The notes under the pieces: model-generated
What the model was told of the DNA's origin: nothing
Seen by the model: the letters and a program-made list of their open reading frames with translations, nothing else
The model's database searches: none
In this document: piece after piece, positions 1 to 64,000 of the stretch
Position numbering within the stretch: the stretch's first letter is position 1
Layout: every line of letters starts with the position of its first letter
Made by a program: the position numbers and the translations under genes
Source of the DNA: Cellulosimicrobium protaetiae
GTDB taxonomy: Bacteria > Actinomycetota > Actinomycetes > Actinomycetales > Cellulomonadaceae
Length of the DNA stretch: 64,000 nt
Assembly: GCF_009708005.2 (NCBI RefSeq)
Contig: NZ_CP052757.1
Span: forward strand, 2,542,001-2,606,000
Direction of reading: 5' to 3'

Positions 1-2090
1 AGCTTCTCGCCGACCTGGACGACCAGCTTTCCGGGCCCACCGACCCGGACCGTCCCGGTGCCGAGGACGTCGTCGAGCGCTCCCGCCGGGCCGGGCTGCG
101 TCGTCGGCGCACCGAGCTCGAGCGCGCGGAGAGCGGGCTCGTCTTCGGCCGCGTCGACACCGTCGAGGGGGTCACGCGCCACGTCGGGCGCGTCGGCATC
201 GCCGCGTCCGACGACGACGCCGACCCGCTCGTGCTCGACTGGCGTGCCCCGGGCGCCCGCGCGTTCTACACCGCGACCGCGCGCGAGCCCCAGGGCCTCG
301 CGCGGCGCCGGCACGTGCGGACCGCGGGCGACCGCGTCACCGGTGTCGACGACGAGCCGCTCGACGGGTCGGCGGCCGGGCTCGACGGCGAGGACGGCCT
401 CGTCGGCGAGGGCGCGCTGCTGGCCGCCCTGTCCGAGCGGCGCACGGGCCGCATGGGCACCGCGGTCGCGACCCTTCAGGTCGAGCAGGACGCGATCGTG
501 CGCGCACCGGCCGAGCAGACGCTCGTCGTGCAGGGCGGCCCGGGGACGGGCAAGACGGTCGTCGCGCTGCACCGCGTCGCGTACCTGCTGTTCACGCATC
601 CGCACCTCGCGGAGCGGGGCGTGCTCCTGCTCGGCCCGTCGTCGCGGTTCCTCGAGTACGTCGCCCAGGTGCTGCCCGCGCTCGGCGAGACGGCGGTCGT
701 GTCGGCCACGTGCGACGCGCTCGTCCCGGGCGTCGCGCCCGAGCGTGACGAGGGCCGGGACGTGGCCGAGCTCAAGGGCCGCGCGCTGTGGCAGGACGTC
801 GTCGCCCGGTACGCCGACGCCCTCGTCCCGGACGCGCGGGCGCTCACGGTGCGCCTCGACGGCGAGCCGCTCACGCTCGACGCGGCACGGGTCGGCGAGG
901 TCCTGCGGGCCGCCCGGGCGGGCGGTCGCAGCGTGCTCGCGGCTCGGCGTCGGGCCGTGGACATCCTGCTCGACGCGCTCGTCGACGAGGCCGCGGCGCG
1001 GCACGCGGAGCTGCTCGAACGCGTCGAGGAGGGGTTCGAGGACGTGCTCGGAAAGCTCGACGCCGGGCTCGCCGCGCGCGACGACCGCGCCCCGACGACC
1101 GGCGCGCGCGGCGGTGACGTCGACGGCGAGCTCACGGACGACGACCTCGACCGGCTCCACGGCGACCTCGCGCACGACGTCGGGTTCACGGCGGTCCTCG
1201 ACGCGTGGTGGCCCGTCGTCGACGCCCGCACGGCGCTCGCGGACCTGCTGGGGGACGCCGCCCTCCTCGCGCGTCACGCGCCCGAGCTCTCACCCGACGA
1301 GGTCGGCCGTGTGACGGGCGAGCCTGCCGCGCTCGCGCCGAGCGACGTCCCGCTCCTCGACGCGCTCGCCGACGCGCTGGGCACCCCGGACACCCCCGGC
1401 GAGCAGGGCGAGTTCCTCGCGCAGCGCGCGGCGACGCGCCGCGACTGGGTGTACGGGCACGTCGTGGTCGACGAGGCGCAGGAGCTCTCGCCCATGCAGT
1501 GGCACATGGTGCTGCGCCGTTGCCCGACGCGTTCGGTGACCGCCGTCGGGGACGTCGACCAGACCGAGGCGCCGCACCGCCACACGGACTGGGCGGACGT
1601 CGTCGGCCCGGTCTTCGGGGAGCGCTGGCACCGCGCTGACCTGACGATCTGCTACCGCACGCCCCGCGAGGTCATGGGGCTCGTCGGGCCGGTGCTGCGC
1701 GCGGCGGGCAGCCGCAACGCGCCGCCCCGTGCGGTGCGCGACGCGGGGGTCGCGCCGCGCGACGTCGTCGTGCCCGACGGTGCCTCGGACGCGACCCTGG
1801 GCGCGGCGGTCGCGGCCGAGGTCGCGCGCCTCGCGGAGCGCTACGACGGCGGTTCCGTCGGGGTCGTGGCACCGCGCGACCGGCTCGGGCACCTGGGTGC
1901 CGCCGTGGGCGGCGTCCCCGTCCTCAGCACGTCGGAGGCGAAGGGGCTCGAGTGGGACGCGGTCGTCGTCGTCGACCCGGACGGCATCGCGGCGGAGCCG
2001 CGGGGCTGGAACGGGCTGTACGTCGCGATGACCCGGTGCACGCAGGAGCTCGCGCGCGTCACCGTGGGCGCGCCGTCCGGGCCCGGCTGA
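1..2090 (+). CDS. HelD-family RNA polymerase-associated ATPase, 5'-truncated by the window edge
   Basis: The frame is already open at base 3, so the true start lies upstream of the window. The visible 695 or so residues contain the HelD-type N-terminal strand region ('VFGRVD', 'HVGRVGI', 'DPLVLDWRAP'), then Walker A 'GGPGTGKT' followed by 'VVALHRVAYLL', a DEAQE Walker B motif, an 'CYRTP' motif and the late helicase motif 'EAKGLEWDAVVVVDP'. These are UvrD-like superfamily 1 motifs split by an insert, as in HelD. HelD proteins bind RNA polymerase and use ATP to pull it off DNA and release stalled complexes. A paralogue with a rifamycin-type promoter lies 6.5 kb downstream. Whether this copy has the same promoter element cannot be seen. 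Family is secure; the HelR/HelD subtype is not. Confidence 0.88.
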   Translation, partial: LLADLDDQLSGPTDPDRPGAEDVVERSRRAGLRRRRTELERAESGLVFGRVDTVEGVTRHVGRVGIAASDDDADPLVLDWRAPGARAFYTATAREPQGLARRRHVRTAGDRVTGVDDEPLDGSAAGLDGEDGLVGEGALLAALSERRTGRMGTAVATLQVEQDAIVRAPAEQTLVVQGGPGTGKTVVALHRVAYLLFTHPHLAERGVLLLGPSSRFLEYVAQVLPALGETAVVSATCDALVPGVAPERDEGRDVAELKGRALWQDVVARYADALVPDARALTVRLDGEPLTLDAARVGEVLRAARAGGRSVLAARRRAVDILLDALVDEAAARHAELLERVEEGFEDVLGKLDAGLAARDDRAPTTGARGGDVDGELTDDDLDRLHGDLAHDVGFTAVLDAWWPVVDARTALADLLGDAALLARHAPELSPDEVGRVTGEPAALAPSDVPLLDALADALGTPDTPGEQGEFLAQRAATRRDWVYGHVVVDEAQELSPMQWHMVLRRCPTRSVTAVGDVDQTEAPHRHTDWADVVGPVFGERWHRADLTICYRTPREVMGLVGPVLRAAGSRNAPPRAVRDAGVAPRDVVVPDGASDATLGAAVAAEVARLAERYDGGSVGVVAPRDRLGHLGAAVGGVPVLSTSEAKGLEWDAVVVVDPDGIAAEPRGWNGLYVAMTRCTQELARVTVGAPSGPG

Positions 2091-2099
2091 CGCTCCCGC

Positions 2100-2870
2100 T
2101 CAGTCGCGGGAGGGCGACCGGGCGAACCGGTCGACCTCCCGCGCGACGACCTCGACGAGCGTCGGGTCGCCCAGGGGCAGGAAGTGCCCCGCGAGGGGCA
2201 GCTCGACGTTCCGGCCGCCCTCGATCCGGCCCGTCTCGGGGATGTGCGGGTCGAAGCGCGGGTACACGGCCGTGATGCGCGCGTCCACGTCGCGCTCGGC
2301 AGCGAGCGCGAGGAGCGCCGCGTCCCGGGGGGAGAACGCGCGCAGCGTGCGGCCGACGAGGTAGCGGGCGTACCGCGAGCCGCTGAAGGGGGTCGCGACC
2401 GCGACCATGCCGGCGACCCGCGGGCCGGCGGGGGAGAGCATGACGCTCTTGCCGACGAGGCCACCCTTGCTGTGGGCGACGAGCACGACGTCGCGCAGGT
2501 CCGCCTCCTCGAGGAAGCGCGCGGCGAGTCGCGCGCCCTCGGCGAAGGGGCGCCGGTTGTACCCGAGGCCGGGCACCGCGAGGACGCGGTACCCGGCCGC
2601 CGCGAGAGCCTCGGCGACGGAGGTGAGCAGGTGCCACGTCTCGAGCACCCCGGGGAGCAGGACGGCGGTCCCGCGCACGCCCGTCCCCGTCGGGACGGGG
2701 CGGCGTCGGTGCCGGACCGCCGCGACCTGGCGCGCGGCGACGTACGCGTAGTCCACCGCGCGGGCGCGCAGGTGGAGCCCACCTGTGGGCCTCCGGGTGC
2801 TCGCTGCGTCGCGCTCCGTGCCGCGGTGGCGGACGTCCGGGCGCGGGGCTCGACCGAGGGGCTGGGCCAT
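2100..2870 (-). CDS. alpha/beta-hydrolase (putative esterase/lipase)
   Basis: A 256-residue protein of the alpha/beta-hydrolase fold. The strand-loop 'TAVLLPGVLETWHLL' carries the oxyanion-hole region, the nucleophile elbow is 'VAHSKGG' (Ser nucleophile), and the catalytic His is probably in 'LAGHFLPLGDP' near the C terminus. Substrate cannot be predicted. No signal peptide is evident. It ends 10 bp from the HelD-like gene, convergent with it. An in-frame start 23 codons further upstream also exists; the ATG at 2870 is preferred because the family similarity begins well after it and the extra segment is Arg/Ala-rich. No strong ribosome binding site was seen for either start. Confidence 0.8.
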   Translation of the reverse strand: MAQPLGRAPRPDVRHRGTERDAASTRRPTGGLHLRARAVDYAYVAARQVAAVRHRRRPVPTGTGVRGTAVLLPGVLETWHLLTSVAEALAAAGYRVLAVPGLGYNRRPFAEGARLAARFLEEADLRDVVLVAHSKGGLVGKSVMLSPAGPRVAGMVAVATPFSGSRYARYLVGRTLRAFSPRDAALLALAAERDVDARITAVYPRFDPHIPETGRIEGGRNVELPLAGHFLPLGDPTLVEVVAREVDRFARSPSRD

Positions 2871-3001
2871 CGCCCCAGCATGGCGCGCCGGGCGGGACGG
2901 TGCGAGGGCGCCCACCCGACCCGCAGTCCCCTGGCCCACGGACGACGGCGCCCGGTGAACCCCGTCACACGACGGCCGGGGGCTGGTTCGGACCCGGCGC
3001 C

Positions 3002-3020
3002 ATAGATTAGCCTCACCTAT
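3002..3020 (+). promoter_or_regulatory. DtxR/IdeR-type iron box abutting the siderophore ATPase start
   Basis: By eye 15 of 19 positions match the DtxR/IdeR consensus TTAGGTTAGCCTAACCTAA. The core TTAGCCTCACCT is identical to that of the box at 7348. A -10-like TAGATT lies inside the box, so Fe-bound regulator would block the promoter. The box ends at the base before the GTG start, implying a very short or absent 5' leader. It predicts repression of iron uptake when iron is plentiful. Confidence 0.8.
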
Positions 3021-3881
3021 GTGAGTGGAACCTCAGTTGTCCCGAGCCCGACCGGGGCGCCCGCCGCCCCGGCGCTCGCCGGGCACGACCTGCGGCTGTC
3101 CTACGACGCGCGCACCGTCGTGCACGGCGCCGCGCTCGAGCTCGCGCCGGGAGCCGTCACGGCACTGATCGGCCCCAACGGCTCGGGCAAGTCGACGCTC
3201 CTGCGCTCGCTCGCGCGCCTGCACCGCCCCGACTCCGGGACCGTCGCGCTCGACGATGCGACCGACGCGCTCGCCCTGCACCCCAAGGACTTCGCGCGGC
3301 GCGTGACGCTCCTGTCGCAGAGCCGGCCCACGCCGTCGGGCGTGAGCGTGCGCGACGTCGTCGCGTACGGGCGCCACCCCTACCGCGGCCGGTTCCGCTC
3401 CAACGACCCCGACGGCCCGCGCGCGATCGCGCACGCCATGGACGTCACGGGCATCACGACGATGGCCGACCGCGGCGTCGACGAGCTGTCGGGCGGCGAG
3501 CTCCAGCGCGTGTGGCTCGCGACGTGCCTCGCGCAGGACACGCAGGTGCTCCTGCTCGACGAGCCGACGACGTACCTCGACCTGCGCTACCAGGTCGAGC
3601 TGCTCGACCTGGTGCGCGACCTCGCGACGGAGCACGGCGTGGCCGTCGGCGTCGTGCTGCACGACCTCAACCAGGCGGCCGCCGTCGCCGACCACGTCGT
3701 CCTGCTCCACTCGGGCGTCGTGCGCGCCACGGGGCCGGCCGACACCGTCCTGACGTCGGAGCTCCTCACCGAGGTCTACGGCATCCACGTCGACGTCTAC
3801 ACGCACCCCCTCACGGGGCGCACGTGCTGCGAGCCGCTCGGGCGGCACGCGGCGCGCCTCGACGCGGCCGTCCTCGCCTGA
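3021..3881 (+). CDS. ABC transporter ATPase for ferric siderophore import (FepC/FhuC type)
   Basis: A 286-residue ABC ATPase that would power siderophore import through the double permease encoded two genes downstream. It has Walker A 'GPNGSGKST' near residue 52, a Q-loop at 'LLSQSRPTP', the signature 'LSGGELQRV', Walker B 'VLLLDEPTTYLDL' and the switch His in 'VLHDLNQA'. The 'THLD'-like D-loop is of the FecE/FepC type. GTG was chosen because it directly follows the iron box and its -10-like element, giving an essentially leaderless message. The gene is followed at 119 bp by the binding-protein gene. Expected to be a peripheral protein on the cytoplasmic face of the membrane. Confidence 0.92.
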   Translation: MSGTSVVPSPTGAPAAPALAGHDLRLSYDARTVVHGAALELAPGAVTALIGPNGSGKSTLLRSLARLHRPDSGTVALDDATDALALHPKDFARRVTLLSQSRPTPSGVSVRDVVAYGRHPYRGRFRSNDPDGPRAIAHAMDVTGITTMADRGVDELSGGELQRVWLATCLAQDTQVLLLDEPTTYLDLRYQVELLDLVRDLATEHGVAVGVVLHDLNQAAAVADHVVLLHSGVVRATGPADTVLTSELLTEVYGIHVDVYTHPLTGRTCCEPLGRHAARLDAAVLA

Positions 3882-4000
3882 CACCACCGCACCACCTCTC
3901 GACCAACCCGCACCGACCCACCGCCCGGCCCCGACGCGCGGCCACCGGCCCCGCACCGACGGAGCACGGCCCGGGCACCGACAGAAACCGAAGGACACCC

Positions 4001-4999
4001 ATGCGCTCGACCACCCGTTCCCTCGCCGCGGGCGCCCTCGCGCTCGCCACGGCGCTCGCGCTCACCGCGTGCGGCACGACCGAGGACCCCGCGACCGCCG
4101 ACGACGCCGAGGCGACGACCGACACGGCTGCTGGCCCCGTCACCGTCACCGACGAGCGCGGCGAGGTCACGCTCGACGCCCCGGCGACCGACATCGTCTC
4201 GCTCGAGTGGGGCCTCACGGAGAACCTCGTGGCACTGGGCGTCGAGCCCGTCGGCCAGGCGGACGTCGAGGGCTACAACACGTGGGACACGGTCGCGCCG
4301 ATCGACGCGAGCACCCCCGACGTCGGCACGCGCGGCGAGCCCAGCCTCGACGCGATCTCCGCGCTCGAGCCGGACCTCGTCGTCACGACGACCGACCTGC
4401 CGGAGAACGTCATCGCCCAGATCGAGGAGGTCGCGCCCGTGCTCGCGCTGCGCGGCTCCGACGGCGAGGACCCGATCGGCTACATGCGCTCCACGGTCGA
4501 GACGCTCGGCACCGTCACGGGCCGTGAGGACGAGGCCGCCGCCGCGCTCGAGACCTACGACGCGAAGATCGCCGAGGCCACGACGGCGCTGGACGAGGCG
4601 GGCCTCGCCGGGGCCGACTTCACCATGGCGGACGGCTGGGTCACCAACGGCGCCGTCTCGATCCGCATGTACACGCCGGGCTCGTTCTTCGGCGCGATCG
4701 GCGAGGAGATCGGCCTCGTCAACGCGTGGACCGAGGGCGGCGACCCCGACTACGGCCTCGCGCAGACCGACGTCGAGGGCCTGACCCAGCTCGGCGACGT
4801 GCAGTTCCTCTACGTCGCGAGCGAGTCGGAGGCGAACCCGTTCACGGACGGCCTCGCCGGCAACGCCGTGTGGGAGCAGCTCCCGTTCGTCACGGCCGGG
4901 AACGTGCACCGTCTGCCCGACGGCATCTGGATGTTCGGCGGCCCGCTGTCCGCGGCGGCCTACGCCGACGCGGTCGTCGAGGTCCTCACGGCGTCCTGA
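4001..4999 (+). CDS. iron-siderophore substrate-binding lipoprotein
   Basis: A 332-residue secreted lipoprotein. The signal peptide starts MRSTTRSLAAGALALATAL and ends in the lipobox LTAC, so Cys25 would be lipidated and the protein anchored outside the membrane. The mature part is a FepB/FecB-type periplasmic-binding fold: 'IVSLEWGLTENLVALGVEPVG', then 'GTRGEPSLDAISALEPDLVV' are the usual N-lobe motifs, with the C-lobe ending in 'AVVEVLTAS'. It should capture the ferric siderophore and pass it to the permease. AAGGA lies a few bases before the ATG. The siderophore type cannot be told from the sequence. Confidence 0.92.
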   Translation: MRSTTRSLAAGALALATALALTACGTTEDPATADDAEATTDTAAGPVTVTDERGEVTLDAPATDIVSLEWGLTENLVALGVEPVGQADVEGYNTWDTVAPIDASTPDVGTRGEPSLDAISALEPDLVVTTTDLPENVIAQIEEVAPVLALRGSDGEDPIGYMRSTVETLGTVTGREDEAAAALETYDAKIAEATTALDEAGLAGADFTMADGWVTNGAVSIRMYTPGSFFGAIGEEIGLVNAWTEGGDPDYGLAQTDVEGLTQLGDVQFLYVASESEANPFTDGLAGNAVWEQLPFVTAGNVHRLPDGIWMFGGPLSAAAYADAVVEVLTAS

Positions 5000-5081
5000 C
5001 ACCGGTCCGCACCACCACCGGGCGTGACCGCACCGGGACGACGAGAAGGCTGACGAGAACCACTGTGCTGACGAGGACATC

Positions 5082-7286
5082 GTGACGCGGCGCGAGCCGC
5101 GCACGACGGCGGAGCCGGACACCCTCCTCCTGGAGGACCCGGCTCCGGCCGTCGTCCCGGCGCCGGGCGCGACCGGTGACGGGGGAGCGAGGGACGGCGC
5201 GACCAGCGACCCGACGGCGGCCGCGCCGCGCGTGCGGACGTCGCGCCTCGGGATCGCGGGGGTGTTCGTCGTCGCGGTCGTGGTCGCGGCGGTGCTCGCC
5301 GCGGTGCACCTCACGCAGGGCACGGCCGACGTCGGCCCGCTCGACCTGCTGCGGCTGGCGACCGGGGGCGACGGCGTCGACCAGACGGTCGCCGTCCTCG
5401 TCGCCTCGCGCGTGCCGCGGCTCCTCGCGGGGCTGCTGCTCGGCGTCGCGCTCGGCGTCGCCGGTGCCGTGCTCCAGTCGGTCGCGCGCAACCCGCTCGC
5501 GTCCCCGGACACCCTCGCGGTCAACGCGGGCGCCTACCTCACGGTCGTGGTCGTGGCGGCGTTCGGCATCTCGATCCCGTTCTACCTCCAGGGCGGCCTC
5601 GCGTTCCTCGGCGGTCTCGCCGCGGCCGGTCTCGTGCTCGTCCTCGCGCGCGGCGGCGCCGACGGCCCGACGCGCCTCGTGCTCGCCGGGTCGGCGATCA
5701 TGCTCGCGCTGCACTCGCTGACGATGGTCCTGCTCGTGCTGTTCGAGCAGGAGACCCTCGGCCTGTTCGCGTGGGGGAGCGGGTCCATCGTGCAGTCGGG
5801 CACGCGCACCGTCACGATGGCGACGCCGGTCGTCGTCGTGGGCGTCCTCGCCGCCCTGCTCCTCTCGCGCCGCCTCGACCTCCTCGGGCTCGGGGACGAC
5901 GCCGCGACCGTCCTCGGCGTCGACGTGCGCCGCACGCGCGTCGTCTCGGTGCTCGTCGCCGTCCTCCTGGCGTCGATCGCGGTCACCGTCGCCGGTCCCG
6001 TCGGGTTCGTCGGTCTCGCGGCGCCCGTCGTGGCGCGGCTCGTCGCGCGGCGCGTGCCCGGGCTCGGGCGGCACGTGCTGCTCCTGCCGTTCGCGGCGGT
6101 CGTCGGGGTGATCGTCGTCCTCGGCGCGGACGTGCTGCTGCGCCTGCTGCTCCCGGGCACGCTGTCGATCGCGGTGCCGACCGGCATCGTCACGACCGTC
6201 CTCGGCGCGATCCTCCTCATCTGGCTCGCGCGGCGCCTGCGCGACTCCGGGCCGGCGTCGTCGCGCGGCGCGCACGGCGCGCTCAGCCGCCCGCGCTCGC
6301 GGCGGGCCGTGCTCGTGGTCGTCGTCGTGCTGTCGCTCGCGGTCGCCGCGGCCGCCGTCGCGGGCCTGCTGCTCGGCGACCGGGTGGTGCTGCTCGGCGA
6401 CGTGGCGAACTGGTGGAACGGCGTCGCCGGTCGCCACGTGACGTTCGTCCTCGACCAGCGCTTCCCGCGCGTGCTCGCCGCCCTGCTCGCCGGCGCCGCG
6501 CTCGCGCTCGCCGGCACGATCGTCCAGGCCGTGTGCCGCAACCCGCTCGCCGAGCCCAGCCTGCTCGGCGTGACGTCGGGCGCCGGGCTCGGCGCCGTGA
6601 CGATGATCCTCCTCGTCCCCGGCGTCGGGATCTGGCCCATGTCCGCCGCCGCGGCCGTCGGGGCGTTCGCGGTGTTCGGCCTCGTCTACGGGCTCTCCTA
6701 CCGTGGCGGTCTCAGCTCGGACCGGCTCGTGCTCATCGGCATCGGCGCGCAGGCCGGGGTCATGGCGCTCATCACCCTCCTCGTGGTCGTCGTCGCGCCG
6801 TGGGACGTGAACCTCGCGCTCACGTGGCTCTCCGGCTCGACGTACGGGCGCACGCTCGAGCAGCTCATCCCCGTCGCGCTCGCGCTCCTGGTGCTCACCC
6901 CGCTCACCGCCGTGTTCCGGCGCGACCTCGACGTCCTGGCACTCGACGACGACACCCCGCGCGTCCTCGGGGTCGCGCTCGACCGCACGCGCCTGCTCCT
7001 GCTCGGCGTCGCGGCGCTGCTCACGGCCGCGGCCGTGTGCGCGATCGGGGCGCTCGCGTTCGTGGGCCTCGTCGCGCCGCACGCCGCGCGGGCGCTGGTC
7101 GGCGCGCGGCACGGCCGGGTCGTCCCTGTCGCGATGCTGCTCGGCGCGCTCCTGGTGTCCGTCGCGGACACGCTCGGGCGCGTCGTCATCGCCCCCGAGC
7201 AGATCCCCGCGGGCCTCGGCACCGCGCTGCTCGGCGCCCCGTACTTCGTCTACCTCCTGTGGCGCAGCCGCGGCCGGGGCGCGTGA
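5082..7286 (+). CDS. double FecCD-type iron-siderophore ABC permease (FhuB-like fusion)
   Basis: A 734-residue membrane protein made of two FecCD permease halves in one chain, as in FhuB. Half one carries 'SRVPRLLAGLLLGVALGVAGAVLQ' and 'RNPLASPDTLAVNAGA'; half two carries 'QRFPRVLAALLAGAALALAG' and 'CRNPLAEPSLLGVTSGAG'. Each half ends with the 'GFVGLAAP' or 'AFVGLVAPHAAR' loop that contacts the ATPase. About 20 membrane segments are expected. An N-terminal cytosolic extension of about 55 residues is rich in Pro, Ala and Asp. The GTG start follows GAGGA by a few bases. It lies 82 bp after the binding protein and probably shares its transcript. One chain supplies both pore halves, so no separate FepD and FepG are needed. 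Confidence 0.92.
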   Translation: MTRREPRTTAEPDTLLLEDPAPAVVPAPGATGDGGARDGATSDPTAAAPRVRTSRLGIAGVFVVAVVVAAVLAAVHLTQGTADVGPLDLLRLATGGDGVDQTVAVLVASRVPRLLAGLLLGVALGVAGAVLQSVARNPLASPDTLAVNAGAYLTVVVVAAFGISIPFYLQGGLAFLGGLAAAGLVLVLARGGADGPTRLVLAGSAIMLALHSLTMVLLVLFEQETLGLFAWGSGSIVQSGTRTVTMATPVVVVGVLAALLLSRRLDLLGLGDDAATVLGVDVRRTRVVSVLVAVLLASIAVTVAGPVGFVGLAAPVVARLVARRVPGLGRHVLLLPFAAVVGVIVVLGADVLLRLLLPGTLSIAVPTGIVTTVLGAILLIWLARRLRDSGPASSRGAHGALSRPRSRRAVLVVVVVLSLAVAAAAVAGLLLGDRVVLLGDVANWWNGVAGRHVTFVLDQRFPRVLAALLAGAALALAGTIVQAVCRNPLAEPSLLGVTSGAGLGAVTMILLVPGVGIWPMSAAAAVGAFAVFGLVYGLSYRGGLSSDRLVLIGIGAQAGVMALITLLVVVVAPWDVNLALTWLSGSTYGRTLEQLIPVALALLVLTPLTAVFRRDLDVLALDDDTPRVLGVALDRTRLLLLGVAALLTAAAVCAIGALAFVGLVAPHAARALVGARHGRVVPVAMLLGALLVSVADTLGRVVIAPEQIPAGLGTALLGAPYFVYLLWRSRGRGA

Positions 7287-7347
7287 CGCGTCTCACGCGC
7301 CGGGGGGCGGGTCCGGGGCCCGGACGGGTTGACCCCGCCGAGGGCGC

Positions 7348-7366
7348 GTAGGTTAGCCTCACCTGT
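7348..7366 (+). promoter_or_regulatory. second DtxR/IdeR-type iron box abutting the SIP gene start
   Basis: It carries TAGGTTAGCCTCACCT, with the same core as the box at 3002. It overlaps a -10-like TAGGTT and ends at the base before the GTG start. The siderophore-interacting protein therefore has its own iron-controlled promoter even though it sits behind the transporter genes. Confidence 0.8.
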
Positions 7367-8359
7367 GTGAGTCAGTCCGTCGCCGCACCCAACGCCCGTG
7401 CCCGTCGTCCCGTCGCCCGGGCGACCGCTCCGTGGCGCTTCTTCGACGTCGAGGTGGCGCGCGTCGAGCAGCTCACGCCGAGCTTCCGCCGGTTCACGTT
7501 CACCGGCCCGGAGCTCGACCTCTTCGGCGACCCCGGCCTCGACGTGCGGATCAAGTTCGTCCTGCCCGCGCCCGACGGCGGCTACGAGCACCTCGTGCGC
7601 GACGCCGAGTCCTGGTACGCCGCGTGGCGCGACCAGCCCGAGGAGCGGCGCAACCCGCTGCGCACGTACACGACCGTCGCGGTGCGTCCAGAGGTGCGCG
7701 AGGTCGACGTCGACGTCGTCCTGCACGGTGACGCCGGCCCCGCCTCGCGCTGGGCGCTGGCCGCCGAGGTCGGCACGCCACTCGTCCTGCTCGGCCCGGA
7801 CGCGACGTTCGACGGCCCGGTCGGCGGCATCGAGTTCCGCCCCCCGACCCGTCCGCACGCGCTCCTGCTCGCGGGCGACGAGACCGCCCTGCCCGCGATC
7901 GCCGCGATCTGCGAGGACCTGCCCGCAAACGCGTGGGGCGAGGTCTACGTCGAGGTGCCGCACGTCGGCGACGCGCGCGACCTCGTCACGCCCCCCGGCG
8001 TCCGTGTGACCTTCCTGGCCCGCGACGACGTCCCCGGCGGGTCGCACGACGCCCACGGCGCGCGCCTGGTGCCCGCCGTCAAGGAGGCCGCCGAGCGCAT
8101 CCTCGGTGCGGGCGTCCTCGGGACGGACCCACCCGCCCAGTGCCGCACCGCGGAGGACCTGGAGGACGTCGACGTCGACGCGTCGATCCTCTGGGAGGTA
8201 CCCGGGCTGCTCGAGGAGGACACCGTCCTGTACGCATGGCTCGCGGGCGAGGCGAGCGCGATCAAGACGCTGCGGCGCCACCTCGTCGCCGAGCTCGGCG
8301 TCGACCGCCGCGCCGTCGCGTTCATGGGCTACTGGCGCGAGGGCCGCGCCGAGAGCTGA
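7367..8359 (+). CDS. siderophore-interacting protein (FAD-dependent ferric-siderophore reductase, ViuB/SIP family)
   Basis: A 330-residue cytoplasmic flavoprotein of the ferredoxin-reductase-like SIP family, which reduces ferric siderophores inside the cell to release iron. The FAD-binding barrel holds '[11 protein letters not shown]' and the flavin motif 'RTYTTVAV'; the SIP domain follows with '[18 protein letters not shown]' and ends in the typical '[10 protein letters not shown]'. The length is slightly above the usual 250-300 because of an insert around residues 215-280. The GTG start follows the iron box directly. It is the last gene of the iron locus, 80 bp after the permease, and is followed by two strong hairpins. 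Confidence 0.92.
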
Positions 8360-8375
8360 CCCGCCTGCACGAGAC

Positions 8376-8421
8376 GCGAGACGTGGCCCCCCACCGAGCA
8401 CGGTGAGGGGCCACGTCTCGC
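8376..8421 (+). terminator. strong hairpin after the SIP gene
   Basis: A perfect 15-bp stem (8376-8390 with 8407-8421) is extended by five inner pairs around a 4-base loop. No T tract follows, so termination may depend on the very stable stem alone. Confidence 0.6.
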
Positions 8422-8483
8422 ATCTGGGCGCGCCGTCGCGACCGCGCGGGTCCGACCCTGGTCGGGTCGAGGACGGGAACGAC

Positions 8484-8509
8484 AAAGGGAGGCCGACCGG
8501 CCTCCCTTT
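8484..8509 (+). terminator. rho-independent-type terminator upstream of helR
   Basis: An 11-bp perfect stem (8484-8494 with 8499-8509) with a GACC loop ends in CCCTTTCC. It insulates the helR promoter from iron-locus transcription. It is the second hairpin in tandem. Confidence 0.7.
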
Positions 8510-8528
8510 CCAAGGTATAGCGCACGGG

Positions 8529-8564
8529 GGGTCTTGCGGCAAGGCCCCCCGGGGGGCGCAGAAT
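8529..8564 (+). promoter_or_regulatory. rifamycin-associated element (RAE) and promoter of helR
   Basis: Bases 8529-8548 read GGGTCTTGCGGCAAGGCCCC, which differs by one base from the published actinobacterial RAE as I remember it (GGGGCTTGCGGCAAGGCCCC). The TTGCGG at 8534-8539 can act as a -35. CAGAAT at 8559-8564, 19 bp on, can act as a -10. The RAE is an inverted repeat found before genes induced by rifamycin-type drugs, including helR. The consensus is from memory and should be checked by alignment. Confidence 0.75.
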
Positions 8565-8626
8565 CTCCGTTCGTGCGCGGTCCGTCGTCGGTCCGCGCCG
8601 TCCCGCTCGACCTCGGACCGGAGCTG

Positions 8627-10894
8627 ATGACGTTGCCCGACGCCCCCGTGACCGCCGACCGCACGACCGACCCGACCCCCCGTCCGGACCTGCGCGTCCC
8701 GGGGGTCTTCGACCTTCCCGACCGCCTGGCCGCGAAGGCCGACCCCGTGCTAATCGCTGCCGACGAGCGCCACTTCGCCGCGATCGCGGCGAGCCTCGAG
8801 CACTCCGCCGCCGACCTCGCGCAGCGCCTCGACGCGGCTCGGCGTGCGCCGGGCGGCAGTGGGACCGAGGCCCTCGAGCGCGACCAGGAGATCCACCGGC
8901 TCAGCGGCCGTCTGCGGCTGCTCCAGCGCTACGGCGTCGACCTGTGCCTGGGCCGCATGACCTTCGCCGACGGCTCCGCTCCCGTCTACGTGGGCCGCGT
9001 GGGCCTCACGGACCCGGCGGGGGAGCGGCTGCTCGTCGACTGGCGCTCGCCCGCCGCGGAGCCGTACTTCGCCGCGACACCCGCTCACCCCCTCGGCCTC
9101 GCGGCGCGCCGCCGCTACCGGTGGACGCGCGGCCGCGTCACCGACTACTGGGACGAGGAGCTCGTGCCCGACGGCGCGGGGTCGGGCGCGGCGCTCGACG
9201 ACCAGTCGGCGTTCGTCGCGAGCCTCGGGGCGGGCCGGTCGCCGCGCATGCGCGACGTGCTCGGCACGATCCAGGCGGACCAGGACGCGATCGTGCGCGC
9301 GGGCTCGCGGGGCGCGCTCGTCGTCGACGGCGGCCCGGGCACGGGCAAGACCGTCGTGGCGCTGCACCGCGCCGCCTACCTGCTCTACGCCGACCCCCAG
9401 GTGGGCGGCGCGCACGGGGGCGTGCTCGTCGTCGGGCCGAGCCGCCCGTACCTCTCGTACGTCGCCGACGTGCTGCCCGGGCTCGGCGAGGAGGGCGTGC
9501 AGACCTGCACGCTGCGCGACCTCGTCCCGGAGGGTGCGGCGGCGCGCGAGGAGACGGACCCCGAGGCGGCCCGGCTCAAGGCGTCCGCCGCCCTCGTCGC
9601 CGCGATCGAGCCGGCCGTGCGCTTCTCCGAGCGACCGCCGGCCGAGGGCATGGAGGTCGAGACACCGTGGGCGGACGTCTGGCTGTCCACCGCGGACTGG
9701 GCGGAGGCGTTCGAGTCCGTGGACCCCGGCACCCCGCACAACGAGGCGCGCGACGACGTCTGGGCCGCTCTCGTCGAGATCCTCGTGGACAAGACGGTGG
9801 GCGAGGGAGACGTGGAGGACGCCGGGGACCTGTCGGCCGACGACGTGCGCCGCTCCCTGCGGAGCCACCGCGCGCTCGGCGCCGCGTTCGACCGCGCGTG
9901 GCCGCTCGTCGAGGCCACCGACCTCGTGGCCGACCTGTGGTCGGTGCCCGCCTACCTGCGCCTGTGCGCGCCGTCGCTCACGCCCGAGCAGGTGCGCACG
10001 CTCCAGCGTGCGGACGCCCAGGCGTGGACGACGGCGGACCTGCCGCTGCTCGACGCCGCGCGACAGCGCCTGGGCGACCCCGAGGCGTCGCGCCGCCGTC
10101 GCCGCAACGAGGCCGCGGTGGCGGCCGAGCGCGCCCGCATGGACGACGTCGTCGACCACCTCGTCGCGTCCGACGACAGCGAGCTCCAGGTGATGACGAT
10201 GCTCAAGGGGCAGGACCTGCGCGACGCGCTCGTCGACGACGGCGCGCTCGTGACGGCCACGCCCGACCGCCTCGCGGGGCCGTTCGCGCACGTCGTCGTC
10301 GACGAGGCGCAGGAGCTCACCGACGCGGAGTGGCGGATGGTGCTGAGCCGGTGCCCGTCGCGCAGCGTCACGGTGGTGGGGGACCGGGCCCAGGCCCGCC
10401 ACGGGTTCGCGGAGGGCTGGTGTGAGCGGCTCGCGCGCGTCGGGTTCGACCGGGTCGAGGAGGCGTCGCTGAGCGTCAACTACCGCACGCCGCAGGAGGT
10501 CATGGCGGCGGCGGAGCCCGTCATCCGGGCCGCGCTCCCGGACGCCAACGTCCCGACGTCGGTGCGCAGCACGGGCGTGCCGGTCGCCTACGGGGCGGTC
10601 GCGGACCTCGACGGGGTGCTCGACGGCTGGCTCGCCGAGCACGCCGAGGGCACGGTCTGCGTGATCGGCGGCGCGGGGTTCGCCGCGGCGTCGACCGAGC
10701 CGATCGTGGCGAGGCTCGGCGAGGACGGGGCGTCGCGCGTGCGGGTGCTCACGCCCGAGACGGCGAAGGGCCTCGAGTTCGACCTCGTCGTGCTCGTGGA
10801 CCCGCAGACGTTCGGCGACGGCATCGAGGGTGCCGTGGACCGCTACGTCGCGATGACGCGCGCGACGCAGCGGCTCGTCGTCCTCGAACGCTGA
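8627..10894 (+). CDS. helR: HelR-type RNA polymerase recycling ATPase
   Basis: A 755-residue HelD-family superfamily 1 ATPase. Helical N-terminal arm to about residue 105, then 'YVGRVGLTDPAGERLLVDWRSPAAEPY', Walker A 'GGPGTGKT' at 235-242 followed by 'VVALHRAAYLLY', DEAQE Walker B, 'VNYRTP' and 'ETAKGLEFDLVVLVDP'. HelR dislodges RNA polymerase from DNA and gives rifamycin tolerance in Streptomyces and mycobacteria. The RAE in its promoter supports the same role here. The ATG at 8627 is preferred: it follows GGAG closely and lies downstream of the promoter, while a longer frame would start inside the RAE. The gene stands alone and ends in a 24-bp hairpin. Confidence 0.85.
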   Translation: MTLPDAPVTADRTTDPTPRPDLRVPGVFDLPDRLAAKADPVLIAADERHFAAIAASLEHSAADLAQRLDAARRAPGGSGTEALERDQEIHRLSGRLRLLQRYGVDLCLGRMTFADGSAPVYVGRVGLTDPAGERLLVDWRSPAAEPYFAATPAHPLGLAARRRYRWTRGRVTDYWDEELVPDGAGSGAALDDQSAFVASLGAGRSPRMRDVLGTIQADQDAIVRAGSRGALVVDGGPGTGKTVVALHRAAYLLYADPQVGGAHGGVLVVGPSRPYLSYVADVLPGLGEEGVQTCTLRDLVPEGAAAREETDPEAARLKASAALVAAIEPAVRFSERPPAEGMEVETPWADVWLSTADWAEAFESVDPGTPHNEARDDVWAALVEILVDKTVGEGDVEDAGDLSADDVRRSLRSHRALGAAFDRAWPLVEATDLVADLWSVPAYLRLCAPSLTPEQVRTLQRADAQAWTTADLPLLDAARQRLGDPEASRRRRRNEAAVAAERARMDDVVDHLVASDDSELQVMTMLKGQDLRDALVDDGALVTATPDRLAGPFAHVVVDEAQELTDAEWRMVLSRCPSRSVTVVGDRAQARHGFAEGWCERLARVGFDRVEEASLSVNYRTPQEVMAAAEPVIRAALPDANVPTSVRSTGVPVAYGAVADLDGVLDGWLAEHAEGTVCVIGGAGFAAASTEPIVARLGEDGASRVRVLTPETAKGLEFDLVVLVDPQTFGDGIEGAVDRYVAMTRATQRLVVLER

Positions 10895-10901
10895 CGATCT
10901 C

Positions 10902-10964
10902 CCGCCGAGCACGACATGAAGGTCGTCGAGAAGCCTGTGGCGACCTTCATGTCGTGCTCGGCGG
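10902..10964. terminator. 24-bp perfect inverted repeat between convergent genes
   Basis: Arms 10902-10925 and 10941-10964 pair without a mismatch around a 15-base loop. It sits between helR and the YbaK gene, so it can end transcription from both sides. The arm contains GAGCACGACATGAAGGTCG; this length and perfection are more than termination needs, so it may also be a dispersed palindromic element. Confidence 0.7.
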
Positions 10965-10973
10965 AGAGGACGG

Positions 10974-11555
10974 TCAGGCGACCGAGACGGCCAGGTCCTC
11001 GATGACCTCGACGCCCGGCAGGCGTCCGAGCAGGTTGCCGGGCAGCAGGAGCTTCGAGGCGCGCACGCCGCTGCCGATGAGCGCGGGCTCGCCGTCCGTC
11101 ACGACGCGCGAGTCGACGAGCACGCGCCACCCCGCCGGCAGCCCGACGGGCGTGATGCCGCCGTACTCCATACCGGACTCGGCCGTCGCGCGGTCGGTCG
11201 GCAGGAACGACGCCTTGCGCACGTCGAGGAGCTTGCGTACGCGCGTGTTGACGTCGGCGCGCGTGTGCGCGCGCACCACGGCGGCGGCGATCCGCTCGTC
11301 GCCCGCCCGGGCGCCGCCCACGACGACGCAGTTCGCGGACGCCTCGACGGGCAGGTCGAACGCGGCGTTGAGCGTCGCGGTGTCCGCGAGGTCGGGGTCG
11401 ATCTCCGTCACGGCGACGAGCGCCGCGACGTCCGGGTCGGCCTCGGCCCAGCGGCGCAGTGCGTCGGCGGTCGCCGGGGCGACGAGGTCGAGGTGGTCGA
11501 GGGCCGGCTCCCAGGTGAGCGAGCCGAGCGTGGGCAGGGTCGTGCGGGCGTCCAT
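10974..11555 (-). CDS. YbaK/EbsC-family aminoacyl-tRNA deacylase-like protein
   Basis: A 193-residue YbaK/EbsC/ProX-family protein. These domains hydrolyse mischarged tRNAs, for example Cys-tRNA(Pro), in trans. Family marks are 'ANCVVVGGARAGDERIAAAVVRAHTRADV', 'VRKLLDVRKASFLPTDRATAESGMEYGGITPVGLP' (the G-GI-PVG loop) and the C-terminal 'GSGVRASKLLLPGNLL'. The N-terminal 70 residues are less conserved. The ATG at 11555 was chosen because the upstream frame contains no family similarity. Specificity for a given amino acid cannot be assigned. It diverges from the SOS-controlled imuA' gene. Confidence 0.87.
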   Translation of the reverse strand: MDARTTLPTLGSLTWEPALDHLDLVAPATADALRRWAEADPDVAALVAVTEIDPDLADTATLNAAFDLPVEASANCVVVGGARAGDERIAAAVVRAHTRADVNTRVRKLLDVRKASFLPTDRATAESGMEYGGITPVGLPAGWRVLVDSRVVTDGEPALIGSGVRASKLLLPGNLLGRLPGVEVIEDLAVSVA

Positions 11556-11641
11556 GACGTCAGCCTGCCATCCGGTGGGCCGTCGTGCGGCGGGGGCCGG
11601 ATGCCGAGCATGCGCGGCGGGGATGAGGTTCAGGTAGAAGC

Positions 11642-11663
11642 CGAGGGTTGGGGTCAACCCTCG
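11642..11663. repeat. 9-bp inverted repeat in the imuA' upstream region
   Basis: CGAGGGTTG and CAACCCTCG surround a GGGT loop. The 300 bp between the YbaK and imuA' starts hold this repeat and the SOS promoter and no other gene that I can support. The repeat may be an operator or a weak terminator. Confidence 0.4.
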
Positions 11664-11724
11664 AGCGACGGTCGAGAGTTGCGTCGGGCATCTCGGACGA
11701 AGCCGACGGCTCTCACCTGCGGAG

Positions 11725-11777
11725 TTGACACCCCGCGACGGCGGTCGTTCACTGGAAGTGTTCGAACATCTGTTCGA
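11725..11777 (+). promoter_or_regulatory. LexA-controlled promoter (SOS box 11762-11777)
   Basis: TCGAAC-ATCT-GTTCGA is a perfect match to the actinobacterial LexA box TCGAAC-N4-GTTCGA. A perfect -35 TTGACA lies at 11725-11730, with a poor -10 (TTCACT) 17 bp on. LexA bound at the start of the transcript would repress the mutagenesis operon until DNA damage. Confidence 0.9.
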
Positions 11778-11857
11778 ACACCGGTGGGTGCAGAACGACG
11801 CCCACGAGCAGTCGACGCGTGACGACGCGTCCCGTCCGAGCAGCACCGGGAGGCGAG

Positions 11858-12874
11858 ATGACCCTTCTCGCCGACCCCACCGAACGGGCGGGGGCACCGG
11901 TCGTCACCTCCGGGGACGACAAGGCCGAGCGCGCCCGCGCCGTCCTGCGCCGTGCGGAGGAGCGTACGGGCGTCCGCCGACACCGCCCGGTCGTCACCCC
12001 CGCGGTCACGGCAGCACCGGTCGCCGTCCCGCGAGCCGACGCGGCACGCCCCGCCGACGTCTCGTTCACCGACGTCCCGGTCACCGATGGCTCCTCGCTG
12101 CCGGCCCGGCCGGCCCCTGTCGCGCCGGCCGAGGGTCCGGTGCGCGCCCGCGGTCGCCACGTCGCGATGGGTGACGCGAGTCGGGAGGTGACCACGGACG
12201 AGCGGGCGTGGCCCGTGCACGACGCGCTCGCCCCGCTCCTGCCGCTCGGCGGGCTCCAGCGCGGCACGGTGGTCGCGGTGCGCGGGTCGACCAGCCTCCT
12301 GCTCGCGCTCGTCGCGCGACCGTCGCGAGCCGGGGCGTGGACCGCCGCCGTCGGGTTCCCCGCGGTCGGGCTGCTCGCGGCCGCCGACGTCGGCGCGGAC
12401 CTCGACCGCGTCGTCCTCGTCCCTCGGCCGGGACCGGACGCGGCGCTCGCGATCGCGGCGCTCGTCGACGGCCTGGACGTCGTGGTCGTCGGGCCCGACG
12501 CCGCTCTCACCGACACCGACCGGCGCCGCCTCACCGGCCGCGCACGCGAGCGCGGCGCGCTGCTCGTCGCGGCCACGGCGTGGCCGGGCGCGCACGTCGC
12601 GCTCACGGTGACGGGCGGCGGCTGGTCCGGCGCGGACCGCGGGGCGGGCTGGCTGCGTCGGCGCACGCTGGTCGTCGAGCGCGCGGGCCGCGGGGGTGCC
12701 GCGCGACCCACGCGGGTCGAGGTCGACCTCCCGCTCGCGCACGAGGACTGGCCGGCGTTCCTCGCGGAGCCCGAGCCGGTGAGTGCGGGGGATCTGCAGT
12801 CCGTCGGCTCCCGCGACGACGAATACCCCGCACTCAGCGAGCCGGGTGGACCCGGGTTGAGGCTCGTCGGATGA
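11858..12874 (+). CDS. imuA': ImuA'-like SOS mutagenesis protein
   Basis: A 338-residue RecA-like-fold protein of the actinobacterial ImuA' type. The first 110 residues are low-complexity and Pro/Ala/Val-rich. The core starts at 'AWPVHDALAPLLPLGGLQRGTVVAVRGSTSLLLALVA' and includes 'GAWTAAVGFPAVGLLAAADVGADLDRVVLVPRPG', the usual ImuA' landmarks, with a degenerate Walker A. In mycobacteria ImuA' links ImuB, DnaE2 and RecA during mutagenic translesion synthesis. The ATG at 11858 follows GGGAGG by seven bases and is preferred over the upstream GTG at 11819. Its stop overlaps the imuB start (ATGA), which suggests translational coupling. Confidence 0.87.
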   Translation: MTLLADPTERAGAPVVTSGDDKAERARAVLRRAEERTGVRRHRPVVTPAVTAAPVAVPRADAARPADVSFTDVPVTDGSSLPARPAPVAPAEGPVRARGRHVAMGDASREVTTDERAWPVHDALAPLLPLGGLQRGTVVAVRGSTSLLLALVARPSRAGAWTAAVGFPAVGLLAAADVGADLDRVVLVPRPGPDAALAIAALVDGLDVVVVGPDAALTDTDRRRLTGRARERGALLVAATAWPGAHVALTVTGGGWSGADRGAGWLRRRTLVVERAGRGGAARPTRVEVDLPLAHEDWPAFLAEPEPVSAGDLQSVGSRDDEYPALSEPGGPGLRLVG

Positions 12875-14595
12875 GCACGAGCCCGACCCGCACGGCGGCC
12901 CTGTGGGTGCCGGACTGGCCGGTGCTCGCGGCGATGGCGGTGCGCGACGTCCCCGCGCACGTCCCCGCCGCGACGCACGACGGCCGCCGCGTCGTCGCCG
13001 TCTCCGCGACCGCTCGCGCCCAGGGCGTGCGCCGCGGCATGCGTCGCCGCCGGGCCCGCGAGTGCTGCCCCGAGCTCGAGCTGCTCGACGTCGACGACGC
13101 GCGCGACGCCCGCGAGTTCGAGCCCGTCGCGCTCGCAGCCGAGACCGTCGTCGCCGGTCTGGAGATCACCCGGCCCGGCCTGCTGCTCCTGCCCGCGGCG
13201 GGGGCGAGCCGGTACCACGGGTCCGACGCCGCGCTCGCGGAGGCGCTCGTCGCGCGCGTCGCCGACTCCGGGTACGAGTGTCAGGTGGGCGTCGCCGACG
13301 GCATCCTCGCCGCCGTGCTCGCCGCGCGGGACGCCGCCGTCGTGGTCCCCGGCGGCTCGGCCGCGTTCCTCGCGCCGCGGCCCGCGCGCGACCTCGTGCA
13401 CGTCGCGGCCCGCCCCGACGCCGCCGTCGCGATCGACGAGCTCGTGGACCTCCTGGGCCGGCTCGGCGTGCGCACCCTCGGGGCGCTCGCGGCCTTGCCG
13501 CCCGCGACCGTCGAGGGACGGTTCGGCGACCTCGGCGCGTGGGCGCACCGGCTCGCGCGCGGCGAGGACCTGCGCCCGCCCGCGCGGCGCCGCGTCGAGC
13601 CCGACGTCGCGGTGAGCGCCGAGCTCGACCCGCCCGCCGAGCGCGTCGACGTCGCGACCTTCGCCGCGCGGCGGCTCTCCGAGGACCTGCACGACCAGCT
13701 CGTCGCGCGCTCGCTCGTCGCCGGGCGGCTGCGCATCACCGCGCGGACCACCGAGGGCGACGACCTCGAGCGGACCTGGCGGCTCGACGGGCCGGGCGCG
13801 ATGAGCCCGGCGCGCCTCACGGACAAGGTCCGGTGGCAGCTCGAGGGCTGGCTCACCACCACGTCCGTCCGGGCCGGGCGTGCGGCCCGGGCAGCACGGC
13901 AGGGCAGCCGTGGTGGCGAGCGCGGCGGCTCGCCCGGCGGCGCCGACGTCGTGCCCGACGTCGCGCCGCTGGCTCGCCTGTCCCTCACGGCCGAGGAGGT
14001 CGTCCCGGCGGGGGCGGAGCAGCCGCGCCTGTGGGGCGCGTCGAGCGGGGAGGACGCGCGCGCCCACCGTGCGCTCGGGCGCGTGCAGGGGATCCTCGGC
14101 GGCGACGCCGTCCTGCGCGTCGAGGTCCAGGGCGGTCGCGACGCGACCGACCGCGTGCACCTCGTGCCGTTCGGGGAGGACGTCGCGCGCCCGCGCGACC
14201 CGGCCCTGCCGTGGCCCGGCGCGCTGCCGAGCCCCGCGCCGGCGGTCGTGCCCGTCGAGCCGCAGGACGTCGTCGTGCTCGACGCGGCGGGGCGGCCCGT
14301 CGTCGTCGACGCGCGCCTCGCGATGAGCGGCGAGCCCGTCACCGTGCGGTGGCCCACCGCTGCGCCGGAGGCGGGCGCGCGCCGCCCGGCGCCGCCTCGA
14401 CGCGAGGGGACGCTGCCCGGCCCCGGGTCGGTGCGCGCCGTCGTGGACTGGGCCGGGCCGTGGCCGCTCGCCGAGCGCTGGTGGACCCCCGCGCCGCGGC
14501 GCCGGGTGCACGTGCAGGTCCTGCTCGACGACGGCCGCGGGCTCCTCCTCGCGAGCGCCCGCGGACGCTGGACCGTGGAGGGCCTCTATGACTGA
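12871..14595 (+). CDS. imuB: ImuB, catalytically degenerate Y-family polymerase
   Basis: A 574-residue Y-family DNA polymerase homologue. The N terminus reads 'TAALWVPDWPVLAAMA', where active Y-family enzymes have their first catalytic acids, and the second site is 'GASRYHGSDAALAEAL' instead of the usual D/E pair. So it is probably not a polymerase. ImuB is known as the beta-clamp-binding adaptor that brings DnaE2 to lesions. Landmarks are 'GVADGILAAVLAAR' (finger/palm) and 'DLLGRLGVRTLGALAALP' (thumb HhH), with a little-finger-like region to about 430 and an actinobacterial C-terminal tail. It overlaps imuA' by 4 bases and dnaE2 by 8. Confidence 0.92.
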   Translation: MSTSPTRTAALWVPDWPVLAAMAVRDVPAHVPAATHDGRRVVAVSATARAQGVRRGMRRRRARECCPELELLDVDDARDAREFEPVALAAETVVAGLEITRPGLLLLPAAGASRYHGSDAALAEALVARVADSGYECQVGVADGILAAVLAARDAAVVVPGGSAAFLAPRPARDLVHVAARPDAAVAIDELVDLLGRLGVRTLGALAALPPATVEGRFGDLGAWAHRLARGEDLRPPARRRVEPDVAVSAELDPPAERVDVATFAARRLSEDLHDQLVARSLVAGRLRITARTTEGDDLERTWRLDGPGAMSPARLTDKVRWQLEGWLTTTSVRAGRAARAARQGSRGGERGGSPGGADVVPDVAPLARLSLTAEEVVPAGAEQPRLWGASSGEDARAHRALGRVQGILGGDAVLRVEVQGGRDATDRVHLVPFGEDVARPRDPALPWPGALPSPAPAVVPVEPQDVVVLDAAGRPVVVDARLAMSGEPVTVRWPTAAPEAGARRPAPPRREGTLPGPGSVRAVVDWAGPWPLAERWWTPAPRRRVHVQVLLDDGRGLLLASARGRWTVEGLYD

Positions 14596-17500
14596 CCGGA
14601 CGACCGGGCCGCGCTACGCCGAGCTGCACGCCCACTCCGCGTTCAGCTTCCTCGACGGCGCGTCGCACCCCGAGGAGCTCGCCGCCGAGGGCGCCCGGCT
14701 CGGGCTGTCGGCGCTCGCGGTCACCGACCACGACGGTCTGTACGGCGTCGTGCGCTTCGCCGAGGCGGCGCGCAAGGTCGGGCTGCCCACGATCTTCGGC
14801 GCCGAGCTGCACCTGCCCGTCGTCGACGACGGGCGGACGCCCGCGGGACTGCCCGTGCTCGACCCGCCCACCGGCGTGCCCGACCCGCGCTCGACCCACC
14901 TGCTCGTCCTCGCGCGGGGGGCGCAGGGCTACCGCCACCTGTCGAGCGCGATCGCCACCGCGCACCTCGCGACCGGGACCAAGGGCGCCGCCCGCTACGA
15001 CCTCGACGCGCTCGGCGCGCAGGGCGCGGGCGAGTGGCTCGTGCTCACCGGCTGCCGCAAGGGCTCTGTCCGGCGGGCGCTCGTCACCGCCGGACGCGCC
15101 GCGGCGCGCCGCGAGCTCGACCGGCTCGTCGCCGTCTTCGGCGCGGACAACGTGGCGGTCGAGATCACCGCGACCGACGACCCGCGCGACGCCGACCTGC
15201 ACGCGGCGCTCGCCGACCTCGCCGCGGACGCCCGCCTGCCGCTCGTCGCGACGACCGCCGCGCACTACGCCAGCCCGCGCGACGCCGACCTCGCGGGGGC
15301 GCTCGCCGCGGTGCGCGCCCGCTCGTCGCTCGACGACCTCGACGGGTGGCTGCCCGGCGCCCCGACGACGCACCTGCGCTCGGCGGCGGAGATGCTCGCG
15401 CGCCACCACCGGTACCCGCAGGCCGTCGTGACCGCGGCCGCGCTGGGGGACGAGTGCGCGTTCGACCTGCACCTCGTCGCACCCGACCTCCCGCCGTACC
15501 CCGTGCCGGACGGGCACACCGAGGCGACCTGGCTGCGGGAGCTCGTGCGGCGCGGCGGGGAGAACCGGTACGGGCCGCGCGGCCAGGAGAAGATCACGGG
15601 CGCGTGGGCGCAGATCGACCACGAGCTGCGGGTCATCGAGGACCTGCACTTCCCGGGGTACTTCCTCGTCGTCTACGACCTCGTGGAGTTCTGCCGGGTG
15701 AACGGGATCCTCGCGCAGGGCCGCGGGTCGGCCGCGAACTCCGCGGTCTGCTACGCGCTCGGCATCACGGCCGTCGACGCGGTGAAGCACGGCCTGCTGT
15801 TCGAGCGCTTCCTCGCGCCCGAGCGCGACGGCCCGCCGGACATCGACGTCGACATCGAGTCGGGGCGGCGCGAGGAGGTCATCCAGCACGTCTACGGGAA
15901 GTTCGGGCGCACGCACGCCGCGCAGGTCGCGAACGTCATCTCCTACCGGCCCAAGTCCGCGGTGCGCGACGCCGCCCGCGCGCTCGGGTACGACGTCGGG
16001 CAGGCCGACGCGTGGAGCAAGTCCATCGAGCGCTGGGGGTCGCTGCGCGGCCCCGACCCGTCGTCGCCCGCGGCCGACCGCAAGGCCAAGGAGGTCGCCA
16101 TCGCGACGAAGACCGCCGAGAAGGACGCCGAGAAGGCTCGCCTGTGGGGGCCGCACGAGGTGGGTTCGGCTGGGAGGGAGGTGGGGTCGTCGCGCACCGG
16201 GACCTCCCGAGTCGCCGCCTCTCGCGACGAACGTCCGCACACCGGGCACCGTGGCGACTGGTCGCCCGACCTGAGCGGCCGGGGCGGGCGCGTCGTCGAC
16301 CCGCTCGCCGTGGACGAGGGCGAGGTCGTGCGCGCGGACGACACGCACGACGTCGTGCCCGCGCACCGGCCGCCGTCGGCCGCGCAGGAGGGCGAGATCC
16401 CCGACGCGGTGCTCGACCTCGCCGACCGGATGCTGCGGCTCCCGCGGCACCTGGGCATCCACTCGGGCGGCATGGTCATGTGCGACCGCCCCGTCATCGA
16501 GGTGTGCCCCGTCGAGTGGGCGCGCATGGAGGGCCGCACGGTCCTGCAGTGGGACAAGGAGGACTGCGCGGACGCGGGGCTCGTGAAGTTCGACCTCCTG
16601 GGCCTCGGGATGCTCACGGCGCTGCGCATCGGGTTCGACCTGGTCGAGCGGCACGAGGGCGGCCCGCGCCTCGCGCTGCACACGCTGCCCGAGGACGACC
16701 CGGCGGTGTACGACCTGCTGTGCGCGGCCGACACCGTGGGCGTGTTCCAGGTCGAGTCGCGCGCGCAGATGGCGACGCTCCCGCGCCTGCGGCCGAGGAC
16801 GTTCTACGACATCGTCATCGAGGTCGCGCTCATCCGCCCCGGGCCGATCCAGGGTGGGTCCGTGCACCCGTACATCAACCGCGCGCGGGGCCGGGAGGAG
16901 GTGACGTTCCTGCACCCGCTGCTGGAGAAGTCGCTCGGCAAGACGCTCGGCGTGCCGCTGTTCCAGGAGCAGCTCATGCAGATGGCGATCGACGTCGCGG
17001 GGTTCTCGCCCAAGGAGTCCGACCAGCTCCGGCGCGCGATGGGGTCCAAGCGGTCCGTCGAGCGCATGGAGGAGCTGCGCGGGCGGCTCATGGACGGGAT
17101 GCGGGAGAAGGGCGTCACCGACCCGGCCGTGCGCGAGGAGATCTACGACAAGCTCAAGGCGTTCGCCGACTTCGGGTTCCCCGAGTCGCACGCGTACTCG
17201 TTCGCGTTCCTCGTCTACGCGAGCTCGTGGCTCAAGGTGCACCACCCCGCCGCGTTCTACGCGGGCCTGCTCGCGGCGCAGCCCATGGGGTTCTACTCGC
17301 CGCAGTCGCTCGTCGCCGACGCGCGCCGGCACGGCGTCACCGTGCTGCGCCCCGACGTCAACGCCTCCGACGTCGAGGCGACGATCGAGCGGCTGCCGGC
17401 CGGCCACGCGGCTGCGCCCACCGATCATGCGGGTACCGACCATGAGGACGCCCGGACGGGTAGCAACCGCATGCTCGGCGGGGAGGTGCGGATCGACACC

Positions 17501-18349
17501 GCGTTCGGGCCGGAGCCCGACCTCACGCTCGCGGTGCGGCTCGGGCTCGCGAGCGTGCGCGGGCTCGGCAAGGAGGCGGCCGAGCGGGTCGTCGCGGCGC
17601 GGGGGACGCCGGACGGAGACGTCGCGCGCCCGGCGGGCGAGGGTACGGGCGAGACAGGGGAGCGGCGGGCGTTCCGGGACCTGCGCGACCTCGTGCGGCG
17701 CGTCGACCTCACGACGGCCCAGCTCGAGGGGCTCGCGACCGCCGGGGCGACGGACTGCCTCGGTGTGACGCGGCGCGAGGCGCTGTGGGCGGCCGGCGCG
17801 CTCGCGCAGGAGGGCCCCGGGACGCTGCCCGGCGTGAGCGTCGGGGTCGAGGCCCCGGCGCTGCCCGGCATGACCGACGTCGAGACCGCCGTCGCCGACG
17901 TGTGGGCCACGGGCGTGTCCGCCGACTCCTACCCGACGCAGTACGTGCGCGACGGCCTGACCGCGGCGGGGGTGCTCACCGTCGTCGGCGCGGTCGAGGT
18001 GTCGCGCGAGATCGAGCAGGTCGACGAGGCCGAGCGCGCGGCGGGCGAGGTCCCGGGGACGCGCCCGCACCCGTCGTCGCGCGTCGCGGTGGGCGGCGTC
18101 GTCACGCACCGCCAGCGTCCCGGTACCGCGGGGGGCGTGACGTTCCTGTCCCTCGAGGACGAGACGGGCATCCTCAACGTCGTGTGCTCGCCCGGGCTGT
18201 GGCAGCGGTTCCGGAAGGTCGCGCGCGGGTCGGCGGCGCTCGTCGTGCGCGGGCGGCTCGAGCGGGCCGACGGCGCCACGAACCTCGTCGCGGAGCACCT
18301 CGCCCCGCTCTCGCTGCAGGTCGCGACGACGTCGCGCGACTTCCACTGA
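14588..18349 (+). CDS. dnaE2: error-prone DNA polymerase III alpha subunit DnaE2
   Basis: A 1253-residue C-family DNA polymerase, longer than the usual 1050-1150. Order: PHP domain ('AELHAHSAFSFLDGAS', H14 and H16), palm with the catalytic 'DIDVDIE' acids D418 and D420-D422 region, 'RPGPIQGGSVHPYINR', thumb and fingers ('PKESDQLRRAMGSKRS', 'GFPESHAYSFAFLVYASSWLK'), tandem HhH, and a C-terminal OB domain ('VVTHRQRPGTAGGVTFLSLEDETGILNVV'). It carries out lesion bypass and damage-induced mutagenesis with ImuA' and ImuB. Residues 521-605 or so are a Ser/Arg/Gly-rich insert before 'AVLDLADRMLRLPRHLGIHSGGMV', unlike the conserved core. Third gene of the SOS operon. Confidence 0.95.
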   Translation: MTDRTTGPRYAELHAHSAFSFLDGASHPEELAAEGARLGLSALAVTDHDGLYGVVRFAEAARKVGLPTIFGAELHLPVVDDGRTPAGLPVLDPPTGVPDPRSTHLLVLARGAQGYRHLSSAIATAHLATGTKGAARYDLDALGAQGAGEWLVLTGCRKGSVRRALVTAGRAAARRELDRLVAVFGADNVAVEITATDDPRDADLHAALADLAADARLPLVATTAAHYASPRDADLAGALAAVRARSSLDDLDGWLPGAPTTHLRSAAEMLARHHRYPQAVVTAAALGDECAFDLHLVAPDLPPYPVPDGHTEATWLRELVRRGGENRYGPRGQEKITGAWAQIDHELRVIEDLHFPGYFLVVYDLVEFCRVNGILAQGRGSAANSAVCYALGITAVDAVKHGLLFERFLAPERDGPPDIDVDIESGRREEVIQHVYGKFGRTHAAQVANVISYRPKSAVRDAARALGYDVGQADAWSKSIERWGSLRGPDPSSPAADRKAKEVAIATKTAEKDAEKARLWGPHEVGSAGREVGSSRTGTSRVAASRDERPHTGHRGDWSPDLSGRGGRVVDPLAVDEGEVVRADDTHDVVPAHRPPSAAQEGEIPDAVLDLADRMLRLPRHLGIHSGGMVMCDRPVIEVCPVEWARMEGRTVLQWDKEDCADAGLVKFDLLGLGMLTALRIGFDLVERHEGGPRLALHTLPEDDPAVYDLLCAADTVGVFQVESRAQMATLPRLRPRTFYDIVIEVALIRPGPIQGGSVHPYINRARGREEVTFLHPLLEKSLGKTLGVPLFQEQLMQMAIDVAGFSPKESDQLRRAMGSKRSVERMEELRGRLMDGMREKGVTDPAVREEIYDKLKAFADFGFPESHAYSFAFLVYASSWLKVHHPAAFYAGLLAAQPMGFYSPQSLVADARRHGVTVLRPDVNASDVEATIERLPAGHAAAPTDHAGTDHEDARTGSNRMLGGEVRIDTAFGPEPDLTLAVRLGLASVRGLGKEAAERVVAARGTPDGDVARPAGEGTGETGERRAFRDLRDLVRRVDLTTAQLEGLATAGATDCLGVTRREALWAAGALAQEGPGTLPGVSVGVEAPALPGMTDVETAVADVWATGVSADSYPTQYVRDGLTAAGVLTVVGAVEVSREIEQVDEAERAAGEVPGTRPHPSSRVAVGGVVTHRQRPGTAGGVTFLSLEDETGILNVVCSPGLWQRFRKVARGSAALVVRGRLERADGATNLVAEHLAPLSLQVATTSRDFH

Positions 18350-18431
18350 GCGGGCGGGACCACACCGCCGTATCAGCCTGCTCGCGCGCCGTCTCCCTCG
18401 TCGTAGGAGGACTCACGAGGAGGGCCGAGCG

Positions 18432-19049
18432 ATGGTTCCGGCGGCGCGCGACGCAGGACGCGGTGGACGACGAGGCAGAGCAGGCCGCGCGATCCTGGGG
18501 ATGCTGCTCGGACTGGCGGTCGCGTGCGCCTCGGCCTGCAGCTGGGGTGGTGAGGGCTCCCCGGGCAGCCCCACCTCGTCCGGCCCGAGCAGCGTCGCAC
18601 CGGACAGGGCCGACGTACGGACACCCGAGAGACCGTCCGGTGGCGGCCGCGGAGGGTCGCCCGTCCAGATGGCGACTGCGGCCCAGGAACTCGGTAACCC
18701 GTTCCTCGACGTGCGCGGGCGGTTCGTCGCCGAGATGACGACCAACTGCGGCGGGACACTCTGCGTGACGGTCGAGTCCGCACCGCGCGAGGCCGACAAC
18801 ACGTGCGGCTACGCGGGGTCCGACCCGCCTTGGCGTGACGGAGGCTTCACGATCCCGCGCGGCTCGACCGTCGTGCTGCTCGCGGACTGCGGCACCGCCA
18901 CGGGCGGATCAGGAGGAGCCGAGGAGCCCGAGACCGAGACCGGCACGGAGACGGGCGGCGAGAGCGACGGCGCGGACGTCCCGGGTGACGAAGGTGCAGA
19001 CCCGGGTCGCGAGGGCGGAGGTGCCGAAGAGACGGGTGGCGCGCCATGA
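18432..19049 (+). CDS. putative lipoprotein of unknown function
   Basis: A 205-residue protein. Residues 1-36 form a basic then hydrophobic signal ending 'VACASACS', a plausible lipobox with Cys36 or so lipidated. The folded part, roughly residues 85-155, has four or five Cys ('NCGGTLCVTV', 'NTCGYAG', 'LADCG'), so disulfides are likely. The rest is Gly/Ser/Pro-rich before it and Glu/Thr/Gly-rich after it, probably disordered. GAGGAGGG lies seven bases before the ATG. Its stop overlaps the next start as ATGA, so it is coupled to the membrane protein that follows. I do not recognise the family. Confidence 0.7.
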   Translation: MVPAARDAGRGGRRGRAGRAILGMLLGLAVACASACSWGGEGSPGSPTSSGPSSVAPDRADVRTPERPSGGGRGGSPVQMATAAQELGNPFLDVRGRFVAEMTTNCGGTLCVTVESAPREADNTCGYAGSDPPWRDGGFTIPRGSTVVLLADCGTATGGSGGAEEPETETGTETGGESDGADVPGDEGADPGREGGGAEETGGAP

Positions 19050-20025
19050 TCGACAGCGACCGTAGGCCCGTCACGAAGGACGAGCCGCGCACGGAGGACC
19101 CGAGGTCGGACGTGCCGCGCCTCGCTCGGATCGCGACCGAGATCGTGGCACCCGCAGGCCTGATCGCCGGGCTGCTCTACTTCTTCGGCCGGCAGCGAGC
19201 CATGTCTTCTACTACTACTTCGGCGTGGACGTCACGTCCCTGCAGCTCACGTCGACGGACTACATGGTCCAGGCGCAGGACGGGCTCCTGCTGCCGCTCG
19301 CCGCGGTGGCGACCGCCGTGCTCGTGTCCCTGTGGGCGCGGGGCGGATCGACCCGCGCTCCCGGAGCACGGCGGCCCGGTCCGCGTGCGCTCCTCGCGAT
19401 CGGCGCGGTCGGGACGGTGCTCGTCGTGTTCGGGCTGTTCCAGGCGATCTGGCCCGGGACCGGTCTCGCCGACGGCGTCCCGAGCTGGGTCGCGCCGGTG
19501 TGCCTCGCGCTCGGGGTCCTGGCGCTCGTCGCCGTCGTGCAGACGTGGCGTTCGGAGCTGCGACGGACCCGGCCCGAGTGGCGGACGCCGTCCGTCGGGG
19601 CACGCCTCGCCGAGTGGGCGGCGGTCTTCACGCTCGTCGCGGTGTCGCTCTTCTGGGCGGTGGCGAACTACTCCGCGGAGGTGGGGGAGAGCCGCGGACG
19701 CCAGTTCGAGGCGGAGCTCGCGGACTATCCCGGGGTCGTGGTCCGGAGCACCGCCGACCTCCAGCTCGTCGCGCCGGGGGTGACCGCGAGCCGGTGCGGA
19801 CCCGACGGGACGGCCTTCCGTCACCGGTACGACGGCCTCGTGCTCCTGCAGCAGGCGGGTGGTACCTACTTCCTCGTCCCACGGGACTGGGGGCGCGAGG
19901 CGGCGGACTCCGCGGTCCTGGCCGTACCGGTCGGGGACGGGGTGCGTCTCGACTACCTCCCGCCGGGAGCCGACGGCACCGCGCCGCGCTCGGGCCCGCT
20001 CGTCGCCGAGGGCAGCGCGTGCTGA
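19046..20025 (+). pseudogene. frameshifted integral membrane protein gene (unknown function)
   Basis: The first frame starts with ATG at 19046 and reads 'LARIATEIVAPAGLIAGLLYFFGRQRA' up to about 19200. From there the natural continuation is one frame back: HVFYYYFGVDVTSLQ, then 'YMVQAQDGLLLPLAAVATAVLVSLWA' and three further membrane segments, ending at 20025. Joining the two gives a protein of about 325 residues with some five transmembrane helices. The change equals one missing base near 19197-19203. It may be a real mutation or a sequencing error. If expressed in pieces, the downstream part could start at GTG 19225 inside the membrane-domain sequence. Function unknown; coupled to the lipoprotein gene before it. 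Confidence 0.65.
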
Positions 20026-20035
20026 GACGGACCCG

Positions 20036-20437
20036 TCAGGCGGCCAGCGGCGCGACGACGCAGACCTCGAACGTGTCGCGGGCACGGCGCAGCAGGTACC
20101 GGACCTCCTGCGCCTCCTGCTCGTTCGCGTACTCGTCGCGGTAGCTCCAGCGCACGCGCGCCCACACCAGCGCGTCGCCGACCTCCTCCACGTCCTCGAG
20201 GTGCGCGACGACACCCACGAGGCCGCGCTCGCGGAACCCGCGCTCGGTCTCGGTGGTCGACTCGCGCACGTCCTCCGGGTCGGCGAGGAGCACCGACCCG
20301 CTCGATCCGACCACGAGCGCCGGGAACGCGTAGCTCTCGCCGATCGTGTCGAGGTCGCCCGTCGAGAGCGCGACCCCGTAGGTCGTGAGGAACGTCTGGA
20401 CGTCGTCGGCGTCGAAGGACTCGGTGGAGGGCTGCAT
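20036..20437 (-). CDS. SnoaL/NTF2-like protein (DUF4440-type)
   Basis: A 133-residue cytoplasmic protein with an NTF2-like cone: 'DVQTFLTTYGVALSTGDLDTIGESYAFPALVV' is the helical start and the strands 'VVAHLEDVEEVGDALVWARVRWSYRD' and 'RYLLRRARDTFEVCVV' complete the barrel. Such folds hold small ligands or form accessory dimers, and no catalytic residue set is recognisable. GGGAG lies just before the ATG. It is convergent with the frameshifted membrane protein gene, 10 bp apart. Function unknown. Confidence 0.75.
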   Translation of the reverse strand: MQPSTESFDADDVQTFLTTYGVALSTGDLDTIGESYAFPALVVGSSGSVLLADPEDVRESTTETERGFRERGLVGVVAHLEDVEEVGDALVWARVRWSYRDEYANEQEAQEVRYLLRRARDTFEVCVVAPLAA

Positions 20438-20497
20438 GCTCCCGTTCTACCCCGTCCGCCCGGCGTCGGCGCGGCCGGGCAGCCTCGTCCGCGTGCG

Positions 20498-21514
20498 TCA
20501 GGCGGGCAGGGCCGCGGCGATCTGCTCGATGAGCGCCAGGTCGGCGAGGATCGTCGCGTGCTCGACGCCGGCCCGGTCCGCGTCCTCGGGGGCCCTCGCC
20601 GCCGCGTGTGCGGTCACGCTCGTCGTCGCGCGGACCGCCGGCGCGAGGACCGCGAGCGCGTGCTCGACCACCGGGTCGAGGTAGTCGGCGTCGAGCACGA
20701 CCTCGGTCCGCTCGACACGGCCGGGCGTGCGCACGGCGACCGCGAACCCCGCGGCGGGGTGGGCGCCCGGGTCCAGGAGTCGCAGCCGGACGGCGACGCC
20801 GTCCAGCCGGGTCGTCGCGACGATCCCGTCCGCCGAGGTCGTCACCGCGGGCGGCGCCCACGCCGCGCCGGGTGCACCGCCGACGACGGCGCGCGCGGCC
20901 TCCACGACGTGGACGCCGAGGAAGAACAGCCCGTCGCGCTCGTCTCGCGGGTCGGCGGGGCCGGTCACCTCCACGACAGGCCCGGACGTCGCCGCCCCGT
21001 CCGGCGGCGTTCCTTGCGCGCCCGGGGCGACGGGGACAGCAGTCTCGACCGGTACGCCCGCCCCTGGCGTGCGACTACGGACCGCGGCGGCCAGGACGTC
21101 GTGCGCGGCTTCGACCTCGGGCGCGAACCGCAGCGCGGACGCCGTGGTCACGGCGGTGCCGCGGGCGCGGGCCACGTCGAGCGTGGCGCGCGCGTCGGCG
21201 ACCGACGCCGAGAACGGCTTGTCGACGAGCACCGGGACGCCCGCGCGCAGGAGCGTGCGGGCCGCGGCACCGTGGAGCCGGCCCGCACGGTGGGCGACGA
21301 TCGCGGCGTCGACCCGCCCGACGACGTCGGGCACGGTGAGCTCGCCGGCCGGCAGGGACAGCCCGCCCGCCGCGGCGAGCTCGGCTCGTCGGGCCGGCTC
21401 GCCCTCGACGAGCGCGACGACCCGCACGCCCGGCCAGCGCCGCTCGACCTCGACGAGCCGCACGTAGTGGTCGGCGTGGGACGAGTCGAGTCCGACGAGG
21501 GCGAGGCGCAGCAC
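20498..21514 (-). CDS. Gfo/Idh/MocA-family NAD(P)-dependent oxidoreductase
   Basis: A 338-residue protein starting with GTG. The Rossmann start is 'LRLALVGLDSSHADHYVRL', not the usual GxGxxG, followed by 'DAAIVAHRAGRLHGAAARTLLRAGVPVLVDKPFSASVADA', whose 'DKPF' replaces the common EKP Lys motif. The C-terminal alpha/beta domain shows 'FFLGVHVVEAARAVVGG', the typical H-x-x-(D/E) helix. Family members oxidise or reduce sugars and inositols; the substrate is not known here. The loop around residues 165-195 is unusually Pro/Gly-rich. It lies downstream of the RIO kinase gene on the same strand. Confidence 0.82.
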   Translation of the reverse strand: MLRLALVGLDSSHADHYVRLVEVERRWPGVRVVALVEGEPARRAELAAAGGLSLPAGELTVPDVVGRVDAAIVAHRAGRLHGAAARTLLRAGVPVLVDKPFSASVADARATLDVARARGTAVTTASALRFAPEVEAAHDVLAAAVRSRTPGAGVPVETAVPVAPGAQGTPPDGAATSGPVVEVTGPADPRDERDGLFFLGVHVVEAARAVVGGAPGAAWAPPAVTTSADGIVATTRLDGVAVRLRLLDPGAHPAAGFAVAVRTPGRVERTEVVLDADYLDPVVEHALAVLAPAVRATTSVTAHAAARAPEDADRAGVEHATILADLALIEQIAAALPA

Positions 21515-21602
21515 GCGGCGATCGTCCCACGCCTCGGCCCTCGTCCGGCCCTGCCCGGCGACCCGCCCGGCCGTTGCTCGGCGCTCGCCGGACGCGCCGC
21601 CG

Positions 21603-22541
21603 TCACCACGCCTCGGCGAGCAGGAGCGCGAAGAGCTCGTCGGCGTCGGTCTCCAGCCCGCGCGCCGCGAACCACGCGGCCATCGTGCGGCAGTCGCGCA
21701 GCAGGAGCTCGGTGCCGAACGGGTTGGCCACGAGGTCGACGACCTGCGGCAGGTCGATGACGACGAGCCGGTCGCCGTCCGCGAGGACGTTGTACGGCGA
21801 CAGGTCGCCGTGCGCGTAGCCGAGCCGGGCCAGCACCGCCATCCCGTCGCGGAGCTGGTCCCACCACGACGCGAGCAGGTCCGGGTCGGGACGCGTGCGC
21901 GCGAGCCGGGGCGCGGCCTCGTGCGCGACGCCGTCGGACGTCCCGACGAACTCCATGAGGATCTCGTTCCCGTCGATCTGCACGGGGTACGGGACGGGCG
22001 CCCCGGCCGACCACAGCTCGCCGAGGGCGGCGAACTCCGCCGCGGCCCACTGCCCTGCCGCGACCTGGCGGCCGTAGCGCGACTTGCGGTCGAGCGCGCG
22101 CCGGTCGCGCGTGCGGCGCACGCGGCGGTCCTCGGTGTAGACCGTGTCGCGCCGGAACGCGCGGTGGTCGAGGTCCCGGTAGCGCTTCGCGGCCAGCAGC
22201 GTGCGCTGTTCCGCATCGTCGGGCACGGCACGCTCGACGAGGAAGACGTCCGCCTCCTTGCCGGTCTTGAGCACGCCGAGCTCGGTGTCGACGGCCGCGT
22301 CGGCGGTGACGACCCAGTCGGGGCGCGGCTCCGGTCCGCGTTGTCCCTTCTCGACGGCGGACCACGTGGACCAGCGCTGGTCGTCGCCGAGCGCGGCGTC
22401 GAGGACGCCGGCCGTGGCCCCGGGATCGAGGTCGGTCGTGTCGTCACGGCGCCGCAGGCGGCGGGGCGGGGGAGTGCGGGGGTCTCCCGCGAACGTCGGC
22501 GGGAGGTGCGGGTCGGGGTACAGCAGGTCGTGCTCGGGCAC
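21603..22541 (-). CDS. RIO1-type atypical serine protein kinase
   Basis: A 312-residue kinase of the RIO family. It has a P-loop-like 'VLKTGKEADVFLVER', the ATP-binding Lys in 'LLAAKRYRDLDHRAFRRD', the hinge region 'GNEILMEFVG', the catalytic loop 'AHGDLSPYNVLAD' (HGDLSxxN) and the metal-binding 'VIDLPQVVD' in place of DFG. RIO kinases are known in archaea and eukaryotes for ribosome maturation. The bacterial role is little known. GTG 22541 follows AAGGAG by seven bases. The mRNA may start with a 19-codon reading frame about 100 bases upstream. Confidence 0.87.
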   Translation of the reverse strand: MPEHDLLYPDPHLPPTFAGDPRTPPPRRLRRRDDTTDLDPGATAGVLDAALGDDQRWSTWSAVEKGQRGPEPRPDWVVTADAAVDTELGVLKTGKEADVFLVERAVPDDAEQRTLLAAKRYRDLDHRAFRRDTVYTEDRRVRRTRDRRALDRKSRYGRQVAAGQWAAAEFAALGELWSAGAPVPYPVQIDGNEILMEFVGTSDGVAHEAAPRLARTRPDPDLLASWWDQLRDGMAVLARLGYAHGDLSPYNVLADGDRLVVIDLPQVVDLVANPFGTELLLRDCRTMAAWFAARGLETDADELFALLLAEAW

Positions 22542-22636
22542 GGGTGGGCTCCTTCGGGCGGGGAGCGCACGGCGCTGCCGCTGCCGCCTCGCGGGCGGCG
22601 GCGGGCGCGGACCGTCTCGGACGGTCGCCGACCGGC

Positions 22637-22696
22637 CTAGCGGCGGTCGGTGCTCCCGGGGGTGGTGGACACGCGAGCGTGGGTCGTCCAGCTCAT
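22637..22696 (-). CDS. possible 19-residue leader peptide upstream of the RIO kinase
   Basis: Reads MSWTTHARVSTTPGSTDRR. A near-ideal ribosome binding site (AAGGAGGA) stands four to five bases before the ATG, better than that of most genes here. Between its stop and the kinase start lie a 7-bp hairpin (22610-22626) and a GC-rich stem near 22584. This layout resembles attenuation or translational coupling. Ser, Thr and Arg make up most of it. There is no homology I know of, so the call rests on the ribosome binding site and position. Confidence 0.4.
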   Translation of the reverse strand: MSWTTHARVSTTPGSTDRR

Positions 22697-22810
22697 GGCG
22701 TTCCTCCTTCCTCCGGTGCCCGACGGCGCGGGCGACACTCCCGGACCGTCCCACCCGGGCGCGGGGCGGGGCAAGCGAATTACCGGGCCGGTCCCGTGTC
22801 CGTACCCGGC

Positions 22811-23638
22811 TCAGGCCGCCCCGGACGTCAGCGTCTGGATCGCCGACGCGACGCGCTCGTACGTGCCGTACGTGTCGAAGCCCATCTGGTCGAGCGCCGA
22901 CCACACGAACCCGACCGTCGCGTAGAGACCCACCGCCGTCGCGAGGATCCACTCGCGCACCGACCCGGTGTCGCCGAGCAGGGGGAGGGCGAAGCTGCCG
23001 CCGGGGCGCCACACGTCGTCGACGACGAGGGACTTTCGCACCCACCGCGGGGAGCGGAACTTGACCGGCCACAGGAGCGGTGCCCCGTTGGTCGTGAGGA
23101 CGTCGCCCAGGATGTGCACAGTGACGCCGATCCCGACCGCGACCGGGAGCCAGTTCCACTCCTCGGGCGAGAAGAGTGCGACGAGGGCCGCGACGGTGAG
23201 CGACGTGACCCACGGCATGAGCTTGCCGCGGCGCGTGAGCTTGAGCGCCTTGAGCGCGAGGGCGACGAGCAGGACCGCGAGGAGACCGCCGCCCACGTAG
23301 ACCGTGCCGAAGCTCTCCGTCTCGATCGTGACCAGGCCCACGAGCCACGCGAGCGCGGTGAACACCGCGATGCCGAGGAACGAGTGCGTGCCCTGCCGGT
23401 GACCGCCGGAGATGGCCTCGACCGCGTCGGACACCCACTCGCTCACGGGCGGCAACGAGTGCGCGAACGTGCCGTTGTGGTGGTCGGCGTCAGGGAGGAG
23501 CGCGGCGCCGGCGCACACGACGGCGCCCGTCATGACCCCGACGGACGACACGGGGTGCCAGCCGAGCGCGAACGGCGCCGTCGAGGTCACGGCGATCCAC
23601 GCTGCTGCACCGGTCGCGGCGTGGTTGGCACCCATCAT
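22811..23638 (-). CDS. membrane-bound metal-dependent hydrolase, YdjM/DUF457 type
   Basis: A 275-residue integral membrane protein. The N terminus 'MMGANHAATGAAAWIAV' and 'GAALLPDADHHNGTFAHSLPP' carry the His/Asp metal ligands of the family, and the second site is 'GTHSFLGIAVF'. 'LGDVLTTNGAPLLWPVKFRSPRW' is the late family motif. Five or six membrane helices. Family members such as YdjM and LexA-regulated homologues are membrane hydrolases of unknown substrate. CAGGAGA lies ten bases before the first ATG; the adjacent second ATG is equally possible. Two tandem GTCCGGAAC copies lie about 55 bp upstream of the start. Confidence 0.82.
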   Translation of the reverse strand: MMGANHAATGAAAWIAVTSTAPFALGWHPVSSVGVMTGAVVCAGAALLPDADHHNGTFAHSLPPVSEWVSDAVEAISGGHRQGTHSFLGIAVFTALAWLVGLVTIETESFGTVYVGGGLLAVLLVALALKALKLTRRGKLMPWVTSLTVAALVALFSPEEWNWLPVAVGIGVTVHILGDVLTTNGAPLLWPVKFRSPRWVRKSLVVDDVWRPGGSFALPLLGDTGSVREWILATAVGLYATVGFVWSALDQMGFDTYGTYERVASAIQTLTSGAA

Positions 23639-24000
23639 GGCGGCGGGGTCTCCTGTCGTCTGCCCGGCCGGTTCGTCGGCGTCGGGAGGTGTGTCCGGAA
23701 CGTCCGGAACCTTACCGGGTGCCGCCGACAGCCCCGGTCGTCCGTCCGGAAGGCTGGGATGGGCGCCCCGGTAGAAAAAGTGTGCCAAGCGGAGCGATCC
23801 TCCGGCCGGGACCGGGTCACCGAGCCCGGACGGGGGAGGTGGCCGCCTGTCGCGTCCGAAGTCTGCGCGCGAGCCGGAGATGCCACCGGGCGCGCAGGGC
23901 GCACGAGCTCCGCGACGGGCAGGAAAGCGTCGGCCGGCGGGTCCTCGGTCGGCCCGCGGAGCCTCGGCCGAAGAATTTCTGTCGAATTCAGGAAATGGGG
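23639..24000. other. intergenic region, no gene recognised
   Basis: It holds two tandem 9-base repeats GTCCGGAAC (23693-23710), which in minus orientation lie before the DUF457 gene and could be an operator. At 23969-23996 there is an A/T-rich stretch (AGAATTTC, GAATTCAGGAAAT), rare in this DNA and just before the promoter at 24001. I see no supported coding frame. Confidence 0.4.
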
Positions 24001-24029
24001 TTGTGCCGATCGGGAGAGGCGCGTACGGT
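24001..24029 (+). promoter_or_regulatory. candidate promoter of a short transcription unit
   Basis: TTGTGC at 24001-24006 and TACGGT at 24024-24029 are spaced by 17 bases, with an A/T-rich UP-like stretch just upstream. It would drive a transcript of about 240 bases ending at the terminator at 24272. Confidence 0.5.
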
Positions 24030-24091
24030 CTTCCTCGGTCGACGACATTCCGGTGCGTGGGCCACCCGACATGACCGAGAGGAGCAGTGCC

Positions 24092-24220
24092 GTGCGCGAA
24101 CCTGTCCAGCAGGACCGGCGACGTCCCGCGCTGCCCTGCGAGCGGCCGCGCGTCGTGCTGCCCGCGTATCTCAGCGTGTCCTCGCTCCTCGCCGGCGACC
24201 CCGGCGGTCCTGTCGTCTGA
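24092..24220 (+). CDS. possible 42-residue small protein of unknown function
   Basis: GTG follows GAGAGGAG by seven bases. The frame reads MREPVQQDRRRPALPCERP and then a less charged C-terminal half with 'VLPAYLSVSSLLAGD' before the stop. It has one Cys and a basic N-terminal half. An ATG at 24071 in the same frame has no ribosome binding site. It lies between a promoter-like pair and a textbook terminator, so the unit is surely transcribed if that promoter is real; whether it is translated or acts as a small RNA is open. No family recognised. Confidence 0.45.
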   Translation: MREPVQQDRRRPALPCERPRVVLPAYLSVSSLLAGDPGGPVV

Positions 24221-24237
24221 CCACAGCGTCGTACGAC

Positions 24238-24272
24238 AGGCCGTCCCGGACATCGCCGGGGCGGCCTTTTTT
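24238..24272 (+). terminator. rho-independent terminator
   Basis: A 12-pair stem (24238-24249 with 24256-24267, one T-G pair) with loop ACATCG is followed by a run of six T. It is the clearest T-tract terminator in the window. Confidence 0.9.
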
Positions 24273-24302
24273 CTTGTGCATGAATGCGCCCGTGACGGGG
24301 GT

Positions 24303-24356
24303 GCATTTGTCGTGCTGCCATTCTGCTCGATCGCCGTCGGCGCGCATTTGTCGTGC
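24303..24356 (+). repeat. 13-base direct repeat upstream of the tRNA genes
   Basis: GCATTTGTCGTGC occurs at 24303-24315 and 24344-24356, 41 bases apart. It lies in the leader between the terminator and tRNA-Arg. It may be a duplicated promoter part or a binding site. Confidence 0.6.
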
Positions 24357-24375
24357 GCCCGCGGTGAGAAGCACT

Positions 24376-24447
24376 GCCTTCGTGGTCCAACGGACACGAC
24401 GCCGCTCTACGGAAGCGGAGACGGGGGTTCGACTCCCTCCGAGGGCA
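24376..24447 (+). tRNA. tRNA-Arg (anticodon ACG)
   Basis: The cloverleaf folds by hand: acceptor GCCTTCG with CGAGGGC (one G-T pair), a 3-bp D stem GTC/GAC with A20 after GG, anticodon stem CCGCT/AGCGG with loop CTACGGA (anticodon at 24409-24411), and T arm GGGGG-TTCGACT-CCCTC. The discriminator is A and CCA is not fully encoded. A20 and the middle C of the anticodon are arginine identity elements. It differs from the common actinobacterial tRNA-Arg(ACG) in its D arm, so it may be an extra copy. Confidence 0.7.
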
Positions 24448-24491
24448 CCTGGACGCCTCGCGTCCCGTCTGCTCGACGTTAAGGAGCACCA

Positions 24492-24567
24492 GCGCGCGTA
24501 GCTCAGCGGACAGAGCGCCGGCTTCCGGAGCCGGGCGTCGGGGGTTCGAGTCCTCCCGCGCGCACCA
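24492..24567 (+). tRNA. tRNA-Arg (anticodon CCG)
   Basis: Acceptor GCGCGCG pairs perfectly with CGCGCGC. The D arm is GCTC-AGCGGACA-GAGC, the anticodon loop TTCCGGA gives CCG at 24525-24527, and the T arm is GGGGG-TTCGAGT-CCTCC. CCA is encoded at 24565-24567. It reads CGG codons, which are frequent in such GC-rich DNA. It ends 59 bases before rtcB. Confidence 0.92.
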
Positions 24568-24625
24568 GCGTCGCCCCGCCGGGGCTGCGCACGACCCAGC
24601 AGAACGACCCGAGGAGGTCAGCACC

Positions 24626-25858
24626 GTGAGCACCGAGGCCCACGCGTTCCCCGTCCCGCTGTCCGGTGCGAAGGCGCCGACGCTCATGTGGGCGCACGAG
24701 CACGCCGTCGAGCCGGCTGCCCTCCAGCAGCTGCGCAACATCGCCGCGCTTCCGTGGGTCGAGGGCGTGCGCGTCATGCCCGACGTCCACCTGGGCAAGG
24801 GTGCGACGGTCGGCTCGGTCATCGCGATGCGCGACGCGGTGTCGCCCAACGCCGTCGGCGTCGACATCGGCTGCGGCATGATCGGCGTCCGCACGTCGCT
24901 GACGGCGGAGGACCTGCCCGACGACCTCGGGCCGATCCGAAGCCGCATCGAGGCCGCGATCCCCGTCGGGTTCCACGCGCACGACGAGGCCGTCGACCCG
25001 CACCGGCTCCGGTCGATCTCCGGGCGCGGCCCGGCCGAGGTCGCGCGCGGCGCGGACGCGTTCTGGTCGCGGTTCTCCGGCCTGCACGGGCGTGTCTCGG
25101 ACATCGAGGGTCGCGCGCGCCGTCAGCTCGGGACGCTGGGAGGCGGCAACCACTTCGTCGAGCTCTGCACGGACACCGACGGGCAGGTCTGGCTCCAGCT
25201 GCACTCCGGGTCGCGCAACATCGGCAAGACGCTCGCCGAGCAGCACGTCGCGGTCGCCAAGCGGCTCGAGCACAACCAGGGGCTCGTCGACCGCGAGCTC
25301 GCGGTGTTCCTCGGCGGCACCCCGGAGATGGACGCGTACCTCGCCGACCTGTGGTGGGCGCAGGAGTACGCGGCGCGATCGCGAGCGGTCATGATGACGC
25401 TCGTCGTCGACGCCGTGCGCGCGTCGTTCCCCGGTCGGGAGATCGCGTTCGACGAGGCCGTGAACGTCCACCACAACTACGTCGCGGTCGAGCACGTCGA
25501 CGACCAGGAGCTCGTCGTCACCCGCAAGGGCGCGATCCGGGCGGGCAAGGGCGACCTCGGGCTCATCCCCGGGTCGATGGGCACCGGCTCGTACATCGTG
25601 CGCGGCCTCGGGAACCCGGAGTCGTACTGGTCGGCGTCGCACGGCGCGGGGCGACGCATGTCGCGCACGAAGGCGAAGAAGACCTTCACGCTCGACGACC
25701 TCGCCGCCCAGACCGCGGGCGTCGAGTGCCGCAAGGACGCCGGGGTGCTCGACGAGATCCCGGGCGCGTACAAGGACCTCGACGAGGTCATCCGCGCGCA
25801 GTCCGACCTCGTCGAGGTCGTCGCCCGCCTCACGACGCTCCTCTGCGTCAAGGGCTGA
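24626..25858 (+). CDS. rtcB: RtcB RNA-splicing / RNA-repair ligase
   Basis: A 410-residue RtcB-family ligase, which joins 2',3'-cyclic phosphate or 3'-phosphate ends to 5'-OH ends using GTP and Mn2+. The metal and guanylate pocket motifs are present: 'MPDVHLGKGATVGSV', 'VGVDIGCGMIGVR' (Cys metal ligand), 'LGTLGGGNHFVEL', 'LHSGSRNIG', 'NVHHNYV' and the guanylylated His in 'SHGAGRRMSR'. Length fits bacterial RtcB. The GTG start follows GAGGAGG. It lies right after two tRNA-Arg genes on the same strand with no terminator seen between, which hints at tRNA repair or co-transcription. No RtcA or archease gene is nearby. Confidence 0.95.
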   Translation: MSTEAHAFPVPLSGAKAPTLMWAHEHAVEPAALQQLRNIAALPWVEGVRVMPDVHLGKGATVGSVIAMRDAVSPNAVGVDIGCGMIGVRTSLTAEDLPDDLGPIRSRIEAAIPVGFHAHDEAVDPHRLRSISGRGPAEVARGADAFWSRFSGLHGRVSDIEGRARRQLGTLGGGNHFVELCTDTDGQVWLQLHSGSRNIGKTLAEQHVAVAKRLEHNQGLVDRELAVFLGGTPEMDAYLADLWWAQEYAARSRAVMMTLVVDAVRASFPGREIAFDEAVNVHHNYVAVEHVDDQELVVTRKGAIRAGKGDLGLIPGSMGTGSYIVRGLGNPESYWSASHGAGRRMSRTKAKKTFTLDDLAAQTAGVECRKDAGVLDEIPGAYKDLDEVIRAQSDLVEVVARLTTLLCVKG

Positions 25859-25961
25859 CCACGGGGTCGCGACCAGGCGATCCGGGCGAGCCGAACAGGT
25901 GGTCCTGGCGCGTCCGGTGGTCCGGACGAGCCAGGACCACCTGCTCGGCATCGGCCGGGGG

Positions 25962-27542
25962 TCAGGGGCGGTCGCGGGGGAGGCGGACGGTGAACGTCGT
26001 GCCGGTGGGGCCAGGTTCGTCCGCCGTGGCGGACGACACGGCGACGGTGCCGCTGTGGGCCGTGACGATCGCGTCGGCGATGGCGAGGCCGAGGCCGGTG
26101 GAGCCGCCGGTGCGGTTGCGCGCGTCGTCGCCGCGGGTGAAACGGCGGAAGAGCGTCGGGCGCAGGGGCACCGGGATGCCGGGGCCGTCGTCGGTGACGG
26201 AGAGCACGACGTCGTCGCCGTCGGTCGTGAGCCGCACCTCGACGTGGGTGCCGGGCGGGGTGTGTGTGCGCGCGTTCGCGAGGAGGTTCGCGAGCACCTG
26301 CCGCAGGCTCGCCTCGTCGCCCGTGATCTCAAGGTCGACGTCGAGGTCCTCGCCGGGCAGGTCCAGGGCCCAGTCGTGGTCGGGGCCGGCGGCGTGGGCG
26401 TCCATGACGGCGTCGACGGCGAGCGCCGCGAGGTCGACGGGTGCGCGGTCGAGCGGGCGGCCCGCGTCGAGCCGGGCGAGGAGCAGCAGGTCCTCGACGA
26501 GACCGGTCATGCGCACGGCCTCGGACTCGATGCGGTCGAGCGAGCGGGCGGTGGCGGGCGGGACGTCGTCGGGCGAGCGGCGCACGAGCTCGGCGTACCC
26601 GCGGATGGAGGCGAGGGGCGTGCGGAGCTCGTGGCTCGCGTCGGCGACGAACCGCCGCACCTGGGTCTCGGAGTCGTGACGGGCCTGGAGCGAGGTCTCG
26701 ACGTTCTCGAGCATCCGGTTGAGGGCGGCGCCGACCTGTCCGACCTCCGTCCGCTCGTCGGTGAGGTCGTCAGGGACGCGCGGGATGGCGTCGATCTCGC
26801 CCTGCGCGAGCTCGAGCTCGGAGACACGGCTCGCGGCGGCGGCGACGTCGTCGAGCGGGCGCAGCGAGCGACGCACGAGCCACCACCCGACGAGCGCGGC
26901 GGCGAGCAGTCCGACTGCGCCGAGCGCGACCTCGACGAGCACGTAGTCCTCGACCGTCGCGTCGACCGTGGCCGTGCTCGAGGCGACGACGACGGGCTGC
27001 CCGTCGTCCGTGGTCCCGTGCACGGCGCGGAACGACCCGAGGTCGGGCAGGTCGACGTCGTGCGGGGCGCCGTCGGCGGGGACCTCCTCCAGCGCGGCGA
27101 TCTGGCCGGCGTCGAGCCTGACGCGCTCGAGGGTCGGGGTCACGTACTCGGCGAGCACGATCTCCCCTGCGTCGTAGCGCAGGACGGCGCTCCCCGGCCC
27201 GGTGCCGGCGGGGAACCGCGACGGGTCGTCGACGTCGGGCAGGTCGGCCGGGGCGGGCGTGTCACCGGACCCGTCGGTGGGCTGGCCGGGCCCCTCTGAG
27301 CCCGGCCTCTCGCCGAAGCCCTGCGTGAGCCGGTCGCTCGCCTGGTCGAGCTCGTGGTCGACCTGCGCGACGAGCTGGGATCGCAGCAGCGCCGTCGACG
27401 CGGTGGCGATGCCGAGCGTCACGAGGAGCACGACCGCCGCGAGCACGAGGACGAGACGGCGTCGCAACGCCGTCGGCCGCCGCGTGGGGGCGCCGTCCCC
27501 GGTCCCGGGACGCGCGGGGACGCGTGCGCGACGGTCCGTCAC
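25962..27542 (-). CDS. sensor histidine kinase of an OmpR-type two-component system
   Basis: A 526-residue membrane kinase. Order: basic N terminus, transmembrane helix 'LVLVLAAVVLLVTLGIATA', an extracellular sensor region of about 170 residues with a Pro/Gly-rich loop, a second helix 'VALGAVGLLAAALVGWWLV', a HAMP linker, the DHp helix 'FVADASHELRTPLASIRGYAELV' (phospho-acceptor His), and the ATPase with N box 'LANLLANARTHTP', 'DDGPGIP' and 'STGLGLAIADAIV'. Start is a GTG that overlaps the regulator's stop (GTGA), so the pair is translationally coupled. The signal is unknown. It resembles the envelope-stress class with two membrane helices. Confidence 0.93.
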   Translation of the reverse strand: MTDRRARVPARPGTGDGAPTRRPTALRRRLVLVLAAVVLLVTLGIATASTALLRSQLVAQVDHELDQASDRLTQGFGERPGSEGPGQPTDGSGDTPAPADLPDVDDPSRFPAGTGPGSAVLRYDAGEIVLAEYVTPTLERVRLDAGQIAALEEVPADGAPHDVDLPDLGSFRAVHGTTDDGQPVVVASSTATVDATVEDYVLVEVALGAVGLLAAALVGWWLVRRSLRPLDDVAAAASRVSELELAQGEIDAIPRVPDDLTDERTEVGQVGAALNRMLENVETSLQARHDSETQVRRFVADASHELRTPLASIRGYAELVRRSPDDVPPATARSLDRIESEAVRMTGLVEDLLLLARLDAGRPLDRAPVDLAALAVDAVMDAHAAGPDHDWALDLPGEDLDVDLEITGDEASLRQVLANLLANARTHTPPGTHVEVRLTTDGDDVVLSVTDDGPGIPVPLRPTLFRRFTRGDDARNRTGGSTGLGLAIADAIVTAHSGTVAVSSATADEPGPTGTTFTVRLPRDRP

Positions 27543-28300
27543 GCGTCCGTGCCGCTCGCGGGCTTGAGCACGTACCCGACGCCGCGGAGCGTGTGGATCA
27601 TCGGTTCGCGACCCTTGTCGATCTTGCGGCGCAGGTAGGAGATGTAGAACTCGACGATGTTGGCCTGGCCGCCGAAGTCGTAGTTCCAGACGCGGTCGAG
27701 GATCTGCGCCTTGGACAGCACGCGGCGCGGGTTGCGCATGAGGTAGCGCAGCAGCTCGAACTCGGTGGCCGTGAGGCGCACCTCCTCGCCCGCGCGGCGG
27801 ACCTCGTGCGCGTCCTCGTCGAGCTCGAGGTCGCCGACGACGAGCACGGAGTCCTCGCGCTGGGCGGTCGCGCCGCCCCGGCGCAGCAGCCCGCGCAGGC
27901 GGGCGACGACCTCCTCGAGGCTGAACGGCTTCGTCACGTAGTCGTCGCCGCCGGCGGTGAGCCCGGCGACGCGGTCCTCGACGGCGTCGCGCGCGGTGAG
28001 GAAGAGGACGGGGACGTCGGTGTCGCGCTCCCGCAGCCGGCGCAGCACGGTGAGACCGTCCATGTCGGGGAGCATGACGTCGAGCACGACGACGTCGGGG
28101 CCGGACTCGCGGGCGGTGCGGATGGCGGAGTTCCCGTCGAGCGAGGTGGAGACGTCCCAGCCCTCGTACCGCAGCGCCGAGGTGAGCAGCTCGGCGAGGT
28201 TGGGCTCGTCGTCGACCACGAGCACGCGGACGGGGGAGCCGTCGGGACGCGTGAGGCGCGGCTGGTCGGGACGGCCGACGGGGGCGGGGGCTGCGGTCAT
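27539..28300 (-). CDS. OmpR/PhoB-family response regulator
   Basis: A 253-residue regulator and first gene of the two-component operon. Receiver domain: acidic 'VVDDEPNLAELL', phospho-acceptor Asp74 in 'VVVLDVMLPDMDG', Thr in 'VLFLTARD' and the Lys in 'DDYVTKPF'. A winged-helix DNA-binding domain follows ('LTATEFELLRYLMRNPRRVLSKAQILDRVW', 'VEFYISYLRRKID', 'TLRGVGYVLK'). It diverges from the ThuA-domain gene and is the nearest intact regulator to it, so it could act there, but no direct evidence is seen. Confidence 0.95.
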   Translation of the reverse strand: MTAAPAPVGRPDQPRLTRPDGSPVRVLVVDDEPNLAELLTSALRYEGWDVSTSLDGNSAIRTARESGPDVVVLDVMLPDMDGLTVLRRLRERDTDVPVLFLTARDAVEDRVAGLTAGGDDYVTKPFSLEEVVARLRGLLRRGGATAQREDSVLVVGDLELDEDAHEVRRAGEEVRLTATEFELLRYLMRNPRRVLSKAQILDRVWNYDFGGQANIVEFYISYLRRKIDKGREPMIHTLRGVGYVLKPASGTDA

Positions 28301-28427
28301 GGACCCAGCGTCCCGCGGCTCGCGTGGTCGTGCCTGTGGTGACCCTGTGCGCCCGCTGTGCCCGGGTGCGGGTTGTGACGCCGTCGCGGGAGGGCGGGTG
28401 AGATCGCCTCACCGGGTCGTTGAATCC

Positions 28428-28456
28428 TTGACTTTTGATCAGTCGCCGTCAAAACT
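28428..28456 (+). promoter_or_regulatory. promoter with inverted repeat upstream of the ThuA-domain gene
   Basis: TTGACT (28428-28433) and AAAACT (28451-28456) are spaced by 17 bases. The inverted repeat TTTTGA/TCAAAA (28433-28438, 28449-28454) occupies the spacer, as an operator would. A shared ACTTTTG lies near the promoter of the sugar-dehydrogenase fusion at 31651. Confidence 0.55.
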
Positions 28457-28585
28457 CGCAGCATCGGCAGCAGCCGACGTCCACGCACGCAGGAGTGCGC
28501 GCGCCGCCGAACGCCGAGCGCCCCCGGCGATCTACCGGGGTCCGAGCGCCCGGCTCGCGCTCTCGACGACGAGGGAGAAGCACGC

Positions 28586-30031
28586 ATGGATTTGTTCAGC
28601 GGCACGACTTTCAAGCGGGCGGTGGCGGCAGCGGTCGCGCTGCCCCTCGCGGGCGGGGCGACGCTCGTGGCGGCCGGCCCGGCGGCCGCGGACGAGGAGG
28701 ACTACAAGATCCTCGTCGTCGGCAAGACGCTCGGGTTCCGGCACTCGCACATCGACGACACGACGCGCGCGCTGATCGACCTCGGTGAGGACAACGGCTT
28801 CACGGTCGACGTGTGGGACCCGCCGAACGACTCCGCGGGCTGGTGGGGGAGCGGCTCGCCGGGTCAGCCCGACCTCACCATGGACTCGACGCCGTTCACG
28901 AGCGCCGAGGACCTGTCGCAGTACGCGACCCTGGTCTTCGTCTCGCCCGTCGACAACACGAACTCCCTGAACCCCGCGACGCCGCGCCTGCTCGACGACA
29001 CCGAGCTCGCGGCCCTCCAGGGCTACGTCCACGGTGGCGGCGGCTTCGTCGGGCTGCACGCCGCGACCGACACGATGCACACCGTCCCCTGGTACGGCGA
29101 GCTCACCGGCGGCGGGGCGCGGTTCGCCAGCCACCCGCAGCAGCAGACCGCGACCATGCGCGTCGAGAGCCCGGCCCACCCCTCGACCGCGCACCTGCCG
29201 GCCGTCTGGGAGCGGTTCGACGAGTGGTACAACTACACGACCAACCCGCGCGCGGACGTGCACGTGCTCCTCACGCTCGACGAGTCGACGTACTCCCCGG
29301 GCAACAACGCCATGGGCGAGGACCACCCGATCTCGTGGTGCCAGAACTTCGAGGGCGGACGCTCCTGGTACGAGGGCGCGGGTCACACGGACGCGTCGTG
29401 GACCGACCCGCTCTTCCTCGAGCACGTGCTCAAGGGCGTCGAGTGGACCGCGGGAGTCGTCGAGGGTGGCGGCAACTGTGTCACGTTCCCCGAGGTCGAC
29501 GCCGTCGTGGCCGGCCTGAACACCTCGGCTGTGGGCGACGGCGTGATCGCGGGAGCGATCGCCTCCCTGCTCGGCAGCGCGCGCACCGCGGCCGAGGCGG
29601 GCGACCCGGCCACGGCGGTCCAGGTGCTGGGCGGCGCGCGGTCGCTCGTCGACCATCTGTCCGCCGCGGCGGGCGACCGGGACCTCCTCGCGTCGAAGAT
29701 CGACGACCTCGTCGACTGGCAGACCGGTCTCGTCGACGACGGTCCCGCGCTCGACCTCGCGGCCGAGGCCGAGCTGCGGACCATGGGCGGCAAGCAGTAC
29801 CTCGCGGTGCGGGTGCTCAACGAGGACGACGCCGCCGTCGACATCACCGTCACGACGCCGTACGGGTCCAAGGAGTTCGCGGCCGTCGCCCCCACCAAGA
29901 ACGCCTACCAGGCGTTCGCGACGCGCCTCGTCGAGGTCCCTGCCGGGGAGGTGACGGTCACCGCGACCGCCGTGCTCGACGGCGAGACGGTCACCGAGGA
30001 GGTCGCGGTCGCCTACGCCGGCACCGCCTGA
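28586..30031 (+). CDS. secreted ThuA-domain protein with shared C-terminal module
   Basis: A 481-residue secreted protein. Signal peptide to about residue 36 ('LPLAGGATLVAAGPAAADE'). ThuA domain at about 40-290: 'KILVVGKTLGFRHSHIDD', 'LVFVSPVDNTN', 'GGGFVGLHAATDTMH', 'VHVLLTLDESTY', 'HPISWCQNFEGGRSWYEGAGH' and 'LKGVEWTAG'. A helical FIMAH-like linker follows (about 305-385), then a beta-rich C-terminal module from 400 ('KQYLAVRVLNEDDAAVDITVTTPYGSKEF'). That module is homologous to the last 85-95 residues of the two large sugar dehydrogenases nearby, but lacks their Cys pair. ThuA proteins belong to trehalose and 3-keto-sugar metabolism; the exact reaction here is inferred only. Confidence 0.9.
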   Translation: MDLFSGTTFKRAVAAAVALPLAGGATLVAAGPAAADEEDYKILVVGKTLGFRHSHIDDTTRALIDLGEDNGFTVDVWDPPNDSAGWWGSGSPGQPDLTMDSTPFTSAEDLSQYATLVFVSPVDNTNSLNPATPRLLDDTELAALQGYVHGGGGFVGLHAATDTMHTVPWYGELTGGGARFASHPQQQTATMRVESPAHPSTAHLPAVWERFDEWYNYTTNPRADVHVLLTLDESTYSPGNNAMGEDHPISWCQNFEGGRSWYEGAGHTDASWTDPLFLEHVLKGVEWTAGVVEGGGNCVTFPEVDAVVAGLNTSAVGDGVIAGAIASLLGSARTAAEAGDPATAVQVLGGARSLVDHLSAAAGDRDLLASKIDDLVDWQTGLVDDGPALDLAAEAELRTMGGKQYLAVRVLNEDDAAVDITVTTPYGSKEFAAVAPTKNAYQAFATRLVEVPAGEVTVTATAVLDGETVTEEVAVAYAGTA

Positions 30032-30059
30032 CAGTCCTTCCCACCGGGACAGTGCGCAC

Positions 30060-30096
30060 CGACGGCGCCCGTCGCACCGTGCGACGGGCGCCGTCG
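30060..30096. terminator. 17-bp hairpin between convergent genes
   Basis: A perfect 17-bp stem (30060-30076 with 30080-30096) has a 3-base loop. It sits between the ThuA-domain gene and the CueP gene and can serve both. No T tract. Confidence 0.75.
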
Positions 30097-30141
30097 CGCG
30101 GCGGGCGTCCGTGACGACACGGTCCGCCGTCGTCGGCTGAG

Positions 30142-30723
30142 TCAGGCGAGCTGGAGCGTCGTGAGGCACGTGGGGTCGTCGTCGCCCGTGGAGACGGTCG
30201 TCGTGCCGACCCGGCCGTCGTGCTCCACGCGCAGCTCCGCGTCGACGTCGCGGGGGAGCCAGTAGCCGACGAACCCGTTGGCGCCGAGCGTCGTGTCCTC
30301 CTCGACGAGGACGTCCCCGGTCGCGGCGTCGACGACGCTCACGCTCACGGGCTCGCCCGCGAGCTCTCCCTGGCACGTGGTGAGCGAGTGGAAGAAGCAC
30401 TCGTGCGTCCCGTCCACGTAGGGCGCGACCGAGAGGTAGAACACGTCGTCCGGCAGGGGGACGGTGGTCTCGTACGCCTCGTCGGCGAGCACGAGCTCCG
30501 CCGCGCGGACGGAGGCGACGAGGTCGGTGGGCCGGTCCGCCGTCTCCAGCGCCTCCAGGCGGTCCACGACCTCCCGCCCCGAGAGGCCCGCGAGGTCGTG
30601 CCGCTCGAGCAGCGCGTCGAGCGCGGTGGGTTCGGCCGTCCCGGCCGAGCAGCCGGCGAGCACGAGGGCGAGGGCGGTTCCGGCGGCGGCGGTCACGAAG
30701 GTCGGGAGGGCGCGTCGTCTCAT
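30142..30723 (-). CDS. CueP-family copper-binding lipoprotein
   Basis: A 193-residue lipoprotein. The signal peptide ends in the lipobox LAGC (Cys25 or so). The body matches CueP: 'VFYLSVAPYVDGTHECFFHSLTTCQGEL' contains the Cys and His metal ligands, with the third Cys in the terminal 'DPTCLTTLQLA', and 'GFVGYWLPRDVDAELRVEHDG' is a conserved middle part. CueP of Salmonella holds and delivers periplasmic copper. In actinobacteria the protein is exported and lipid-anchored. GGGAGG precedes the ATG by nine bases. No copper pump or regulator is adjacent. Confidence 0.88.
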   Translation of the reverse strand: MRRRALPTFVTAAAGTALALVLAGCSAGTAEPTALDALLERHDLAGLSGREVVDRLEALETADRPTDLVASVRAAELVLADEAYETTVPLPDDVFYLSVAPYVDGTHECFFHSLTTCQGELAGEPVSVSVVDAATGDVLVEEDTTLGANGFVGYWLPRDVDAELRVEHDGRVGTTTVSTGDDDPTCLTTLQLA

Positions 30724-30782
30724 GGGCCGATCCTCCCAGAGCGCACCGCCGTGACCAGGGCCGGGAGGTCGCGCGCCTCGCG

Positions 30783-31547
30783 GGCGACCGGAGGGTCCCG
30801 CTCGTCGTCGCGCTGTCGACGAGGCACGGGGACGCGGAGTCGGGCCTCGGCCAGCTCCTCGCGAGCGACGGCTCGCTCGGCGGCGTCGTCTACGTGGGGA
30901 TGTCGCGCACCGACGACCGGCTCGCCCGCGCCGTCGCGGACGGCCTGCCCGTCGTCGTCATCGACGAGGAGGTCGACCTCGACCTGCCCGTCGAGACGAT
31001 CACCGTGGACAACTACGGCGGCGCGTACCAGGCCACGAGCTACCTCGTGCAGCAGGGCCACCGCCGCATCGCGCACGTCGCCGGCCCCGCCGAGCTCTCG
31101 ACGACGCAGGACCGCCTGCGGGGCTACGTCGACGCGATGCACGACGCCGGGCTCGACGTCGACCCCGACCTCGTGCGGCACGGCCCGTACACCGAGCAGT
31201 TCGGCGCCTCGACGTTCCCCTACCTCACCCGGCCCGGCGGCGCGCCGACGGCGGTGTTCGTCGGCAGCGACATCGTCGCCGTCGGGATGCTCGGGGCGGC
31301 GGAGCTGCACGGCATCTCGATACCCGACGACCTCTCGGTCGTCGGGTGCGACGGCATCCGCGTCGGCCAGTGGCTGCGCCCCAAGCTCACGACGCTCGAG
31401 CAGCCCGTCGCGGCGCTCGCGCTCGCCGCGATGGACGCGATCGAGCGGTCCATGACCGGTGAGCGCCGCGCCGGCGCGCCCGCCCGCACGGTCCTGCCGC
31501 TGCACCTCGTCGTGCGTGGCTCGGTCGCGCGGGTCGAGGCGTCGTAG
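30783..31547 (+). pseudogene. LacI-family regulator lacking its N-terminal DNA-binding domain
   Basis: From about 30795 the frame reads like the periplasmic-binding-type effector domain of LacI proteins: 'VPLVVALSTRHGDAESGLGQLLASD', 'GLPVVVIDEEVDLDLPVETITVDN', 'GHRRIAHVAGP', 'PTAVFVGSDIVAVGMLGAA' and 'DDLSVVGCDGIRVGQWLRPKLTTLEQP'. The helix-turn-helix and hinge, some 85-90 residues, are missing: no suitable start or HTH is found upstream in any frame before the CueP gene. The first possible start is GTG 30894, inside the domain. It is therefore a 5'-truncated remnant, or at best a sugar-binding protein without DNA binding. Confidence 0.75.
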
Positions 31548-31659
31548 CGCTGCGGCGACGACCGCGCCCCCGGCGACGGGCGAGCGCCCGCTGCGCCACA
31601 CCGACCGACTTGCAGTGAACGGTCGCCGAAACATTCGCACGCGCATTTCAACTTTTGGC

Positions 31660-31688
31660 TTGGCAACGGCGAAAGCCGACCGTAAGGT
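31660..31688 (+). promoter_or_regulatory. promoter of the sugar-dehydrogenase/isomerase fusion gene
   Basis: TTGGCA (31660-31665) and TAAGGT (31683-31688) are spaced by 17 bases. GGCTT/AAGCC arms (31657-31661, 31673-31677) overlap the spacer. The 5' leader to the GTG at 31871 would be about 175 bases. The rest of the 323-bp gap after the LacI remnant holds nothing I recognise. Confidence 0.55.
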
Positions 31689-31870
31689 CGGACCAGTGCG
31701 GCGGCGGGGCATGGCACCGCCCGTCGCACCGGGTCTCACGTTCGAGGCCCAGCCATCCGGAGCCGACCGATCAGCGGAGATCGTCGTGCAGCGGCATCGG
31801 GAGCGCGCGCGTGCCTGGCGCTGCCGGTCCGGCGATCACCGTCTTCTCGTTACGCGTCAAGGAGGACGTT

Positions 31871-34800
31871 GTGCACAGACGAACGATCACGAGCCCTCGC
31901 AGGCTCGCCCGACGAGGTGTCGCCGCGGTCCTTGCCGCCGCGGTGCTGGTACCCCTCTCGATCAGCGCGGCCGGCGCCCACCCCGGTCACGAGGAACCGA
32001 CACCGGCCGCCGACGAGGCGACCGACTGGGACAGCTACGAGAAGGTGCTGCTCAGCAAGAACACCGGCGAGCCCATCGATCTCGCCGTCCTGCCCGACTC
32101 CCGTGTCCTGCACACCGCGCGCGACGGCGTCGTACGCCTCACCGACTCCGCGACGGGCCTGACCACCCAGATCGCGGACCTCGACGTCTACTCCAACTCC
32201 GAGGACGGGCTCCAGGGCATCTCGCTCGACCCGGCCTTCGAGGAGAACCACTTCCTGTACATGGTCTACGCGCCCCGCGTGATGGATGGCACGTCGCCCT
32301 CCGGCGTGGAGTACCCCGAGACGACCCCGGCGGGGAGCGCGCCGAACTCGCTGCCGGCCGGCGAGGACGAGAGCTACTGGGACCAGTGGCTGGGCTACAA
32401 CGTGCTGTCGCGCTTCACGTGGGACCCGGCCACCGACGCCATCGACCTGTCCACCGAGCGCGAGATCCTCAAGGTCGACGCGCAGCGTGGGCAGTGCTGC
32501 CACGTCGGCGCCGACATGGCGTGGGACGACGAGGGGAACCTGTTCCTCTCCACCGGTGACAACACCCCCGCCAGCACCCCGGGTGCGAACGGCTACGCGC
32601 CGAACAACAACGCCCCGGGCATGAACCCCGGCTTCGACGACCGTCGCGGCGCCGGCAGCACCAACGACCTGCGCGGGAAGATCCTGCGGATCAACCCGAT
32701 CGAGGACCTCGCCGCCGGCACCGAGGTGGGTCCGGGGAGCACGTACACGATCCCGGAGGGCAACCTCTTCGACGACGCGCAGTACGACGACGTCCGGGAC
32801 CTCGTCCGCGACGAGACGTACGTCATGGGTCTGCGCAACCCGTTCCGCATCGACTACGACGTCGAGTCCGGCGCGCTCGTGTGGGGCGACTACGGCCCCG
32901 ACGCGGCCGCCGCGAACCCCGACCGCGGCCCGATGGGCTACGTCGAGTGGCAGCTCACGACAGAGCCGATGAACGGCGGCTGGCCGTACTGCCACGGTCC
33001 CAACGCCAACTACAACGAGTGGGACTACGCGACCCAGACGCCGGGCGAGTGGTTCGACTGCGAGGCCGGCGCCGTGAACAACTCGACGTGGAACACCGGT
33101 CTGGACGTCCTGCCGCCCGCGACCGCGCCGCAGGTCTACTACGGCGACAACCCGGGCGACCAGCCCGAGGTGCTCGACCCGCTGACGGCGTGGGGCGGCG
33201 GCGGCCAGGCCCCGATGGGCGGCCCGATCTACCGCTACGACGAGACCCTCGACTCGGACGTCAAGTTCCCCGAGTACTGGGACGGGCACCCGCTGATGGC
33301 GGAGTTCTCGCAGGACTACGTCGCGGCGTTCACGCTCGACGAGCTCACCTCGGCCGGCCAGGTCACCGCCGTCGAGGACTTCCTGCCGAACGCTCACCTG
33401 GAGACGGTCAACCAGCCGATCTGGGACAACGTCATGGACATGGAGTTCGGCCCGGACGGCGCCCTGTACGTCCTGGAGTACGGTGACGGCTTCTTCCGCC
33501 AGAACCCGGACGCCGGCCTGTACAAGGTCGTCTACGGGTCGGAGAACACCCACCCGCGTGCCTTCATCGACGCCGACCCGATCTCGGGCAGCACCGCTCC
33601 GCTCGAGGTGACCTTCGACGCGTCGGCCTCGACCGACGCCGAGACCCCGGCCGGCGAGCTCGTCTACGACTGGGACTTCGACTCCGACGGCGTCTACGAC
33701 GCCCAGGGCGTCACCGTCACGCACACGTTCACCGAGCTCGGGCAGTACAACGTGCAGCTGCGCGTCACCGACGCCGGTGGCAACTTCGGCCTCGCGATCC
33801 AGCAGGTCACGGTCGGCAACACCGCCCCCGTCATCACCCTGGACCAGCCGGACGGCGCCATCTTCAACTGGGGCGACGCCGTCCCGTACACCGTCTCGGT
33901 CGAGGACGCCGAGGACGGCAACCAGCCGACGTGCCGCAACATCCAGTACACGTTCGGTCTCGGCCACAACACGCACGCGCACCCCGAGGTGAGCGGTCGG
34001 GCCGCGGACACCGCGGACGGTTGCGGCTTCACCATCCAGACCAGCCCCGACGCCGTCGAGCACGGGGAGGGCGAGAAGATCTACGGCACCCTCGTCGTGA
34101 CCTACACGGACCAGGCGCAGGGCGACGTCCCGGCCATCCGCGGCGAGGCCACGCACGTCCTCAAGCCCGAGGAGCAGCAGGCCGAGTGGTACGACGCGGC
34201 CGAGGGCATCGAGGTCGCGGACGACGCCGAGGCCGACGCGGGGAAGTACGTGACCTCGCTCGACGAGGGCGACTCGTTCTCGTACCAGCCGATCGCGTTC
34301 TCCCACGCCCCGACCGGTGACGCCATCAACGCCGTGACCATGATCGGTCGCGGCGAGGGCACCGTCTCCCTCGGCTGGGTGGGCGCGGACGGCGAGACCG
34401 TCGACTCGCTCGCCGAGTTCCGGTTCACCGGTGACACCTGGAAGGACGCCACCCGCACGCTCACCGAGGTGCCGGAGGGCACCGGGACCCTCGTCGTGAC
34501 GAGCACCGGTGGCGTGGACGTCGACAACCTGACCTTCGGGAAGAACGTCGTCGTCCCGGCAGAGCAGGTCTCCATCCAGATGTTCTCGCTCATCCCGTGG
34601 GTCCGGGCGGACGGCCAGCAGGCCGTGCTCGACCGGCTCGGGGAGATCGGGTTCCAGAACGTCGAGCCCTACGGCGGCAACTTCTCCGGCCTGACGGCCG
34701 AGCAGTTCCGTGCGCAGGCCGACGCCGCGGGTGTCACGGCGAAGTCGTCGCACTACAACGTCAACGAGGCGACCTTCGACCAGACGCTCGAGTACGTCGG

Positions 34801-36427
34801 GACGGTCGGGCAGGAGTACGTGGGCTCGGGCGGGTTCCCGCAGCCGGGCATCGGCACCCTGGAGAACACGCTCGCGACGGCCGAGGCGATGAACCGTCTC
34901 GGTGAGCGTGCCGTGGCCGCCGGGTTCGAGAAGTTCTTCGGCCACAACCACGACGGTGAGTTCCGGACGACGTACATGTACAACGGGGTGGAGACGTCGG
35001 CGTGGGAGATCCTCGTCGCGGAGACGAACCCGGAGTACGTGACGTTCCAGCTCGACGTCGCCTGGGCGGCGCACGCGGGCGTGGACGTCCCGGCGCTGAT
35101 CGAGCAGTACGGCGACCGGATCGAGCTCCTGCACGTCAAGGACGCGACCGGCATCAACGCCGGTGGTCGCCCGACCTTCACCAACCTCGGTGACGGCGAC
35201 GTGCCGCTGCAGCAGATCCTCGCTGCGGCGCAGGAGGCCGGTGTCGTCTACTACGTCATGGAGTACGACCAGGCCCCGAACGGCGAGGACTTCGCCACCA
35301 CCGGGTACGAGTACCTCACCGGTGAGCCCGCGGGCGGGCCCACCGGGCCGGTCGTCGTCCCGGTGGACCAGGTCTCGATCCAGATGTTCTCCCTGATCCC
35401 GTGGGTGAACGCGGTGGGCCTGCCGGCAGTCCTCGAGCGACTGTCCGAGATCGGGTTCAAGAACATCGAGCCGTTCGGCGGCAACTTCGCGGGCTACACG
35501 GCCGAGGAGTTCCGGGCGCTCGTCGACTCGTACGGCCTGAGCGTGAAGTCCTCGCACTACAACGTGAACGAGGGCACGTTCGACCAGACGCTCGACTTCG
35601 TCACGACGCTGGGCCAGGAGTACGTGGGCTCCGGCGGCTTCCCGCAGCCGGGGATCGGCACGTACGAGAACACGCTGGCGACGGCCGAGGCGATGAACCG
35701 TCTCGGTCAGCGCACCGTGGACGCGGGGCTGGAGAAGTTCTTCGGCCACAACCACGACGGCGAGTTCCGCACCACGTACGAGCACGACGGCGAGACGCTC
35801 TCGGCCTGGGAGATCCTGGTCCGCGAGACCGACCCGGAGTACGTGACGTTCCAGCTCGACGTGGCGTGGGCCGCCCACGCGGGCGTCGACGTCCCGGCGC
35901 TCATCGCGGAGTACGGCGACCGGATCGAGCTCGTGCACGTCAAGGACGCCACGGGTCTGAACGCGGGCGGACGCCCGACGTTCACCAACCTCGGTGACGG
36001 CGAGGTGCCGCTCCAGGAGATCCTCGCCGCCGCCCAGGAGGCCGGGGTCAGGTACTACGTCATGGAGTACGACGTGGCCCCCGACGGCGAGGACTTCGCC
36101 ACCACCGGGTTCGAGTACCTCACCGGCCAGGAGGCCGGCGCGAACGAGCGGACGGTCGCGGTGACGGCACAGCCGCGGTGCCTCGCGGGCAAGGCCTACC
36201 TCGCCGTCCGTGCGCTCAACGACGAGGACGTCCCGCTCGACATCACGATCGAGACGCCCTACGGCAGCCGGACCTTCGAGGACGTCGCGCCGGGCAAGAA
36301 CGCCTACCAGTCGTTCAACGCCCGGGCCGACCAGATCGAGGCCGGCACGGTGAGCGTCACGGCGACCGACGCGGAAGGGGGGACCGCCACGGTGACCGCC
36401 GACCACGCCGCGCAGACGTGCGGCTGA
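31871..36427 (+). CDS. secreted sugar dehydrogenase - PKD - CBM - double sugar-isomerase fusion
   Basis: A 1518-residue secreted protein; GTG follows GGAGG by six bases and a signal peptide ends near 'SISAAGAHPG'. Order: GSDH/PQQ-type sugar dehydrogenase propeller, about 45-555 ('DGLQGISLDPAFEENHFLYMVYAP', 'CCHVGADMAWDDEGNLFLSTGD', 'LRGKILRINP', 'YVMGLRNPFRIDYD'); PKD, 560-643; a beta domain to 765; a CBM6-like domain, 770-895; two xylose-isomerase-like TIM barrels, 895-1153 and 1160-1421, each with 'SIQMFSLIPWV', 'GHNHDGEFRTTY', 'FQLDVAWAAHAGVDVPAL' and 'HVKDATG'; then the shared C-terminal module with 'RCLAGKAYLAVRALN' and a final 'TCG'. I infer oxidation of bound sugar followed by isomerisation outside the cell. 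Confidence 0.93.
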   Translation: MHRRTITSPRRLARRGVAAVLAAAVLVPLSISAAGAHPGHEEPTPAADEATDWDSYEKVLLSKNTGEPIDLAVLPDSRVLHTARDGVVRLTDSATGLTTQIADLDVYSNSEDGLQGISLDPAFEENHFLYMVYAPRVMDGTSPSGVEYPETTPAGSAPNSLPAGEDESYWDQWLGYNVLSRFTWDPATDAIDLSTEREILKVDAQRGQCCHVGADMAWDDEGNLFLSTGDNTPASTPGANGYAPNNNAPGMNPGFDDRRGAGSTNDLRGKILRINPIEDLAAGTEVGPGSTYTIPEGNLFDDAQYDDVRDLVRDETYVMGLRNPFRIDYDVESGALVWGDYGPDAAAANPDRGPMGYVEWQLTTEPMNGGWPYCHGPNANYNEWDYATQTPGEWFDCEAGAVNNSTWNTGLDVLPPATAPQVYYGDNPGDQPEVLDPLTAWGGGGQAPMGGPIYRYDETLDSDVKFPEYWDGHPLMAEFSQDYVAAFTLDELTSAGQVTAVEDFLPNAHLETVNQPIWDNVMDMEFGPDGALYVLEYGDGFFRQNPDAGLYKVVYGSENTHPRAFIDADPISGSTAPLEVTFDASASTDAETPAGELVYDWDFDSDGVYDAQGVTVTHTFTELGQYNVQLRVTDAGGNFGLAIQQVTVGNTAPVITLDQPDGAIFNWGDAVPYTVSVEDAEDGNQPTCRNIQYTFGLGHNTHAHPEVSGRAADTADGCGFTIQTSPDAVEHGEGEKIYGTLVVTYTDQAQGDVPAIRGEATHVLKPEEQQAEWYDAAEGIEVADDAEADAGKYVTSLDEGDSFSYQPIAFSHAPTGDAINAVTMIGRGEGTVSLGWVGADGETVDSLAEFRFTGDTWKDATRTLTEVPEGTGTLVVTSTGGVDVDNLTFGKNVVVPAEQVSIQMFSLIPWVRADGQQAVLDRLGEIGFQNVEPYGGNFSGLTAEQFRAQADAAGVTAKSSHYNVNEATFDQTLEYVGTVGQEYVGSGGFPQPGIGTLENTLATAEAMNRLGERAVAAGFEKFFGHNHDGEFRTTYMYNGVETSAWEILVAETNPEYVTFQLDVAWAAHAGVDVPALIEQYGDRIELLHVKDATGINAGGRPTFTNLGDGDVPLQQILAAAQEAGVVYYVMEYDQAPNGEDFATTGYEYLTGEPAGGPTGPVVVPVDQVSIQMFSLIPWVNAVGLPAVLERLSEIGFKNIEPFGGNFAGYTAEEFRALVDSYGLSVKSSHYNVNEGTFDQTLDFVTTLGQEYVGSGGFPQPGIGTYENTLATAEAMNRLGQRTVDAGLEKFFGHNHDGEFRTTYEHDGETLSAWEILVRETDPEYVTFQLDVAWAAHAGVDVPALIAEYGDRIELVHVKDATGLNAGGRPTFTNLGDGEVPLQEILAAAQEAGVRYYVMEYDVAPDGEDFATTGFEYLTGQEAGANERTVAVTAQPRCLAGKAYLAVRALNDEDVPLDITIETPYGSRTFEDVAPGKNAYQSFNARADQIEAGTVSVTATDAEGGTATVTADHAAQTCG
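34558..36130 (+). repeat. tandem duplication of a sugar-isomerase domain within one gene
   Basis: Two units of about 780 bp (roughly 34558-35335 and 35360-36130) encode barrels that are about three-quarters identical by eye, including long identical runs such as 'GQEYVGSGGFPQPGIGT' and 'NAGGRPTFTNLGDG'. Divergence is in surface residues. Confidence 0.9.
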
Positions 36428-36502
36428 CGCGGTCCTGACGGGGCCGGGTGGGGCGGGCGTCCGACACCGCCTCACCCGGCCTGCCGAGGGCACCGCGCGA
36501 AC

Positions 36503-36540
36503 GACGGCCCGGGAGACGACTCCTCGTCTCCCGGGCCGTC
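36503..36540 (+). terminator. 17-bp perfect hairpin terminator
   Basis: Arms 36503-36519 and 36524-36540 with loop CTCC. It lies 75 bp after the fusion gene and ends its transcript before the next gene. Confidence 0.8.
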
Positions 36541-36674
36541 GGTGCGTCTCGTCGAGCAGGTCGTGGCGGAACCGGTGGCGAGTGGCGTCCCGGCTCGCGA
36601 GCGAGGCCGACCCTGGGGAGCATGGCGGTGGTGTCGAGCAGGGGCGCCGTCCGCGCGAACGCGAGGAGCCCAGC

Positions 36675-37868
36675 ATGACCTCCACCGCCGTCCCCCGGGT
36701 CCCGGGCGCAGCACCGGCGTCCCCGACCGCCCCGTCAGCGGGCGAGCCCGCCGCCGCGCCGGGCACGGGTCGGCTGCCCCTGCCGCGACCGCGCGGCCCG
36801 CTGACCGCGGCGCTCCTGGGGGCGCTCGTCAGCGGCCCGCCCGGGGACGACGCGGCCGAGCGGCTGCGACCCGTCGGGGACGCCGTCGGCCCCGCGCTGG
36901 ACGAGGCCGCCGGGCGCGTCCTGCGCGACGACGACGTGCAGCTCGCGCTCGCGGTCCTCTACGAGCTGCACTACCGCGGGGTCGACGGGGTCGACGACGC
37001 GTGGGAGTGGGAGCCGGCGCTGCTCGCCCTTCGCGCGAGGCTCGAGGCCCCGTTCGAAACCGCCGTGCGCGAGCGCGCGGGCCGGCCCGCGTGCGCGGAG
37101 ACGGACGCCGCGGGCGTGGCGCGGCGGCTCTTCGAGCTCGCCGCCGCCGACGACGGCCCGAGCCTGTCGCGGTACGTCGCCCGGCGCGCGGACGCCGAGC
37201 AGGCGCGCGAGCTCCTGGCCCTCAAGTCGCTGTACCAGCTCAAGGAGGCCGACCCGCACACGTGGGCCGTGCCCCGGCTCGCGGGGACGCCCAAGGCCGC
37301 CCTGGTGGAGATCCAGGCCGACGAGTACGGCGGCGGACGCCCCGGGAGGATGCACGCGGAGCTCTTCGCGCGCACGATGCGCGGCGTCGGGCTCGACGAC
37401 ACCTACGGGCGCTACGTCGACGCCGTGCCGGCGGTGGTCCTCGCGGCGGTGAACACGATGTCCCTGTTCGGCCTGCACCGTCGGTTGCGGGGCGCGATCG
37501 TCGGGCACCTCGCCGCGTTCGAGATGACGTCGTCGGTGCCGAGCCGGCTGTACGGCAACGGCTTCCGGCGCCTGGGCCACGACGCGGACACGACCTGGTA
37601 CTTCGACGAGCACGTCGAGGCGGACGCGGTCCACGAGCAGATCGCGGCCCGCGACCTCGCCGGCCGCCTCGTCGAGCAGGAGCCCGCGCTGCGCGACGAC
37701 GTCCTGCTGGGCGCGGCCGCGTGCCTCGCCGTCGAGGGCGACGTCGCCGCGCACGCGCTCGAACGCTGGCAGGCGGGGGAGTCGGCGCTGCGCGCGCCGC
37801 TCGATCCCGTCGTGGCGAGCCCGTCGCCGGAGGGGCCCGCCGAGGACGGAGACCGCCGGCGTGCTTGA
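36675..37868 (+). CDS. iron-containing redox enzyme (heme-oxygenase-like di-iron family)
   Basis: A 397-residue protein of the Haem_oxygenas_2 (iron-containing redox enzyme) group. A Pro/Ala-rich N-terminal tail of 55 residues precedes an all-helical core: 'DDDVQLALAVLYELHYRGVDG', 'LLALKSLYQLKEADPHTWAVPRLAG', 'ALVEIQADEYGGGRPGRMHAELFARTM', 'RLYGNGFRRLG' and 'TTWYFDEHVEADAVHEQIAARDL'. The Glu and His residues in the last three are the likely iron ligands. Enzymes of this fold use O2 to oxidise small molecules; the substrate is unknown. GAGGAG precedes the ATG. It is followed 72 bp on by a CDGSH Fe-S protein, a frequent partner. Confidence 0.85.
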   Translation: MTSTAVPRVPGAAPASPTAPSAGEPAAAPGTGRLPLPRPRGPLTAALLGALVSGPPGDDAAERLRPVGDAVGPALDEAAGRVLRDDDVQLALAVLYELHYRGVDGVDDAWEWEPALLALRARLEAPFETAVRERAGRPACAETDAAGVARRLFELAAADDGPSLSRYVARRADAEQARELLALKSLYQLKEADPHTWAVPRLAGTPKAALVEIQADEYGGGRPGRMHAELFARTMRGVGLDDTYGRYVDAVPAVVLAAVNTMSLFGLHRRLRGAIVGHLAAFEMTSSVPSRLYGNGFRRLGHDADTTWYFDEHVEADAVHEQIAARDLAGRLVEQEPALRDDVLLGAAACLAVEGDVAAHALERWQAGESALRAPLDPVVASPSPEGPAEDGDRRRA

Positions 37869-37940
37869 CGACCGCGGGACGTGGACTCGCTGCCCCCGCT
37901 CGACGGCAGGGCCCTGCGGGACGGCCGGGGAGGGGCCGCG

Positions 37941-38201
37941 GTGACGGGGGAGCCACGCGGTCACGCGGAGGAGGTCGTCGTGACGGCCTGCCCCGACGGC
38001 CCGCTGCTCGTCCGCGGCCCCGCGCGCCTCGTCGACCAGGAGGGGAACGAGATCGAGCGGCACCGCGCGACCGTCGCGCTGTGCCGGTGCGGGGGCACGG
38101 CGATCCCGCCGTGGTGCGACGGGACGCACAAGGTCAACGGCTACCGCAGCGGGGACGACGACGGCCGCGCCACGGCGAGCGAGGCCGGGACGGGCGCGTA
38201 G
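37941..38201 (+). CDS. CDGSH iron-sulfur domain protein
   Basis: An 86-residue mitoNEET-like 2Fe-2S protein. The cluster motif is 'LCRCGGTAIPPWCDGTHKVNGY', with three Cys and one His as ligands. The strand region 'VVVTACPDGPLLVRGPARLVD' is typical of the actinobacterial single-CDGSH group. Two in-frame GTG starts are possible: 37941 (after GGGGAGGGG) and 37980 (after GGAGGAGG). The first keeps the conserved leading strand. Its 3' end overlaps the end of the opposite-strand SDR gene by 61 bases. It probably passes electrons to or from the heme-oxygenase-like enzyme before it. Confidence 0.87.
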   Translation: MTGEPRGHAEEVVVTACPDGPLLVRGPARLVDQEGNEIERHRATVALCRCGGTAIPPWCDGTHKVNGYRSGDDDGRATASEAGTGA

Positions 38202-38971
38202 AACCAGCCGTGGAACGCGGCGCGGGCGGGCTGGGGCAGCACGCGCGCGACCGCCAGCATGGCCTTGCCCTGGACACCGTGGATGACCTCCGGCCGGCCG
38301 TGGAGGAGCGCGTCCACGGCTCGTCGCGCCACCGCGGCGGCGCTGGGCTTGGGCAGGCGCCCCACGTGGGTGCGCTCCATGCCCGCCTCCCGGAAGAACG
38401 GTGTCCGGGTAGGCCCAGGCAGGAGCGCGGTGACCGTGACGCCGGTGCCGGCGAGCTCTGCGCGCAGCGACCACGCGAAAGAGCGCAGGAACGCCTTCGA
38501 CGCGGCGTAGGTCGCGAAGTGCGGTGCGGGCATCTCTCCGGCGACCGACGCCGTGAAGAGCAGCCGGCCCCGTCCCTCGGCGAGGAGGTCGGGCAGCAGC
38601 AGGTGCGTCAGGTGAGCGACTGAGCGCACGTTGAGGTCCACGAGCCGCAGCTGCGCCTCCAGCGGGGTGCGCGCGTACGCGCCGTGCACACCGACCCCCG
38701 CGTTGAGGACGACGGTCGAGACGCCGAGCTCGCGCGCGCGCCGGGCGGTCGCCTCGACCCCGCGAGGCGTCGTCAGGTCTACCGTCAGCCCCTCGTGCGT
38801 GCCGCCGTGCGCGAAGAGGTCGCGCTCGGTGGGCGCGACGTCGCGGTCCGCGACCACGAGCACGTCGTTCCCCCGGCGCGCGAGCTCGACCGCGAGCGCG
38901 CGCCCGATCCCGCTCGTGGCGCCGGTCACGAGGGCGGCACCGCGGTCCGCCGGCGGCCGCGCGGCGGTCAC
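38141..38971 (-). CDS. short-chain dehydrogenase/reductase (SDR)
   Basis: A 276-residue classical SDR. It has the NAD(P) motif 'ALVTGATSGIGRALA' near residue 13, 'NAGVGVHG', the catalytic Ser in 'LFTASVAGEMP', 'YAASKAFLRSFAWSL' (Tyr-x3-Lys) and 'LLPGPTRTPF'. The C-terminal 60 residues with 'GWFYAPVP' suggest weak membrane contact, as in the DltE/YqjQ-like SDRs. GTG start overlaps the stop of the DUF2231 gene (GTGA), so the two are coupled. The last 61 bases overlap the CDGSH gene on the other strand. Confidence 0.9.
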   Translation of the reverse strand: MTAARPPADRGAALVTGATSGIGRALAVELARRGNDVLVVADRDVAPTERDLFAHGGTHEGLTVDLTTPRGVEATARRARELGVSTVVLNAGVGVHGAYARTPLEAQLRLVDLNVRSVAHLTHLLLPDLLAEGRGRLLFTASVAGEMPAPHFATYAASKAFLRSFAWSLRAELAGTGVTVTALLPGPTRTPFFREAGMERTHVGRLPKPSAAAVARRAVDALLHGRPEVIHGVQGKAMLAVARVLPQPARAAFHGWFYAPVPASLAVARPSSSPLR

Positions 38972-39570
38972 GGCAGGTCCGAGGAGTCGTCGCCGCTCAG
39001 CGCGACCTCCGCGGGCGGCTCGCGCAGCGCCTGGGCGAGGTGCCCGCCCAGGAACGCGCTCGCGCCGGCGACGACGCAGCCGAGCATCGAGACGGCGACC
39101 CCGGAGCGGTGCCGCCCGCCGCGGCGGAGCAGCCACGACGCCCCGTAGAGCAGCGAGGCTCCCGTGTTGAGCGCCGCGTGCACGGCGCCGACGCGGCGGG
39201 CGCGCCGGTCGACGTCGAGGTAGTCGGCGAGCCCGGTGAGGGCCGTCGGCGCGACGGCCAGCACGCCGAGCCCGACGAGCCGCTGCGCCGCCGGGGCGCT
39301 CCGCTCGCCACCGACGAGGTCGAGCACGGCCGCGCTGGTCCACAGCCCGACCGGGACGTCGATCAGGGTCGCGTGGAGCGCATGGCCCAGCGAGCGGCCG
39401 TGCAGCTCCTCACGCAGGCGGCCGTGGGAGGGGACGACCGCGAGCGCGACGCCACGAACCGTGCTCGAGAGGCCGTCGAGCGCGGTCGCGTCCTCGAGTC
39501 GCCGCGCGAGGCGCACGAGGACGGGGGAGCCCGCGCCGTCGGTGGTGGCGGTGCTGCGGGGATCGGACAT
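38968..39570 (-). CDS. DUF2231 membrane protein
   Basis: A 200-residue membrane protein. After a 60-residue cytosolic region come four helices of the DUF2231 domain: 'LGHALHATLIDVPVGLWTSAAVLDLVGG', 'LVGLGVLAVAPTALTGLADYLDV', 'GAVHAALNTGASLLYGASWLL' and 'GVAVSMLGCVVAGASAFLGGHLA'. Conserved His residues on the first and third helices may bind heme or metal. The domain often stands next to Rieske Fe-S proteins and oxidoreductases. Function unknown. First gene of a two-gene unit with the SDR. Confidence 0.85.
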   Translation of the reverse strand: MSDPRSTATTDGAGSPVLVRLARRLEDATALDGLSSTVRGVALAVVPSHGRLREELHGRSLGHALHATLIDVPVGLWTSAAVLDLVGGERSAPAAQRLVGLGVLAVAPTALTGLADYLDVDRRARRVGAVHAALNTGASLLYGASWLLRRGGRHRSGVAVSMLGCVVAGASAFLGGHLAQALREPPAEVALSGDDSSDLP

Positions 39571-39668
39571 GGGCGCTCCTCGGGTCGTCGTGCTCCCGTT
39601 CTCGAAGCCCTGCGTCGACCGTAGGCACGATCGCCCGCGCTCGCGCGCGAGGCCCCCGGACGCACGTC

Positions 39669-39699
39669 GCCCTCGTCCTGGCGGGGCCGGGACGAGGGC
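39669..39699. terminator. terminator-like hairpin
   Basis: A 14-pair stem with loop GGG (arms starting at 39669 and ending at 39699, one T-G pair). It lies upstream of the DUF2231 gene and downstream of the decayed FAD gene on the same strand, so it may end the latter's transcript. Confidence 0.5.
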
Positions 39700-39987
39700 G
39701 GTCGTCGCGGGGCAGGCGTGCGGCGGGCTTCTTCACCGGCTGCCATGCGACGGGAACCACGCTGGGGTGGTCGCGGGCCGCACGTCGCCCTCCGGCGGCG
39801 GGTGAACGTCCGAACGGCGCGCGCACAGGCTCCCCCTGCGCTCCGGGCTCGCGCGGGCTAGGGTCGTCGCTCCGGGTCAGGACGTGGCTCGCGACCGTCT
39901 CGTCGACGAGGCAGGCAGCATGAGCACCGACCACGACCAGAACCGCGCCCGCGCGCTGCCGGGCGACGGCTTCCTCGGCAAGTACCG
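39700..39987. other. intergenic remnant region
   Basis: At 39920 an ATG opens a plus-strand frame beginning MSTDHDQNRARALPGDGF and 'LGKYRYDVVREES', which looks like a gene start but runs into the antisense of the decayed FAD gene within 35 codons. I cannot assign it. Together with the FAD gene's missing 3' end, it suggests a deletion junction near 39990. Nothing else was recognised. Confidence 0.35.
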
Positions 39988-40601
39988 CTACGACGTCGTG
40001 CGCGAGGAGTCGCCGCCGCGGGCGCGCAGCCGGGCGACCAGCGCGTTCGGGAGGCGCCCGGCGCCCCCGGTCGGGACGGGAAGCCGACCTCCTGTCCGAG
40101 CATGGCGAGCAGGCGCGCGAGATCCAGCGTCCCCGCCGCCCCCAGGCGGCGCAGCACGCGCAGCACCGGCCCGGCGGCCGGGAGCGGGCTGAAGAGCGCG
40201 TCGAGGAGCGGGTCGCGCACCCGGTCCCAGCCGGCGACGAGCTCGAGCCACGCGTCGCCGTCCCCGGCCGCGAACTCCTCCAGCCCGGCGGCGGTGTCCG
40301 CGGTGCGCTCGCCGTCGAGCACGTGGGCCAGGGCGTCCGGCGCGCGCGATCACGACAGCCCATGGTCCTCCAGGTGCAAGCCCCGGATGACGGGCGACCC
40401 GGCCGCGAGCGGGTAGAACGCGCTGAAGAGGTCCGTCTCGTACCTCGGTGCCGCGACCTCGGCGGAGCGGACCGCCCCGCCGGAGGTCTCCTGTGCCTCC
40501 AGGACGAGGACGTCCCACCTGGCGTCGGCGAGCGCGTGCGCGGCGACGGGGCCGTTGGGCCCCGCGCCGACGACGACCGCGTCGACGGTGGTCAGGCCCA
40601 C
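39988..40601 (-). pseudogene. decayed FAD-dependent oxidoreductase (phytoene-dehydrogenase-like)
   Basis: It starts well: 'VDAVVVGAGPNGPVAAHALADARWDVLVLEAQE' is the FAD-binding fold and 'YETDLFSAFYPLAAGSP' is typical of this carotenoid-oxidoreductase-like family. Codon 84 is TGA (40350-40352) where the family has Trp. The same frame then continues with 'RAPDALAHVLDGER' and 'LDEFAxGDGDAW'-like sequence. Near 40078-40084 one base is missing and the sense moves to another frame ('VPTGGAGRLPNALVARLRARGG'). The 3' half of the gene is absent. An internal deletion before 'LAMLGQEVGF' is also likely. It overlaps the stop of the alcohol dehydrogenase gene by 10 bases. Confidence 0.82.
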
Positions 40602-41785
40602 GGGTCGAGCACGACCTTGATGCAGCCGTCCTCCTTGCGCTGGAACGTGCGGTACGCGGCCGGGGCGGACTCGAGCGGGAGGCGGTGCGTCCGCAGGTCC
40701 AGGACGCCGAGCGGGTCGGACGCGTCGGCGGCCAGGGGGAGGACGTCGTCGGTCCACCGCCGCACGTTCGCCTGGCCCATGCGCAGCGTCACCTGCTTGT
40801 CGAAGAGCTGCATCATCGGCAGAGGGTCCTTCGCGCCGCCGTAGACGCCCGAGATCGAGACGGTGCCGCCGCGGCGGACGAGCTCGAACGCCGAGTACAG
40901 GGCCGCGAGGCGGTCCGTCGCAGCGCGCTCGGTGAGGGGCGCCGCGATCGCGTCGGGCAGGACGCCGACCACCTTCTGCGTGGCCTCCGCGACGGGGGAG
41001 CCGTGCGCCTCCATGCCGACCGCGTCGATCACGGAGTCGGCGCCACGCCCGGACGTCAGGTCGCGCACCGCCGCGGCGAGGTCGTCGACGGCGGACGGGT
41101 CGAGGGTCTCGACGCCGTGCCGCTCGGCCATCGCGCGCCGCTCCGGGACGCGGTCGACGCCCACGACGCGGGACGCCCCGCGGTGGAGCGCGATCCGGGC
41201 CGACATCTGCCCGATGGGGCCGAGGCCGAGGACCACGACCGTGCCGCCCGGCGGGACGTCGGCGTACTCGACCGCCTGCCACGCGGTGGGCAGGACGTCG
41301 GAGAGGTAGAGGTAGCGCTCGTCCGGCGACCCGTCGTCGGGCACGACGACGGGGCCGTACTGCGCCTGCGGCACGCGCAGGTACTGGGCCTGGCCCCCGG
41401 GGACCTGGCCGTAGAGCCTGGTGTACCCGAAGAGCGCGGCACCCTTGTCCTGGGAGCGCACCTGCGTCGTCTCGCACTGCGTCTGCAGGCCGCGCTCGCA
41501 CATCCAGCAGTGCCCGCACGCGATGTTGAACGGGATCACGACGCGGTCGCCGACCCGGAGGTTCCCGGCCTCGGGACCGACCTCCTCGACGACGCCCATC
41601 GCCTCGTGGCCCAGGACGTCGCCCGCGTCGAGGAACATCCCGAGCACCCCGTACAGGTGCAGGTCGGATCCGCAGATCGCGGTCGACGTGACGCGCACGA
41701 CCGCGTCCGTGGGCTCCTCGATGCGGGGGTCGGGCACGTCCTCGACGCTTACCTTCTCGCGTCCCTGCCAGGTCAGTGCTCGCAT
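40592..41785 (-). CDS. zinc-dependent alcohol dehydrogenase (formaldehyde-dehydrogenase-like MDR)
   Basis: A 397-residue medium-chain dehydrogenase. Catalytic zinc: Cys in 'AICGSDLHLYG', 'GHEAMGVVEEVG' (His-Glu) and the later acid. The structural zinc is held by 'CGHCWMCERGLQTQC'. The Rossmann site is 'VVVLGLGPIGQMSARIALHRGA' with 'VVGVDRVPERRAMAE', where the Asp suggests NAD+. The length and the insert near 275-290 match the glutathione-independent formaldehyde dehydrogenase-like group. It starts the unit that reads into the decayed FAD gene. Substrate not known. Confidence 0.9.
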   Translation of the reverse strand: MRALTWQGREKVSVEDVPDPRIEEPTDAVVRVTSTAICGSDLHLYGVLGMFLDAGDVLGHEAMGVVEEVGPEAGNLRVGDRVVIPFNIACGHCWMCERGLQTQCETTQVRSQDKGAALFGYTRLYGQVPGGQAQYLRVPQAQYGPVVVPDDGSPDERYLYLSDVLPTAWQAVEYADVPPGGTVVVLGLGPIGQMSARIALHRGASRVVGVDRVPERRAMAERHGVETLDPSAVDDLAAAVRDLTSGRGADSVIDAVGMEAHGSPVAEATQKVVGVLPDAIAAPLTERAATDRLAALYSAFELVRRGGTVSISGVYGGAKDPLPMMQLFDKQVTLRMGQANVRRWTDDVLPLAADASDPLGVLDLRTHRLPLESAPAAYRTFQRKEDGCIKVVLDPWA

Positions 41786-42201
41786 GGTGCTGCCATCCTT
41801 CCGTCGATGGTCGTGCGGTGCGGCGTGCTCAGCCCCTGCTGCACGTCTGCTCCGACCGTGGCCGGACAGGACGTCGAGCGGGTCGAGCCTGCGGGGATCC
41901 GTGGACGTCGCCGAGTTCGGCTGGGAGACGAGCGACGCACGAGGCCGGCCACAGCCGGGCCCCGAGGAGGATCGTCAGGACGAGGGCCGCCCGGCACAGA
42001 GCGGTTCGTCCGTGCCGACGGTCCGAGCCGGTTCCCGACGCCGACCGCCGTTCGCGCGGCTGCCGCGCCGCGTCGGCGGCTGGCTGCACCGACGCCGCCA
42101 GTGAAGCACCGGCCCTGCCCGCTCACACGCCGAGCCGGTTCTCCGGCACGCGCGGCCCCGGTGGGCGTGCGGGCGCCCGGGGCGCGCGGCACCCTCGTTC
42201 C
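41786..42201. other. intergenic region between divergent genes, nothing recognised
   Basis: About 415 bp between the alcohol dehydrogenase (minus) and FUSC (plus) starts. I find no coding frame with family similarity, no RNA gene and no clear promoter pair. Confidence 0.4.
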
Positions 42202-43329
42202 GTGACGAGCGAGGACCGGACCGCGGGCAGCAACCGACGCGGCTCGCGGGCGGTCGAGGCCGGGACGCGCCCGCGTCGCGTCGTGGCGGCCGCGCAGCGG
42301 CAGTGGGTGCGCCACCCGCGGTGGTCGCTCGCGGTCAAGGGCGCGGTCGCCGCCGCCATCGCGTGGTTCGCCGGCGTGCTCGCGCCCGAGCCGTTCTCCG
42401 ACTACCCCTACTACGCCCCGCTGGGCGCCGTCGTCGCGACGACGAGCACGCTCGCCCGCTCGGTCCGCGAGTCAACCCAGGCGATCCTCGCGATCCTCGT
42501 CGGAGCGGCGATCGCGCGCGGCGTCGACCTCGTCCTCTTCCCGAGCGCGCTGTCGGTCGCGCTCGTCGTCGGGCTCGCGCTCCTGTGCTCCGGGTGGCGC
42601 CACTTCGGCGAGATGGGCACGTGGGCGGTGACGTCCGCGCTGTTCGTCCTCATCATCGGGAACGCGGCCAAGGTCGAGTTCGTCGGCGCGTACGCGGGGC
42701 TCGTCGTCGTCGGCGCGGCCATCGGTGTGGTGATCAACCTCCTGGTCCCGCCGCTGCCGCTCACGCCGACCGAGGACGCGCTCGACGGGCTGCGCGACAC
42801 GCTCGTCGACCAGGTCGAGGCGCTCGCGGACGGGCTCGCGGGGGAGCGGCCGCCGTCCGCGGAGGAGTGGGAGGAGCGTCGCCGCGAGGTGGAGCCGACG
42901 CTCGCCCGTGCGCGCGACGCGGTCTCGCGCACGCGAGAGGCCGCGCGCGCCAACATCCGCCTGCGCCGGCACCGGGACTGGGCCGTCTCCCAGGTGCGGC
43001 GTGCGCAGGAGCTCGAGGTGTCGGCGGACGTCGTGGGCTCCCTCGTCCGGCTCCTCGTCGAGTGGGAGCGCGAGGGGCGCGACGACCTCGCCCTCGGTGC
43101 CCGGTTGCGCCCCGTCGCGGCGCGCGCGCTCGACGCCTACGCGGCCGCGCTCCGCTCCGTCGGCTCCGAGCCTGCCGACGAGGAGACGCTGCGCACGGTC
43201 GCCGCGAGCGCGGAGGACCTGCGCGCGGCGGTCCGGGAGGCGCGGCAGGAGGTCGACGCGGACTACTTCGTCGCCGGTGCGGTCGTGCTCGCGCTCCGAC
43301 GTGGCGCGGCCGCCCTCGCCGCCACGTGA
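42202..43329 (+). CDS. FUSC-family membrane protein (aromatic acid exporter-like)
   Basis: A 375-residue protein. The N-terminal half holds about six membrane helices of the FUSC / ArAE type: 'WSLAVKGAVAAAIAWFAGVL', 'YYAPLGAVVATTSTLARSVRES' (the family's conserved loop), 'AILAILVGAAIARGVDLVLF', 'ALSVALVVGLALLCSG', 'VTSALFVLIIG' and 'GLVVVGAAIGVVINLLVPP'. The C-terminal half is a long cytosolic helical region rich in Glu and Arg, probably coiled. Related proteins export aromatic acids or toxic compounds. The GTG start lacks a strong ribosome binding site. It is convergent with the 1298-residue sugar dehydrogenase gene. Confidence 0.82.
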   Translation: MTSEDRTAGSNRRGSRAVEAGTRPRRVVAAAQRQWVRHPRWSLAVKGAVAAAIAWFAGVLAPEPFSDYPYYAPLGAVVATTSTLARSVRESTQAILAILVGAAIARGVDLVLFPSALSVALVVGLALLCSGWRHFGEMGTWAVTSALFVLIIGNAAKVEFVGAYAGLVVVGAAIGVVINLLVPPLPLTPTEDALDGLRDTLVDQVEALADGLAGERPPSAEEWEERRREVEPTLARARDAVSRTREAARANIRLRRHRDWAVSQVRRAQELEVSADVVGSLVRLLVEWEREGRDDLALGARLRPVAARALDAYAAALRSVGSEPADEETLRTVAASAEDLRAAVREARQEVDADYFVAGAVVLALRRGAAALAAT

Positions 43330-43360
43330 CCGTCGGCGACGGCGACGGGCGAGGACGCAC

Positions 43361-43415
43361 GAACCGCCCCGGTCCCGCGGGCTGGTCGGACGCAGCCTGC
43401 GGGCCGGGGCGGTTC
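43361..43415. terminator. long hairpin between convergent FUSC and sugar dehydrogenase genes
   Basis: Outer stem of 12 perfect pairs (43361-43372 with 43404-43415) and an inner CCCGC/GCGGG stem. It can stop transcription from both sides. Confidence 0.7.
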
Positions 43416-43455
43416 ACGGTCACGAGCTCCGGGTCAAGAGCTCGGGGGGCACCTG

Positions 43456-46400
43456 TCACCCACAGGTGTGCGCCGCGTGCTCGACGACCACCTCGCTCGA
43501 CACCTCCTCGCCGTCGACCGTGGCGGTCGCGGAGACGGTGACGGACCCGGCGTCGATCGCGGTGGCCCGCGACGCGAACGACTGGTAGGCCGCCTGGCCG
43601 GGCTGGACGTCCGCCACGGTCTTCGAGCCGAACTCCGTCGTGAGCGTCACGTCGGCCGGCACGTCGGACGTGTTCGTCGCCGCGACGGCGAGGTACGCCT
43701 TGCCCGCGAGGCAGCGCGGGGAGACCGCCACGTCGAGCTCGACCCCGGCCGGCTCTGCGGCCGGCGTGACCACGAGGCCGCGCAGGCTGCCGGTGTTGTC
43801 GAACGAGCCGAAGCCGACGCGCCCCTCGGTGAACGTCGTGTCGTTCGCCGTGAGGAGCGGGGTGTCGAGGCCGTCGAGGTACACGGCGACGTCGCCGCTG
43901 TCCGCGCAGCGCACGACGCGCACGTCGTGCCACTCCTCGTCGGTGACGGCCGGGGGAGCCCCGACCGCGCCGTCCCACTGGTCGTCGATCCGCTCCCGGT
44001 CCTTGCCGTCGACCTTGAAGATGCCGTTGTGGGCGTAGATCGTGTTGTCCTGCGACAGGTGGGCGTAGTAGTACTCCGTGTCCGACTGCCAGCCGAACAC
44101 CACGATCACGTCCCGGTTGTTCACCGATGCCGGGGCATCGAGCTTGACCTCGGCGTCGAGCGCGAACGAGCCGAGCTCGGGGCCCTCGGCGAGGACGGCG
44201 TACTCGAACGGGCGGCGGATGCCGTCGTTCGGGTTGTCGCCCGCCTGGGCGAGGACGACCGCGTCCCCGGGGAACTGCCACTTCGACGGCGTGCGCGGCG
44301 CCCAGCTCTCGGCCGCCATCACGTCCGTGATCGGCTCGCCCGCCGGGGCGCACGACGGCGGCGCCGGGGGCTCGACCGGCTGCGCGCCGAACCGGGCGTA
44401 CTGCGCCGCGACCTGCTCCGGCGTCGGGACGGTGTCGAGGAACATGAGGTCGTCCATGCGGCCGTGGAACGGGTTGGCCTCGCGCGTGTTCTGCGGGAAG
44501 CTGCCGCCGATCTTGAGGCCCGCGGGGTCGGTCGGGGAGGTGGCCCCGGCTCCCCACGGGTTCGAGGCCGTGTACTCGCCCTCGAGCTCTTCTCCGTTCA
44601 TGTAGAGCTTCATCTCGCCGCCCGCGAAGTCGAACGTCGCGGCGAGGTGGACCCAGCGGTTGCGCTCGAGGATCTGGTCCCACGGCAGGTCGGCCGCGAA
44701 CGTCCAGGACCCGGCGCCGTCGACCCGGCGGCCGAGCGCGACGAGCTTGAGCTCGTTCCCGACCGTGATGACCTCGAGCAGCGCGCGCACGGCGTGGCCG
44801 TCCGACGTCCCGGTGAGGACGCCGGCGAGCCCGATCGCGTTGTAGCGGTCGTCCGGGTTCGCGGTGCCCGAGTTGAGGGCCGGGTGCTCGCCGGTCGGCT
44901 TGAACCAGCCCATGACGGAGATCTCCTCGGCGTCCGCGAAGGCCCCGAGCGAGTCCACACCCGTGGGGTCGTGGACGCCGGCCTTCCAGTCGTCGTTCGA
45001 CGACGTGAGCGGGCTCATCTGCTGCGTCTGGAGCGCCTCGCCCGCGCCCGGGTAGGCCCGGTCGGCCACGCGCATCTCCACCCCGCCGTTGACGAGCTGG
45101 ATGTTCGTGCCGGACCAGCCCTGGTCCGCCTCCCACGTCGTCGAGCCGGCGACCGGGTGGTCGAAGTCGTAGTGCGCCGCGACGTTCCCGGCGAGCTCGG
45201 GGAGCACGACGGGCGAGGACGCCCCGACGCGCCGCGCGTCGGTGACCTGCCAGATCTTCCCGTTGGCCTTCGAGACCAGGTAGAGCTCGCCGTCGGCGTC
45301 GGACCCGAAGCGCAGGTCGACACGCTGGTCACCGACGAGCTCCTGGAACGTGGTCTCCTGACCGTCGGCGAACACGCGCAGGTGCTCGATCTCGGCGAGG
45401 TCGTCGAGGTCGCCGTCGTTGCGCACCATCTCGTCCGCCTCCGTGCTCAGCACCCAGCCGCGCACGAGGTCGGTGAAGAGGTAGCGTCCGCGCAGCTCGG
45501 GGATGTCGCCGCGGTAGACGAACCCGCCGTTGAGCGCGACGCCCGCGTCGCCGGTCTGGCCGGGGTCGCGGTTGTGGTCGTAGGCGGCCACGGGGTACGT
45601 GAAGCCGTTCTCGGCGTCGTCCGCGGGCAGCGGGTAGATCTGCCGGTTGTCCGCGCGGAACGACCCCTCGCGCACGGACCACCCGAAGTTGTCGCCCGGC
45701 TCGACGGCGTAGACCGACTCGACCTGCCACTCGCCGATGTGCCCGAGGTACATCGTGTGGTCACCCTCGGGGTCCCAGCTGATGCGGTGCGGGTCGCGCA
45801 GGCCGACCGCGTAGATCTCCGGCAGCGCGCCCGGCGTGCCCACGAACGGGTTGTCGGCCGGGATGCCGTACCGACCGTTCGCGGCGTCCGTGCCCAGCGG
45901 GTCGATGCGGAAGACCTTGCCCTGGGGCGTGGCGAGGTCCTGCGGGTTGCCGTTGCCGACGCCGTTGCCGCCGTCGCCCACGAGGACGTAGAGGTTGCCG
46001 TAGTCGGCGTCGCCCTCCGTGACCGTCGGGTTGAACGCGATCTGCTGCACCGTGTGCACGCGGCCGGCGAACGGCACGCGCAGGACCTCGCGGCTCGTGC
46101 CCGCGAAGACCGGTGCGGACGGGTCGGTCGCCTTCCACTCCGTGACGACGCTGTGGAACTGCGTGTTGCCGTACGCCGGGTAGTCCGGGGTGTCCTGGGT
46201 CAGCGCCGTGCCGCCCTCGGTGTGCACCGTGTAGAACAGGCCGTTCTCGGCGAAGTCGGGGTGGAACTCGGCGGAGCCGAGACCGGTGCCGAGGCCCGCG
46301 CTGTTGTGGAAGTTGTCGAGGAACTGCTGGCGCACGTCGAGGTACGCCACGTACTCACCGGTGTCCTTGTCGACCGTGTAGAGCACCGCGTTGTTGTCGG

Positions 46401-47352
46401 GCACCATGAGGCGGCCCGAGCCGTCCGGGATCTCGTCGAGGTGCGTGATCCGGTTGTGCCGCACGAGGCGCTGGTCCTGCGTCGCCGGGGTCGTCTGCGA
46501 CTCCGGGAGCTGGGCGAGCTCCGTCACCTCGATGCCGAGCGTCGACGGCGTCGGGTCGGGCAGCGGGTTGAGCAGCGGCTCGTCCGGCGTCGTGCCGCCC
46601 GCGGCGCAGTCGGCCGGGTTGCCCGTCGGGACCGCGAGGTTCTGCCCCGCCGTGTCGACGGCGACGTCGTCGAGCAGGAGGCGGCCCGCGCTGCTGGCGC
46701 CGTTGATCCAGAAGAAGCGGTCGAGCGCCCCGGTCACACCCTGGCGGAAGCCGAACTGCTGCTCCGTGCCCTCGGGCAGCCGGGTGATCTCCTCGTACGG
46801 GCCGCCCTGGCTGTAGACGCTGACCTTGTCCGTCGCGTTGTCGGCCACGATCCAGACGCACTGCCACGTGTCGCGCGACCAGACGCCCGCGGGCTTGAAG
46901 GCGCCGCCGTCGCGCACGAGCATGACGTCGTTGTTCTGGTTGTTCACGTACGCGCGGCTGTGCGCGTAGTCCGACGGCGCGTCGTTGTCGGTGATGCCGA
47001 ACGACGTGTCGACGCTGCCCGTCCGCAGGAAGCGGAAGAACACGGTCCCGGTCGTGCCGTCCGCGATCCCCGGGACGGCGCGGTGGGCGCGCTGGGTGCC
47101 ACCGACCATCTCGAGCACCTGGTTGTTGCCGTTGAGCGGGTCGGCGACGACCCGGGCGGCGGTCGAGGCGGACCAGCCGTCCTGGCCGTTCAGCGCGGTG
47201 CGTTGGTAGGCCTCGAAGCTGAGGACCTCGCTGAACTCGTCCGCGGCCTCCTCCGCGGCCGCCGGTGGTCCGAGGAGGGTGACCCCCAGGACGGCCGTGA
47301 GCGAGAGGGCGACCGCCGCTCTCCCTCGTCGGCTCGAATGCGTAGACGTCAT
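43456..47352 (-). CDS. secreted multidomain PQQ-type sugar dehydrogenase with lectin domains
   Basis: A 1298-residue secreted protein; GGAG precedes the ATG and the signal peptide ends near 'GPPAAAEEA'. Order: lectin-like jelly roll, about 35-225; GSDH sugar dehydrogenase propeller, 270-705 ('GLGSAEFHPDFAENGLFYTVH', 'GNLYVLVGDGGNGVGNGNPQ', 'QGKVFRIDPLGT', 'EIYAVGLRDPHRISWDP', 'GDNFGWSVREGSF'); LamG-like domain, 720-985; a second jelly roll resembling 3-keto-disaccharide-hydrolase/DUF1080 folds, 1004-1194; then the C-terminal module ('SPRCLAGKAYLAVAATNTSDV', final 'HTCG') shared with the fusion protein at 31871 and the ThuA protein. I infer oxidation of polysaccharide-bound or free sugars at the cell surface. 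A LacI-type operator controls it. Confidence 0.93.
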   Translation of the reverse strand: MTSTHSSRRGRAAVALSLTAVLGVTLLGPPAAAEEAADEFSEVLSFEAYQRTALNGQDGWSASTAARVVADPLNGNNQVLEMVGGTQRAHRAVPGIADGTTGTVFFRFLRTGSVDTSFGITDNDAPSDYAHSRAYVNNQNNDVMLVRDGGAFKPAGVWSRDTWQCVWIVADNATDKVSVYSQGGPYEEITRLPEGTEQQFGFRQGVTGALDRFFWINGASSAGRLLLDDVAVDTAGQNLAVPTGNPADCAAGGTTPDEPLLNPLPDPTPSTLGIEVTELAQLPESQTTPATQDQRLVRHNRITHLDEIPDGSGRLMVPDNNAVLYTVDKDTGEYVAYLDVRQQFLDNFHNSAGLGTGLGSAEFHPDFAENGLFYTVHTEGGTALTQDTPDYPAYGNTQFHSVVTEWKATDPSAPVFAGTSREVLRVPFAGRVHTVQQIAFNPTVTEGDADYGNLYVLVGDGGNGVGNGNPQDLATPQGKVFRIDPLGTDAANGRYGIPADNPFVGTPGALPEIYAVGLRDPHRISWDPEGDHTMYLGHIGEWQVESVYAVEPGDNFGWSVREGSFRADNRQIYPLPADDAENGFTYPVAAYDHNRDPGQTGDAGVALNGGFVYRGDIPELRGRYLFTDLVRGWVLSTEADEMVRNDGDLDDLAEIEHLRVFADGQETTFQELVGDQRVDLRFGSDADGELYLVSKANGKIWQVTDARRVGASSPVVLPELAGNVAAHYDFDHPVAGSTTWEADQGWSGTNIQLVNGGVEMRVADRAYPGAGEALQTQQMSPLTSSNDDWKAGVHDPTGVDSLGAFADAEEISVMGWFKPTGEHPALNSGTANPDDRYNAIGLAGVLTGTSDGHAVRALLEVITVGNELKLVALGRRVDGAGSWTFAADLPWDQILERNRWVHLAATFDFAGGEMKLYMNGEELEGEYTASNPWGAGATSPTDPAGLKIGGSFPQNTREANPFHGRMDDLMFLDTVPTPEQVAAQYARFGAQPVEPPAPPSCAPAGEPITDVMAAESWAPRTPSKWQFPGDAVVLAQAGDNPNDGIRRPFEYAVLAEGPELGSFALDAEVKLDAPASVNNRDVIVVFGWQSDTEYYYAHLSQDNTIYAHNGIFKVDGKDRERIDDQWDGAVGAPPAVTDEEWHDVRVVRCADSGDVAVYLDGLDTPLLTANDTTFTEGRVGFGSFDNTGSLRGLVVTPAAEPAGVELDVAVSPRCLAGKAYLAVAATNTSDVPADVTLTTEFGSKTVADVQPGQAAYQSFASRATAIDAGSVTVSATATVDGEEVSSEVVVEHAAHTCG

Positions 47353-47584
47353 CGTCTGCTCCGTTTCGTCGGGTGGTGCCGGCACGACAGCGGTGAGCGC
47401 TGTCATGTCTCCGACCCGCCGGCCGTCCGTCGCCGGGTCGGGTTCCTGCACTCCGCCGGTTCCCCTCGTCCGCATCGTCGCGCCGGGGTCCGCACGGGCC
47501 GCGCGCACGGTCGTGACGGCCTCGGCCGCCGCGTCCTGCTCTCCCGTCCGGTTCGAGCTGCACGTCCGTGTGCGCGACCCTCGC

Positions 47585-47613
47585 AGCGTAGGAAGGCGCT
47601 TTCCGAGTGTCAA
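47585..47613 (-). promoter_or_regulatory. promoter with LacI-type operator for the 1298-residue sugar dehydrogenase
   Basis: On the minus strand TTGACA (47613-47608) and TACGCT (47590-47585) are 17 bases apart. The spacer contains GGAAAGCGCCTTCC (47604-47591), a near-palindrome with central GCGC, as bound by LacI-family sugar repressors. A bound repressor would cover the promoter. The 5' leader is about 225 bases. Confidence 0.8.
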
Positions 47614-47640
47614 CAGGGACGCGCGACCACACGTGTCGGG

Positions 47641-48117
47641 TCATGCACCCAGGACGAGCGCCTTCTGTGCCTCGAGCTCGGTGTCCGTGAGCACGCCCTG
47701 GTCGCGCAACGCCGCGAGCGCACGCAGCTGGGCGATCTTCACGTCCGTCTGACGAGCGCCGGCCAGCACCCCGAGGAGCCCGGCCACGTCGTGGTCCGGT
47801 GCGCGGGACGTCGTGAGCGCACCCGGGCGGGTGCTCTCGACGTCGCGCAGCATCTCCTGCACGAGCGGACCCACCGGGCCGCGGACGACGACCTCGACGT
47901 CGGCCCGTCGTCCCGGTGCCGCGGTGCGCAGCCCGAGCAGGTCGAGGCCGAGCGCGGCGAGACGCTGGAGCAGGCCATACAGAGCGGCCTGGTCGCGCAC
48001 GGTCGCCTCCAGCAGCGTGCACTCCACGGACCGGGTCACACCGAGCTCCGCGAGGTCGGCCGCCGCGAGCGCCACCGGACCCAGGATCGTCACCTCGACC
48101 GACGTCGTGCCGTCCAT
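47641..48117 (-). CDS. SHOCT-domain protein of unknown function
   Basis: A 158-residue protein. The first 105 residues alternate strands and helices ('SVEVTILGPVALAAADLAELG', 'ECTLLEATVRDQAALYGLLQRLAALGLDLLGL') in a ferredoxin-like, possibly ACT-type, fold. The C terminus is a SHOCT domain ('IAQLRALAALRDQGVLTDTELEAQKALVLG'), a short oligomerisation motif. GAGGAG precedes the ATG. It diverges from a second SHOCT protein gene 184 bp away, so they share a promoter region. Function unknown. Confidence 0.78.
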   Translation of the reverse strand: MDGTTSVEVTILGPVALAAADLAELGVTRSVECTLLEATVRDQAALYGLLQRLAALGLDLLGLRTAAPGRRADVEVVVRGPVGPLVQEMLRDVESTRPGALTTSRAPDHDVAGLLGVLAGARQTDVKIAQLRALAALRDQGVLTDTELEAQKALVLGA

Positions 48118-48301
48118 CGGACTCCTCACCTCGCCCGTCGTCGGACCAGGATCGTCGCCGTCCCGGCCGGTCGGATCACCCGGCGCGGGTGCCTCGCCCG
48201 CCGCGGCCCCGACTACCCCTCGTGGGTGATCACGAGCGCGTCTCGTGGGCCCGAGAGTGGGATCGTCACGGACCTCCGTGACCTGACGCGAGGGGTGCTC
48301 G

Positions 48302-48685
48302 ATGGACGGCTTCTGGGACTGGTTCTGGCTCATGGTGTGGTGGTTCTTCTTCATCGCGTACCTCGTGGTGCTGTTCCAGATCGTCGCCGACCTGTTCCGC
48401 GACAAGGCCCTGAGCGGCTGGTGGAAGGCGCTGTGGATCGTCGCACTGATCTTCGTCCCGTACCTGTCGGCGCTGATCTACGTGATCGCGCGCGGTCGGG
48501 GCATGGCCGAGCGGCACGCCGACGAGGACCGCGCCCGACGGCAGGTCATGGACGACTACGTGCGCGCGACCGCGAGCACCGGACGGTCGCCCGCGAGCGA
48601 GATCGCGGACGCCAAGGCCCTGTACGACGCCGGGACGATCGACGCGGACGAGTTCGCCCGGCTCAAGGCACGGGCGCTCGCCTGA
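48302..48685 (+). CDS. PLDc_N / SHOCT membrane protein
   Basis: A 127-residue protein. Two membrane helices ('FWLMVWWFFFIAYLVVLFQIVADLF' and 'WWKALWIVALIFVPYLSALIYVIARG') form the PLDc_N domain found at the N terminus of cardiolipin synthases, but no phospholipase domain follows. The C terminus is a SHOCT motif ('ASEIADAKALYDAGTIDADEFARLKARAL'). Such small proteins are common in actinobacteria and may scaffold membrane complexes. Its stop lies two bases before the next GTG start, so the two genes form a unit. Confidence 0.85.
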   Translation: MDGFWDWFWLMVWWFFFIAYLVVLFQIVADLFRDKALSGWWKALWIVALIFVPYLSALIYVIARGRGMAERHADEDRARRQVMDDYVRATASTGRSPASEIADAKALYDAGTIDADEFARLKARALA

Positions 48686-48687
48686 TC

Positions 48688-50082
48688 GTGACGGCCTCCG
48701 GGAGCGACCCCACACCGCGCGACGACGCCGTCGCCGAACGACTCGCGGCCCTCGAGCGGGAGAACGCGGAGCTGCGTCGCCGGCTCGACGAGAGGTCGGC
48801 GGAGCCGGGCGGCCCGCACGGCACGGCCGCGACGTCGACCGTGCCGCGAGCCCCTCGTCGGGGCCTGCGGGCCGTCGCCTGCGTCGTCCTCGTCACCCTC
48901 GGTGCTCTCCTCGCCCCGCTCGGCGCGGTCGCAGCGTGGGCGCAGCGGGAGCTGACCGACACGGACCGGTACGTCGCGACGGTCGGCCCGCTTGCCGGGG
49001 ACCCCGTCGTGCAGTCCGCGGTGGCCGAGCGGCTGACCGGCGTCGTCATGTCCCGCATCGACGTCGGTGCGCTCCTGGACGACCTCGTCGGGGGCCTCGA
49101 GGAGCGCGACGTCCCGCCCCGGGCCACCCAGGCGCTCGCGGCTCTCGAGGCGCCGCTCACGAGCGGCGTCGAGTCGCTCGTCCACGAGACCGCGACACGG
49201 CTCGTCGAGAGCGACGAGTTCGAGGGGGCCTGGCTCCAGGCGAACCGCGTCGCGCACCAGCAGCTCGTCGCCGTCATGCGCGGGGAGGACGGCGAGATCC
49301 TCCAGGTCGACGACGGCCGCCTGACCATCCAGCTCTCCGGCCTCGTCGACCTGCTCAAGGAGCGGCTCGTCGAGCGCGGGCTGGGCGTCGCCGCGCGCAT
49401 CCCGTCCGTCGACGCGACGTTCACGATCGCCCAGTCCGCCGAGCTCGTCATGCTCCAGAACCGGTACGGGCAGATCGTCACCCTCACGACGTGGCTGCCG
49501 TGGGTCGTGCTCGGTCTGCTCGCCGCCGGCGTCCTCGTCGCGAACCGCCGCTCGCGTGCGCTCGTCGTCGCCGGTCTCGCGCTGACCGGTGCGATGGTGG
49601 CGCTCGGCGTGGGGCTCGCGGTCGCGCGGGGCCTGTACCTCGGCGCGCTCTCCGGGCAGGTCCTGCGGCTCGATGCGGCCGAGGTCGTGTTCGACCAGGC
49701 CGTGGGGTACCTGCGGCTCACGCTGCGCACCGTCGGCGTGCTCGGCCTCGTCGTCGCCCTCGCCGCGTACCTCGGGGGGTCGAGCGAGTCCGCGCGCAGC
49801 CTGCGCGCGGGCCTCGGGCGCGCGGGCGCCGCGGTGCGCGGGTGGGGGGAGGGGCGTGGGGTCTCCGCAGGGCCGGTCGGCGACTGGCTCGGACGGCACA
49901 AGGCGTTCGTGCGCGTGGTCGTCGTCGGGGCGGCGGCGCTCGTCCTCCTCCTCGCGGGGGGTCTCACGCCCGGCCTCGTGATCGGCGTCGCGCTCGTCGC
50001 GGGCCTCCTGCTCGTGGTCGTCGAGATCCTCGCCCGGCCGTCCGACGCCGCCGCGTCGCCGCCCGACGCAGGCCCGGCCTGA
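48688..50082 (+). CDS. conserved membrane protein of unknown function
   Basis: A 464-residue protein. A Glu/Arg-rich coiled start ('AERLAALERENAELRRRLDE') precedes helix 'GLRAVACVVLVTLGALLAPLGAVAAW'. An extracellular, mainly helical region of about 175 residues follows ('LTDTDRYVATVGPLAGDPVVQSAVAERLT'). Then come helices near 270, 290, 345, 410 and 430. The 'D-RYVxTVxPLAxDPxVQxA' motif marks a family common in actinobacteria without a known role. The C-terminal 30 residues are low-complexity. It lies immediately after the PLDc_N/SHOCT gene and is probably co-transcribed with it. Confidence 0.8.
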   Translation: MTASGSDPTPRDDAVAERLAALERENAELRRRLDERSAEPGGPHGTAATSTVPRAPRRGLRAVACVVLVTLGALLAPLGAVAAWAQRELTDTDRYVATVGPLAGDPVVQSAVAERLTGVVMSRIDVGALLDDLVGGLEERDVPPRATQALAALEAPLTSGVESLVHETATRLVESDEFEGAWLQANRVAHQQLVAVMRGEDGEILQVDDGRLTIQLSGLVDLLKERLVERGLGVAARIPSVDATFTIAQSAELVMLQNRYGQIVTLTTWLPWVVLGLLAAGVLVANRRSRALVVAGLALTGAMVALGVGLAVARGLYLGALSGQVLRLDAAEVVFDQAVGYLRLTLRTVGVLGLVVALAAYLGGSSESARSLRAGLGRAGAAVRGWGEGRGVSAGPVGDWLGRHKAFVRVVVVGAAALVLLLAGGLTPGLVIGVALVAGLLLVVVEILARPSDAAASPPDAGPA

Positions 50083-50142
50083 CATCGAATTCCACCCGCG
50101 GCTCGCCCGGCGCTCTCGGCGTCCCGGGCATAGCCTGCCCCC

Positions 50143-52812
50143 ATGGCCTCGGTCGAGCCAGGTGCCGAGCAGGAGGGTCGCACGCGCGTCGTCGACACCT
50201 CCGGGTCGCTGCACGCCCGGACCGCGGTCCCGCGGCTGCCCCGCTCGACCGTGCCCCGTCCCGCGATCGACACCCTCGTCTCCGCTGCGGCGACCCGCCG
50301 CCTGACCCTCGTGTCGGCAGGCCCGGGATGGGGGAAGACGACCGCCGCGGCGCGGTGGGCCCGCCGTGGTGACGGCCCCCGGGTGGCGTGGCTGACGCTG
50401 GAGCCGTTCGACGACACACCGACGGCGTTCTGGGCGGACGTCCTCGCGGCGCTGCGGGAGGCCGGGGCGGTCCCCCCGGGACACCCGCTCGCGTCGCTCG
50501 TCGTGCCACCGCGCCTCTCGCCGGCGCTCCTGCGGCGCGTCCTCGCGGGGATCGAACGGTTGCCGGAGCCCGTCGTGCTCGTGCTCGACGACTTCCACCA
50601 CGCGGCGTGCCCGGACGTCGCGGCGACCGTCGACGACCTGTTGCGTCATCCTGTGCCCCTGCACCTCGTCGTGCTCACCCGCGTCGACCCGCTGCTCCGG
50701 CTCCAGCGCCTGCGCGCGCAGGGCGAGGTCGCGGAGATCGGTGCCGCCGACCTCGCGTTCGACGCGGGGGACGTCGAGACGCTCGCTGCCGCCCACGGGC
50801 GCCCCCTGCTCCCCGGCGACGCCGACCACGTGCTCGACGAGACCGGCGGGTGGGCCGTCGGCGTCCGGCTGCGCGTCGAGGCGGACGACGACGTGGGCCG
50901 GGCGCGTGCGGACCGGTCCGCCGCCGAGTTCCTGCTCGCCGAGGTCCTCGACGGCCAGGGACCCGTGGCCCGACGCTTCCTGCTCCGCACGAGCGTGACG
51001 TCGGCGGTGTGCCCGGACCTCGCGGCCGAGCTCGACCCGGGGGCGTCGGCGGAGCGGCTCCTGCCCGACCTCGCCACGGCGGACGGGTTCGTCATGCGGG
51101 CGGGCGGGCGCCGCACCTGGTACCGGTACCACCCGCTCCTGCGCGACATGCTCCTGAGCCAGCTCCGCGTCGAGGACCCGGCCGGCCTGCGCGACGCGCA
51201 CCGGGCCGCCGCCCGGTGGTTCGCGCGGGACGGCGACTCCCTGCGAGCCCTCGAGCACGCCGCCGCCGCGGAGGACTGGTCCCTCGTCGGGGAGGTCTTC
51301 GTCGAGGGAGCGGCCGCCCAGCTCGCGGGCCCGCACCGGGAGACCGTCGCCCAGACCCTGCGCCGCGTGCCCTACGCCCGCCTCGGAGCGGACCCGCGCC
51401 TGCACCTGTGCGCCGGATCGCTCGCCTACGTGGACGAGCGCTTCGACGCCGCGCGCCGCCACGTCGCGGACGCCCGCGACCTCCTCGATCCCGCCGAGCA
51501 ACCGGCCACGGCCGTCCTCCTGGAGCTGCTGGACGCGGGCACGGCACGGGCGACGGGCGACGTGCGCGGCCTCGCGACCGCGGCCGGGGCGGCGCTGGCG
51601 GCGGCCGACGGCGCGCCGTACCCCTTCCCGGCGCTCGACACGTACCGGGGGCTCGCTGCGGCGCACCGGTCGTCGGGCCTGGCCTGGTGCTCGGTGGACC
51701 CGGAGTCGTCGAACGGCAGCAACGGCGGCGCGCTCGGCCCGTCGGCGCCCCGCACCTGGCGCGCCCCGCAGCTCTTCGTCCTCGGCGCGCGGGCCGCCGC
51801 TGCGCTCCTCGCGGTCGCCGAGGGCCGGCTCGACGAGGGCGACGCCGCGGCGCTCGCCGTCGTGGGGGAGGCGGAACCGCTCGGCTGGGACGGGTACGCG
51901 CACGTGCGGCCCGCGCACGCGGCACGGGCCTGGGTGCGGTACGTGCGGGCCTCGGACGAGGCCCTCGACCGGGAGCTCGCGCACGCGCTGGCGGCGGACG
52001 CCGGCGGGCGCGAGCCGGCGTCCGACGCGGCCGTGCGGCTGCTCCAGGCCCTGGTGGCGGCGGACCGTGGGCACGGCCGTGCGGCGCGCGACGCCCTGGT
52101 GGCGGCGGACCGGGCGCTCGGGCCGGTCCCGTCGCCGCCGGTGCTCGCGGACCTGTGGGTCCGTGCGACCACGGCCGTCCGCCTGCTCGACGACGTGATG
52201 CGGTCCCCGATCCCGGGGCGGGTGGGCCGTGAGCGGCTCGGATCGGACGCCGTGGTCGCGGTGTGCGGGGCGCGCGAGCTGCTCGCGACGGGGCGGACCG
52301 GTGCGGCGCTGCGCGCGGTCGAGGGGCTCGTGGACGCACCCGACGGCGAGGTCGACACCCTCGTGCGCGTCGAGGCGGCGCTCGTCGAGGCGTCGGCGCT
52401 CGCCCGGGCGGGGACGCGTCGCGTCGACGTGCCCCTGGGCCGCGCCCTGGACCTCGCCGAGGCCGAGCGCTGCGCCCGTCCCTTCCTCACCGTCGCGACG
52501 ACCGAGCTCCGCCCCGCCCTCGCCCGCGCGGTCGCCGGGCGCGCAGGCCCGCTCGCCGCCCGGCTCCGTGCGTGCCTCGAGCCGCTGGGCCGGGTGCCGG
52601 AGCCCGCGCCCCTCGTCGAGCCGCTCACGGAGCGTGAGCTGGCGATCCTCACGGTGCTCCCGTCGATGGCGAGCAACGTCGAGATCGCCGAGGACTTCTT
52701 CGTCTCGGTGAACACGGTCAAGGCGCACCTCAAGTCGGTCTACCGCAAGCTCGGGGTGAGCTCGCGGCGCGACGCGGTCCGTCGGGGACGCGAGCTCGGC
52801 GTCGTGTCCTGA
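50143..52812 (+). CDS. MalT-like LuxR-family ATP-dependent transcriptional regulator
   Basis: An 889-residue STAND-type regulator. Walker A 'SAGPGWGKTTAAARWA' lies near residue 58 and Walker B 'VVLVLDDFHHAA' near 148. A winged-helix region ('AEFLLAEVLDGQGPVARRFLLRTSV') and a long TPR-like helical region follow, and the C terminus is a LuxR HTH ('LTERELAILTVLPSMASNVEIAEDFFVSVNTVKAHLKSVYRKLGVSSRRDAV'). Proteins of this class bind an inducer and ATP, oligomerise and activate transcription. The inducer is unknown. A -10-like GCATAGC stands about 12 bases before the ATG, so the message has a short leader. The neighbours do not reveal a target. Confidence 0.9.
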   Translation: MASVEPGAEQEGRTRVVDTSGSLHARTAVPRLPRSTVPRPAIDTLVSAAATRRLTLVSAGPGWGKTTAAARWARRGDGPRVAWLTLEPFDDTPTAFWADVLAALREAGAVPPGHPLASLVVPPRLSPALLRRVLAGIERLPEPVVLVLDDFHHAACPDVAATVDDLLRHPVPLHLVVLTRVDPLLRLQRLRAQGEVAEIGAADLAFDAGDVETLAAAHGRPLLPGDADHVLDETGGWAVGVRLRVEADDDVGRARADRSAAEFLLAEVLDGQGPVARRFLLRTSVTSAVCPDLAAELDPGASAERLLPDLATADGFVMRAGGRRTWYRYHPLLRDMLLSQLRVEDPAGLRDAHRAAARWFARDGDSLRALEHAAAAEDWSLVGEVFVEGAAAQLAGPHRETVAQTLRRVPYARLGADPRLHLCAGSLAYVDERFDAARRHVADARDLLDPAEQPATAVLLELLDAGTARATGDVRGLATAAGAALAAADGAPYPFPALDTYRGLAAAHRSSGLAWCSVDPESSNGSNGGALGPSAPRTWRAPQLFVLGARAAAALLAVAEGRLDEGDAAALAVVGEAEPLGWDGYAHVRPAHAARAWVRYVRASDEALDRELAHALAADAGGREPASDAAVRLLQALVAADRGHGRAARDALVAADRALGPVPSPPVLADLWVRATTAVRLLDDVMRSPIPGRVGRERLGSDAVVAVCGARELLATGRTGAALRAVEGLVDAPDGEVDTLVRVEAALVEASALARAGTRRVDVPLGRALDLAEAERCARPFLTVATTELRPALARAVAGRAGPLAARLRACLEPLGRVPEPAPLVEPLTERELAILTVLPSMASNVEIAEDFFVSVNTVKAHLKSVYRKLGVSSRRDAVRRGRELGVVS

Positions 52813-52822
52813 GGCCGTCCCC

Positions 52823-55567
<2,745 letters not shown>

Positions 55568-55661
55568 CGTGGGCTCCTCTCCGGCGCTCGTCACCACGGT
55601 CGCAGCGGAGCGTGCGGCGCAGCCTCACCCTTCGGGGGTGAACGGTCGACGACCGACGCGA

Positions 55662-55758
55662 TAGGCTGGTCGGCATGCTTCCGGCGTGAGAGCGCCGGCG
55701 GGATCCGATGAGACAGCGGATCGAGAAGCCCCGTCGCTCCACACGGCGGGGCTTCTCG
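55662..55758 (+). ncRNA. candidate structured small RNA or attenuator leader
   Basis: A -10-like TAGGCT (55662-55667) is followed by three consecutive hairpins: CCGGCG/CGCCGG (55681-55698), GATCCG/CGGATC (55702-55722) and a 12-bp stem 55722-55733 with 55747-55758 that looks like a terminator. It lies upstream of the hemerythrin gene on the same strand and divergent from the P-type ATPase gene. A 4-codon frame (ATG at 55675) starts eight bases after the -10. I do not match it to a known riboswitch. Confidence 0.45.
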
Positions 55759-55866
55759 CTACCCGGGTGAATGCGTGGAGCGGGGATTGTCGCCCGGCGG
55801 CGGGCGGGCGTAGCGTCGGAGAGCGCCAGGACGACGCCGAGGTCGACCGATCGGGCGGAGGACGAG

Positions 55867-56601
55867 ATGACCAGCAGGCTGCCTCCCCCCGGACCGCTGC
55901 CCGCGGGCCAGCACGCCGGGTGCGACACCTCGGGCATGTTCCTCGTCCACCGGATCTTCCGCTGGCTCTACCGCGAGCTTCCCGCGCTGGTGCGCGAGGT
56001 CGCGCCGGGGGACACCGCGCGCTCCGCCGTCGTCGGGCGCTACGCCCACCTCGACTTCTTCGCGCTGCACATGCACCACGAGACCGAGGACCTGGTGCTC
56101 TGGGACCGGCTGGAGGCCCGCGCGCCCGCCTGCGCGCTGCACGTCGGGCAGATGCGGGCGCAGCACGCCGAGGTCGCGGTGCACCTCGCGCGGATCGAAC
56201 CACAGCTCGCACCGTGGGTGGCCACCGCCGACCCCCGGCTCCGCGACGCCTTCGCCGCCGACGTCGAGGCGCTGCGGGACCTGTTGTCCGCGCACCTCGG
56301 GCAGGAGGAGGGCGACATCCTCCCCGTCGCGGGGGAGGTGATGTCGCAGCAGGAGTGGGACTTCATGGAGGAGCACACGCGCGCGACGCTGATGGCGCAC
56401 CGCAAGGAGCTCGGCAAGGACGTCATGGCGCTGCAGCTCGGGCTGCTGGTCGCGAGCGTCCCCGAGGCCGAGCGGGAGGACTGGTTCCGGGCGAACGTGC
56501 CGGCCCCGGTCCGGGTGCTCTACCTCCTCCTCCTGAAGCGGCGGTACGACCACGCGATGCGTGAGCTCTACCCGGACCGCCCCGTGCCCGCGATGGTGTG
56601 A
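55867..56601 (+). CDS. hemerythrin-like (HHE) domain protein
   Basis: A 244-residue helical protein. The N-terminal 190 residues carry the HHE cation-binding pattern: 'MFLVHRIFRWLYRELPALV' (first His), 'HLDFFALHMHHETEDLVLWDRLE' (H-HxxE), 'HAEVAVHLARIE' and 'LSAHLGQEEGDILPVAGEVM' (HxxxEE). These would hold a di-iron centre that senses or buffers O2 or nitric oxide. The C-terminal helices are family-specific. GGAGG lies five bases before the ATG. Its stop overlaps an alternative GTG of the following SRPBCC gene (GTGA). No membrane segment. Confidence 0.87.
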   Translation: MTSRLPPPGPLPAGQHAGCDTSGMFLVHRIFRWLYRELPALVREVAPGDTARSAVVGRYAHLDFFALHMHHETEDLVLWDRLEARAPACALHVGQMRAQHAEVAVHLARIEPQLAPWVATADPRLRDAFAADVEALRDLLSAHLGQEEGDILPVAGEVMSQQEWDFMEEHTRATLMAHRKELGKDVMALQLGLLVASVPEAEREDWFRANVPAPVRVLYLLLLKRRYDHAMRELYPDRPVPAMV

Positions 56602-56643
56602 GCCCGAGCCCGAGCCCGAGCCCGAGTCCGAGTCCGAGTCCGA
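56602..56643 (+). repeat. seven tandem hexamers (GCCCGA x4, GTCCGA x3)
   Basis: Perfect hexanucleotide array directly after the hemerythrin stop. Read from GTG 56598 it would code for a (Ser-Pro)n tail on the SRPBCC protein. Hexamer gain or loss keeps the frame. Confidence 0.95.
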
Positions 56644-56654
56644 GGGGGACGACC

Positions 56655-57113
56655 GTGTGGCGACGCGTGACGCTCGACGTCCACCTCGACCACCCGCCCT
56701 CGCGCGTCTTCCCGTACTTCGCCGACCCCGGCCGGTGGCCGCAGTTCGCGCCCGCCGTCGCCTCCCGTCGGCTGCTGGACGAGGGGGCGCTCCAGGTGGG
56801 GAGCCGCTGGGCGGCCGTCGACCGCGTCGGGCCGTTCCGGGTGCGGTTCACCGACGTGCTCGAGGTCGTCGAGCCCGACCGGCGGGTCGTGTGGCACTCG
56901 ACGGCCCCCTGGAACTCCCGCGTCGAGTACGTCACGACGCCTGACGGCGGCGGCACGCGCGTCCGCGCCGACTACCACGGCGACGTCGCCTCCGGGCTCC
57001 GGCTGCTCGCCCTGCTCCCGACGCCGGTCCTGGCGCGCATCCTGATGCGCGACTTCACGGGCCTTCGCCGGGTCCTCACCGCGGAGGACCGCGAGCGCGC
57101 CCGGGGCGTGTGA
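56655..57113 (+). CDS. SRPBCC-family (polyketide cyclase/dehydrase-like) protein
   Basis: A 152-residue START-like hydrophobic-ligand-binding fold: 'TLDVHLDHPPSRVFPYFADPGRWPQFAPAV' at the start, 'VGSRWAAVDRVGPFRVRFTDVLEVVEPDRRVVWHST' in the sheet and the long C-terminal helix 'LLPTPVLARILMRDFTGLRRVL'. GTG 56655 follows GAGGGGG and matches where the family normally begins. A longer form starting at GTG 56598 overlaps the hemerythrin stop and would add a (Ser-Pro)7-type tail encoded by the hexamer array. Ligand unknown. It is in one unit with the hemerythrin gene. Confidence 0.82.
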   Translation: MWRRVTLDVHLDHPPSRVFPYFADPGRWPQFAPAVASRRLLDEGALQVGSRWAAVDRVGPFRVRFTDVLEVVEPDRRVVWHSTAPWNSRVEYVTTPDGGGTRVRADYHGDVASGLRLLALLPTPVLARILMRDFTGLRRVLTAEDRERARGV

Positions 57114-57129
57114 GCGGCTGCGCGCACGA

Positions 57130-57169
57130 AGAAGCCCCTGGGCTGCGTCTCCGCAGCCCAGGGGCTTCT
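57130..57169. terminator. 18-bp hairpin between SRPBCC gene and tRNA-Leu
   Basis: A perfect stem (57130-57147 with 57152-57169) with loop TCTC. It serves the plus-strand SRPBCC gene and the opposite-strand tRNA-Leu. Confidence 0.8.
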
Positions 57170-57176
57170 CCTTCGG

Positions 57177-57261
57177 TGTCCGGAGGGGGACTTGAACCCC
57201 CACGCCCGATAAAGGGCACTAGCACCTCAAGCTAGCGCGTCTGCCATTCCGCCACCCGGAC
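57177..57261 (-). tRNA. tRNA-Leu (anticodon GAG)
   Basis: A class II tRNA with a long variable arm (TGCCCTTTATCGGGC). Acceptor GTCCGGG pairs with TCCGGAC, the D arm is of the Leu type (TGGCGGAATGGCAGACGC), anticodon stem CTAGC/GCTAG holds loop TTGAGGT (anticodon GAG at 57226-57228 on the complement), and the T arm is GGGGG-TTCAAGT-CCCCC. Discriminator A; CCA not encoded. Confidence 0.95.
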
Positions 57262-57456
57262 GAGTGGACCTTCCCGGCGTTTCCGCCGTTCCGGTGCGGG
57301 GAAAAACATAGCACGGTTCGGGCGTGGTCCTCACATCGCGGTCACCGGTCGGCACCGCGCCACGGCCACGACGACGGACCCGGTGCGGCACAGGGCGTGG
57401 GGGGACGACCTGGGGCACACTGGGCGGATGGTGGCCACGAGCGGGCGGAGGCACGC

Positions 57457-58749
57457 GTGACGGACGAGCAGCGGCCGGCGGCAGCAGCGCCCACCCCGCG
57501 GCCGGGCTCCGGGTCGGACCGCGCGGCGGCGTCGGTGAAGCACCTCGCCGGGGCGTCGAGCGCGGCGCGCAAGGTGGCCGGTGCGCGGCGCAACCCGTCG
57601 GTCGTCGGCTACGACGAGACGGTGCCCGCATGGCTGCGGACCGCGGCGGGGTGGTCGTGGCGGCTGCTCATGATCGTCGCGGCGGTCGCGCTCATCTTCT
57701 TCGCGACGGCGCAGGTGCAGCTCGTCTTCGTCGCGGTGTTCCTCGCGCTCGTCATCACGTCGGTCCTGCGCCCCGTGACCGACTTCTACGCGAAGGTCAT
57801 GCCGCGGGGCCTGGCGACCGGGCTCGCGATCTTCTCGGCGCTGCTGTTCATCGCGGGACTGCTGACGTACGTCATCACCTCGGTCGCCGGCCAGTGGCAG
57901 AGCCTCGCGGACCAGTTCAGCAACGGCATCGACCAGATCTTCGAGTTCCTCGAGAACGGCCCGCTGCCCGTGACGATCACCGCGGACGACGTCAACGGCT
58001 GGATCGAGAACGGTCGGCAGTGGCTCGCCGAGCACGGTGGCGACATCGCGAGCCAGGCGGCCGCGAGCGCCGGCTCGGTCTTCGAGGCGTTCGCCGCGAT
58101 CGCGCTCGCCATCTTCTGCACGGTGTTCTTCCTCGCCCGCGGCAAGGACATGTGGACGTGGTTCCTCAACCAGCTCCCGGCGCGCTCGCGCGACAGCTGG
58201 AAGATCGCGGGCGGCGCGGGCTGGTACACGTTCTCGGGCTACGCGCGCGGGACCGTGATCATCGCCCTGGTGGACGGCATCCTCGCGGGCATCTTCCTGG
58301 GCATCCTGGGCGTGCCGCTCGCCGCACCGCTCGCGGTGCTCGTGTTCATCGGCGCGTTCATCCCGATCATCGGCGCCCCGCTCGCCATGATCATCGCGGC
58401 GATCGTGGCCCTGGCCGCGAAGGGCATCGTCATCGCGCTGATCGTGACGATCGGGATCGCGCTGATCGGCCAGTTCGAGGGTCACGTGCTCCAGCCGCTC
58501 GTCATGGGCAAGCAGGTGTCGCTGCACCCGGTGGTGGTCGCGATCGCGGTGACGGCGGGGACCCTCCTCGCGGGGATCCTCGGCGCCGTCGTCTCGGTGC
58601 CGCTCGTCGCGGTCGCGTGGTCCGTGTTCGCCCACCTGCGGCACAAGGACCCGCCCATGGAGGAGGACCTGCCGACGGCGAAGGAGATCGCGCTCGGCGA
58701 TGCGGGCCCCGAGCAGACGGGCCGTGCCGCCGAGGACGCCGCCGGCTGA
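57457..58749 (+). CDS. AI-2E family transporter (PerM-like permease)
   Basis: A 430-residue membrane protein. A 65-residue cytosolic N-terminal tail precedes eight or so helices: 'LLMIVAAVALIFFATAQVQLVFVAVFLALVITSVLRPVTDF', 'GLATGLAIFSALLFIAGLLTYVI', an outer helical loop with 'QFSNGIDQIFEFLENGPLPVT', 'GSVFEAFAAIALAIFCTVFFLARG', and the re-entrant core 'PLAAPLAVLVFIGAFIPIIGAPLAMIIAAIVAL' with 'GQFEGHVLQPLVMGKQVSLHPVVV', the family signature. Members export autoinducer-2, or act as Na+/H+ antiporters; this one's substrate is unknown. GGAGG precedes the GTG. Monocistronic. Confidence 0.92.
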   Translation: MTDEQRPAAAAPTPRPGSGSDRAAASVKHLAGASSAARKVAGARRNPSVVGYDETVPAWLRTAAGWSWRLLMIVAAVALIFFATAQVQLVFVAVFLALVITSVLRPVTDFYAKVMPRGLATGLAIFSALLFIAGLLTYVITSVAGQWQSLADQFSNGIDQIFEFLENGPLPVTITADDVNGWIENGRQWLAEHGGDIASQAAASAGSVFEAFAAIALAIFCTVFFLARGKDMWTWFLNQLPARSRDSWKIAGGAGWYTFSGYARGTVIIALVDGILAGIFLGILGVPLAAPLAVLVFIGAFIPIIGAPLAMIIAAIVALAAKGIVIALIVTIGIALIGQFEGHVLQPLVMGKQVSLHPVVVAIAVTAGTLLAGILGAVVSVPLVAVAWSVFAHLRHKDPPMEEDLPTAKEIALGDAGPEQTGRAAEDAAG

Positions 58750-58758
58750 CCGGCCGGG

Positions 58759-59061
58759 TCAGCGCGGGACGGCCGAGACCTCGGCGGCGAGCCGCACGGT
58801 CACGTGCACGGTGTCTCCCACGCCCTTGCCGGTCGCGGCGCGCACCGACCGCAGCACGGAGAGCAGGTGCGGGCCGCCGTACGCGACGAGCGACGCGTGG
58901 TACCGCACGCCGTCGACCTCCGCGACGACCGGGACGCGGCCGCGCGTGCCGAAGAGGTCGACCGCGTCGAACGGGAGTGCGACGAACGCTCCCGAACGTG
59001 TCCCGGCGGCGATCACGACGGCGTCGAACGTCACCGGGCCCGGGTCCGTCCACGTGGGCAT
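58759..59061 (-). CDS. DUF1905 domain protein
   Basis: A 100-residue protein consisting of one small beta-barrel of the DUF1905 type: 'PVTFDAVVIAAGTRSGAFVALPFDAVDLFGTRGRVPVVAEVDGV' and 'GDTVHVTVRLAAEV'. Function unknown. A -10-like TACGGT stands seven bases before the ATG on the minus strand with no ribosome binding site, so the message is probably leaderless. Convergent with the AI-2E transporter gene, 9 bp apart. Confidence 0.85.
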   Translation of the reverse strand: MPTWTDPGPVTFDAVVIAAGTRSGAFVALPFDAVDLFGTRGRVPVVAEVDGVRYHASLVAYGGPHLLSVLRSVRAATGKGVGDTVHVTVRLAAEVSAVPR

Positions 59062-59136
59062 GCCGTCGACCGTAGCGGACGCTGCCGGAGCGGGGAACGC
59101 CCCGGGCGGGCGAACCTCGGGTGGGGGTGGGCGCGC

Positions 59137-60480
59137 TCAGCGTGCGGTGCGCGGGCGACGGCGCCGCACGAGCGCGACCCCGACCGCGGCCACGGCGAGG
59201 AGTGCCGGGGCGACGAGCGACGCCCCCGCGAGGACCAGCAGCACGCCGGTGAGGACGGTCGCGACGGCGGCGAGCCACCAGCCGACGGTGCGGCGGGGGA
59301 GCAGGAGCAGGGCGGCGACCATCCCGAGCGCGTACACGGCGACCATGCAGCTCGTGTGCACGCGCACGAACGGCTCGAGGTCGAGGCCGGTGGCGACGAG
59401 CACGGCGAGGTAGGCCGCGCCGAGCACGAGCGTGACGGCGAGCGCCCGGCGGGGCACGCCCGCGCGGCCGGAGAGCGCGGCGAGCGGTCGCGGCAGGTCG
59501 CCGTCGCGTGCGAGCGCCTGGCCCAGGTTGGCGAAGGCCGCGAGGTAGGCGGTGAGGACGCCCGACGTGACGATCGCGGCCACGACGCCGACGACCACCG
59601 GCCCGGCTGCGGGCGCGCCCGTGCGCGCGAGGTCGAGCAGCGCGACCGTCCCCGACCCGGCGTCGGTCCCGAGGACCCCGACCGTCGTGACCTGCAGCGC
59701 GAGGTACGCGACCCCGACGACGACGAGCGCGACGCCCGTCGCGGCGGGGATGGTGCGGCGCGGGTCACGGAAGTCGGCCGAGACGTGCGTGCCGACCTCC
59801 CAGCCCGCGAACGCCCACACGAAGAGGCTCACAGCAGAGCCGACGCCGGTCCACCCCTCGCTGAGGAACGGGGTGAACCGCTCGGCGCTCGCGGCGGGCG
59901 CCGCGACGGCCACCACCACGACGACCGCCGCGAGCAGCAGGGACGTGAGCGCGAGCTGGACGGCGCCCGCCACGCGGACGCCGAGCCACACGGCGACGGC
60001 CGGCACGACGACGAGCGCGACGGCCACGACCGGGACGGCCCCGCGGTCCGCGCCAGCCACCGCGACGACGTACTCCGCCCCGAGCGCCGCGACGACGGGC
60101 ACGCCCACGCACACGCCCAGGTAGAACCAGTAGCCCGTGGCGCGGGCCGCCGTGGGGCCGAGGGCCGTGCGCACCGCGCTCGCGACGCCGCCCCGGTCGG
60201 GGTGCCGCGCCGCGAGCGCGGCGAACGTGCCCGCGAGCGGCACGCTCGCGACGAGGACGAGCGCGACGGCGAGGACGGACGCGGGGCCCGCGACGCGAGT
60301 GGCGAGCCCGGGCAGCGCGAGCACGCCCGTGCCGAGCACGCTCGCCACGTACAGGGCGCTCCCGCGCGCGAGCCCCAGGGTGCCCGTCGGCGCGTGCTCG
60401 GCCGGGGCAGAGGAGGAAGCCTCGGGCACGGACGACGTGGGGGCGGTGCGGTGGGGTGCGAGCGGGGTCGGGGTGTCCAC
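59137..60480 (-). CDS. APC-superfamily amino acid permease (YjeH-like)
   Basis: A 447-residue transporter with about 12 helices. The first helix is broken by 'VLGTGVLALPGLA', the substrate-binding unwound segment of the APC fold. 'FVWAFAGWEVGTHVSADFRDPRRTIP' is helix 6 and its loop, and 'AYLAAFANLGQALARDGDLPRPL' helix 8. This resembles YjeH-type amino acid exporters. The GTG start follows AGGGTGAG. It diverges from alanine dehydrogenase with a 108-bp gap, so both may respond to amino acid supply. Direction of transport is not known. Confidence 0.9.
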   Translation of the reverse strand: MDTPTPLAPHRTAPTSSVPEASSSAPAEHAPTGTLGLARGSALYVASVLGTGVLALPGLATRVAGPASVLAVALVLVASVPLAGTFAALAARHPDRGGVASAVRTALGPTAARATGYWFYLGVCVGVPVVAALGAEYVVAVAGADRGAVPVVAVALVVVPAVAVWLGVRVAGAVQLALTSLLLAAVVVVVAVAAPAASAERFTPFLSEGWTGVGSAVSLFVWAFAGWEVGTHVSADFRDPRRTIPAATGVALVVVGVAYLALQVTTVGVLGTDAGSGTVALLDLARTGAPAAGPVVVGVVAAIVTSGVLTAYLAAFANLGQALARDGDLPRPLAALSGRAGVPRRALAVTLVLGAAYLAVLVATGLDLEPFVRVHTSCMVAVYALGMVAALLLLPRRTVGWWLAAVATVLTGVLLVLAGASLVAPALLAVAAVGVALVRRRRPRTAR

Positions 60481-60588
60481 GCGCTCACCCTGACAGCCTG
60501 GGCGCGCGGCGACGAGTGGCGGAAAGGACACCGCGAGGCAAGATCCTGCCATCCTGCGGAGGGCCGCTCTCTGCGGCGACACTGGACC

Positions 60589-61704
60589 ATGAAGATCGGG
60601 ATACCCACCGAGGTCAAGAACCACGAGGACCGCGTCGCGCTCACCCCCGCCGGCGCCCACCACCTCGTGCGGGCCGGGCACGACGTGCTCGTCCAGTCCG
60701 GGGCCGGGACCGGCTCCCACCTGTCCGACACCGAGTTCGAGGCCGCGGGGGCGCGGATCGTGGCGACGGCGGAGGAGGTCTGGGGCGAGGCAGAGCTCGT
60801 GTGCAAGGTCAAGGAGCCGGTCGCGAGCGAGTACCCGCTCCTGCGCGAGGACCTCCTGCTCTTCGCCTACCTGCACCTCGCGGCCGACGCGGCCGGCACG
60901 CGCGCCCTGCTCGACGCCGGCACGACGTCCGTCGCCTACGAGACTGCGCAGGCGCCGGACGGGACGCTCCCGCTGCTGGCGCCCATGAGCGAGGTCGCCG
61001 GGCGCATGGCGACCCAGGTCGGGGCGTGGTTGCTCCAGCGGCCGGCCGGGGGTCGCGGCGTCCTGCTCGGCGGCGTGCCCGGCACCCGGTCCGGGCGGGT
61101 CGTCGTGCTCGGCGGCGGGACCGCGGGCCGCAACGCGGCCGAGATCGCCGTCGGCATGCGCGCCGAGGTCACGGTCGTCGACCTGTCGCTGCCCGTGCTG
61201 CGGTCCGTCGACCAGGAGTTCTCCGGCCACGTGCGCACGGTCGCGTCGAGCGCGTACGCGATCGAGCGCGAGGTGCTCGACGCCGACCTCGTCGTCGGTG
61301 CCGTGCTCGTGGCGGGGGCCCGTGCCCCGCGGCTGCTCACGGACGACCTCGTCGCCCGCATGCGCCCCGGTGCCGTGCTCGTGGACGTCGCCGTCGACCA
61401 GGGCGGCTGCTTCGAGGGGTCGCGACCCACCACGCACGACGACCCGACGTTCACGGTGCACGGCACGACGTTCTACTGCGTCGCGAACATGCCCGGCGCG
61501 GTCCCGGTGACGAGCACGCTCGCCCTCACGAGCGCGACCCTGCCGTACCTCGCGGCGCTCGCGGACGGCGGCGTGGACGCCGTCCGGGCCGACCCGCTCC
61601 TGGGGTCGGGGGCGTCCACCCACCGTGGCGCACTCCTCAACGAGGCGGTCGCCGCCGCGCACCGCCTGCCCTGGACACCCGTCGGGGACGCCCTGCGTCC
61701 GTGA
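60589..61704 (+). CDS. ald: alanine dehydrogenase
   Basis: A 371-residue NAD-dependent L-alanine dehydrogenase, which interconverts alanine and pyruvate plus ammonia. N-terminal 'MKIGIPTEVKNHEDRVALTPAG' has the Arg15 substrate site, 'VCKVKEP' holds the catalytic Lys, 'LFAYLHLAAD' the catalytic His96 region, 'VVVLGGGTAGRNAAEIAVGM' the NAD site with Asp in 'VTVVDLS', and 'DVAVDQGGCFEGSRPTTHDDPTF' and 'CVANMPGAVPVTST' are signature segments. The length is standard. The short gap to the divergent amino acid permease is the probable control region; no AldR site could be recognised. Confidence 0.96.
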   Translation: MKIGIPTEVKNHEDRVALTPAGAHHLVRAGHDVLVQSGAGTGSHLSDTEFEAAGARIVATAEEVWGEAELVCKVKEPVASEYPLLREDLLLFAYLHLAADAAGTRALLDAGTTSVAYETAQAPDGTLPLLAPMSEVAGRMATQVGAWLLQRPAGGRGVLLGGVPGTRSGRVVVLGGGTAGRNAAEIAVGMRAEVTVVDLSLPVLRSVDQEFSGHVRTVASSAYAIEREVLDADLVVGAVLVAGARAPRLLTDDLVARMRPGAVLVDVAVDQGGCFEGSRPTTHDDPTFTVHGTTFYCVANMPGAVPVTSTLALTSATLPYLAALADGGVDAVRADPLLGSGASTHRGALLNEAVAAAHRLPWTPVGDALRP

Positions 61705-61794
61705 CGCAGCCCTGGTCCGGGGTCGCGGGTCGGTGACGGCGCAGGTCGGCGACGCGGAATCCGGGTGACGTCGCGCCGCGGACGTGCCAGGGTC

Positions 61795-62427
61795 GTGCGG
61801 GTGCACCCCTTCGCCCTCGACGACGGCCGCATCCACCTGTCCACCCCGACCCTCGACGACGTCGACGCGATCACGGCGGCATGCCGGGAGCCGGGCATGG
61901 CCGAGTGGACCGTCGTCCCGGACCCGTACGAGCGCACGGACGCCGAGAGGTTCGTCCTCGAGGAGGTCGTCCCGGGATGGGAGCGCGGCACGGCGCTCAC
62001 CTGGACCGTCCGGGAGTCGGGCGGTCCGCCGTTCGTCGACGGCCGCGGCCCGCTGCTGGGGATGATGGGCATCGGTCTCGACGACGGTGCGCCGGGCGCG
62101 CGGTCGGGCGAGATCGGGTACTGGCTCACCCCGGCGGCACGAGGGCGCGGGATCGGGACGGCCGCGGCCCGGCTCGTCGCCGACTGGGCGTTCGACGTCG
62201 AGGGCGCCGGTCTCTCTCGGCTCGTCTGGCAGGCGTACGTCGACAACTGGCCGTCGCGCCGACTGGCCTGGCGTCTCGGCTTCCGCGTGGAGGGGACGAT
62301 CCGTCGGCAGCTCGTCCAGCGGGGCGTTCGGCGCGACGCGTGGTTCGGCACGCTCCTGCCCGACGACCCGCGCGAGCCGAACGAGCCGTGGCCCGCCGAC
62401 GCTCCGCCGTCGGGCCGCACGACCTGA
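61795..62427 (+). CDS. GNAT-family N-acetyltransferase (RimJ/RimL type)
   Basis: A 210-residue acetyltransferase: 'LDDGRIHLSTPTLDDVDAITAACREPGMAEWT' is the family start, 'SGEIGYWLTPAARGRGIGTAAARLVADWAFD' holds the acetyl-CoA pyrophosphate loop (R-G-R-G-I-G-T), and 'LVWQAYVDNWPSRRLAWRLGFRVEGTIRR' the C-terminal motif. Such enzymes acetylate protein N termini, aminoglycosides or small molecules; the target is unknown. Several in-frame starts exist (61765, 61795, 61801). 61795 follows AGGG and is nearest the conserved start. Confidence 0.88.
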   Translation: MRVHPFALDDGRIHLSTPTLDDVDAITAACREPGMAEWTVVPDPYERTDAERFVLEEVVPGWERGTALTWTVRESGGPPFVDGRGPLLGMMGIGLDDGAPGARSGEIGYWLTPAARGRGIGTAAARLVADWAFDVEGAGLSRLVWQAYVDNWPSRRLAWRLGFRVEGTIRRQLVQRGVRRDAWFGTLLPDDPREPNEPWPADAPPSGRTT

Positions 62428-62508
62428 CGCGCAGGCCGTGCCGCACCGACACCCGGGGTGGACGAATGCGTTTCCGTCGCACCCGCCCCCGGGGTCAAGA
62501 TGGGCACC

Positions 62509-64000
62509 ATGACCTCCGAGCCCACGACGCGCACCGGCGCGCCCGCGCCCACCTCCGCGCCGGCCACGACTCCCGTCCCGATCGACCTCGACCCGGCGAA
62601 CCCGTTCGCCGCCCCGTCGGCGCTCCCGTACGAGCTGCCCGACTACGACGCGGTCCGCGAGGAGCACTACCTCCCGGCGCTGCGCGCGGCGACCGCGGCC
62701 CAGCGCGCGACGATCGAGGCGATCGCGACCGACGACGCGCTCCCGACCGCCGCGACCGTGCTCGAGGCGCTCGAACGGTCGGGCCGCGACCTCGCGCGCG
62801 TCCTCAACGCGTTCTACAACCAGCTCTCCGCCGACGCGACGCCGGGCCTGGAGCAGATCGAGGAGGAGTTCGCGCCCGAGCTCGCGGCGCACCACGACGC
62901 GATCTACATGGATGCCCGCCTCTACGCGCGCGCCCGCGCGCTCCAGGACGCCGTCGACGCCGGCGAGCAGGCGCTCGAGCCCGACGCCGCCTGGCTCCTC
63001 CGCACGCTCCTGGTCCGGTTCCGCCGCTCGGGCGTCGAGCTCGACGCGGAGCAGCAGGAGCGGCTGCGCGAGCTCAACGGGCGGCTCACGACGCTCGAGG
63101 CCGCGTTCGGCCGCAAGCTGCTCGCGGGCGCCAACGCGGCGAGCGTGCTCGTCACGGACCGCGCCGAGCTCGACGGCCTCGCCGAGGACGCCGTCGCGGG
63201 GGCCGCGGCCGCCGCGGCGGCGCGTGGGCACGAGGGCGCGTGGCTCCTGGAGATGCAGCTCCCGACGCAGCAGGGCGTGCTCGCCTCGCTCGCGCGTCGT
63301 GACGTGCGCGAGCGCGTGCAGCAGGCGTCGGAGTCGCGCGGCGCGACCGGCGACGACCACGACACGCGCGAGATCGTGCTGGAGACCGTGCGCCTGCGCG
63401 CCGAGCGCGCACGCCTGCTCGGCTACGAGCACCACGCCGCGTACGTCGCGGAGGACGCGACCGCCAAGACGACCGAGGCCGTGAACGCGATGCTCGGGCG
63501 GCTCGCGCCCGCCGCGGTCGCCAACGCGCGGCGCGAGGCCAGCGACCTCGAGGTCGCGCTGCGGGCCGACGAGCCCGGCGCGACGCTCCGCGCGTCCGAC
63601 TGGTCGTTCTACGCCGAGCGTGTGCGCAAGGACCGCTACGCGCTCGACGACGCGCTCCTGCGCCCGTACCTCGAGCTCGAGCGCGTCGTGCACGACGGCG
63701 TGTTCCTGGCCGCGAACCGCCTGTTCGGCGTCTCGTTCGCGGAGCGCCACGACCTCGTCGGGTACCACCCGGACGTCCGGGTCTTCGAGGTCTTCGACGG
63801 CGAGACCCCGGGCGAGCCAGGCCAGGGGCTGGGCCTGTTCCTCGCCGACTGGTACACGCGCGAGTCCAAGCGCGGCGGGGCGTGGATGAACAACCTCGTC
63901 GACCAGAACCACCTGCTCGGGCAGAAGCCGGTCGTCGTGAACAACCTCAACATCGTCAAGCCGCCGGCCGGGCAGCCCACGCTGCTCGTGTGGGACGAGG
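62509..64000 (+). CDS. M3-family metallopeptidase (Dcp-like peptidyl dipeptidase), 3' end outside the window
   Basis: The first 497 residues are visible and the frame is open at the window end. Similarity is to M3 oligopeptidases: 'NPFAAPSALPYELPDYDAVREEHYLPALRAA', 'FYNQLSADATPGLEQIEEEFAPELAAHHDAIY', 'LLGYEHHAAYVAEDATAKT', 'DWSFYAERVRKDRYALDDALLRPYLELERV' and 'GLFLADWYTRESKRGGAWMNNLV'. The HExxH zinc site should lie beyond base 64000. These cytoplasmic zinc enzymes clip dipeptides or short peptides. A -10-like CAAGAT lies seven bases before the ATG and there is no ribosome binding site, so the transcript is probably leaderless. Confidence 0.92.
   Translation, partial: MTSEPTTRTGAPAPTSAPATTPVPIDLDPANPFAAPSALPYELPDYDAVREEHYLPALRAATAAQRATIEAIATDDALPTAATVLEALERSGRDLARVLNAFYNQLSADATPGLEQIEEEFAPELAAHHDAIYMDARLYARARALQDAVDAGEQALEPDAAWLLRTLLVRFRRSGVELDAEQQERLRELNGRLTTLEAAFGRKLLAGANAASVLVTDRAELDGLAEDAVAGAAAAAAARGHEGAWLLEMQLPTQQGVLASLARRDVRERVQQASESRGATGDDHDTREIVLETVRLRAERARLLGYEHHAAYVAEDATAKTTEAVNAMLGRLAPAAVANARREASDLEVALRADEPGATLRASDWSFYAERVRKDRYALDDALLRPYLELERVVHDGVFLAANRLFGVSFAERHDLVGYHPDVRVFEVFDGETPGEPGQGLGLFLADWYTRESKRGGAWMNNLVDQNHLLGQKPVVVNNLNIVKPPAGQPTLLVWDE

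Follow-up and report, generated by a model that had tools for sequence, protein, structure and literature searches.

A C-terminal module of secreted Cellulosimicrobium enzymes as a candidate docking tag for a WxL-like cell-surface platform

PMC1534035 and PMC10599100 describe Firmicutes WxL/Csc complexes built from a WxL-interacting protein (WxLIP, the DUF916 protein CscA), a small WxL protein (CscB), large WxL proteins (CscC) and a short LPXTG protein (CscD), and propose a role for them in carbohydrate use. Going by PMC10599100, nearly all descriptions of this surface system come from Lactobacillales and Bacillales; PMC12537917 mentions DUF916 near other domains. Within the genus studied here, Cellulosimicrobium cellulans F16 makes a 17.9-MDa multienzyme particle of at least 26 subunits, Xyl_I or 'hemicellulosome', which is said to contain laccases (PMC4562250). 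The 2015 description reported no cohesin or dockerin and left the assembly mechanism open. In the key subunit the domains follow one another as ThuA-GSDH-PKD-CBM_6-PKD, and both of its free monomeric forms lack the C-terminal ~500 residues (PMC4562250).

Three secreted proteins of Cellulosimicrobium protaetiae end in one homologous module. They lie in the window, the 64,000-nucleotide stretch of DNA that we analysed. A 481-residue ThuA-domain protein (28586..30031, + strand; PF06283, E 1.5e-61) carries a cysteine-less copy, A (29756..30028, +). Copy B (36155..36424, +) closes a 1518-residue fusion with a GTG start (31871..36427, +) that joins GSDH, PKD and CBM_6 domains to two xylose-isomerase-like TIM-barrel stretches. 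Copy C (43459..43737, −) ends a 1298-residue dehydrogenase (43456..47352, −) in which domain search found GSDH and Laminin_G_3; both B and C retain two cysteines. The copies, placed by alignment and profile match, share 48–56% identity. Pairwise BLASTP gave 54.9% over 71 residues (E 5e-23), 50.7% over 69 (E 3e-18) and 56.0% over 91 (E 8e-27), with 47.9% over 94 for A against C in the reverse search, and local alignment scores of 202–252 stand against a shuffled maximum of 63 (1000 shuffles per pair). The original prediction of three secreted proteins with a common C-terminal module is borne out by open reading frames, BLASTP and shuffles alike, as is its observation of a cysteine near the start and a terminal TCG in two copies, both absent from the ThuA copy. 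Its view that the catalytic parts differ completely is mistaken: both large proteins have a GSDH domain, and four other module proteins of this genome fuse ThuA to GSDH.

The homology of these three extends to a far larger family. A genome-wide profile search returned 57 matches, of which 54 are C-terminal modules in 54 proteins and three are weaker internal matches, all in one further protein. Each of the 54 proteins has a single copy at its extreme C-terminus. The same position recurs in 117 of 117 module-bearing frames from 78 loci (overlapping loci may repeat some) and in 193 of the 195 distinct external copies whose frame has a stop; two external proteins have a module-like domain internally. 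The two cysteines are both present in 49 copies and both absent in 5 in this genome, and both present in 180 and both absent in 13 among external copies, with no copy keeping only one (external cysteines were scored by whether they lie close to either end of the profile match, and 7 of 200 were skipped). Because the cysteines are always kept or lost together, they almost certainly form a disulfide, as judged from these alignments. In a sample of 396 genomes from the phylum at least 6 carry the module, as do at least 37 of 248 order-level genomes, and one genome of an 81-genome family set has at least 64 matches; these counts are lower bounds, from up to 13, 20 and 64 candidates scored per genome, respectively. 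A consensus sequence search for spread to phages gave no match.

The module is probably a domain of about 90 residues with an immunoglobulin-like fold. The only Pfam match in the window copies, to TcaA_3rd_4th, is sub-threshold (E 0.14; 12.5 bits, where the cut-off is 27), and NCBIfam gave none. For all 54 copies, the best Pfam match among 25 of 27 families listed was CARDB (2 of 54, E 0.002), five copies weakly matched CBM_35 (best E 0.007), and further weak matches fell on the DUF4232 and Big families. Against the PDB, the module profile hit designed Ig proteins (8bl6, E 1.7e-4; 8bl3, E 2.3e-4), followed by weaker matches. The libraries searched thus offered weak matches only, and identified no known common domain that would undo the original proposal. 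Conserved positions include polar R, N, Q and R and the aromatics Y/F of TPYG and Y of AYQSF; the alignment of the 54 copies has no conserved tryptophan. Our literature search found no description of the module, nor of WxL/WxLIP genes beside such enzymes in Actinobacteria.

In being genome-wide, strictly C-terminal and passenger-independent, the module resembles sorting signals of the LPXTG and PEP-CTERM type. Those are short signals with a C-terminal helix, a basic tail and a cleavage motif, whereas the module appears to be a folded domain that ends its proteins directly, with none of these three features seen after it.

Module proteins carry diverse passengers. By domain search and manual sorting, 27 of the 54 have a glycoside hydrolase or glucoamylase domain; 11 are of ThuA, GSDH, 3-keto-disaccharide hydrolase or isomerase-like types; 8 come from the protease, phosphatase/phosphodiesterase, nuclease, asparaginase and esterase families; one is BNR/sialidase-like; and 7 have binding domains only or no match. 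No domain other than the module is common to all. An N-terminus resembling a signal peptide is present in 48 of 54 under a hydrophobicity rule; two of the remaining six are cut at a locus edge and four have none under that rule. The domain matches listed for these proteins include no laccase family. Eight GH18 proteins and one GH16 protein are without the module, and an endo- versus exo-enzyme split is suggestive only.

Module genes recurrently adjoin a gene pair: one gene encodes a small WxL-like protein that is secreted, the other a membrane-anchored WxLIP (PF06030). On contig C2 of this genome, the WxL-like gene (67395-68051) and the WxLIP gene (~68164-69216) precede module proteins 51, 52 and 53. 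Among low-copy genomes or records (five or fewer copies seen), at least one pair member lies near a module gene in 16 of 26 and both members in 14; of the other two, L231 has just the WxL-like member and L247 just the WxLIP, at the locus edge. That sample, 7 named and 19 further genomes or records, takes in all low-copy order-survey genomes with listed positions plus phylum-sample genome G337, but not the family-survey low-copy genomes without listed positions, and Clavibacter and Nonomuraea copy numbers come from tblastn of single records. Pair and module gene share a strand, with gaps below ~0.9 kb, in 21 of 24 tabulated loci; the pair is on the opposite strand in L230, L231 and L232. Control loci contained the pair in 0 of 33 cases, over 127 kb; at 3.9 kb on average they were smaller than the majority of test stretches. 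Nine multi-copy genomes were examined apart from the Cellulosimicrobium/Oerskovia loci (own included; G535, G602 and G628 left out), over stretches of 2.4–20 kb, and six of them had either the pair or the first member of it.

Adjacency is not universal. Ten of the 26 low-copy genomes have no pair in the fetched stretch, 75 of 78 loci, nearly all from Cellulosimicrobium, have none within up to 12 kb, and the pair is likewise absent from the 20 loci that hold protein 10 or a relative (L155-L174). The stretches examined in the C. protaetiae genome hold one pair only for 54 module proteins. DUF916 genes also occur without the module; of seven such records, three were examined.

The pair resembles its Firmicutes counterparts in part. 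WxLIP proteins matched PF06030 in 4 of 4 cases (37.3, 29.4, 29.2 and 32.3 bits; the margin over the 27.3 cut-off is not large), and by eye they have a signal peptide, a C-terminal transmembrane helix and a basic tail. As in WxL/Csc complexes, such a protein adjoins a small secreted WxL-like protein, large secreted multi-domain proteins share one C-terminal domain, and the components are clustered. Unlike those complexes, the system is actinobacterial, and where a WxL domain would end the large proteins they have a putatively disulfide-bonded ~90-residue module. Of the two Trp-x-Leu motifs typical of a WxL protein, the small protein has degenerate versions (W-x-V, G-W-x-P), and it matched a Pfam family in 0 of 3 cases at E<=0.1 and an NCBIfam family in 0 of 2 at E<=1. 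The WxLIP also lacks a match to DUF3324, the second, host-binding domain of WxLIP proteins (0 of 4 at E<=0.1), with weak matches only to other, partly Ig-like, families.

One enzyme pair shows an exchange of C-terminal domains. A model of the small protein matches a Streptomyces C-terminal domain with a W-S-L motif (E 1e-8 for 20,000 sequences). In all three Streptomyces/Embleya DUF916 loci opened, two from Streptomyces and one from Embleya, the WxL-like domain forms the C-terminus of a secreted protein encoded just upstream of the DUF916 gene, and the examined stretches contain no module. The Embleya protein is a phosphodiesterase that aligns with C. protaetiae protein 25 at 40% identity over 482 residues, ending where their tails differ. 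Between the two sequences the tails are exchanged, with the module on protein 25 and the WxL-like domain on the Embleya enzyme.

We somewhat favour a reading in which enzymes dock, through the module, on a WxL/WxLIP platform at the cell wall. An unlikely yet serious competitor is that the module itself binds carbohydrate or wall polymer, holding enzymes on envelope polysaccharide or substrate, with the pair a mere neighbour in polysaccharide-use loci. The glycoside hydrolases and glucoamylases that make up half of the passengers, the conserved aromatics and the two internal module-like domains, one followed by what we take to be chitin-binding-like repeats, would suit such a role. It fits poorly with the eight protease, phosphatase, nuclease, asparaginase and esterase passengers, with the many passengers that already have CBM_6, CBM_35, F5/8 type C or LamG domains, and with the lack of a conserved tryptophan; a single copy at the extreme C-terminus would also be unusual for a carbohydrate-binding module, and neither the adjacency nor the tail exchange is expected. 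Strict C-terminal placement and perfect cysteine pairing would also suit a passive cap, a disulfide-locked Ig domain that guards long secreted proteins against carboxy-end proteolysis or aids folding and has no partner. We consider that improbable: the conserved polar residues seem to exceed the needs of a cap, the spread is lineage-restricted, and one gene pair recurs alongside.

Docking could also follow cellulosomes, which share with this system the use of one small terminal module for docking on a wide range of secreted enzymes and, through C. cellulans, a giant multi-enzyme particle. The receptor would then be the single cell-wall-anchored cohesin of these genomes, and all 11 of the 81 family genomes that have a cohesin do have the module. 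But no dockerin is listed on the 54 proteins (51 at E<=1e-5, the three window proteins at E<=1), and in 10 of the 11 genomes a dockerin is encoded no more than ~2 kb from the cohesin, which makes it the cohesin's likely partner. In C. protaetiae, where we found one single-cohesin gene at E<=0.1 and no multi-cohesin scaffoldin, that neighbour is a dockerin-bearing amidase. Moreover, 25 of 36 module genomes in the family set lack a cohesin (module counts being lower bounds), and of 12 order-level cohesin genomes 6 yielded no module; this candidate is largely refuted and very improbable. We also considered as a scaffold, and set aside, a long protein encoded near C1:1142 kb that contains module-like repeats, since by eye it begins as an ECF-type sigma factor. 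The original prediction had taken the module to mark one extracellular system for sugar oxidation and isomerisation and asked whether it always ends GSDH, ThuA, DUF1080 or isomerase proteins. The 11 passengers of such types agree, but 43 of 54 are of other types; the passenger list rules out a tag specific to sugar oxidation and leaves that system with next to no probability. What stands of the shared tag first proposed is its cell-wall or complex-forming part, in keeping with one C-terminal copy per protein, diverse passengers and WxL/WxLIP neighbours.

The docking reading offers a best candidate for the assembly tag of the 17.9-MDa Cellulosimicrobium particle. C. protaetiae protein 10 has the same five-domain order as the Xyl_I key subunit and ends in the module, as do all full-length copies, which occur in 12 of the 13 genomes of the genus, this one among them. 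Trimmed to 118.4 kDa, protein 10 loses ~524 residues, the module among them; the ~500 residues missing from the free subunit also include ConA-like domains. The comparison with Xyl_I draws on the main text of its description.

Under the docking model, module enzymes would leave the cell by the Sec route, given their signal-peptide-like N-termini, and the folded module would then bind a surface platform of small WxL-like protein and membrane-anchored WxLIP, sited at membrane and peptidoglycan. This might keep dozens of hydrolases and oxidoreductases of different kinds assembled by the cell, and what they degrade would be released close to uptake systems. Platforms shed with their cargo could constitute the cellulosome-like particle of C. 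cellulans F16.

For a particle described in 2015, these findings name a most likely assembly tag and predict a receptor. The module profile lists client proteins in any genome, and loss of the ~95 C-terminal residues should free an enzyme. More tentatively, and with doubt outweighing confidence, Actinobacteria may have arrived at a second, cohesin-independent solution of the cellulosome type. In it, a disulfide-stapled C-terminal module on up to ~60 secreted enzymes per genome would plug into a WxL-like/WxLIP platform, replace the WxL domain, which in Firmicutes and some Streptomycetaceae is part of the surface protein itself, and assemble the 17.9-MDa particle. If docking is as proposed, the module would be a small modular tag for enzyme display, and the WxL/WxLIP surface system would extend to nutrient acquisition in Actinobacteria.

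The original prediction held that three secreted proteins of the window end in homologous modules, and both proteins and homology hold up. The ThuA protein (28586..30031, plus strand), the GSDH/TIM-barrel fusion (31871..36427, plus strand) and the GSDH protein (43456..47352, minus strand) are genuine open reading frames with the coordinates claimed. Their C-terminal modules of about 90 residues share 48-56% identity between different proteins (E 3e-18 to 6e-30), with alignment scores of at least 202 versus at most 63 in shuffles (1000 per pair). Both large proteins have a GSDH domain; the remaining domains of the three are ThuA, TIM-barrel, PKD, CBM_6 and LamG. Over the module region of these proteins, Pfam gave one sub-threshold match (TcaA_3rd_4th, E 0.14) and NCBIfam none, and the best Pfam E-value over 54 module copies in the C. 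protaetiae genome was 0.002. The module family is widespread in actinobacteria and has no entry in the libraries searched.

The module consensus reads V-x-A-x-x-R-C-L-A-G-K-A-Y-V-A-V-R-A-x-N ... T-P-(Y/F)-G ... V-A-P-G-x-N-A-Y-Q-S-F-A-x-R ... C-G. Both cysteines occur in 49 of the 54 C. protaetiae modules and neither in five, with no single-cysteine copy and no cysteine beyond the conserved two; among 193 external modules (7 of 200 were skipped) the counts were 180 with both, 13 with neither and none with one. Because the two are always present together or absent together, the sequences give strong evidence for a disulfide between the first and last strand regions. An Ig-like fold is suggested by profile matches, at E about 2e-4 to designed Ig proteins and weakly to CARDB and DUF4232.

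Modules are numerous and almost strictly terminal. A profile built from the three window modules matched the C. protaetiae genome (4.78 Mb, two contigs) 57 times: 54 matches are C-terminal modules, each in a different protein, and the other three, which score more weakly, are repeats inside a single protein. By a simple rule, 48 of the 54 carriers have a signal-peptide-like N-terminus. The module lies within 3 residues of the end, one per frame, in 117/117 module-bearing frames from 78 loci of named genomes, which overlap in places, so that the 117 may include repeats; these loci are mostly from Cellulosimicrobium, with others from records labelled Sphaerisporangium, Oerskovia, Promicromonospora, Jiangella, Micromonospora, Plantactinospora and Acrocarpospora. 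The external loci taken together yielded 195 distinct copies with a stop; 193 of these sit no more than 13 residues from the end of the protein, and the two exceptions are internal. One (L233:8219-8497) precedes chitin-binding-like repeats and the other (L239:8326-8607) an Ig-like region, both labelled by eye. Counting C. protaetiae itself, the module occurred in 36/81 genomes of the family sample, 37/248 of the order sample and 6/396 of the phylum sample. Per-genome matches in the family sample were 27-64 in each of six Cellulosimicrobium genomes and 0-36 in the others, per-genome counts in all three samples being read as "at least". Read by eye, one protein (contig C1, about 1138.7-1144.0 kb) joins an ECF-type sigma factor and its Cys-rich zinc-finger-like region to a membrane helix, to extracellular Ig-like repeats with weak similarity to the module (best E 1.1e-7) and to a C-terminal region that resembles a chitin-binding domain; the protein is possibly a surface sensor.

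The passengers were classed by hand from domain matches. Half (27/54) carry a glycoside hydrolase or glucoamylase domain: GH2, 13, 20, 26, 30, 31, 43, 51, 53, 59, 84, 92, 97 and 127, where two GH43 matches fall just below the family cut-off and some numbers, such as GH51 and GH84, are assigned from the Pfam names. Eleven are ThuA, GSDH, 3-keto-disaccharide hydrolase or isomerase-like proteins, one is BNR/sialidase-like, and seven have binding domains only or no match. The other eight are a subtilase, an M28 peptidase, an asparaginase, a purple acid phosphatase, a PAP2 protein, a type I phosphodiesterase, a nuclease/5'-nucleotidase and a putative esterase. Eight GH18 proteins and one GH16 protein encoded by this genome lack the module. 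Four passengers (proteins 10, 15, 26 and 40; loci L137, L139, L148 and L118) are long ThuA-GSDH-PKD-CBM_6 fusions. A C. cellulans F16 protein built this way is reported to be a beta-xylosidase that belongs to no known GH family (PMC4562250), so the ThuA/GSDH part may split glycosides in an unusual and perhaps oxidative way.

The same strain secretes a 17.9-MDa particle of 20-65 nm with at least 26 subunits, whose assembly mode its authors left unexplained, reporting neither cohesin nor dockerin in the genome (PMC4562250). In its key subunit, M768_06655, the domains run ThuA-GSDH-PKD-CBM_6-PKD; both kinds of free monomer, natural and proteinase-released, weigh 118.3-118.5 kDa, with ~500 residues missing from the C-terminal end (PMC4562250). 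Protein 10 shows this same order, after which come ConA-like domains and the module; trimming it to 118.4 kDa removes about 524 residues. Full-length copies of protein 10 occur in 12 of 13 genus genomes, C. protaetiae among them, and each of the 12 has the module at its end. By analogy, M768_06655 would also end in a module, and that end would hold it in the particle; a confounder is that ConA-like domains would be lost along with the module. Laccases, named among the particle proteins (PMC4562250), are absent from the 54 C. protaetiae passengers. Unlike F16 as reported, C. protaetiae has both cohesin and dockerin, as a self-contained pair (C1:2742615-2745388, minus strand; L185:9116-11889): a secreted single-cohesin protein with a LASTGA-type C-terminal anchor adjoins an amidase whose dockerin match sits at the family cut-off. 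In the family sample, 11/81 genomes had cohesin and 12/81 dockerin, the two lying within about 2 kb of each other in 10 of the 11 cohesin genomes.

A recurrent gene pair accompanies module genes in low-copy genomes (five or fewer copies seen). Its ~350-residue member has a signal peptide, a C-terminal membrane helix and a basic tail, matches PF06030 (WxLIP_PGBD, formerly DUF916) above cut-off in 4/4 tested, and is annotated DUF916 in Clavibacter. Its ~210-residue secreted partner matched nothing in the domain libraries searched; it occupies the position that the small WxL protein has in Firmicutes Csc/WxL clusters and has related motifs (D-T-R ... W-x-V, G-W-x-P). In C. protaetiae the WxL-like gene (C2 67395-68051) and the WxLIP gene (C2 about 68164-69216) stand directly ahead of module proteins 51-53. 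Of 26 low-copy genomes or records, 16 showed the pair or one member in the stretches examined, 14 of them both members, as did 6/9 multi-copy genomes looked at for the pair or one member; in 21 of 24 tabulated loci, pair and module gene share a strand with a gap below about 0.9 kb. Control loci had none (0/33; 127 kb in all, shorter on average than the test stretches). Within the stretches examined, no pair was seen in 75/78 loci of named genomes, in 20/20 loci of protein 10 and its relatives, or in the genomes with the two internal copies. Such pair-free loci would be expected from one platform with many dispersed clients, but also from the absence of any link. On plasmids pCCh and pCP of the plant-associated Clavibacter phaseoli (L153, L251), module-bearing GH43 and Ig-like-domain proteins occur with a WxL-like/DUF916 pair, and pCP has sugar ABC transporter genes near this region.

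When plasmid records were searched with the C. protaetiae WxLIP, independently of the module, ten matched: two Clavibacter, one Nonomuraea, six Streptomyces and one Embleya. The Clavibacter and Nonomuraea records hold both module and pair. Three of the seven Streptomyces/Embleya records were examined (L248, L249, L250), and in those stretches no module was detectable; there, the WxL-like domain forms the C-terminus of the secreted protein immediately upstream of the DUF916 gene. The small-protein model matches these fused domains with E-values of 1e-8, 5e-9 and 1.5e-15, and one has a W-S-L motif. Previous reports of WxL come almost exclusively from Lactobacillales and Bacillales (PMC10599100). 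In Embleya the fused protein is a phosphodiesterase; over 482 residues it shares 40% identity with protein 25, the C. protaetiae type I phosphodiesterase, which ends in the module where its Embleya relative has the WxL-like domain. Judged from sequence, module and WxL-like domain are exchanged at the C-terminus, at least in the phosphodiesterase family. Of all the evidence, this swap, one case only, points most directly to the module doing the WxL domain's job, attachment to the WxLIP platform.

Most likely, the module is the tag by which proteins dock on a surface platform of the WxL/WxLIP type; its binding, surface location and particle membership are what we infer. It would attach secreted enzymes to the WxLIP platform in place of a WxL domain, and one such platform would serve many dispersed client genes. 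The module end of an M768_06655-type subunit would keep the enzyme in the particle, and cutting would free it. On a bold reading, these proteins would form a cohesin-free actinobacterial enzyme complex assembled through the module.
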